IMG/VR virus record: IMGVR_UViG_3300028840_002814
Location: 1 to 24,122 of that record
Direction: 5' to 3' (one strand)
DNA: 24,122 nucleotides
DNA from: a virus
Shown: piece after piece, positions 1-24,122 of the stretch
How the letters are laid out: each line of letters starts with the position of its first letter
Position numbering within the stretch: position 1 is the first letter of the stretch
Notes under the pieces: model-generated
Told to the model about the DNA's origin: nothing
The model's input: the letters and a program-made list of their open reading frames with translations, nothing else
The model's database searches: none
Program-made: the position numbers and the translations under genes

Positions 1-21
1 GAACCTTTGGTGGAGGAGTGA
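1..21 (+). CDS. C-terminal end of an upstream gene (partial)
   Basis: The first frame reads EPLVEE and then a TGA stop that overlaps the ATG of the next gene (TGATG). This matches the overlapping style of the other genes here. Only six codons are visible, so neither function nor reality can be proven. The GGAGGAG just before the stop also serves as the ribosome binding site of the following gene. Confidence 0.3.
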   Translation, partial: EPLVEE

Positions 22-197
22 TGGCCGAAGCATTCAAGCAACACAACGAGTGGCACGTCAGAGACGGCAGGCGGCTGATTCGCCTCAACACCCGCCAAGC
101 CGCGCTAGAGTTCGTTGCTCTGCTGGAACGGGTGGCCGACTTGGAGGCGCAGCTCGACAAGAAGCAGAGACGGAGCACCAAGCGTGAGCCTGCCTGA
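21..197 (+). CDS. small phage protein, unknown function
   Basis: A 58-residue protein, too short for most ORF callers. It starts at an ATG 3 bases after a strong GGAGGAG ribosome binding site (12-18). The second half (LEFVALLERVADLEAQLDKK) is a charged amphipathic helix that could form a short coiled coil, and the C-terminus is very basic (KKQRRSTKR). It overlaps the next gene by 14 bases. No family is recognised. It belongs to a run of small genes upstream of the head module, where many tailed phages keep small accessory or portal-adjacent genes. Confidence 0.6.
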   Translation: MAEAFKQHNEWHVRDGRRLIRLNTRQAALEFVALLERVADLEAQLDKKQRRSTKREPA

Positions 198-375
198 AGA
201 CCTGTCCCTGCCTGCTGTCAAGATGGCGCGTCGAATGCAGGCGCTTCCCTGTGGCAAGCTGCACCTCGTCGCCGTGGTCAAGCTGGCGAAGCACCTATGG
301 CTACAGTTCGTGTTGAGCGGGTGCGGGGTCAAGGTCGAGAAGCTGGTGGATGAGGAAAGGGCGCAAGATGCCTAA
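184..375 (+). CDS. small hypothetical protein
   Basis: The open frame from GTG 184 gives 63 residues. An ATG at 223 would give a 50-residue version. The GTG start overlaps the preceding gene by 14 bases, and the stop lies inside the next gene (8-base overlap), which supports a real gene in a coupled string. The ribosome binding site before the GTG is weak (GGAGCACC). The middle (LPCGKLHLVAVVKLAKHLW) is alternately hydrophobic and basic and may form a small beta-rich fold. No family is recognised, and the true start is uncertain. Confidence 0.45.
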   Translation: MSLPEDLSLPAVKMARRMQALPCGKLHLVAVVKLAKHLWLQFVLSGCGVKVEKLVDEERAQDA

Positions 376-811
376 AGACCGTTGGCAGCCCAAGGTTGAT
401 GCGTTGCTGCGTTTGGCCGAGGATAAGGGGGCAACGGCAGCCGAACGTGAAACGGCGCGGGAGAAGTTAGCCCTCATCCTCACAACCCATCCAGAGGCTA
501 CGACTATTCGTCAGTATGAGCCGGTGCGCCAGTTCACAATGCGCGATGTGGGCTTTATGCGCAAGCACGGCATCTCGACGGACGGGGAGTGGGCGGGGCG
601 CAATCTACACGAGGCCGTGGCCGTAATGGCTGCGGACTATCGGCAGCGCATCGCAGAGTTCAGGGGGCGCAAGCGACTAGGAGAAGCGCAGGGACAATTG
701 CCACCTGTGACGCAGATGAGTCAGGCAGAATTGAAAGACGCCATTCTGGAACAGTTGGATGCAGAGATAGAGGACGTGGACCGGCTGCTGACCATTGACG
801 CCGACGCCTGA
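368..811 (+). CDS. hypothetical protein with a DUF2786-like N-terminus
   Basis: A 147-residue protein. ATG 368 is preferred over the in-frame ATG at 350 because AGGAAAGG (353-360) sits 7 bases before it. Residues 5-38 (motif VDALLRLAEDKGATAAERETA) resemble the short helical DUF2786 repeat (LLxLAexxGAtxxEAexA), found in phage and bacterial proteins of unknown function. The C-terminal third is a highly acidic helix (AELKDAILEQLDAEIEDVDRLL). The end of this gene contains the -35 box of the next promoter. The family assignment is tentative; the coding call itself is strong. Confidence 0.7.
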   Translation: MPKDRWQPKVDALLRLAEDKGATAAERETAREKLALILTTHPEATTIRQYEPVRQFTMRDVGFMRKHGISTDGEWAGRNLHEAVAVMAADYRQRIAEFRGRKRLGEAQGQLPPVTQMSQAELKDAILEQLDAEIEDVDRLLTIDADA

Positions 812-823
812 AAGTGGTATAAT
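795..823 (+). promoter_or_regulatory. sigma70-type promoter for the Tat-signal gene (leaderless)
   Basis: TTGACG at 795-800, a 17-base spacer and TATAAT at 818-823, preceded by TGG (near-extended -10). Six bases separate the -10 box from the ATG at 830, so transcription should begin at about the A of the start codon. No Shine-Dalgarno sequence precedes that ATG. The same arrangement (TTGACG, 17 bases, TATAAT, 6 bases, start codon) recurs at 6371-6408. Confidence 0.8.
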
Positions 824-829
824 GGGACT

Positions 830-1426
830 ATGTTAACGAGACGCGATTTCCTCAAGGGCATACTGGCGACTGCTGGCGCGGTGGCGCTCAAGGGGCCGCT
901 GGCGCTGATTGAGCCTATTCACGGCGCGCACGAATTGACAGCGCAGGAACGGGATGTGGTAGCTGATGTGTTGGGAATACGGCGTCAAGTATGGCCGATA
1001 GCGAAGCCAAGACTCAAGGTACATAGACTGCAAGCCCAGTTGCAGTCTAATAGTGAATTGCAGGGCGATGCAGTGATATCGTGCGGAAGTGCACGTCTTT
1101 GGATGCGTGAGAAAGAGCGCCAATCTTGGGAAGCCTTGGGGGAAGTGGAATCACTACTTGGCTATCCAGTGGAAATGGTAGCAGGGCCAAATGTCGAGAT
1201 AGAGCTAGAACTAGGAAATATCACCGGCTATATTGTGCCGACAGAGTTCAGGGCAGATGTAGTCAAAGAATATGGCAAGCTCATAGCTCGGTTGCCTCCC
1301 TTGTCTTTTACAGGGTCTTGGGAGCCTGTCAAAGCAGCCATAACGCGGACAGAACTTCCAGGTGGTCATGGGAGCATTGGTACGTTCTGGGACTTGACGC
1401 CTCAATGGAGAGGAGACCATCGGTAG
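830..1426 (+). CDS. Tat-exported protein of unknown function (moron candidate)
   Basis: A 198-residue protein that opens with a classic twin-arginine signal: T-R-R-D-F-L-K at residues 3-9, then the hydrophobic stretch GILATAGAVAL and a probable cut near residue 32 (HGA/HE). The Tat pathway carries folded proteins across the membrane, so the mature part of about 165 residues should act outside the cytoplasm. It contains several charged strands and helices but no motif that I recognise. The start is fixed both by the twin-arginine motif, which must be N-terminal, and by the promoter, whose +1 falls on the ATG. The gene has its own promoter and is followed by a terminator. Its codons look richer in A/T than its neighbours (not counted). 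A phage-borne Tat substrate beside head genes suggests lysogenic conversion, but the function is unknown. Confidence 0.85.
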   Translation: MLTRRDFLKGILATAGAVALKGPLALIEPIHGAHELTAQERDVVADVLGIRRQVWPIAKPRLKVHRLQAQLQSNSELQGDAVISCGSARLWMREKERQSWEALGEVESLLGYPVEMVAGPNVEIELELGNITGYIVPTEFRADVVKEYGKLIARLPPLSFTGSWEPVKAAITRTELPGGHGSIGTFWDLTPQWRGDHR

Positions 1427-1485
1427 CATAGTTTGGCAATAGCATAACCCGTCGGGGCCATCCCTGACGCTGGCTCAGGACATAC

Positions 1486-1521
1486 ACGGGCCGACTTCTT
1501 TATGAGGTCGGCCCGTTTTTT
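1486..1521 (+). terminator. rho-independent terminator
   Basis: A perfect 10-bp stem, ACGGGCCGAC (1486-1495) with GTCGGCCCGT (1507-1516), an 11-base loop, and a run of six T beginning at the last stem base (1516-1521). It lies 60 bases after the stop of the Tat-signal gene and closes that one-gene unit. There is no T-run on the other strand, so it should act on plus-strand transcripts only. Confidence 0.92.
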
Positions 1522-1529
1522 GTTGGGAT

Positions 1530-1727
1530 ATGATGGACAGGCAAACGAAACCGAACAACCTACAACTGGTCGAGGTGCGCTGCGCTCAGTGCCTACAGCC
1601 AACGGACACCATCTGTATGGTGCGCCGGGACGGCAAGCTGGTAGCGCTATGCCCCAAGTGCGCGGTACAAGGCGGGCGGCGCTCCACTGTGGGGCCGACA
1701 GAGTTTAAGGGCGCGGGCGTGGCGTGA
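1530..1727 (+). CDS. small zinc-ribbon protein
   Basis: A 65-residue protein with two CxxC knuckles, C18-A-Q-C21 and C41-P-K-C44, separated by about 20 residues. This is the pattern of a small zinc ribbon. Start ATG 1530 (or 1533) follows a weak GGGA. It begins 9 bases after the terminator. Its 3' end overlaps the 3' end of the convergent nuclease gene by 23 bases. Small zinc ribbons are frequent in phage head regions, but their roles are mostly unknown. A DNA- or protein-binding role is only inferred. Confidence 0.65.
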   Translation: MMDRQTKPNNLQLVEVRCAQCLQPTDTICMVRRDGKLVALCPKCAVQGGRRSTVGPTEFKGAGVA

Positions 1728-2817
1728 GATGTTCGACTATCGCATCCACGCAGACCACAGGAGAGGAGCGAATTTCGTCACCAGTGAATCGAAGGACTAT
1801 CCAGCCCTTGCGCTCAAGGTCAGCGTTCTTGCGTTGGTCACGCTCTTGTACTTCTGGGCTACTGTGCCAATAGGCACCATCGGCCTCGACGGCGAGCTTG
1901 TGGTCGGGAAAAGCGATGTCGATATGCCAGCGCTCAACTTTATATTCGGTTCTGAACAGGACGCCCCTGGCTTCAAGTTCTTGCTGGAGCAGTATTTCTA
2001 TGGACGTTGGTCCATTGTACCGGGCGAAGCAGTTGCGAGAGCAGAATCGCGCAATCCCTTCTCTGCATGGATAGATGGAAAAGACTTTACCGCATATCTC
2101 ACAAGTGGCAGTAGCGCCACTAGTCTTGGCCTGCCAATGGCATTCTTGGGAACAGTATTTGGCATTTTGGGCGCGGAAGTGATGAACAACAAACGCATCG
2201 CCACAGTGTTCGCATATCTTGGTAACGCTGGCGCGCGCTTGGTCATGGCACTCGGTCGAACAATAGCGCCGGTTACTACTGGGATGGACCTGAAAAGATT
2301 GGCCGCAATGTGGGCACGTTCTGGCTGTACGGTGGTAGTGGGGATGGCTCTCGCCCCTCATGCCTATATGTTGACATTCTGCCGAGCAGTAAGTTTTATT
2401 GATTCGTGCGGCGCGGTCAGAAAATGTGTTTCCACACACAGGGCAGGTTTTAGAGATAAGCGGAATGTCATTCATACAATCTTTCGAGCAATATATCCCA
2501 CGCCCCTTGGTCACGCGATTTTGGTCGATGGTGAAAAGCTTGCCGCACCGCTGGCATTTACGGGTAACAGGGCCACCAGTCCAATGCCCGGCATTTGGGC
2601 CTACGCGATATTCATGAGAGCATTTGCGCGAACAAAAGTCACCAGCGTTGTAAATCAGTTCACTTGGACGAACTTCGAAAGATTTGCCGCAATTCTTGCA
2701 GGTGCGCGGAATGCGTTTCTTGCGCGATTCGTAGTGGCAGGCGCGAGAACAGAACTTTTGGGCATTGCCCTTGGAGTAAAAAGACTTGCCGCAGTGTTGG
2801 CAGACTTTTTGAGGCAC
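1705..2817 (-). CDS. zinc-finger array nuclease, Vsr/DUF559-like (probable homing or mobile endonuclease)
   Basis: A 370-residue protein. The start is the GTG at 2817, because GGGAGGA lies 8 bases before it; the open frame continues 54 codons further up but through leader sequence. Seven similar treble-clef fingers (CxxCGxxF...CSxxC) occupy residues 6-263, with first cysteine pairs near 6, 40, 89, 125, 168, 202 and 239. A C-terminal PD-(D/E)xK-like domain follows (about 272-363): D300 in HIDIAF, then the E311-A-D-G-A-Y-W-H318 block, a basic RDQRKNADL helix and GWIVLRF. This is the layout of Vsr and DUF559 proteins and of the related EDxHD homing endonucleases. The fingers probably recognise DNA. 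It is one of only two genes on the minus strand and has its own promoter, which fits a selfish insertion between head genes. A repair or defence role is possible. Confidence 0.88.
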   Translation of the reverse strand: MPQKVCQHCGKSFYSKGNAQKFCSRACHYESRKKRIPRTCKNCGKSFEVRPSELIYNAGDFCSRKCSHEYRVGPNAGHWTGGPVTRKCQRCGKLFTIDQNRVTKGRGIYCSKDCMNDIPLISKTCPVCGNTFSDRAARINKTYCSAECQHIGMRGESHPHYHRTARTCPHCGQSFQVHPSSNRRYCSTECHDQARASVTKICEHCGDAFVVHHFRAQNAKYCSQECHWQAKTSGATATCEICGKVFSIYPCREGIARFCSRNCFARYNGPTSIEILLQQELEARGVLFRTEYKVERWHIDIAFPDHKLAVEADGAYWHSSPEVQERDQRKNADLERKGWIVLRFTGDEIRSSPVVCVDAIVEHLTPRPRP

Positions 2818-2860
2818 AACAAAATCCTCCCGGCTCAGGATAGCTGGCAGATATTTGATG

Positions 2861-2916
2861 GTGGGGGCGGCTCGGTGCCAGTGACCGAGTGTTCGGGTCG
2901 CGTTCCCTAGCCCCAC
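2861..2916 (-). promoter_or_regulatory. foldable 5' leader of the nuclease mRNA
   Basis: The untranslated leader can fold into a three-way junction. A closing stem pairs 2861-2866 (GTGGGG) with 2911-2916 (CCCCAC). A 6-bp hairpin pairs 2871-2876 (CTCGGT) with 2884-2889 (ACCGAG) around a 7-base loop, and a 3-bp stem pairs 2895-2897 with 2905-2907, again with a 7-base loop. It begins about 8 bases after the predicted transcription start and ends about 33 bases before the ribosome binding site. No known RNA class is recognised. The folding is by eye only. Confidence 0.4.
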
Positions 2917-2930
2917 TAATAGTATAACAC

Positions 2931-2936
2931 AAAAGT
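2931..2936 (-). promoter_or_regulatory. probable -10 box of the nuclease promoter
   Basis: On the minus strand, TATACT (2936 down to 2931) is preceded by GT, giving GTTATACT. No good -35 lies at the standard distance; TGGACA (2962 down to 2957) is 20 bases away, which is too far. Predicted transcription start is near 2924, giving a leader of about 107 bases. Confidence 0.45.
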
Positions 2937-2978
2937 CGGATTTTTGCAAGGCTGGATGTCCAGCAAAGGCAGATTCCA

Positions 2979-4529
2979 ATGGAACACAAAACGTTTCCCA
3001 GCATAGGGACCAAGGTCATCGACGCTGACCAAGGTATCGTAGAAGGGGTGATAACTTTATTCGGCGTGTTGGATAGAGGAAATGACATATCGTTCCCCAA
3101 TTCGTTCCGCAAAACTCTGTCTGAGCGTGGTAGTAAAGTGAAGGTGCTGGACTCACACAAAACGGACAGTGTAATGCGCGTCTTAGGCAAGCCCCTGGAG
3201 ATTCGGGAGATGTCGCGGGCTGAATTGCCTCACGCTATTGTAGACCAATATCCAGAGGTTACGGGCGGCGTTTATGCTAAGACTCAATTTTTGATGGATA
3301 CGCCGGAAGGCCGGGGCGCATTTGCACGCATCAAATCAGGCGCGCTTCAAGAGTGGTCATATGGATATGATGCGCTGGATGTAGAACACGCCACTGTCAA
3401 GAATGGAGAGGGCCAAGATGTGCGGGCTAGACTCCTGAAAACGGTCAGGCTCTGGGAGTACTCGCCTGTGCTCTGGGGACTTGTTCCTGGCACGACTGTG
3501 GTGTCTGCCAAGGGCGACAACGGCGACCCCGACAAGGCAGTCGGCGGCGCGGATGCTCTGACGCCTCCTGGCACTGTCTGGCACTGTACCTGTCCCAAAT
3601 GTGGACACGAGTGGAACAGCGATACCAAATGCGCAGAGTCTACTTGCCCTGAGTGTGGGCACGAATTGGGCGGGCGCTCAGCAGGCACGGGTACAGAGGG
3701 CAGACAGATCATCGGGGGCACCGGCGTATCGCTGGCCTCTGACGCTGGACCGGAGGAGGAGAAACCCTGGCGGGCCATCCGTGAGGGTGACAAGTGGCGG
3801 GTATATCAGGTGGACGAGGACGGCAACCCGACCGGCGAACCACTGGGCGAACACGACACCCAGGCTGAGGCGGCTGCACAGGTAAGGGCGCTATATGCCA
3901 ATGAGCCAGAGGCGGGCAAAGTGACTTGGACGGCACGCTACGTGAATGATTTGCCAGACGGGAGTTTTCTCTACGTCGAGAGCGGCGGAGACAAAGACGA
4001 CGAGGGCAAGACGACTCCCCGTAGTCTTCGCCACTTTCCCTACAAGGACGCTGATGGCTCTATCGACCTGCCCCACCTACGTAATGCCATCGCACGCATC
4101 CCACAGAGTAATGCGCCGGGGCTGACCGATGCCAAGAAAACGCAACTACAGGAGCGCGCCCGCCGAATGTTGGAGGACGCACAGAAAGCAGATGCCAAGA
4201 TTGGCCGCGTGCTGGCTGCCCGTAACGCCACGCGCATCGCCAACGCCCTGGCCCGTCTCATCGAAGTGCTAGAGGACGCGGGCGTGGACATTCCGGGCTA
4301 CGGAGAGACAGAAGAAGAGGAAAAGAGCGACCAACCGGCGACCGATGCCGGAGACGATACCGCACCTGCTGAGGCCGCGACAGACGATGCCGCACCCGAG
4401 CAGGCCGCAACTGATGAGGAGGAAACAGACGAGCAGGCCGGGCCGCCCGACGGGACACCCACCTCCGAGGAACTGCTGAAACTCATCGGCGTGGAACAAG
4501 ACGAAATCGCTATACTATTGGAGGTGTAA
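2979..4529 (+). CDS. HK97-type prohead protease with zinc ribbon and acidic scaffold-like C-terminus
   Basis: A 516-residue protein; the protease alone is usually about 200. Residues 1-170 are a U35/S78-type prohead protease: an F-x-V-x-D-R-G-N-D strand turn, catalytic H60 in LDSHKTD, catalytic S127 in EWSYGYD, and the LWEYSPVLWG block. A zinc ribbon follows (C205xxC208...C223xxC226). After a linker, residues 315-400 form a helical domain (DLPDGSFLYVE, then PRSLRHFPYKD and DLPHLRNAIARIP) that is often fused to phage head proteins. The tail from 440 to 495 is acidic and Ala/Glu-rich, as in scaffold regions. The enzyme digests scaffold and capsid N-termini during head maturation. The start has AAAGG at about 9 bases; the capsid gene follows after 3 bases. 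Confidence 0.9.
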   Translation: MEHKTFPSIGTKVIDADQGIVEGVITLFGVLDRGNDISFPNSFRKTLSERGSKVKVLDSHKTDSVMRVLGKPLEIREMSRAELPHAIVDQYPEVTGGVYAKTQFLMDTPEGRGAFARIKSGALQEWSYGYDALDVEHATVKNGEGQDVRARLLKTVRLWEYSPVLWGLVPGTTVVSAKGDNGDPDKAVGGADALTPPGTVWHCTCPKCGHEWNSDTKCAESTCPECGHELGGRSAGTGTEGRQIIGGTGVSLASDAGPEEEKPWRAIREGDKWRVYQVDEDGNPTGEPLGEHDTQAEAAAQVRALYANEPEAGKVTWTARYVNDLPDGSFLYVESGGDKDDEGKTTPRSLRHFPYKDADGSIDLPHLRNAIARIPQSNAPGLTDAKKTQLQERARRMLEDAQKADAKIGRVLAARNATRIANALARLIEVLEDAGVDIPGYGETEEEEKSDQPATDAGDDTAPAEAATDDAAPEQAATDEEETDEQAGPPDGTPTSEELLKLIGVEQDEIAILLEV

Positions 4530-4532
4530 GCG

Positions 4533-5849
4533 ATGAGTGAAATGAAGTGGCAAGAGCGACTTGCCAAAAGCGGTCAACTCTTTGCCCAGGCCAAGGAAAT
4601 CCTGGCGAACGAAGAGGCGACCGCAGAAGACAAGGCCAAACTTGAACCGATGCTGACTGAGGCCCGGCAGCTCAAAGCCGAGGGCGTGCAGCTCAAGGAA
4701 ATCGAGACCAGCGCCGTCGAACTGGAGCAGATGGCCGAAGAGATACAGGCAGAGGCCAAGGCTGATACGCGACCGGCTACTGGGAGCGGGGCGTTCAAGT
4801 CGTGGGGCGAGTTCCTGTATGCCGTGGGTACGTGGCACAAGACCGGGCAAGCCGACAACCGGCTGGTAACATTCTATGAAGACGCACCGAAACAGGGTGC
4901 AGGCCCGTCACAGGGCAAGGATTTGGTGGAAGCCATCGGTGCTTCTGGCGGGTTCCTGGTGCCGACCGAGTACCTGGCCGAACTGCAAGCAGCGCAAGCG
5001 GAGATGGGCATCGTCCGAGGTCGGGCGACCGTTATCCCGATGAGACGCCGACAAATCGACATCCCGGTGCTGGACCAGACTGGCACGACCAGCGGTGTCC
5101 CGCATTGGTTCGGTGGCATGGCGTTTTATTGGGGTGAGGAAGCCACGGAGAAAACCGAGAGCGACCCGTCCTTCCGTAAGATCGCACTCGTGGCGCACAA
5201 GCTCTACGGTTACACGCGCGCGGGTGATGAGCTACTGGACGACAGCGCCATCAGCCTAGAGGCGTTCCTGTCCGGCCCGATGGGCATGGTCGGGGGCGTC
5301 GCGTGGCACGAGGACTATGCATTCATCCAGGGCACCGGCGCGGGCCAACCCCTGGGCGTCATCAACGCGGGCGCGACCATCAACGTAGCGCGTGCAGCAG
5401 CAGGAGCCATCGGATACGCAGACCTAGCCAATATGATGGAGAATTTCTTGCCGTCTGGGCGCGGCGTATGGGTCATCACCCAGAGCGCAATGGCTGACCT
5501 CATTCAGTTGAGCGGGCCAGCGGGAAATGCCAGCTACGTATGGCAGCCCAATGCGCGCGACGGGGTTCCTGGCTATCTGCTGGGATTCCCGGTCATCTGG
5601 AGCGAAAAGTGCCCGCGCATCGGCACGGCGGGCGACGTGATTTTGGCCGACTGGCTGTACTACTTGATCGGCGACCGGCAAGCCACGACGGTGGAAAGCA
5701 CCAAGTTCGACCGCTGGCGCTGGGACGAGACAAGCTGGCGTGTCGTGCATCGCGTTGACGGGCAGCCGTGGTTGAGCGCGCCGCTCACGTATCAGGATGG
5801 CACAACGCAAGTTTCGCCCTTCGTCATACTTGGCGATGTGAGCACCTAG
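4533..5849 (+). CDS. HK97-fold major capsid protein
   Basis: A 438-residue protein behind a strong ribosome binding site (GGAGGTG, about 4519-4525). Residues 5-80 form a Lys/Glu/Ala-rich coiled coil, the delta domain that acts as internal scaffold and is removed by the upstream protease in this family. The capsid core begins near SGGFLVP (138-144) and includes the family-typical GTGAGQPLGVI (267-277). It ends with the P-domain strand region (FDRWRWDETSWRVVHRVDG). It builds the icosahedral shell. Order and spacing with the protease are standard. The exact cleavage site cannot be read. Confidence 0.95.
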   Translation: MSEMKWQERLAKSGQLFAQAKEILANEEATAEDKAKLEPMLTEARQLKAEGVQLKEIETSAVELEQMAEEIQAEAKADTRPATGSGAFKSWGEFLYAVGTWHKTGQADNRLVTFYEDAPKQGAGPSQGKDLVEAIGASGGFLVPTEYLAELQAAQAEMGIVRGRATVIPMRRRQIDIPVLDQTGTTSGVPHWFGGMAFYWGEEATEKTESDPSFRKIALVAHKLYGYTRAGDELLDDSAISLEAFLSGPMGMVGGVAWHEDYAFIQGTGAGQPLGVINAGATINVARAAAGAIGYADLANMMENFLPSGRGVWVITQSAMADLIQLSGPAGNASYVWQPNARDGVPGYLLGFPVIWSEKCPRIGTAGDVILADWLYYLIGDRQATTVESTKFDRWRWDETSWRVVHRVDGQPWLSAPLTYQDGTTQVSPFVILGDVST

Positions 5850-5862
5850 AGGAGAATAGACA

Positions 5863-6309
5863 ATGCCTGAGTACACGCAGAGATTTACCGAGGTCTACTA
5901 TCCTCTGTCCATTCAGTACAGCGACTCATTTGGTGCAGGCACGTCGGATAGCACCTACGTATCGCTGGCGAACTACCATCGTGCAGTCCTGGTGCTGAAC
6001 GTTGGCGATATGCAGGCCACGGCAACGCTGGCTTGCTCCATCCGCCAGGCGACCAGCACGGCAGGCGCAGGCGCGAAAGTCATCACCGGCAAGAGCATCA
6101 CGCAGTTGACCCAGGCCAGCGGAGACGGGGACGACCTGATTTGCATCGAACTCCGAACCGAGGAACTGGATGTAGTCAACGGGTTTGATTGCGTCAGTGT
6201 TCGGGTGGTGGTCACAAATGCGGCGGTAGAGTACGGCTACGTGCTCTACGGGGCCATCCCCAGGTTCCAGCCGACCGCGACGACCAACTGGGTGGAGATT
6301 GTAGACTGA
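5863..6309 (+). CDS. capsid-adjacent head protein (possible decoration protein)
   Basis: A 148-residue beta-rich protein with a GGAGA ribosome binding site. The centre (VLNVGDMQATATLACSIRQ, then TGKSITQLTQASGDGDDLI and LDVVNGFDCVSVRVVV) matches a family that I recall as lying directly behind major capsid genes of siphophages. Members look like head decoration or stabilisation proteins. The family memory is not a database match. Its position fits a virion role, and it is the last head gene before a hairpin and a new promoter. Confidence 0.7.
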   Translation: MPEYTQRFTEVYYPLSIQYSDSFGAGTSDSTYVSLANYHRAVLVLNVGDMQATATLACSIRQATSTAGAGAKVITGKSITQLTQASGDGDDLICIELRTEELDVVNGFDCVSVRVVVTNAAVEYGYVLYGAIPRFQPTATTNWVEIVD

Positions 6310-6321
6310 TAATGACAGCGT

Positions 6322-6342
6322 GAGGGAGGCCCCTTCTCCCTC
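6322..6342 (+). terminator. hairpin after the head genes, weak terminator or attenuator
   Basis: GAGGGAG (6322-6328) pairs with CTCCCTC (6336-6342) around a 7-base loop, 13 bases after the head gene stop. No T-run follows, so termination would be weak or factor-dependent. An alternative register pairs GGGAGG with CCTCCC. Confidence 0.35.
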
Positions 6343-6382
6343 CCGCGCCGTGCCGTTGAGGCCCAAACCCTTGACGGCGCGG
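6343..6382 (+). repeat. 9-bp inverted repeat overlapping the -35 box
   Basis: CCGCGCCGT (6343-6351) and ACGGCGCGG (6374-6382) are exact reverse complements separated by 22 bases. The right arm overlaps the -35 box TTGACG (6371-6376). It could be an operator for the ribbon-helix-helix protein encoded directly downstream, or the stem of a long hairpin that ends head transcription. There is no T-run after it. Confidence 0.5.
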
Positions 6383-6399
6383 CTGTTTGCGGGTATAAT
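6371..6399 (+). promoter_or_regulatory. sigma70-type promoter for the regulator and glycan genes
   Basis: TTGACG at 6371-6376, a 17-base spacer and TATAAT at 6394-6399. A GTG codon begins 7 bases after the -10 box (6406), where transcription should start. The layout is the same as the 795-823 promoter. No other obvious plus-strand promoter is seen until the tRNA, so this one probably reads into the glycosyltransferase operon. Confidence 0.82.
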
Positions 6400-6405
6400 A
6401 TGTAC

Positions 6406-6606
6406 GTGGACATATACGAACGGGACAGCGACAACCGCATCATGGACGTAAAGGTGAATTTCTGGCTTGACGCCGACTTGCGCGATGCCGTGATGGACAA
6501 GGCGCAACGGGAAAGCGTGAATTTGAGCGCGCTGCTGCGTGCGATGCTGCGTGAGTGGCTGGCGGGCACGTACCGCCCGAAGGAAAGGCCCGACGATGTG
6601 GATTAA
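6406..6606 (+). CDS. ribbon-helix-helix DNA-binding protein
   Basis: 66 residues from the leaderless GTG 6406. ATG 6400 lies directly after the -10 box and would be upstream of the transcript start; ATG 6442 gives 54 residues but has no ribosome binding site. The core is a basic-hydrophobic strand (MDVKVNFWL) followed by two helices (ADLRDAVMDKAQRE and NLSALLRAMLREWL), the pattern of Arc/CopG-type dimers that bind DNA with a paired beta ribbon. It sits at the head of the glycan operon, and its promoter carries an inverted repeat, so autoregulation of the operon is likely but inferred. It overlaps the next gene by 11 bases. Confidence 0.75.
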   Translation: MDIYERDSDNRIMDVKVNFWLDADLRDAVMDKAQRESVNLSALLRAMLREWLAGTYRPKERPDDVD

Positions 6607-7279
6607 ACTGAAGACGGTCAAGGACATCGAAAAGGCGGGCAAGCTGGTGCATCACAGCCCTGGCGACTGGGTGGACGTGGGCAAGCAGTTGGCGCTCCGT
6701 TGGGTTCACCAGGGTGATGCAGAGATCATGACTTCGGACGTGCTAGAGTTCATCGACTCCGACACGTCGGGCATCGTGTTGCTGGATCACGAAGAGGCGG
6801 GCAAGATGGCCTTGGCCGAGGTCGCGGGCCACGTTGGTGTGGTGTGCGGCACGTATGAGTTGCGCTGGCCCAAGACGCTGCTATGGAATCCAGAGTTACC
6901 GATGCGCCTGGAGTTGCTGCCCATCGGCTATCACCTGCTCGATACCTGGCAAGTGGCCGCCCCGATGTACGACTATGAGGTGCTGGCCCGTGACGTGGGG
7001 GAGAAGGAAGACAAGGCGCGAACAGCGGATTTGCTGCACACGGCAGACCAGTTGCGACGCAATCCCGCCTGTTACCTGGCCGTGCCCCTGCTGGACTGGC
7101 GGATGGTGTTTGTCAATCGGTGTAGTGATACCGATTACCTGATGAACTGTTGGGATGAGGAGCGGGTGGATAGCACCGACCCGTTCCACTCATTCTTGCG
7201 GGCCGTGTACCGCGCCAAGCCGACAATTTGCACGCTACCGACGACGTGGAGTGATAGGGGGAGAGGGCCAGCGGAGTGA
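6596..7279 (+). CDS. phage protein associated with glycosyltransferases, unknown function
   Basis: 227 residues. ATG 6596 is chosen because AAGGAAAGG lies 7 bases before it. Residues 1-45 (WIKLKTVKDIEKAGK, then PGDWVDVGKQLALRWV) resemble the small beta domain of phage proteins that carry a GDWVDVGKQ-type motif. The rest (TLLWNPELPMRLELLPIGY, then TWQVAAPMYDYEVLA) may be a degenerate GT-like module. Its ending (FHSFLRAVYRAKPTICTLP) recalls the DQGALLRAL endings of the two genes that follow. No catalytic DxD is visible. It is coupled to the next gene by a GTGA overlap. The function is not known. Confidence 0.65.
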   Translation: MWIKLKTVKDIEKAGKLVHHSPGDWVDVGKQLALRWVHQGDAEIMTSDVLEFIDSDTSGIVLLDHEEAGKMALAEVAGHVGVVCGTYELRWPKTLLWNPELPMRLELLPIGYHLLDTWQVAAPMYDYEVLARDVGEKEDKARTADLLHTADQLRRNPACYLAVPLLDWRMVFVNRCSDTDYLMNCWDEERVDSTDPFHSFLRAVYRAKPTICTLPTTWSDRGRGPAE

Positions 7280-7908
7280 ACGGTGTCATATACGTGGCCT
7301 ATGGTGAGCGTGCCCGGCGTGAGGCGCTGATGAGCATCGGGCTATTGCGTCGGCATAGTTGGTTGCCTGCGTGCGTCATTGGCCCGGCGTGCGACCGCAC
7401 ATTCTGGGGCACGCGCCGCCGGGACGTGCATCACATCGCGTTCACCGACCACCATCCTGGCGCGCGATGGGCCAAGTTACATTTCAACATCCTGAGTCCG
7501 TATAGCCAAACGCTCTACCTGGACGCTGACACGCGACCATATCAGGATGTGAGCGTGGGGTTTCAGGCGTTGGCCGATGGATGGGACGTGGCGATGGCTC
7601 CAAGTAGCCAGCAGGATGATGCGTTCCTGTGGCATTGCTCCGAGGCTGACCGTGAGGCGGCGATGGCACCGTACTGGATGCGCCCCCTGGCTCTCCAGGC
7701 GGGCGTAATGTTCGTGCGTCGATGTGAGGCGACGGATGCGCTATTTGAGGCGTGGCGTGAGGAATGGCAAGTGTACCGCGATCAAGACCAGGGCGCGCTA
7801 CTGCGGGCATTGGCCCGTGTGCCGGTGCGGATGTGGCTTCTTGGCAGGGAATGGAACGGGGGTATGATTATCGGGCATCAGTTTGGGATGGCGGCGAGGA
7901 GGCGATAG
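7276..7908 (+). CDS. GT-A fold glycosyltransferase
   Basis: 210 residues from GTG 7276, sharing GTGA with the preceding stop. The protein is a compact nucleotide-sugar transferase: an N-terminal strand GVIYVAYG, the metal-binding D83-A-D85 in TLYLDADTRPY, an LQAGVMFVRR acceptor-loop region and the C-terminal DQGALLRAL motif. The layout resembles GT8 and related families that transfer a sugar from a UDP- or GDP-donor using Mn2+. Donor and acceptor cannot be told. It is a paralogue of the C-terminal half of the next gene (VAYGE...YLDADT...DQGALLRAL). Confidence 0.85.
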   Translation: MNGVIYVAYGERARREALMSIGLLRRHSWLPACVIGPACDRTFWGTRRRDVHHIAFTDHHPGARWAKLHFNILSPYSQTLYLDADTRPYQDVSVGFQALADGWDVAMAPSSQQDDAFLWHCSEADREAAMAPYWMRPLALQAGVMFVRRCEATDALFEAWREEWQVYRDQDQGALLRALARVPVRMWLLGREWNGGMIIGHQFGMAARRR

Positions 7909-9567
7909 GTGCGCGTTCACATCGTAGATAGAGACTATGCCAAGGACCACAACGAGCACGGTATCCTCTCCCGTCTGGCCCGCCTGTTGGCAGACAGTGA
8001 CCCCGCCTGGACCATCAGCGATAGGCCAAGCGACCAGGCTGACCTCAATTGGTTCTCCTCCTACATCGAGTTCGCAGAACGGCACAGCGATTTCTTTGCC
8101 ACCCACACCGCTGCGTTCTTCACCCACTATGAGCAGGGCACGCCGTACAAGGAATTCTGGTGGGACCTGGCCGCAGAGCGCATTGGGCTGCGGCTGACCT
8201 GCGCGCCGATGTACGCGGAGATGCTCAAGGCGACCGGGCCGACCCGGCTGGTGCGTGCGCCTGTGGACCGCGCCAAGTTCACACCAGGCCCGAAGCGCGA
8301 CCACGACTCGCCTGTGGTCGGCCTATCTGGATTCGTGGACCGGCGTAGCGGGCGCAAGGGCGAGGATCTGGTGGCGCGGCTGGCTGCATCATTGGCCGAT
8401 GAGGTGACGTTCGTCGGCAGTGGCAAGGGCTGGCCTGTCCATACCCGCCGCCGCCACATCAACGACCTGCCCGACTTTTACCGGGGCCTCGACGTGCTAT
8501 TGTGTGCCAGTCGCATTGAGGGTGTCCCAATGCCCCCACTGGAGGCGCTGTCTTGCGGCGTGCCCGTTGTCATCCCGATAGGCGTGGGGATGCTGGATCT
8601 GATACCCGATTCACCCGGTGTATACCGATTCCCGGCGGGCGACTATGGCGCGATGGAGCAGGCGGTGCGGGATGCTATCGTTGGGGAGTACGACCCGGAA
8701 AAACTGCGCGATTTGACGGAACCGTACAGCGTGCGAAACTGGGTAGAGGACCACCGCGCCGTATTCGAGGATATCCACGGCAACGTACCCAAGGCAGCGC
8801 TAGAGAGTGACCGTCACGGCAAGCGTGGCGTGTACTATGTGGCCTTTGGCGAACCGGCGCGCAAGTGTGCCCAGGCGTCAATGCTGAGTTTTCGGGAGCA
8901 CGTCCAGCGGGTAGAGGTTGCACTGGCAGCCACGGAGCCGATAGGCGTGGAGGACGTGTGGGTGGAGGTGTTGGATGCAGACATTGGCGGGCGTAGCGCC
9001 AAGACGCGCATCTATGACCTGGCACCGAACGATTGGCAGTACGTGATGTACCTGGACGCCGATACCGAGATAGTTGCCGACCCATCGTTCCTGTTCAAGC
9101 CACTGCTGGACGGGTGGGATATGGTCATCTGCAAAAACCCCGGCAAGTACCACTTGGCCCGCAATATGAAGCGCAGTGACAACGCCGACGAGGTAGAATA
9201 CACCTTCAACATCATCGGCACGGACGAACTCATACAGTTGAACGGCGGCGTATTCACCTTCCAGCGCAATGAGCGCACAGCCGCGTTCTTCCGTTGCTGG
9301 CATCAGGAATGGGCGCGGTGGGGCAAGCGGGACCAGGGGGCGCTACTGCGTGCGCTATGGCAACATCCGTTGCGGCTGATGGTCTTGACGAATCATTGGA
9401 ACTCAATTGTACGTTATATAGATGGGGACGCTAGACAATATACATCTGCGATCTTGCACTTCCCAATGACCGCACGTCGTTGGCGAGGCATTGTGGCGGG
9501 GCGTTCAGATAGTGCCGAGGCGTGGGCCAAAGTGAGGGAGTGGGAGGAGAAGAATCTGGATGTGTGA
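7909..9567 (+). CDS. bifunctional glycosyltransferase: GT-B (GT4-like) plus GT-A domain
   Basis: 552 residues from GTG 7909, immediately after the previous stop. GAGGAGGCG lies 6-14 bases before it. Residues 1-290 form a GT-B half: an AEMLKATGPTRLVRAPVD hinge, then SRIEGVPMPPLEALSCGVP (201-219), the donor-binding E-x7-E motif of GT4 enzymes (E204, E212). Residues 306-552 form a GT-A half with D383-A-D385 in YLDADTEI and DQGALLRAL near 476. The GT-A half is a paralogue of the protein encoded just upstream. Two active sites in one chain suggest successive addition of two sugars. An AT-rich stretch near 9400-9450 is the only compositional oddity. Confidence 0.87.
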   Translation: MRVHIVDRDYAKDHNEHGILSRLARLLADSDPAWTISDRPSDQADLNWFSSYIEFAERHSDFFATHTAAFFTHYEQGTPYKEFWWDLAAERIGLRLTCAPMYAEMLKATGPTRLVRAPVDRAKFTPGPKRDHDSPVVGLSGFVDRRSGRKGEDLVARLAASLADEVTFVGSGKGWPVHTRRRHINDLPDFYRGLDVLLCASRIEGVPMPPLEALSCGVPVVIPIGVGMLDLIPDSPGVYRFPAGDYGAMEQAVRDAIVGEYDPEKLRDLTEPYSVRNWVEDHRAVFEDIHGNVPKAALESDRHGKRGVYYVAFGEPARKCAQASMLSFREHVQRVEVALAATEPIGVEDVWVEVLDADIGGRSAKTRIYDLAPNDWQYVMYLDADTEIVADPSFLFKPLLDGWDMVICKNPGKYHLARNMKRSDNADEVEYTFNIIGTDELIQLNGGVFTFQRNERTAAFFRCWHQEWARWGKRDQGALLRALWQHPLRLMVLTNHWNSIVRYIDGDARQYTSAILHFPMTARRWRGIVAGRSDSAEAWAKVREWEEKNLDV

Positions 9568-9946
9568 TTACGCCTGGGCCAGTGTGGAGGACCGTGTGCC
9601 TGCTGATGAGACTGTGGTATGGGTAGAGGATGCGGTTGAAGGCATTGTGCAGGGCTACTTGCGGAATGGGCAATGGATGGCGCTGCACCCTGGCGGCCTG
9701 GAGGGTGACACTCTCTATCACGTCACGCGCTGGTGGCCGTGGCTGGTGCCGGATCCGATTGAGGCACCAATCGACATTATAGTGCGTATCTACAAGCGTC
9801 CGTGGTGGAAGGTGCTCTTGCGGCTGCCCCGGACGTGGCACGGTCATTACAAGATTATGCGACGATGTGGGGCATCAAGGCTAGTAGCCCTTTGTGGTGC
9901 GTGGGTATTGGCACGTACCCTCTTGATCGTCGGAAAGGAGAAGTAG
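9560..9946 (+). CDS. DUF551-like protein with basic hydrophobic tail
   Basis: 128 residues from ATG 9560, overlapping the previous gene by 8 bases, with GGAGGAGAAG before it. Residues 5-65 resemble DUF551, a small phage domain (WxSVxDRxPxxxxxVxV, then G-Q-W and VTxWxPLP): here WASVEDRVPADE, NGQWMALHPGG and HVTRWWPWLVPDP. The C-terminal part (LLRLPRTWHGHYKIMRRCG, then RLVALCGAWVLARTLL) is basic and amphipathic and may touch the membrane. I recall similar short proteins next to phage glycosyltransferases, but no function is known. Confidence 0.65.
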   Translation: MCDYAWASVEDRVPADETVVWVEDAVEGIVQGYLRNGQWMALHPGGLEGDTLYHVTRWWPWLVPDPIEAPIDIIVRIYKRPWWKVLLRLPRTWHGHYKIMRRCGASRLVALCGAWVLARTLLIVGKEK

Positions 9947-10989
9947 TGAAACCGATTCGCGTCTTGCTCCTGCACCGTGACGAATGGTATCGCTGGCTTC
10001 CCCGCATCGACGGTGGGTTCGCCTATGAGGTACCGCAGTTCATCGTGGACCATCACGTCCTGCCCAAAGCATTCAAGTTACGCCTGGATGCTGATTTGCC
10101 CATCGCGGAGAACGGCAACCCCTGGCCCGACGTGGTATGGTTGGATGAGGGCAAGTTCAAATCGCACTCTGCCATCCTGCCGGGGCGACCGCGTAGCATT
10201 CACAATCTGCCCCCAGTCGTGCAGCACGTCCTATATCCCACCCTGACGGATAGCCACTATCGCACGCGCCTGGAGCGGGCCAAAGCGAACGCCGACTTGG
10301 TGCTGCTGGACCACGATGACCTGGACAGGTGGCGCACGGGATTGGGCAAGGCGCTGCCAGCGCGCCGCTTTGCCTATAGCGTCAATGAGCGATTCTACTG
10401 CGATCAGGGCTTGCGCCGTGACATCGACGTGGGATTCTATTGTGTGTATGCATTCAACCGGGAGCGGCCTGCCCTGGACAAGTGGCTGGAACAGTTCTGC
10501 GAGCGCAAGGGCTGGCACTATGGCAGCACCTACGGCAAGTCAGTTGGCCCGCGCTACGCCCGCCTGTTGGCACGGACCAAGGTCGTGGTTCACCTGAATC
10601 GCACGCCTGCCACCCGCCCGCCACGCATCTTTGATTGTGGGGCCACGGGCACCGCGCTGCTGTCTAACCCGATGCCGCAAGTGTCGGGGGAATACTGGGA
10701 GCCGTGGGTGCATTATGCCGTATTTGAGGAGCCTCGTAGTGAGGAGTACCGTCAGTTCAAAGCCGATGACATCCCGGTGTATGATGACAAAGCCTGTGCT
10801 CAGATCGCGGCGGGTCTGGAATGGCTGTTAGAGCAGGGCAATTGGGAACGGGTAGCGGCCAATACACACGAGCGGGTGTTGGCCTGCCACACCTGGCGGC
10901 AACGGGCCGCCGAACTGTACGCGATGCTGCTGGATGAGTTCCCGCAGCTCAGAGAGGAGCGTGAGGAATGGTGGTATCAGTCTCCGTAA
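9946..10989 (+). CDS. CgeB/YkvP-like GT-B glycosyltransferase
   Basis: 347 residues from GTG 9946, which shares a base with the previous TAG stop and has AAAGGAG 5 bases ahead. An in-frame ATG 48 codons upstream is rejected because it lies deep in the preceding gene. The N-terminal half has alternating strands (IRVLLLHRDEW, PDVVWLDEGKF, ADLVLLDHDDLDRW). The C-terminal half carries YARLLARTKVVVHLNR and RIFDCGATGTALLSN (about 228-241), the family's donor-site region, and ends in an HTWRQRAAELYAMLL helix. This is the Glyco_trans_1_2 type of transferase, common in capsule and phage clusters. Donor and acceptor are unknown. Confidence 0.8.
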   Translation: MKPIRVLLLHRDEWYRWLPRIDGGFAYEVPQFIVDHHVLPKAFKLRLDADLPIAENGNPWPDVVWLDEGKFKSHSAILPGRPRSIHNLPPVVQHVLYPTLTDSHYRTRLERAKANADLVLLDHDDLDRWRTGLGKALPARRFAYSVNERFYCDQGLRRDIDVGFYCVYAFNRERPALDKWLEQFCERKGWHYGSTYGKSVGPRYARLLARTKVVVHLNRTPATRPPRIFDCGATGTALLSNPMPQVSGEYWEPWVHYAVFEEPRSEEYRQFKADDIPVYDDKACAQIAAGLEWLLEQGNWERVAANTHERVLACHTWRQRAAELYAMLLDEFPQLREEREEWWYQSP

Positions 10990-12215
10990 TTGGCCTCGGC
11001 AAATTGGGCTTGCCACTGGCGGCCTCATTTGCCGAACAGGGATTCAATGTCGTTGGCGTGGACAATAATCCCAAAGTGATTGAGAGCGTCAATGCTGGGC
11101 AGGCACACATCTATGAGCCGGGGTTGCCTGAGCTTCTGGTGCGTGTAGTGAAAGCGGGGCAGTTACGTGCCACAATGAACGTGGCGAATGCTGTGGCTTG
11201 GACAGATGTCACGTTCGTATTAGTGCCCACGCCATCCCAGGCAGACAAGCGATTCACGAACAAATTCGTACTCCAGGTCTGCAAGGCGCTGCGGCCAGAA
11301 CTGGACAAGAAGCCGGGGCACGTGGTTGCCATCTCAAGCACGGTGATGCCAGGGTCCTGTGACGGGCCTATCCGTCACGTACTAGGTGATGCCGTTGGCT
11401 TGTGCTACTGCCCAGAGTTCGTGGCGCTTGGCAATACCATTGCTGGGTTTCAGCGCCCCGACTTTGTGTTGATTGGGCAGAGTGACGTGCGGGCGGGTGA
11501 TGTGATGGAAGGCGTCTATAAAGCGTTCTGCACAAATCGCCCACCCATCTTGCGGACAAACCTAGTCAATGCGGAACTCGCCAAGGTCAACTTGAATTTC
11601 GCGGTAACAGCCAAAATCAGCGTAGCCAATACCATAGGGGAAGAGTGTGAGGGCTTCCCCGGTGCAAGTGCGGACGAGGTGACGCGCATCATCGGCCACG
11701 ATAGCCGCATTGGGCACAAGTATTTTAAAGCTGGAACAGCCTTCGGCGGGGCCTGTTTCCCGCGTGACGTTGGGGCAGTCATCGCAACGGCAATAGCGGC
11801 GGGAACGTGGTCGCCATTGGCCGAGGCAGTACACAAGGTCAACCGATACCAGAACGTGCGCCTGACGCGCATCATTGACAGCCTGGAACCGCAGCGTGTA
11901 GGTGTTCTTGGCCTAACGTTCAAGCCGGGGACCGATGTCACGGAGGAGAGCGTTGGGATGTTCCTGGTGGAGCACTACGGCGAGCGGTGCGTGGCCTATG
12001 ACCCGCTGGTGGCGTGCCCGCGTAGTGAGGAGCGATTGCGGGACTGCGTGGATTTTGCCGACGTGGTAGTCGTGACCATTATGCTGCCAGAGTTCCGCGA
12101 TGTGTCATTCTGTGAGGGGCAGACGGTCATCGACTGTTGGCGCTACCTGGACCGGGAGAAGGTGGAGGCCCAGGGGGCACGGTACATTGGGCTTGGATTA
12201 GGTGAAAGGATATAA
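10968..12215 (+). CDS. UDP-glucose/GDP-mannose dehydrogenase family enzyme
   Basis: 415 residues; ATG 10968 lies 22 bases inside the preceding gene, behind GAGGAGCGTGAGGA. It has the full family architecture: NAD-binding G9-L-G-K-L-G14, an EPGLPELL helix, the VPTPS turn, YCPEF near 147-151, K206 and N210 in AKVNLNF, and the catalytic cysteine C263 in GGACFPRD. The C-terminal domain contains LGLTFKPGTDVTEES. The family oxidises the C6 hydroxyl of a nucleotide sugar to a uronic acid with two NAD+. UDP-glucose is the common substrate, but GDP-mannose fits the next gene and cannot be excluded. The usual MxKYxxN segment reads LAKVNLN, a small divergence. Confidence 0.9.
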   Translation: MVVSVSVIGLGKLGLPLAASFAEQGFNVVGVDNNPKVIESVNAGQAHIYEPGLPELLVRVVKAGQLRATMNVANAVAWTDVTFVLVPTPSQADKRFTNKFVLQVCKALRPELDKKPGHVVAISSTVMPGSCDGPIRHVLGDAVGLCYCPEFVALGNTIAGFQRPDFVLIGQSDVRAGDVMEGVYKAFCTNRPPILRTNLVNAELAKVNLNFAVTAKISVANTIGEECEGFPGASADEVTRIIGHDSRIGHKYFKAGTAFGGACFPRDVGAVIATAIAAGTWSPLAEAVHKVNRYQNVRLTRIIDSLEPQRVGVLGLTFKPGTDVTEESVGMFLVEHYGERCVAYDPLVACPRSEERLRDCVDFADVVVVTIMLPEFRDVSFCEGQTVIDCWRYLDREKVEAQGARYIGLGLGERI

Positions 12216-12216
12216 G

Positions 12217-13239
12217 ATGACAAAAACAAGAGTACTCGTCACAGGCGCGGGCGGATTCATCGGGACGTGGCTAGTCCGTCGCCTCAAGCAAGAAGGGTTC
12301 TGGGTACGCGGTGCAGATATCAAGCGCCCACAATGGTCTGCAACCGAGGCCGACGACTGGCGGCCCTTGGACTTGCGCTACCCCGGCAACTGTCGGTCGG
12401 CGTGTGAGGGCATAGATCGGGTGTTCAACCTAGCCGCCGATATGGGTGGGATGGGGTTCATTACCACCCACGATGCGGAAATCATCAGGAACAACACGAT
12501 GATTAACGTGAATATGATAGAGGCTGCCCATCAGGCGGGCGTAGACCGGTACCTCGTGTCATCGAGTGCCTGCATCTATCCGAACTATCTGCAAGATTCG
12601 ATGGACGCCCTACCGCTGCGTGAGGAGGACGCCTATCCCGCCGATCCGCAGGGTGCGTATGGCTGGGAGAAGTTGCACGCCGAACACCTGTGCAAATACT
12701 ACAGGGAGGCCGGATGGTTGGACACGCGCATCGTGCGCTTCCATAACGTTTACGGCCCTGAAGGCAGTTGGGCGGGCGAATGGAACGATGAACGCCAGGA
12801 CTGGGACGGTGGGCGCGAAAAGGCACCGGCAGCGATGTGTCGCAAGGTGGCCGTTGCCAAGCTCAAGGGCACCAGGGAAGTCGAGGTCTGGGGCGATGGG
12901 CAGGCGGTGCGCTCCTATATGCACATCGGTGATTGTGTGGATGGGCTGCTACGCTTTATGGAGTCACCCTACCCCGGCCCGGTGCAGTTTGGGCGCGATA
13001 GGGCCATTACCGTGGATGGGCTGGTGGACCTGATAGCCAACATCGCGGGCATTACGGTGGACAAGGTACACGTCGAGGGGCCGCAGGGCGTGCGGCGGCG
13101 CAATAGCGACAACACGCTATGCCGGGATGTACTGAACTGGGAGCCGATCGTGCCACTTGAGGAAGGGCTGAGAGATACGTATGGCTGGATTGAAGCACAA
13201 GTCGAGAAGGGGCTAAAGGCGCACGGTGTCCTTACCTAA
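12217..13239 (+). CDS. GDP-mannose 3,5-epimerase-like SDR enzyme
   Basis: 340 residues. ATG 12217 is chosen over GTG 12202 because AAAGGA lies 6 bases before it; the previous stop is 1 base away. It has the GxxGxxG motif (G10, G13, G16) and the epimerase signature NLAADMGGMGF (71-81). SSSACIYP holds catalytic C119, Y148-x3-K152 is present, and GGREKAPAA holds K202. GVRRRNSDN follows. These residues are the ones that set plant GDP-mannose 3,5-epimerase apart from other sugar epimerases. The product would be GDP-L-galactose or GDP-L-gulose. A 10-15 residue charged insert (SWAGEWNDERQDW, 184-196) precedes the GGREK loop. It is unusual in a phage. Confidence 0.9.
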   Translation: MTKTRVLVTGAGGFIGTWLVRRLKQEGFWVRGADIKRPQWSATEADDWRPLDLRYPGNCRSACEGIDRVFNLAADMGGMGFITTHDAEIIRNNTMINVNMIEAAHQAGVDRYLVSSSACIYPNYLQDSMDALPLREEDAYPADPQGAYGWEKLHAEHLCKYYREAGWLDTRIVRFHNVYGPEGSWAGEWNDERQDWDGGREKAPAAMCRKVAVAKLKGTREVEVWGDGQAVRSYMHIGDCVDGLLRFMESPYPGPVQFGRDRAITVDGLVDLIANIAGITVDKVHVEGPQGVRRRNSDNTLCRDVLNWEPIVPLEEGLRDTYGWIEAQVEKGLKAHGVLT

Positions 13240-14098
13240 ATGCCTTATCTCCGTCGTAGGTCGCCTACTGTACTGGGACGGACGCAAAGCACACACCGTT
13301 CTGGAGGCAGAGGAGCGCGTGTTTGGTGTCACCTGGGATGAACGTCGCGTATACGTAGCGGCGGGGCGACATCCTGGGCGCGTACTGGTGCTGGATGGAC
13401 GACTGCACACGATAGAGGGGTTTGGTGTGCGCGAGGGCGACCTGTGGGACCTGCATCAGCTATTCTGGCACGGCGGTGTATTGCACGTCGTAGAGACGGG
13501 GCGCAATACGCTGCACCGGGTTGGCCTGAAGCGCATCGGCTGGGAGATGCGCGGCTATTGCGCGCCCAATGACGATCCACATATCAACTCCATCTGGGGC
13601 AACGGGCGGCGACATTGGGTTGTGGAGCACTGGAACGCCTGTTGCCCGAAGCGAGTGCGCGTCTTCGACCAATGCTGGCGCACGTTGACAGTTCACGAGT
13701 TCCACGAGCACCTATTCCCGGCCCGCGTCAAGTCGGGTTTGCACAATGTATTCGTCGAGGGCGGTATACTATACGTATTGAGTCCCGATGCTGTCCTGTG
13801 TAAGCGTCTGGCGCTGGACCAGATAGAGCGACATCCCATCCACGCTACGCTGGCCGCGACCTACCTGCGGGGATTAGCACGCGACAAAGATGGCTTCTAT
13901 ATTGGCGTGTCCAAGTACCGAGAGTCGCGTCCAGACCGTCACCACGGCGATGCGGCGGTGGCTGTGCTGGATGACACTTTGGCCCTGCGTGATTTGGTCG
14001 TATTGGAGGATGCGGGCGAGGTGTACGAGATACGCCTATTGAATGGCGACTGGGCACATAACGTCTTGCCCTGCCCGTTCCAGGGAGGCGCACGGTGA
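13226..14098 (+). CDS. propeller-like protein, paralogue 1
   Basis: 290 residues from GTG 13226, overlapping the epimerase by 14 bases. The chain is built of repeated short strands with turn motifs (LLYWDGR, GVTWDERRVYV, LFWHGGVLHVV, NSIWGNGRRHWVVEHW, LHNVFVEGGILYVL, YLRGLARDKDGFYIG), which suggests a six-bladed beta-propeller. Blocks shared with the gene at 15324: DDPxxNSIW, VVEHW, LHNVxxExGxLYxL, YLRGLARxxxxFYxGxSxYR and a C-terminal AHNxLxCPF. No catalytic motif is recognised. Propellers of this kind occur beside sulfotransferases in some glycan clusters, so binding or modifying the glycan is a guess. Confidence 0.75.
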   Translation: MSLPKCLISVVGRLLYWDGRKAHTVLEAEERVFGVTWDERRVYVAAGRHPGRVLVLDGRLHTIEGFGVREGDLWDLHQLFWHGGVLHVVETGRNTLHRVGLKRIGWEMRGYCAPNDDPHINSIWGNGRRHWVVEHWNACCPKRVRVFDQCWRTLTVHEFHEHLFPARVKSGLHNVFVEGGILYVLSPDAVLCKRLALDQIERHPIHATLAATYLRGLARDKDGFYIGVSKYRESRPDRHHGDAAVAVLDDTLALRDLVVLEDAGEVYEIRLLNGDWAHNVLPCPFQGGAR

Positions 14099-14772
14099 GC
14101 AATCCGATGCCTGAAGTCCTGGTCGGCGGCTTTGCCCGTTCTGGCACCTCTGCCGTGACGATGCTCATCACGATGATGGGCATTCCGGCGGGCAAACACC
14201 TCAAGCCGGGAGAGGCCAGCAATCCGCGTGGCTATTGGGAGTGTATGCCCATCCGCAAGGCAGCTTGGGAAGCAGCGGGCGTTCATCATCCCTACTGGCA
14301 GCACATACCGGATACAATGCCCCCCGCGCCGCTGGCTCTACGTGGTAGCCCCAAGCGGGCCTGTATCGCGCACTTGGCACATCGCTACAACGCACACGTC
14401 TACAAGGACAGCTATCTGCCGCTGCTGTATCAGCTATTCCCTGCCAATGCCAAGTACGTTGTGGTGCGCCGGGGCTGGCGTGCGGTGTACGATAGTGCGA
14501 TGGCGACCAAGGCGCGCGACATCCCGCCGTTGCAGTACCGCCAAGCCGTGGCGCATTATGAGCGACTGGCAAAACAGATGGCCCAGGACGTGGAGACCCT
14601 GTTCGTGGACTACGAGACGTTCAATGCCGACTTTGACGCTGAGGTGGGGCGACTGGCTGCATTCTTGGACAAGCCGCTGGATAGGCTAGAAGAGATGCGG
14701 CGTGAGTGGTATCCGAATGAGGAATGGTACAAGCGACAGGGGTACACGCGGGCGGAGTGGGGGAAGCGATAA
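14095..14772 (+). CDS. sulfotransferase family protein
   Basis: 225 residues from GTG 14095, sharing GTGA with the previous stop. The N-terminal G11-G-F-A-R-S-G-T-S-A20 is the 5'-phosphosulfate-binding loop of PAPS-dependent sulfotransferases. A second block, VVVRRGWRAVYDSAMATKAR (122-141), supplies the Arg/Ser pair that binds the 3'-phosphate (R126, S134). The C-terminal VETLFVDYETFNAD and LAAFLDKPLD are also typical. It would move sulfate from PAPS to a hydroxyl group, here most likely on a sugar. No PAPS synthesis gene is seen, so PAPS would come from the host. It is the last gene before the HNH insertion. Confidence 0.85.
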   Translation: MSNPMPEVLVGGFARSGTSAVTMLITMMGIPAGKHLKPGEASNPRGYWECMPIRKAAWEAAGVHHPYWQHIPDTMPPAPLALRGSPKRACIAHLAHRYNAHVYKDSYLPLLYQLFPANAKYVVVRRGWRAVYDSAMATKARDIPPLQYRQAVAHYERLAKQMAQDVETLFVDYETFNADFDAEVGRLAAFLDKPLDRLEEMRREWYPNEEWYKRQGYTRAEWGKR

Positions 14773-14796
14773 ACCCCAGGCCACTTGTAGGTGCGT

Positions 14797-15249
14797 CTAT
14801 TCTATAATGATGATGGTTCGGACGGTCTTTTCGCGTATTGGTAGCGTAACCTTGCCACTATCATATTCCTGTATGAAGAGATGTAGGGCATATCGGAGAA
14901 CGCCGTTCAGGGTGACGCTGTGTTCAGCAGCAATGTCTTTGAGGCGCTTATGGGTATCATCGCTCACTCTGTAGGTATGGCGTGGATAAGCCTTATCATA
15001 TGGGGGGACATGGCGAGGGATACGCCTCTTGTGTAGTTTGATGTACTTGCGTTTCTCTGCTAAGGAAGAGAAGAGTTGCCCGCCAGCAACGGAGTTGCAT
15101 ATGCTACAGGCAGCAACCAAGTTGTTGTCCTCGTGTGTCCCTCCGTGGTTCTGGGGGACGATGTGGTCTATTTCTGTAGCTGGGCCGTCGCAATATGCAC
15201 AGATATAGTTGTCTCGCTTAAGTATGCGCTTAACGGGGTATGAACTCAT
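14797..15249 (-). CDS. HNH endonuclease fused to a ribbon-helix-helix domain
   Basis: 150 residues on the minus strand with a perfect AGGAGG 5 bases before the ATG. Residues 8-58 are an HNH nuclease: C17xxC20, E26-I-D28-H29, then an N43 region and C48xxC51-N52. Both zinc-binding CxxC pairs are present. Residues 91-127 (HTYRVSDDTHKRLKDIAAEH, then LNGVLRYALHLFI) form a strand-helix-helix typical of ribbon-helix-helix DNA binders. The HNH cuts DNA and the second domain probably chooses the site. The gene breaks an operon of overlapping plus-strand genes and brings its own promoter, as expected for a free-standing mobile endonuclease. Confidence 0.9.
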   Translation of the reverse strand: MSSYPVKRILKRDNYICAYCDGPATEIDHIVPQNHGGTHEDNNLVAACSICNSVAGGQLFSSLAEKRKYIKLHKRRIPRHVPPYDKAYPRHTYRVSDDTHKRLKDIAAEHSVTLNGVLRYALHLFIQEYDSGKVTLPIREKTVRTIIIIE

Positions 15250-15280
15250 TTTGGCCTCCTGAGTATGTGGGTATGCCCCT

Positions 15281-15309
15281 AGTATACCAGGTTAGGGAGA
15301 TTTTGTCAA
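15281..15309 (-). promoter_or_regulatory. sigma70-type promoter of the HNH gene
   Basis: On the minus strand: TTGACA (15309 down to 15304), a 17-base spacer and TATACT (15286 down to 15281). This is nearly consensus. The predicted transcript starts about 25 bases before the ATG and includes the AGGAGG site. Confidence 0.85.
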
Positions 15310-15323
15310 GTGAATATGAAACG

Positions 15324-16163
15324 GTGATAGAACCACTGCTTATCGCGGGCTACGACAAGATATTCCACTGGGACGGGCAAGGCCTCGACGTGCTCCTGGA
15401 GACACAGGGGCGTGCGGGCGGCCTGACCTGGAGCGATGAACACCTGTACGTGGTGGATGGTTATAGCATCGTGGCCTATGATGCCGATCTGTGGCTGGGG
15501 GGACTGCGAACGCTGGAGCGTGACCCTGACCCGCAAATCCATCAACTGTACTGGTGGGGCGGGACACTGTATGCCGTGCTGTCGGGCACACACGCGGTAG
15601 GCTGGTGGCGGGAGTGGGAGCAGGGGCGCATTGAATGGCCGGGGCGCTATTGTGAAAAGGGCGATGACCCACGCATGAACTCTATCTGGTGTGATGGGGA
15701 TAGATTCTATGTTGTGGAACACTGGCGCGATGAACTACCCAAGGTCATTCGCACATTCGACTTGGGCTGGCATCCGCATGACGTGGTCCACGTCGGGGCC
15801 GAGGCGTTCGATGTGCGCTGGAATGGGCTGCACAATGTCTATGCCGAGGCAGGTGCGTTATACACTCTGGGACCACAACGCATCTTGCGCATCACGGGGC
15901 CAAGCACGCGCATCACACAGATGTCTCCCCGCCACTACCTACGCGGATTGGCGCGCACGGACAAGGCGTTCTACGTCGGCCTGTCGCTATATCGCCCGGC
16001 CCGCGAGGACAGGACATCAGGTGACGGGATGGTGTGGGCACTGGATGACAACTTGCAAAAGGTGGATGAGTTGGTCATACCGGGGGCGGGGCAAATACAC
16101 GAGGTAAGGGCGCTGGTAGGTGACAGGGCGCACAATGGATTACAGTGTCCCATCCGCTTTTAG
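15324..16163 (+). CDS. propeller-like protein, paralogue 2
   Basis: 279 residues from GTG 15324. The open frame continues up to an ATG at 15240, but those codons lie in the HNH gene start and promoter. Alignment with paralogue 1 puts the true N-terminus near LLIAGYDKIFHWDG. The ribosome binding site is poor, and TTG 15303 is an alternative. The same blade motifs recur (LTWSDEHLYVV, LYWWGGTLYAV, MNSIWCDGDRFYVVEHW, LHNVYAEAGALYTL, YLRGLARTDKAFYVG, AHNGLQCPIRF). It is one of two copies in one operon separated by the sulfotransferase and the HNH insertion. The function is unknown. Confidence 0.75.
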   Translation: MIEPLLIAGYDKIFHWDGQGLDVLLETQGRAGGLTWSDEHLYVVDGYSIVAYDADLWLGGLRTLERDPDPQIHQLYWWGGTLYAVLSGTHAVGWWREWEQGRIEWPGRYCEKGDDPRMNSIWCDGDRFYVVEHWRDELPKVIRTFDLGWHPHDVVHVGAEAFDVRWNGLHNVYAEAGALYTLGPQRILRITGPSTRITQMSPRHYLRGLARTDKAFYVGLSLYRPAREDRTSGDGMVWALDDNLQKVDELVIPGAGQIHEVRALVGDRAHNGLQCPIRF

Positions 16164-16840
16164 ATTACACCTGGCTAGAACGTGCTTATTGGGGCAAGGG
16201 CTGTTTCATTGAGGACTACCTGTTGCTGTCTGCACTGGTCCATCTTCTCAAGCCGCGCACGTTGCTTGAGATAGGCACCTCCACAGGCCTTGGTGCTGTC
16301 GTGTTAGCTCAGGCTGCGCGGCAGCACCACGCCAAGGCGAAGGTGTGGACCATCGACGTGGATCAGCGCCACGGGCGGGATAACGTTCACCTGATACCCG
16401 GCATCGCAGAGTACATTGAATTCAGGCAGGGGGCAAGCGATGACGTGCTGGCAGAGTACCGGCAGAAGGGGCAGCGGTTCGACCTGGCATTCATCGACGG
16501 CGACCATTCCTATGCCCAGGCGTGCCGGGACTGGCGCAACGTGCGACGGCTGACAGAGTTCGTCATCCTGCACGACACGACGCAGTTCACCGGCCTGCAA
16601 CAGTTGGCACGCACGATAGAGGAGAATGGACGCTATCAGGTGTTCCAGTTCGTGAGCGCACCGGGGCACCGCGTCAAGCCAAAGTGGACACGGGAGGGAT
16701 TTTGCACCGGGATGACGCTGGTGCAGTCTACCGACCTGTTGGGCTGGCTGCCCGCACAAGTACACCGTGACCACAATGGCGATTTGCTGCCGGGGCATCC
16801 AGAGCGCAAAGTGCCGGGATTGAAAGTGCCGTGGCTATAG
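16145..16840 (+). CDS. class I SAM-dependent methyltransferase
   Basis: 231 residues from GTG 16145, overlapping the propeller gene by 19 bases. SAM-binding motif I is LLEIGTSTGLGAVVLA (about 40-55), followed by the acidic strand end VWTIDVDQRHG and FDLAFIDGDHSYAQACRDW. This is the Methyltransf_24 pattern common in cell-surface sugar clusters. The strand ending VILHDTTQF is also family-typical. It probably methylates a hydroxyl of the sugar chain; the acceptor is unknown. The stop codon overlaps the -35 box of the tRNA promoter. Confidence 0.85.
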   Translation: MSHPLLDYTWLERAYWGKGCFIEDYLLLSALVHLLKPRTLLEIGTSTGLGAVVLAQAARQHHAKAKVWTIDVDQRHGRDNVHLIPGIAEYIEFRQGASDDVLAEYRQKGQRFDLAFIDGDHSYAQACRDWRNVRRLTEFVILHDTTQFTGLQQLARTIEENGRYQVFQFVSAPGHRVKPKWTREGFCTGMTLVQSTDLLGWLPAQVHRDHNGDLLPGHPERKVPGLKVPWL

Positions 16841-16867
16841 ACACAGGAGCCACTTTTGTGGTACAAT
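16838..16867 (+). promoter_or_regulatory. promoter of the tRNA gene
   Basis: TAGACA (16838-16843), an 18-base spacer and TACAAT (16862-16867), preceded by TGTGG. Predicted start is near 16874, three bases before the mature tRNA. It may also serve the protein genes downstream. Confidence 0.65.
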
Positions 16868-16876
16868 GGAAACGAT

Positions 16877-16955
16877 GGGCAAGTAGCAAAGCGGCAAATG
16901 CGCCCGGCTGTAAACTGGGTCCAATGGTTCGCAGGTTCGAGTCCTGCCTTGCCCA
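16877..16955 (+). tRNA. tRNA-Tyr (GTA anticodon)
   Basis: A cloverleaf by eye: a perfect 7-bp acceptor stem (GGGCAAG with CTTGCCC), T8-A9, and a 3-bp D stem (GCA/TGC) with GG in the loop. The anticodon stem is CCCGG/CTGGG with one G-T pair, and the loop CTGTAAA gives anticodon GTA. The variable region is 11 bases and could form the short arm CCA/TGG expected of bacterial class II tRNA-Tyr. The T arm is GCAGG-TTCGAGT-CCTGC, and the discriminator is A. CCA is not encoded (ACCT follows), so the host must add it. It lies between two protein genes with its own promoter. Confidence 0.92.
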
Positions 16956-16969
16956 CCTTAGAGAGCGAA

Positions 16970-17233
16970 ATGATGCTTGAGGCATTGACACCAGCAGAAG
17001 CAAGGCAGATGGTTGACCAAATGCTCCCTGGCACAGGTTGGCGATTAGGCTATCCAGGACAGCGCCAAGAGCGCATCCACATTCGCGCGGTGGTAGACGA
17101 CCATCATATCGTATTCCGTGTCTGGAGTCGCAATAAACAGCGATGGGGATATTGCGTTGAGCCGCGCCTGCACTTTGAGCTATTCGCTCAAGATGGGGCA
17201 CTAGAGCAAGTAAGGGAGCGCAGCAATAGATGA
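16970..17233 (+). CDS. small hypothetical protein
   Basis: 87 residues from ATG 16970 (86 from the adjacent ATG 16973), starting 15 bases after the tRNA. The open frame reaches further up but only through the tRNA. The sequence begins with a helix (LEALTPAEARQMVDQML). Three strands follow (GWRLGYPG, ERIHIRAVVDDHHIVFRVW, WGYCVEPRLHFELFAQ), a small alpha-beta fold. The ribosome binding site is weak. It overlaps the next gene by ATGA. No family is recognised. Confidence 0.65.
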   Translation: MMLEALTPAEARQMVDQMLPGTGWRLGYPGQRQERIHIRAVVDDHHIVFRVWSRNKQRWGYCVEPRLHFELFAQDGALEQVRERSNR

Positions 17234-18537
17234 GGCGGCACAAAGACCTAGATAATCCCGCATACTGTAAGTGGCTCGACTTTCTCCGCGACGCCTCACG
17301 TTGGGGGCCTGCCACCATTAAGGAGTGGCAGCGGTCGATGTTACGTCAGACGCTATGCCGCGCCGCCCAGTTGCCCGGATACCACGATTTGTGGCAAGGC
17401 ATCCTGCCCTCTCCTGAGACCTTGCCGGGATTGCCCTGGCTGACGCGGGAGATGCTGCGTGACCGGCTGGACGACTTTAGCCTACCCGTGGAAGGCCGCT
17501 ACCGTGTGAGCACAGGCGGCTCCTCTGGCATCCCCATCAGCATCTACCGCGACCCTGAATCGTTCGCCCGTGAGTTGGCGAGCAAGGCGCACCAGTATCA
17601 CCGCGTAATGTGGCGCGAGGGGGACCGGCAGATTGTCCTACGCGGGCGGCCACAGCAGGGCATAGATTTTGTATCCGCATACAACGAACTGCGGTTCTCC
17701 TCCTTCCATCTAACCGATGAACAGATGGAGGACTACTGGCATGCGGCATTGGGCTATGAACCACAATGGCTCCGTTGCTATCCCTCGGCGGGCTACCTGT
17801 TCGCCAAGTTCCTGGTGGATCGGGGGCGGGTGCTGCCCCTGTCGGGCGTACTGTGTGCCTCGGAGAAACTGTATCCATTCCAGAAGCGAATGATGCGCCG
17901 TGCCTTCGGTGAGAATGCGCGGATATTCAGCCACTATGGCAGCTATGAGTTATCTGCCCTGGCTGGCTATTGCCTATACGCGGACACGTATCACGTCTTG
18001 CCGTTCTATGGCATCGTCGAACTACTCCGCCCCGATGGCTCCCACGTCACGCAGCGGGGCGAGGTGGGTGAGATTGTGGCGACCTCATTTGTGGCACGCG
18101 CCACGCCCATCGTGCGGTACAAAACGGGCGACTTGGCCGTGTGGGGTGGTGTGGGCTGCGAACACTGCGGCTTGCCCTATCCGATTTGGCTGGATGTGGA
18201 AGGGCGGCGCTGGGAGTTCGTCATCACCAAGACGGGACGCAAGTTGTCACCGGCTGCGCTGAATGACCACGGCGACCTGTACGACAATTTGCGCCAGTTC
18301 CGATACCACCAGAAAGAGCGGGGCAAGGTAGACCTTCTGTTCGTGCCGCGTGAATCAGGCGTGAATGTGGCGGCTCTCTATCAGCGTGTCAAGGTGCAAT
18401 TGGGGGATGACGTGGACTTGACGGTGCGGGCGGTGGAATCGCTGCCATTGACGACGAGAGGCAAGCACGGGTTTCTTATTCAAGAACTGGATGTGGACGT
18501 GGACTCCACACGCGCGTGGGGGTTTGGGGAAGGATAG
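17230..18537 (+). CDS. CapK/PaaK-like adenylate-forming enzyme
   Basis: 435 residues from ATG 17230 (ATGA overlap). It matches the phenylacetate-CoA ligase/CapK group of ANL adenylating enzymes: P-loop VSTGGSSGIPI (93-103), the HYGSYE substrate motif (235-240), R296-Y-K-T-G-D301, and a C310-E-H-C313 pair before the C-terminal domain. PaaK proteins activate a carboxylic acid with ATP. CapK relatives sit in capsule clusters, where they probably activate an acyl group to be put on a sugar. The C-terminal 10-12 residues (VDSTRAWGFGEG) are encoded by one copy of a direct repeat shared with the next gene, so this tail may be a recent addition. The substrate is unknown. Confidence 0.85.
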   Translation: MRRHKDLDNPAYCKWLDFLRDASRWGPATIKEWQRSMLRQTLCRAAQLPGYHDLWQGILPSPETLPGLPWLTREMLRDRLDDFSLPVEGRYRVSTGGSSGIPISIYRDPESFARELASKAHQYHRVMWREGDRQIVLRGRPQQGIDFVSAYNELRFSSFHLTDEQMEDYWHAALGYEPQWLRCYPSAGYLFAKFLVDRGRVLPLSGVLCASEKLYPFQKRMMRRAFGENARIFSHYGSYELSALAGYCLYADTYHVLPFYGIVELLRPDGSHVTQRGEVGEIVATSFVARATPIVRYKTGDLAVWGGVGCEHCGLPYPIWLDVEGRRWEFVITKTGRKLSPAALNDHGDLYDNLRQFRYHQKERGKVDLLFVPRESGVNVAALYQRVKVQLGDDVDLTVRAVESLPLTTRGKHGFLIQELDVDVDSTRAWGFGEG

Positions 18538-18591
18538 AATGAGGAAACCGACACGTGGTCAGTGGACTCCACGCACGCGTGGGGGTTTGGG
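18499..18591 (+). repeat. 30-bp near-perfect direct repeat at a gene boundary
   Basis: Copies at 18499-18528 and 18562-18591 match at 28 of 30 bases and begin with GTGGACTCCAC. The start-to-start distance is 63 bases (21 codons), so both are in the same reading frame. Copy 1 encodes the C-terminus of the CapK-like enzyme. Copy 2 lies near the start of the membrane protein gene. In the membrane-protein frame both copies read WTP(H/R)(A/T)RGGLG. Confidence 0.85.
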
Positions 18592-18787
18592 TTGGCGAAT
18601 CATAGATGTATTGGCCTTTCTTGTTGTATTGGGCTGTGCTGGCATTGTAATGTATTACGGTCTCATCTATTGGATACTACATCCTGAGCTTACGGGGATG
18701 CAGGTGTTCTTGGCAAATTGGTTGCCTATAGGTTCAGCTATGATGGGAATGCTTGTTCTCTTGGGCATTTTTGGAGATGAGAAGTGA
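18539..18787 (+). CDS. small two-helix membrane protein
   Basis: 82 residues from ATG 18539, with AAGGA about 5 bases ahead. A basic, Pro/Gly-rich N-terminus (RKPTRGQWTPRTRGGLGWR) is followed by two hydrophobic helices, at about 22-44 (VLAFLVVLGCAGIVMYYGLIY) and about 56-77 (LANWLPIGSAMMGMLVLLGIF), and a short acidic tail. The positive-inside rule puts the N-terminus in the cytoplasm. Size and topology would also suit a phage holin, but no lysis enzyme is near. The glycan-gene neighbours instead suggest a partner of the CapA-like or CapK-like enzyme. It overlaps the next gene by GTGA. Confidence 0.7.
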   Translation: MRKPTRGQWTPRTRGGLGWRIIDVLAFLVVLGCAGIVMYYGLIYWILHPELTGMQVFLANWLPIGSAMMGMLVLLGIFGDEK

Positions 18788-19809
18788 CCACACTACTTGC
18801 CGCAGGTGATACCCTCTGCCGACCCGCTGAGGGCAAGCACTACCCGTTCACGCACGTTCACCGCGCACTGGCAGAGGCCGACTTGTGCCTGCTCAATTTG
18901 GAGGCGGCGCTCACCGACCATCCCCCCACGGCCAAGAAGCACATTCGACTCCAGACACCAGCGATAATGGCGGGCTGGCTGGACGTGGCAGGCATCGACG
19001 TGGCCCACCTGGACAATAATCACACGATGGACTGTGGGGAACTGGGCTATCGGGATACATTGGCCTCGGTGGCGGGGGCCGGGGCGCATCCGCTAACCGT
19101 GCGCCGTCGGTGTGTACTGGAAGGCGTTGGATTCTGTGGCGGGCGGGTATTCGCCTATGATGGGCGCGGCGAGGCGCGGATATTGCGCCAGTTGGCCCAA
19201 CTGCTCAAGGACACCAAGACGGCGATTGTGTCGCTGCACTGGGGCGAGGAACATATGCCCTACCCGTCACCGGGGCAAGTGCGTTTTGCCCGTTCGCTGG
19301 TGGACCACGGGGCGACGGTGGTCGTGGGCCACCACCCCCACTGCCCGCAGGGGATTGAAGAGTACCGGGATGGGTTGATTGCCTACAGCCTGGGCAATTT
19401 CAACTTTTGGCAGTTTGATGTGCCACCGCAATGGTACAATCGTCTGGGGTTGATGCTGCGCGTGGCGCTGTCGGCCGGGGGCATCGCGCATTGGGAGGTG
19501 ATGCCTGTCTCTATCGGGGAGGACTATCGGCCTGTCACCATCGCCAATGCACACGCCGAACGGGTGTTGCTGGACAAACTGAGCGCGGGCATCGGGAGGC
19601 AGTCAGAGCGTGAGTGGTACGAGATGCTGGGCTGGGAGTACGTCCGGCAGACGGTGCGCTCTAGCCTACTGGCGGCAAGGGCGCACGGACTGGAACCACT
19701 GCGGCGGTTGGTGCGCTGGTTCACCTTGCGTCACGCACGCAAGGCCATTGCCGGGGCGTTGAGGGCGGGGCCGGTGGATAGGTGGGATGGGTTGTGCTTG
19801 AACCACTGA
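18784..19809 (+). CDS. CapA-family metallophosphoesterase-like protein
   Basis: 341 residues from GTG 18784 (GTGA overlap). It carries the CapA/PGA_cap motifs in order: AAGDTL with D9, LLNLEAAL with N38/E40, HLDNNHTMD with N79/H80, SLHWGEEH with H152, VVGHHPHCPQG with H183/H184/H186, and YSLGNFNF. These form the calcineurin-like metal site. CapA proteins take part in capsule or poly-gamma-glutamate anchoring and transport, often from the membrane. This copy lacks a membrane anchor or signal of its own, so the small membrane protein just upstream may supply one (inference). Its exact reaction is unknown. Confidence 0.88.
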   Translation: MTTLLAAGDTLCRPAEGKHYPFTHVHRALAEADLCLLNLEAALTDHPPTAKKHIRLQTPAIMAGWLDVAGIDVAHLDNNHTMDCGELGYRDTLASVAGAGAHPLTVRRRCVLEGVGFCGGRVFAYDGRGEARILRQLAQLLKDTKTAIVSLHWGEEHMPYPSPGQVRFARSLVDHGATVVVGHHPHCPQGIEEYRDGLIAYSLGNFNFWQFDVPPQWYNRLGLMLRVALSAGGIAHWEVMPVSIGEDYRPVTIANAHAERVLLDKLSAGIGRQSEREWYEMLGWEYVRQTVRSSLLAARAHGLEPLRRLVRWFTLRHARKAIAGALRAGPVDRWDGLCLNH

Positions 19810-20492
19810 CCCGCACGTTCACAGACTACGCCAGCATCGAACTGGTAGACTACTACCCATCCCTGGCGCGCACCTATACCTATGACGAACAGCAGACGAT
19901 GGCCTGGATTGTGGAGCACGCGCGGTCGAATTGGGTGGCCGTGGACGTTGGCGCGCACGTTGGCGTATACACGATGCTCCTTGCGCGGCTGTGCCGATGG
20001 GTACACGCATTTGAGGCGTGCCCTGATACCTATGCCAAGCTGTTGGCTAACCTGGAGCACAATAGGCTGGGCGGGAACGTCATCGCCAATCTGGCTGTCC
20101 TGGGCGACGTGCCTGGGATGCACACCGAGACGCTGTGGTTCGCGGGGCGCGCATCCATCGGCAAGGCGCAAGAGGAGACGACAGAGGTCGAGGTTGTCAC
20201 GCTAGACGGGTACGGGGGGCATAATGCCCAGAGTCCTGTGTGGTGGTCCTATGGTTGGGAGCGCCTGGACTTTCTCAAGGTAGACGTGGATGGATGGGAT
20301 TTGGAGGTGCTGCGCGGGGCGCGAGACACCATCAACCGGCATCGCCCTGTCATCGTGGTTGAGGTCAACGAATCCCTGGAACGCCGGGGGCATACGGTAC
20401 GTGAGGTCGTGGACTGGGTGAACGAGATGCGCTACACCATCCGCCCGATAGACTGGCCTGCGCCGGGAAACTGGCTGATGGAGCCGCGATGA
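19782..20492 (+). CDS. FkbM-family methyltransferase
   Basis: 236 residues from GTG 19782, overlapping the CapA gene by 28 bases. GTG 19794 is a possible alternative start. SAM motif I is VAVDVGAHVGVYTMLLA (53-69), followed by HAFEACPDTYAKLLANL. The C-terminal FLKVDVDGWDLEVLRGA and RPVIVVEVNE are FkbM hallmarks. FkbM enzymes are SAM-dependent O-methyltransferases that often act on sugars or polyketides. It is the second methyltransferase of the cluster and probably another decorating enzyme. It overlaps the next gene by ATGA. Confidence 0.87.
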   Translation: MGWVVLEPLTRTFTDYASIELVDYYPSLARTYTYDEQQTMAWIVEHARSNWVAVDVGAHVGVYTMLLARLCRWVHAFEACPDTYAKLLANLEHNRLGGNVIANLAVLGDVPGMHTETLWFAGRASIGKAQEETTEVEVVTLDGYGGHNAQSPVWWSYGWERLDFLKVDVDGWDLEVLRGARDTINRHRPVIVVEVNESLERRGHTVREVVDWVNEMRYTIRPIDWPAPGNWLMEPR

Positions 20493-21532
20493 AACTGGCC
20501 TTTGTCACTCAACGCTATATGCCCGAATACACTTGGGAGACCACGCGCTGGTCAACGCCAGACGAGATGTTGGATGCCTACGCGCTGCGCTCCAAGAATT
20601 ATGGGATGATATACGAACTGCGCGCCGACTGTTACGTGATAGAGGATGCACACGAGACGGGCGTTCACCGGATGCTCAAGCGGCTGCATCCAGAGGGCAT
20701 CGCGGCGCTGTATGCCAAGCGCAAGGCCACTCCCTGGCGCAAGGTGCCGTGGGAGAATTACGAGGTTGTCATCACCATTGACCCGTGTCTGACGCCAGAA
20801 CTCACGGCACGATACCCGAAGATACTCTGGTGCTACTATGCGGGCGAACACAAAGCGCCGGACTACAAAGCCTCTTGCCAAGCGCCCTATCCCGGCTACG
20901 ACGTGTTTATGGACCACGTACTCAGAATAAAGATGCCACGCCCGTTCCGATTGCCTGTATCTGTGCCCTTCCCGGCACTGGCAAGCAAGCGGGCATTTGA
21001 TGACGTGCTGCATTACGTCAAGCGCGATAACGGGGTATTCTTGGACAGTCGGGCGCTACGCAAGGAGAAGAACCACCGGGACGCCCTCAAGCGGCTATCT
21101 GAACAAGTTGGTCTGCCGGTGCGTGCGCCGCGACCGTGGAACTATGCCGCCTCCTACCTGGAGGCAGCGCGGGGCAACATCGAATCCCCACGCAAGTACC
21201 TGGAACGGGTGAAATCGTGCCGCTACTTTGTGCTGATGCGGGGCACCAAGCGCGGGCCATCGGGCCTCATCGGCCAAGCGGCTATTGAGGCGGCTGCCTG
21301 TGGGTGCATTGTGCTGTCTGGTCACGGTCGCTATCCAGACCGGCTCTGCCACTTGGAGGGCTACATCGATCCGAAGAACTGGAACAGCGTGATAGAGCGC
21401 ATCAAGCGACTGGAGGCCGACGAGCGATTGCGTGCTGAGGTGCTGGCCCACCAGGAGCGCAAGTTGAAAGAGCAGTTCTGGGAGTACCCGATGTCCATCT
21501 TGGGTGAATTATTGGAAAGGAAACGGGAATGA
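20489..21532 (+). CDS. GT-B-like glycosyltransferase, paralogue A
   Basis: 347 residues from ATG 20489. Homologous along its length to the next gene: QRYMPEYTWETTRW, ALRSKNYGMI, VPWENYEVVITIDP, YPKILWCYYAGEHK, GVFLDSR, RPWNYAASYLEAA, RKYLERVKSCRY and IGQAAIEAAACGCIVL. The last segment resembles the donor-site E-x-AACG region of GT-B transferases and of CgeB-like proteins. A sugar-transfer role is inferred from that and from the neighbours; no structure-defining motif is certain. ATGA overlaps on both sides show tight coupling. Confidence 0.72.
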   Translation: MKLAFVTQRYMPEYTWETTRWSTPDEMLDAYALRSKNYGMIYELRADCYVIEDAHETGVHRMLKRLHPEGIAALYAKRKATPWRKVPWENYEVVITIDPCLTPELTARYPKILWCYYAGEHKAPDYKASCQAPYPGYDVFMDHVLRIKMPRPFRLPVSVPFPALASKRAFDDVLHYVKRDNGVFLDSRALRKEKNHRDALKRLSEQVGLPVRAPRPWNYAASYLEAARGNIESPRKYLERVKSCRYFVLMRGTKRGPSGLIGQAAIEAAACGCIVLSGHGRYPDRLCHLEGYIDPKNWNSVIERIKRLEADERLRAEVLAHQERKLKEQFWEYPMSILGELLERKRE

Positions 21533-22575
21533 GGTTTGCCATCGTCAAGCAGCGATATGTACCCGGCTACACCTGGCGCTCCCATCGGTGGGACAACCCC
21601 AAGAGTGTCATCGGCGACTTTATGCTGCGCAGCAAGAACTTCGGCCTACTATTCCACACTGAGGGAGACGTATGGGTGGTCGAGGATTGGCCCTACACTT
21701 CGCATATGCACCAGCGACTCAAGGACCATCAGCCCGCTGCCCTGGATGCCCTACGCACTGCACAAGAGGCCGTGCCCATCGACGCCGTGCCGTGGGATGA
21801 GTACGATGTGGTGATTAGCGTGGACCCGATTCTGCCCCGCTACCTGTTCCGCAAGTATCCGCGAGTACTATGGACCTACTATGCTGGGGAGCACAAGTGC
21901 GGCGATTGGACGGGCGACAAGCCGCGCTATGGCTATGACTTGTTCTTGGATCATACGTTCGATGGAATGGCACCGGAGGGCAACAAGAGCAACAAGCTGC
22001 CCGCCGTGGCGCATTGGCCGATGGTGGCATCCGCCAAGTCGTTCCAGTCTGTGGTGAGCTACAAGCAGCGCGGCCAACGGCTGTTCCTGGACTCACACGG
22101 TATCCGGCACATTCAAGACCTGGACGCCTATCGCGCCAAGCTAGAGGAGCAGTTCGGGATGGAGGTTACGCATCCTCAACCGTGGGACTTTTCGCGCTCC
22201 TTTATGGCCGTGGCGCAACGCCAGATGTGGAGCACGCGGCGCTACTTGCAAGAAGTAGCGCGATGCCGCTATGCCTGGATACCACGCCAAGATGAATACA
22301 TCGGCCAGGCTGCCCCAGAAGCGGCGGCGCTGGGCTGCATCGTGTTGGCTGACTATCGGGCCACGTATCCGGCGATGTTGTGTCACCCGGTAACGCTGAT
22401 GATAGACGGCAGCGACACGGAGGAGGCAGCGCGCATCGTACAGGCGCTAGAGGACAATGAACAGTTGCGGCGAGATGCACGCGCCTATCAAGACAAGCGG
22501 CTACTTGAGCACTTCCAGCGTAGGCCGTTGGATGTGTTGGGGCATTATGTGCGGGTGAAGCGGGGGGAGATATGA
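21529..22575 (+). CDS. GT-B-like glycosyltransferase, paralogue B
   Basis: 348 residues from ATG 21529, with GAAAGGAAACGGG ahead. Shared blocks with paralogue A: KQRYVPGYTWRSHRW, LRSKNFGLLF, VPWDEYDVVISVDP, YPRVLWTYYAGEHK, LFLDSHGIRH, PWDFSRSFMA and IGQAAPEAAALGCIVLAD. Both have a mid-domain YGYD or PGYD segment. The pair looks like a tandem duplication that diverged, perhaps to use different donors or acceptors. The sequences are clearly unequal, so the duplication is not recent. It shares ATGA with the next gene. Confidence 0.72.
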   Translation: MRFAIVKQRYVPGYTWRSHRWDNPKSVIGDFMLRSKNFGLLFHTEGDVWVVEDWPYTSHMHQRLKDHQPAALDALRTAQEAVPIDAVPWDEYDVVISVDPILPRYLFRKYPRVLWTYYAGEHKCGDWTGDKPRYGYDLFLDHTFDGMAPEGNKSNKLPAVAHWPMVASAKSFQSVVSYKQRGQRLFLDSHGIRHIQDLDAYRAKLEEQFGMEVTHPQPWDFSRSFMAVAQRQMWSTRRYLQEVARCRYAWIPRQDEYIGQAAPEAAALGCIVLADYRATYPAMLCHPVTLMIDGSDTEEAARIVQALEDNEQLRRDARAYQDKRLLEHFQRRPLDVLGHYVRVKRGEI

Positions 22576-23519
22576 AAGTAAGCATCATCACCGCAGGGCG
22601 CAACGATAACTATGGCGGCGATTTTAGGGGCCGCACGCTGACAGCCACGGAGTACAACCAAGCTCAGGCAGAGCGCCACGGCATCGACGTAGAGTGGCTG
22701 TTCGTGGAGTGGAACCCGCTGGACGAGAACTATCTATCCTATGAACTGGCCGCCAAGTACGGCTACACCTGCTACGTGGTGGCACCGGAGATACACGCCA
22801 AGCGCGTTCACCCTGACGTGGCGGGCCGAATGACCTTCTGCCAGTTCCTCGCTGTGAACGTGGGATTGCGGCGGGCCACGGGCGACTGGCTGCTCTGCAC
22901 GCACCCGGATGATGCCATAGGGCCGGACGTGTGGCAGCGGCTCAATCAGCCGCTAGACATCGAAACCATCTATCGCGCACGTAGGTATGATGTCCCGGCG
23001 GGACATTTCGGTCAGAGTTGGCAAGAGATGACCGCACGCCGGGGCTTGGACCACGGGGGCGGCTACACCAATGCAGCGGGTGATTTCCTGCTGTTCAGCG
23101 CAGAGTACCGACGGGGGTTTGATGAGTGGGCAGCCTCATTTAGCGACGTGCATACAGACGGGCGATTCGTGTGCTCTTGGATGCGGGAGCGCACGGGCGA
23201 CATCCACTGGAACACGCGCTACTGCCAGTTCATCGGCACCATCTACAAGTGCGACCATCCGATGATCTACCGGCGCAGCGGTGGCGCGCACCGGGGCAAG
23301 CCCAAGTGGAAATCAAAGGAGCGGCGCACCCGAAGCGGGCGCGGCCTGTACGACAACCCGCCGGATTGGGGACTAGCCAGCGAGCCAGGCGCCAGCACTG
23401 GTACAACAATGAGGGCGGGCCGTTCGTGGTGGATGGAGTCAACGTCACCCGTCGTCAGATGGACGTACACGGCGGGCCGGACCCGACGCACTATCGATGC
23501 GAAACCTGCCAGGCGCTAG
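22572..23519 (+). CDS. GT2-like glycosyltransferase with disrupted C-terminus
   Basis: 315 residues from ATG 22572 (ATGA overlap). The first about 270 residues read as a GT-A enzyme of GT2 type: MKVSIITAGRND, DVEWLFVEWNP, and the metal-site TGDWLLCTHPDDAIGPDVW (HPDD in place of DxD). AAGDFLLFSAEYRRGFDE follows, like a GT2 acceptor region. From about codon 272 (DNPPDWGLASEPG) to the stop, the protein turns low-complexity and basic (GTTMRAGRSWWMEST). Another frame then carries sensible sequence, which suggests a frameshift near 23370-23395. The GT2 domain itself looks whole. Confidence 0.8.
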   Translation: MKVSIITAGRNDNYGGDFRGRTLTATEYNQAQAERHGIDVEWLFVEWNPLDENYLSYELAAKYGYTCYVVAPEIHAKRVHPDVAGRMTFCQFLAVNVGLRRATGDWLLCTHPDDAIGPDVWQRLNQPLDIETIYRARRYDVPAGHFGQSWQEMTARRGLDHGGGYTNAAGDFLLFSAEYRRGFDEWAASFSDVHTDGRFVCSWMRERTGDIHWNTRYCQFIGTIYKCDHPMIYRRSGGAHRGKPKWKSKERRTRSGRGLYDNPPDWGLASEPGASTGTTMRAGRSWWMESTSPVVRWTYTAGRTRRTIDAKPARR

Positions 23520-24122
23520 AGTGGACATCGCGCACGACGCAAACGAATCGCTGGCACCGGCACAGCTGCAAGAACACGGGGCGATTGAGAGAGGAAGTTA
23601 TCGCCTCTTGCAAGCGCCAGGGCAGCGAGTGGTGGACGCACATGCACTCCTGCTACTGGTATGGCGTAGCCCACGACCCGACGCTGAATGCGCCCAAGAT
23701 GGCCGTATTCTACACCACGGAACGAGGCTATCGGGAGTTCTGGACACGGGCCGGATTCCACGTCAACATCAACAAGCAGCGGTGCTTTGCCCGTGCCTGC
23801 CAAGTCGAACCGTTCCTGTTGTCCGATATGCCGCGCATCGACTGGAAGCAATACGACCTGTGCCTGATTCACAACCGGCGAGAGGTGGAGCTCTATCCAC
23901 GCCCCACAGTGCCTATCATTCTCTTCTGTTGGGACCCGTGGAAAGGAAACCCGCAAGCAGCACTCAATCACTATCAGCCGGAACACGTCATCTCGCCATC
24001 ACCGCAATTGTGGTTGGACAAGATGACGATGCCGAAGCACACGAAGGTATGGTTGTATGCAGCCGGAGAGGGCAACTACTTCACGCACCCCAACCTGGAA
24101 CCGACACGCAAGTGCGTGGATT
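23381..24122 (+). CDS. GT-like protein continuing in the -1 frame (partial, start uncertain)
   Basis: From about 23381 to the window end a frame one base back from the GT2 gene stays open for about 247 codons without a stop. It starts with QHWYNNEGGPFVVDG and then holds a metal-binding patch (RCETCQALEW, then WHRHSC). Further on come MAVFYTTERGYREFWTRAGF, YDLCLIHNRRE, VPIILFCWDPWKGNP and WLYAAGEGNYFTHPN, which look like the N-half of a GT-B enzyme. No convincing start codon or ribosome binding site precedes it; an in-frame GTG at 23307 and ATG codons further in exist. The simplest reading is a single GT2-plus-GT-B gene broken by a one-base deletion, or joined by frameshifting. Confidence 0.65.

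What the first reader, a model, noticed from the sequence alone, without database searches (positions are those of the whole stretch)
1705..2817. Seven-finger Vsr/DUF559-like nuclease on the opposite strand
Seven similar CxxC...CSxxC fingers followed by a D/E-x-D...WH nuclease domain form a modular DNA-reading array joined to a cutter. Finger number seems expandable by duplication. The gene sits reversed between phage genes with its own promoter, as homing endonucleases do. A long array could give high site specificity.
Basis: partly seen in the sequence, partly recalled or inferred. Interest (0 to 1): 0.62.

Follow-up and report, generated by a model that had tools for sequence, protein, structure and literature searches.

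The report
Seven-finger phage homing endonuclease, reverse strand
This phage gene very probably makes a DNA-cutting "homing" enzyme that copies its own gene into related phages; its relatives turn out to be hidden, out of frame or back to front, inside other mobile elements (inteins) in genes for virus particles, an arrangement I found no report of.

Summary
Window 1705-2817(-) encodes 370 aa with seven CxxC...CxxxC zinc fingers and a C-terminal Vsr/DUF559 nuclease domain. The best solved structure, by sequence and by fold, is homing endonuclease I-Bth0305I (EDxHD family); catalytic positions are intact. It is most likely a free-standing homing endonuclease, reversed within a capsid operon, with its own promoter-like site and RBS. 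A relative phage (L027) lacks it at this position; distant relatives are presence/absence polymorphic between >99% identical flanks. The protein itself is a new member of a known kind.

The family is less expected. In 13 distinct loci relatives lie out of frame inside inteins: 10 antisense, 3 in the +1 frame, one of these in the terminase intein of this same phage. The intein frame stays open across the nuclease gene (0 stops; 7-14 expected in the +1 cases; 16.6 in one AT-rich antisense case). Many members sit in or just after the MuF minor-head gene. The window copy also has an unexpectedly open host-strand frame (0 stops, 5.2 expected, P=0.0035). Hidden endonucleases are known from a phage methylase (PMC11855218); I found no report for inteins.

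The parts
1705..2817 (-). Seven-finger EDxHD/Vsr-fold nuclease gene, 370 aa, GTG start
2029..2802 (-). Seven zinc fingers (aa 6-263)
1726..2007 (-). Nuclease domain (aa 271-364); E274, D300, H318 invariant and D327 nearly invariant in 48 relatives
2826..2831 (-). Ribosome-binding site GGGAGG, 8 nt before the GTG
   Evidence: read from the sequence
2921..2949 (-). Promoter-like site TTGCAA-17-TATACT, with TG before the second hexamer
   Evidence: consensus match only; 4 sites found in the region, 1.3 expected
1729..2910 (+). Host-strand open frame across the whole nuclease gene (393 aa, no known family); starts 1 nt after the stop of the small upstream ORF (TGAgATG)
   Evidence: 0 TTA/CTA/TCA codons, 5.2 expected, P=0.0035
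1530..1727 (+). Small zinc-ribbon-like ORF, 65 aa, overlapping the 3' end of the nuclease gene
   Evidence: weak matches
2979..4529 (+). HK97-type prohead protease, next gene on the host strand
4533..5849 (+). Major capsid protein, used to find relatives

Best explanation
It is a free-standing homing endonuclease of the EDxHD (I-Bth0305I, Vsr-fold) family with seven zinc fingers as its DNA-reading arm, carried in reverse in the capsid operon of a tailed phage. Inferred cycle: the gene is transcribed from its own promoter; the finger array holds a long target in a conserved head gene of a co-infecting phage (MuF is the best guess for the family, the MuF-protease interval for this copy); the metal-dependent C-terminal domain cuts; repair from the carrier genome copies the cassette with its flanks. 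Shown here: anatomy, intact catalytic positions, fold, absence from a relative at this position, presence/absence of distant relatives, and the family's placement in or beside the MuF gene. Inferred: cutting, target, and homing of this copy. Because the cassette lies backwards in an essential operon, its codons also leave the host-strand frame open, either to avoid polarity on the capsid genes or as an imprint of an ancestor hidden antisense in an intein; which of these, or chance, is open.
For: Best structure 3r3p, I-Bth0305I catalytic domain, by sequence (2e-8) and by fold (E 3e-5, TM 0.80 of target). E274, D300, H318 invariant and D327 nearly invariant in 48 relatives. Promoter-like site and RBS. 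Relative L027 has protease and capsid genes but no nuclease upstream of the protease, and an HNH gene after MuF instead. Camster and Jebeks: 99.7% and 99.1% identical flanks, nuclease body present or absent; Majeke has the host gene uninterrupted. Related nucleases form the endonuclease part of in-frame inteins. In 24 of 32 loci with a recognisable MuF domain the nuclease lies within 250 bp of it or in an intein inside it.
Against: No exact empty site for this copy; the flanks of L027 cannot be aligned at DNA level. No cleavage data. The window copy lies 4.4-4.7 kb from its MuF domain, not beside it. The mycobacteriophage case concerns a homologue only ~30% identical, and Jebeks keeps a C-terminal remnant, so that pair may show loss rather than gain.
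Confidence: 0.82

Rival explanations
1. A domesticated or decaying endonuclease: once a homing endonuclease, now kept for excluding competing phages or for another phage task, or on its way to loss.
For: Adjacent to essential capsid genes; only one genome lineage of this phage is known here.
Against: Open frame, intact catalytic positions, promoter-like site and RBS.
Confidence: 0.1
2. A defence, restriction or Vsr mismatch-repair enzyme.
For: Same fold as Vsr (1vsr); some relatives sit in DNA methylase genes.
Against: NCBIfam Vsr score 33.8 against a cut-off of 97.85; best PADLOC match is a homing endonuclease and the other window proteins tested gave no defence system. The methylase-linked relatives interrupt the methylase rather than accompany it.
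Confidence: 0.05
3. The + strand frame 1729-2910 is the real gene and the nuclease is an accident of the other strand.
For: The frame is open over 393 aa beyond simple expectation (P=0.0035) and starts 1 nt after the preceding stop.
Against: The + translation matches nothing, whereas the minus strand encodes conserved fingers and a nuclease fold.
Confidence: 0.02

Closest known systems
I-Bth0305I / EDxHD homing endonucleases (Taylor et al. 2011, cited in PMC3943268; Dassa et al. 2009, cited in PMC12350094)
   [quoted passage not shown] phage-borne
   Different: Seven regular zinc fingers at the N-terminus; free-standing and reversed in a capsid operon
EDxHD/Vsr endonucleases with 3-5 CapR-like repeats in phage group II introns (PMC12350094)
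   Same: Repeat array plus C-terminal EDxHD/Vsr-like domain
   Different: Carried in introns; the repeats are described as distantly CapR/DUF723-like; not compared by sequence here
ShiLan domain and other hidden HNH endonucleases (PMC11855218)
   Same: Endonuclease gene out of frame with an open host frame
   Different: HNH enzyme in a methylase, no splicing element; here EDxHD enzymes inside recognisable inteins, ten of them antisense
Free-standing T4 endonucleases (seg, mob; PMC2988022) and collaborative homing (PMC2814812)
   Same: Cassette between conserved genes; free-standing and splicing forms at one target
   Different: T4 examples are GIY-YIG or HNH enzymes; the splicing partner described for collaborative homing is a group I intron, here an intein
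Antisense homing endonuclease genes in nuclear group I introns (PMC9548176; title and abstract only)
   Same: Endonuclease gene antisense to the splicing element that carries it
   Different: An intron need not be translated; an intein must be, so its frame must stay open through the antisense gene

Membership tests
EDxHD (I-Bth0305I-type) homing endonucleases | Vsr-like catalytic fold | tested here: met
   3r3p first by sequence and by fold
EDxHD (I-Bth0305I-type) homing endonucleases | conserved catalytic residues E, D, H, D | tested here: met
   E274, D300, H318 invariant, D327 nearly invariant in 48; D300 and H318 align with the two Ala of the 3r3p chain; the assignment to the motif letters is my inference
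EDxHD (I-Bth0305I-type) homing endonucleases | site-specific cutting of a long target | not testable with these tools
   needs purified protein
homing endonuclease genes | presence/absence at one site in close relatives | tested here: inconclusive
   this copy absent upstream of the protease in L027, but flanks not alignable; clear for distant relatives
intein- or intron-borne homing endonucleases | lies within a splicing element | tested here: not met
   no Rfam intron in the window; no intein match in the host-strand ORF; met by relatives, not by this copy
Vsr mismatch endonuclease | NCBIfam TIGR00632 curated cut-off | tested here: not met
   33.8 bits against 97.85
HNH endonuclease (phrog_1271) | HNH motif | tested here: not met
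   the best stretch lies in the fingers, aa 160-227; no HNH match in Pfam
DUF559 / MTES_1575 (Pfam) | gathering score | tested here: met
   42.1 and 50 bits against 20.6 and 38.2

The most novel reading that the evidence does not exclude
A family of zinc-finger EDxHD homing endonucleases lives hidden inside splicing inteins of phage head, portal and terminase genes, in the +1 frame or on the antisense strand. One stretch of DNA therefore encodes both the intein linker and a separate nuclease, with the intein frame held stop-free by selection. Free-standing antisense copies beside the same target gene are the other half of the cycle (collaborative homing for inteins), and the window copy still carries the imprint in its codons.
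Probability: 0.6. Interest if true: 0.78.

Novelty: new variant of a known kind. Interest (0 to 1): 0.6.

Why it matters
The window gene alone adds a long, regular finger array to a poorly sampled homing-endonuclease family, which could help in learning how natural zinc-finger arrays read DNA. The family pattern matters more. It suggests a second way in which inteins can carry a mobility gene (a separate, overlapping or antisense gene instead of an in-frame domain), and it gives many natural examples of long overlapping frames kept open by selection. It also makes collaborative homing testable for inteins, because free-standing and intein-hidden forms sit in or beside the same gene (MuF). Standard gene callers can miss or misread such genes; one instance is annotated on the opposite strand in a mycobacteriophage record.

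Tried and rejected
Recent finger duplication: no tandem DNA repeats, fingers old. Intron context: no Rfam hit for an intron in the window or in the mycobacteriophage loci. Jebeks as a virgin empty site: rejected, because it keeps the last ~46 codons of the nuclease; Majeke is the uninterrupted methylase allele. Defence island: none found. The within-gene codon shuffle has no power for the codon-aligned antisense frame, because the codon set fixes the stop count; I used the codon usage of neighbouring genes instead and checked that A-ending codons elsewhere are used normally (window 32%). L228 fails that check, with 5% A-ending codons. My first intein motif missed L158 and L170; they were found by reading the flanks and then supported by Hint matches. 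A closer relative with an alignable empty site was sought with the capsid protein and the protease and not found. An earlier count gave wrong contig coordinates for L031; the right ones are in this report.

Full report
1. The observation. The protein has seven CxxC...CxxxC fingers; no shuffle of the protein in 20,000 gave more than four. The C-terminus matches MTES_1575 and DUF559 above Pfam's gathering scores and Vsr weakly. Upstream on the minus strand are GGGAGG eight bases before the GTG and TTGCAA-17-TATACT with TG before the second hexamer. The open frame runs on to 2979, but GTG 2817 has the RBS.

2. What the protein is. The only clear solved relative by sequence is 3r3p, the catalytic domain of homing endonuclease I-Bth0305I (2e-8). 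An AlphaFold2 model built on 48 family members (mean pLDDT 87.5) also finds 3r3p first by fold (TM 0.80 on the target); NGO0050 and E. coli Vsr follow as weaker matches to the same domain. E274, D300, G314, Y316, W317 and H318 are invariant, and D327 nearly so, across those 48; D300 and H318 are the two positions that read Ala in the 3r3p chain. The fingers are hairpin-helix units. They are 29-54% identical to one another, and six of the seven score higher against a finger of a homologue than against any finger of the same protein, so the array is old or reshuffled rather than freshly duplicated. Finger number in 81 distinct relatives runs from 1 to 7, mode 3.

3. Where it sits. The window is part of a tailed phage. 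It is identical to a stretch of a 71,162-bp IMG/VR contig over all the sequence compared. On the + strand follow an HK97-type protease and the capsid protein. In the longer contig a MuF-type minor head domain lies 4.4-4.7 kb upstream. A relative with a 66% identical capsid protein (L027) has the protease with the same N-terminus but no nuclease before it; instead an HNH gene follows its MuF gene directly. The noncoding flanks cannot be aligned, so the exact empty site stays unknown.

4. Mobility of the family. In mycobacteriophages the homologue lies backwards in a split DNA methylase gene. Camster and Jebeks have flanks 99.7% (1341 bp) and 99.1% (561 bp) identical, and differ by a 704-bp block that holds most of the nuclease; Jebeks keeps about 46 C-terminal codons, so it is likely a deletion scar. 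Majeke has the methylase uninterrupted. The annotated product in Camster (gp55) is the reading of the opposite strand.

5. Hidden in inteins. Relatives of the window protein are often encoded inside inteins. Nine are in-frame domains, one clade with support 100/99. Thirteen distinct loci are not in frame. In ten the nuclease is antisense to the intein (L003-L006, L007, L143, L153, L158, L163, L168, L170, L191/L230, L224). In three it is in the +1 frame of the same strand (L010, L152, L031). Intein or Hint domain matches were obtained for all of these host ORFs, in most cases on both sides of the nuclease region. L031 is the terminase intein of the same phage as the window (contig 1170-3440; nuclease 1894-2703), seen identically in two records; I call the host gene a large terminase from its sequence and position, not from a family match. 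In the three same-strand cases the intein frame has no stop across the nuclease gene, where 10.2, 14.1 and 7.4 are expected under synonymous shuffling; 0, 0 and 4 of 100,000 shuffles reach zero. In the antisense cases the nuclease uses no TTA, CTA or TCA codon, the codons that would put a stop in the intein frame; for L003, at 32% G+C, 16.6 would be expected from its neighbours' codon usage, P=4e-11. For several G+C-rich antisense loci the expectation is only 1-3, so they say little one by one. A recent frameshift or sequencing error would not leave the frame free of stops.

6. The imprint in the window. The window nuclease also has none of these codons among 11 Leu and 27 Ser; 5.2-5.3 are expected from the phage's usage, P=0.0035, though A-ending codons are otherwise used in 32% of the codons counted. 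Across the family, outside inteins, nucleases reversed relative to their neighbours have 41 such codons against 82 expected, and those in the same direction 286 against 231. So the effect follows orientation; part of it comes from the methylase clade, whose members are related to one another. On the + strand the frame restarts one base after the stop of the small upstream ORF (TGAgATG) and ends 68 bases before the protease. Two readings remain: selection against untranslated RNA or polarity upstream of the capsid genes, or an imprint of recent life antisense in an intein. The nearest relatives of the window protein (L142, L144, L146, L008; support 98/84 for the group without L008) have 2, 4, 12 and 0 such codons, so the constraint is not universal among free-standing copies. 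P=0.0035 for one gene, examined after seeing the pattern in the family, is suggestive only.

7. A likely family target. Of 32 loci with a recognisable MuF domain, 24 have the nuclease within 250 bp of it or in an intein inside it. The antisense inteins interrupt MuF within its conserved motif (for example DDRVC|PICAPLDG), and free-standing copies lie just after the MuF stop. This is what collaborative homing (free-standing enzyme plus splicing element at one target, PMC2814812) would produce. The MuF model was built from some of these same loci, so the count describes the set and is not an independent test. The target of the window copy is not known.

8. Prior art. EDxHD enzymes and their long targets: PMC3943268. 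EDxHD/Vsr enzymes with repeated CapR-like domains in phage group II introns: PMC12350094. Out-of-frame HNH genes hidden in phage methylases, without a splicing element: PMC11855218. Antisense endonuclease genes in group I introns: PMC9548176 (title and abstract only). A minor-head-protein intein with a 0.8-kb homing endonuclease behind variable islands: PMC7468147. Ten full-text searches of the open library did not show antisense or out-of-frame endonuclease genes inside inteins; most subscription papers are not covered, so this is not proof of novelty.

9. Verdict. The window gene is a new member of a known kind, in a notable arrangement. The family-level pattern, to which the window's phage contributes one clear case, is a new variant of the intein/homing-endonuclease partnership and deserves the experiments listed.

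Noticed in passing
L031 249-2519 and 973-1782 (contig IMGVR_UViG_3300017963_000261, 1170-3440 and 1894-2703), upstream of the window: Terminase-like gene of the same phage is interrupted by an intein, and a second zinc-finger Vsr-type nuclease is encoded in the +1 frame inside that intein.
   Followed up: yes
L003-L006, L007, L143, L153, L158, L163, L168, L170, L191/L230, L224: Relatives of the window nuclease encoded antisense inside inteins of MuF-like, portal-fusion or other head genes, with the intein frame open throughout.
   Followed up: yes
L010, L152: Nuclease in the +1 frame inside a MuF-type intein; 0 stops in the intein frame against 10-14 expected.
   Followed up: yes
L032 2962-3750 (MW055902, Camster gp55) and related phages: The annotated hypothetical protein is the reading of the strand opposite to the nuclease, which lies in a split DNA methylase gene.
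   Followed up: partly
L187, L171, L192, L195, L225, L228, L237, L178, L032: A separate clade of these nucleases with an open antisense frame and no intein; several lie in DNA methylase genes.
   Followed up: partly
L218, L219, L221, L222: A clade of seven-finger relatives in actinobacterial genome contigs.
   Followed up: no
window 14797-15249 (-): A second reversed nuclease gene: HNH domain with a ribbon-helix-helix-like C-terminus, between + strand genes.
   Followed up: no
L027 268-1008: In the relative phage an HNH endonuclease gene directly follows the MuF gene.
   Followed up: partly
window 16877-16955 (+): A tRNA gene (Rfam, 60 bits).
   Followed up: no
window 830-1426 (+): A phage protein with a TAT-type signal sequence and no other family match.
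   Followed up: no

Follow-up and report, generated by a model that had tools for sequence, protein, structure and literature searches.

A glycosyltransferase core beside the capsid genes and a variable glycan-gene island in HK97-type tailed phages

Directly 3' of the prohead protease, HK97-type capsid and jelly-roll genes of a tailed phage lies a glycan cassette that occupies positions 6596-24122 of the 24,122-base IMG/VR record analysed here (the window). Family calls were made with Pfam and PHROGs, both for the window and for a longer contig, G001, and they bear out the cassette that a sequence-only reading had placed behind the capsid genes. The cassette combines a core of glycosyltransferase (GT) genes, which stays beside the shell genes in nearly all relatives, with a variable cargo island that lies between this conserved core and the head-tail connector. 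This capsid-linked core with its island appears to be new, while glycosylated virions and large glycan clusters in phages are already known. The cassette probably glycosylates the head or particle proteins of the phage itself, in the cytoplasm of the infected cell and before lysis.

The head module and the extent of the cassette

G001, a 71,162-base IMG/VR contig, belongs to the same phage and contains the window's junction between capsid and cassette. Positions 1-23395 of the window match it at 99.99% identity and positions 23389-24122 at 100%; the two records may come from related samples, so that their agreement is supportive and less than fully independent proof. At window position 23395 G001 has 82 extra bases, and as a result the last two GT genes of the window are fused out of frame.

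The longer contig shows the head module of an HK97-type tailed phage in order: terminase with an intein (TerL, a call based on position, the intein and counterparts matched in relatives), portal, minor head protein, protease, capsid protein, p28483 and then the cassette, which spans about 15.5-38.2 kb of G001 and thus extends about 5 kb past the end of the window. It is followed by a gp6-like connector, an HK97-gp10-like protein, tail genes and, on the opposite strand, replication genes. Whether tail genes lie beyond the cassette had been raised as a check, and in G001 they do, after the connector.

In the window, where genes are on the + strand unless stated otherwise, the prohead serine protease of capsid maturation (2979..4529; PF04586/Peptidase_S78, E 5e-11; phrog_80) precedes the HK97-type major capsid protein, MCP (4533..5849; PF05065, E 9e-45). 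The next gene, p28483 (5863..6309; phrog_28483), encodes a protein whose AF2 model (pLDDT 91) is a confident jelly-roll, with Foldseek matches to viral coat and lectin domains and to small phage proteins. As is typical of decoration proteins, it is a small beta-sandwich encoded beside the MCP; its modelled fold and its position point to a capsid decoration protein, and we propose it as the likeliest candidate for the glycan acceptor. A small protein of probable ribbon-helix-helix type (6400..6606; PF01402, E 0.004, under the Pfam cut-off) separates it from the cassette.

The core transferases and their relatives

The first cassette gene, g10 (6596..7279), encodes a small N-terminal domain and a GT-A-like domain that lacks the DxD motif. 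The C-terminal part aligns to the GT11 family (hhalign 99.4%), and the AF2 model (pLDDT 92) has GT-A folds as its top PDB matches, with E-values that alone are not significant. The catalytic DxD is replaced in nearly all aligned rows: a motif search found DxD-like letters in 3/33, one of which is the fused active GT of L033. Therefore, g10 is a putative pseudo-glycosyltransferase. In G005, the g10 N-terminal domain occurs on three proteins, namely a DxD transferase, a GT2-family protein and a g10-like protein, and this distribution suggests that it may be a portable docking domain. The same domain seemed likely by eye on GT31 of G001, where a profile found none, and that candidate was dropped.

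GT11 (7276..7908) is a GT-A glycosyltransferase with a DADT motif; DxD is kept in 28/28 relatives. It has no Pfam hit, and its best profile match is a weak one to glycogenin-2 (E 5e-5). Glycogenin is a protein-attached starter GT, and the match, weak as it is, is consistent with a protein-bound starter. GT12 (7909..9567) joins a GT4-type N-terminal half (PF13692), with weak profile matches to glycogen synthases and other GT4 enzymes, to a C-terminal half that is a relative of GT11 (hhalign 100%) and has DxD in 20/20 rows. A small protein without a Pfam family (9560..9946) comes next, and then GT14 (9946..10989), a GT4-like glycosyltransferase (PF13524, E 3.5e-12) that is frequent in relatives. 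GT11, GT12 and GT14 had no sequence match among 50,697 phage records.

Searches of viral contigs gave 38 loci by capsid and 21 loci by GT12. With profiles built here, the order MCP, p28483, g10, GT11, GT12 was found in most relatives, and it spans capsid relatives of 42-80% identity. The sequence-only reading had proposed to look for the same block beside capsid genes elsewhere; the junction does recur, in divergent relatives. In 33 contigs the capsid hit is followed by 3.3 kb or more of sequence; within this set, which includes contigs retrieved by GT12, metagenome-bin hits and one spurious capsid hit, p28483 is present in 32, g10 in 31, GT11 in 31 and GT12 in 28. The subset from the viral capsid search, again with at least 3.3 kb downstream, holds 23 contigs, some of them near-duplicates, and has a DxD-bearing member of the GT11 family in 22, g10 in 21 and GT12 in 19. 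The capsid match of L022 was a weak 18-bit hit and was left uncounted. In L042 the GTs are absent from the visible stretch, which holds inserted genes and then ends. A second HK97 lineage (L020, L024) also has GT12 and a g10-type protein among its head genes.

Do the transferases travel with the shell? Across a wider set of relatives, p28483 distances correlate with those of g10 and GT11 (Mantel r 0.57 and 0.58, p 0.0003), and MCP distances do so at r 0.43, somewhat below p28483. Among 11-18 close capsid relatives, MCP-to-GT distances gave no significant correlation (r 0.07-0.22); the wider set was tried after this one gave no signal, and the correlations depend on the relatives included. Strict co-inheritance of capsid and GTs was dropped as a claim, since the close set is not significant and the wider set is significant but moderate; exchange of GTs within the clade is possible.

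Close capsid hits came from metagenome bins alone, under the labels Anaerolineae, Gammaproteobacteria and Phycisphaerae. In the classes around these bins GT12 occurs in 4/396, 1/397 and 0/369 genomes; a host assignment from the bins was dropped because the matches are few and mostly on short contigs.

The cargo island

The distance from the capsid gene to the gp6-like connector ranges from 5.0 to 25.9 kb over 11 contigs, with G001 the largest, and is 1.0 kb in Caulobacter phage TMCBR2. The nearest empty site is that of Bradyrhizobium phage ppBdUSDA122-1, whose head module has the MCP and a p28483 homologue in the same order and in which no GTs were found. Content varies as well: in G005, G006, G007 and G008, island genes recognised by eye in translated ORFs include a DegT-type aminotransferase, an asparagine-synthase-like protein, transketolase halves, epimerases and methyltransferases. 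The dehydrogenase of the window was found in only 1/10 other records searched.

In the window the island opens with this nucleotide-sugar dehydrogenase, of the UDP-glucose 6-dehydrogenase type (10968..12215; TIGR03026 above cut-off; PDB UDP-glucose dehydrogenase, E 1e-57). The following GDP-mannose 3,5-epimerase (12202..13239) scores 306 bits, with the next family at 95, has that enzyme as its closest solved relative and retains the active-site Cys, the YxxxK and the Lys. Two related proteins without a family (13226..14098 and 15240..16163) are probably beta-propellers, as judged by their sequence repeats; the second has a homologue in the glycan cluster of cyanophage S-SCSM1. Between them lie a sulfotransferase (14095..14772; PF13469, E 3e-8) and an inserted HNH endonuclease (14797..15249; PF01844, E 3e-10). 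The latter is on the minus strand, so that the single direction of reading claimed earlier holds for the rest of the cassette. A SAM methyltransferase (16145..16840; Methyltransf_24/CmcI-like, PF13578, E 5e-17) is followed by a tRNA-Tyr (GTA; 16877..16957, ARAGORN). This tRNA and the propeller-like proteins had been omitted from the sequence-only reading.

The second part of the island comprises a small protein without a Pfam family (16970..17233), a CapK/PaaK-like AMP-dependent ligase (17230..18537; NF045666, E 4e-19, under the equivalog cut-off), a small two-helix protein (18491..18787) that hydropathy marks as the cassette's one clear membrane protein, a CapA-like (PGA_cap) protein without a membrane anchor (18784..19809; PF09587, E 8e-44) and an FkbM methyltransferase (19782..20492; PF05050, E 9e-20). 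Further GT-like genes close the window, the first three with Pfam scores under the cut-off: GT27 (20489..21532; GT4-like, PF00534, E 6e-4), GT28 (21529..22575; GT4-like, PF13524, E 1e-3), GT29 (22572..23395; GT2-like, PF00535, E 1e-3), whose 3' end is altered by the 82-nt difference from G001, and GT30 (23389..24122; G001 32388-33668). GT30 lacks its start, is cut by the window's end and has no Pfam hit; it is called GT-like through its resemblance to its G001 neighbour.

The enzymes announced from the letters were thus all recovered: the dehydrogenase, the epimerase, the sulfotransferase, two methyltransferases, the CapK-like and CapA-like proteins and at least six GT-like genes (starting at 7276, 7909, 9946, 20489, 21529 and 22572), with one more truncated where the window stops. 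The claimed short overlaps, of a few bases between neighbouring genes, are there too. The sulfated, methylated glycan predicted from them stands at the level of enzyme families.

Proposed role and rival explanations

What might such a cassette do? The window encodes a cytoplasmic set of enzymes on the capsid side, in which neither a lipid-carrier transferase nor a flippase was found and a single small protein is a membrane protein; glycosylation of phage proteins is the simplest reading of this arrangement. It is favoured because the GT core lies next to the capsid and decoration genes in nearly all relatives, and because no machinery for a membrane-lipid polysaccharide was found. The families searched (PF02397, PF00953 and PF01943, for initiating phosphoglycosyl transferase and flippase) were absent from five phages, with positive controls, within the limits that contig fragments set on absence claims. 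Phage-encoded GTs, a hallmark of virion glycosylation systems, are present by Pfam and DxD; the protein-bound glycan is a prediction.

The core (g10, GT11, GT12 and often GT14) would initiate a sugar chain on a head protein, most likely the decoration protein at 5863-6309, and lengthen it. We infer an order of action in which GT11 is the starter and GT12 the extender, while g10, which lacks the DxD, would take no part in catalysis and may serve as a docking partner between the transferases and their substrate. Glycogenin and glycogen synthase (GT8 and GT4/GT5), a protein-bound starter and its extender, are distant and serve as a working analogy. The island could contribute a uronic acid through the dehydrogenase, GDP-L-galactose or -gulose through the epimerase, further transferases, and sulfate, methyl and possibly acyl or amide groups, the last through the CapK-like ligase. 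The outcome would be a different surface glycan for each phage lineage. A more specific version is tentative: the region may act as a 'coat-serotype' locus, in which the dead g10 docks starter and extender GTs onto the decoration protein and the exchangeable island rewrites the surface glycan, much as bacterial O-antigen loci do.

Some observations run against glycosylation of the particle. Lipid carriers and exporters of the host could be borrowed, so that the absence of phage-encoded ones is an indirect argument; as a rule, CapA- and CapK-like proteins are tied to cell-surface polymers; the distance correlations among close relatives are not significant, and some fold and family matches are weak.

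The most serious rival, which we consider rather unlikely, is that the target is the host surface (capsule, LPS or S-layer glycan), which the cassette would alter so as to block superinfection or change a receptor, and that the cassette's site in the late operon is incidental. This would fit the presence of CapA and CapK families together with sugar-nucleotide genes like those of capsule loci, and it would fit the comparable cyanophage clusters, which sit outside structural genes; host carriers could again be borrowed. However, the GT core lies beside the capsid and decoration genes in nearly all relatives, the CapA-like protein has no membrane anchor and there is a single small membrane protein. 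The five phages also lack the initiating transferase and flippase of a Wzx/Wzy-type capsule locus, for which host enzymes could substitute. The sequence-only reading had left virion glycan and host capsule side by side; the former is now favoured and the latter weakened.

Less probable still is that tail or tail-fibre proteins alone are glycosylated, tuning adsorption while the head stays bare. Tail genes do come directly after the cassette, and mycobacteriophage tail tube subunits are also glycosylated, as stated in PMC12619734, citing Freeman 2023; yet the genes nearest the core are those for capsid and decoration protein, and the core's distances follow those of p28483. That the GTs hypermodify phage DNA against restriction is very improbable: DNA can be a substrate of phage GTs (Pyle 2024, cited in PMC12619734), but PF00303, the thymidylate-synthase/hydroxymethylase family for synthesis of a modified pyrimidine, was absent from the five phages, some possibly incomplete, and uronic acid, sulfation and FkbM methylation enzymes on the capsid side fit poorly. 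Finally, a chimera in which phage DNA is joined to bacterial capsule DNA, named at the outset as what would overturn the cassette and suggested by large bacterial-type enzymes adjoining capsid genes, is ruled out to near certainty by G001, which carries the same junction with tail genes beyond the cassette, and by divergent contigs that repeat it, and no break in base composition was seen across 6310-6600.

If the cassette does glycosylate the particle, a widespread environmental phage group would build variable surface glycans while keeping the core with its shell genes. This would provide a testable model of how phages vary their surface and a source of small, cytoplasmic pairs of transferases acting on phage proteins. 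It would also account for the big 'capsule-like' gene sets of phage contigs, for which the usual label is auxiliary host genes.

Our search of the literature, with most subscription papers outside it, found no account of a GT core that is tied to the capsid genes, includes a pseudo-transferase and is joined by a variable island. Mycobacteriophages are known to glycosylate their virions (Freeman 2023, cited in PMC12619734 and PMC11256854). According to these citing papers, GTs of Che8 and its relatives are thought or shown to act on the phages' own structural proteins, a likeness to the present proposal, and in Maravista, a close relative, the GTs are encoded towards the 3' end of the genome, whereas here the core adjoins the capsid genes. 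The variable island for sugar synthesis and decoration is a further difference.

Cyanophages S-SCSM1 and S-PRM1 carry clusters of several genes that, like the window, combine GTs with nucleotide-sugar enzymes and methyltransferases, and the rarity first ascribed to such a block needs qualification. The cyanophage clusters lie outside the capsid module, in much larger, T4-like phages, and the core of g10, GT11 and GT12 was not detected in the cyanophage stretches tested. In S-SCSM1 the GDP-mannose 3,5-epimerase is directly followed by the propeller homologue, as in the window.

The glycan cassette and its counterparts

Two contigs of the same phage, the window and the 71-kb IMG/VR contig G001, differ by 82 nt within the cassette (window 23395 vs G001 32320-32396), and in the window two glycosyltransferase genes are joined out of frame at this point. 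The difference is either a natural deletion or an assembly error. The cassette also contains a tRNA-Tyr gene (16877-16957).

Four viral contigs (L020, L022, L023 and L024) form a distinct group, in which the core glycosyltransferase GT12 is paired with a g10-type protein. In L020, L022 and L023 the latter is devoid of the N-terminal domain and has a C-terminal extension of its own; in L020 and L024 the pair is located among head genes.

In a related contig of 55 kb, G007 (IMGVR_UViG_3300010413_000041), the gene of the core glycosyltransferase GT11 is divided between both contig ends, so that G007 may represent an entire genome in circularly permuted form.

Genes of the structural region

A TAT signal sequence protein (830-1426; PF10518, above the cut-off) is encoded within the phage structural region. 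Immediately 5' of the prohead protease gene, a gene on the minus strand (1705-2979) is inserted, and encodes a long protein of zinc-finger repeats that ends in a nuclease of the Vsr/MTES_1575 type. In the related locus L003, an HNH-like gene lies a short way upstream of the protease.

As for the putative capsid decoration protein p28483, L046 carries a gene of this type in two tandem copies (7481-7924 and 7981-8418). The large terminase gene of G001 (L009:1170-3440) has an intein splicing domain inside.
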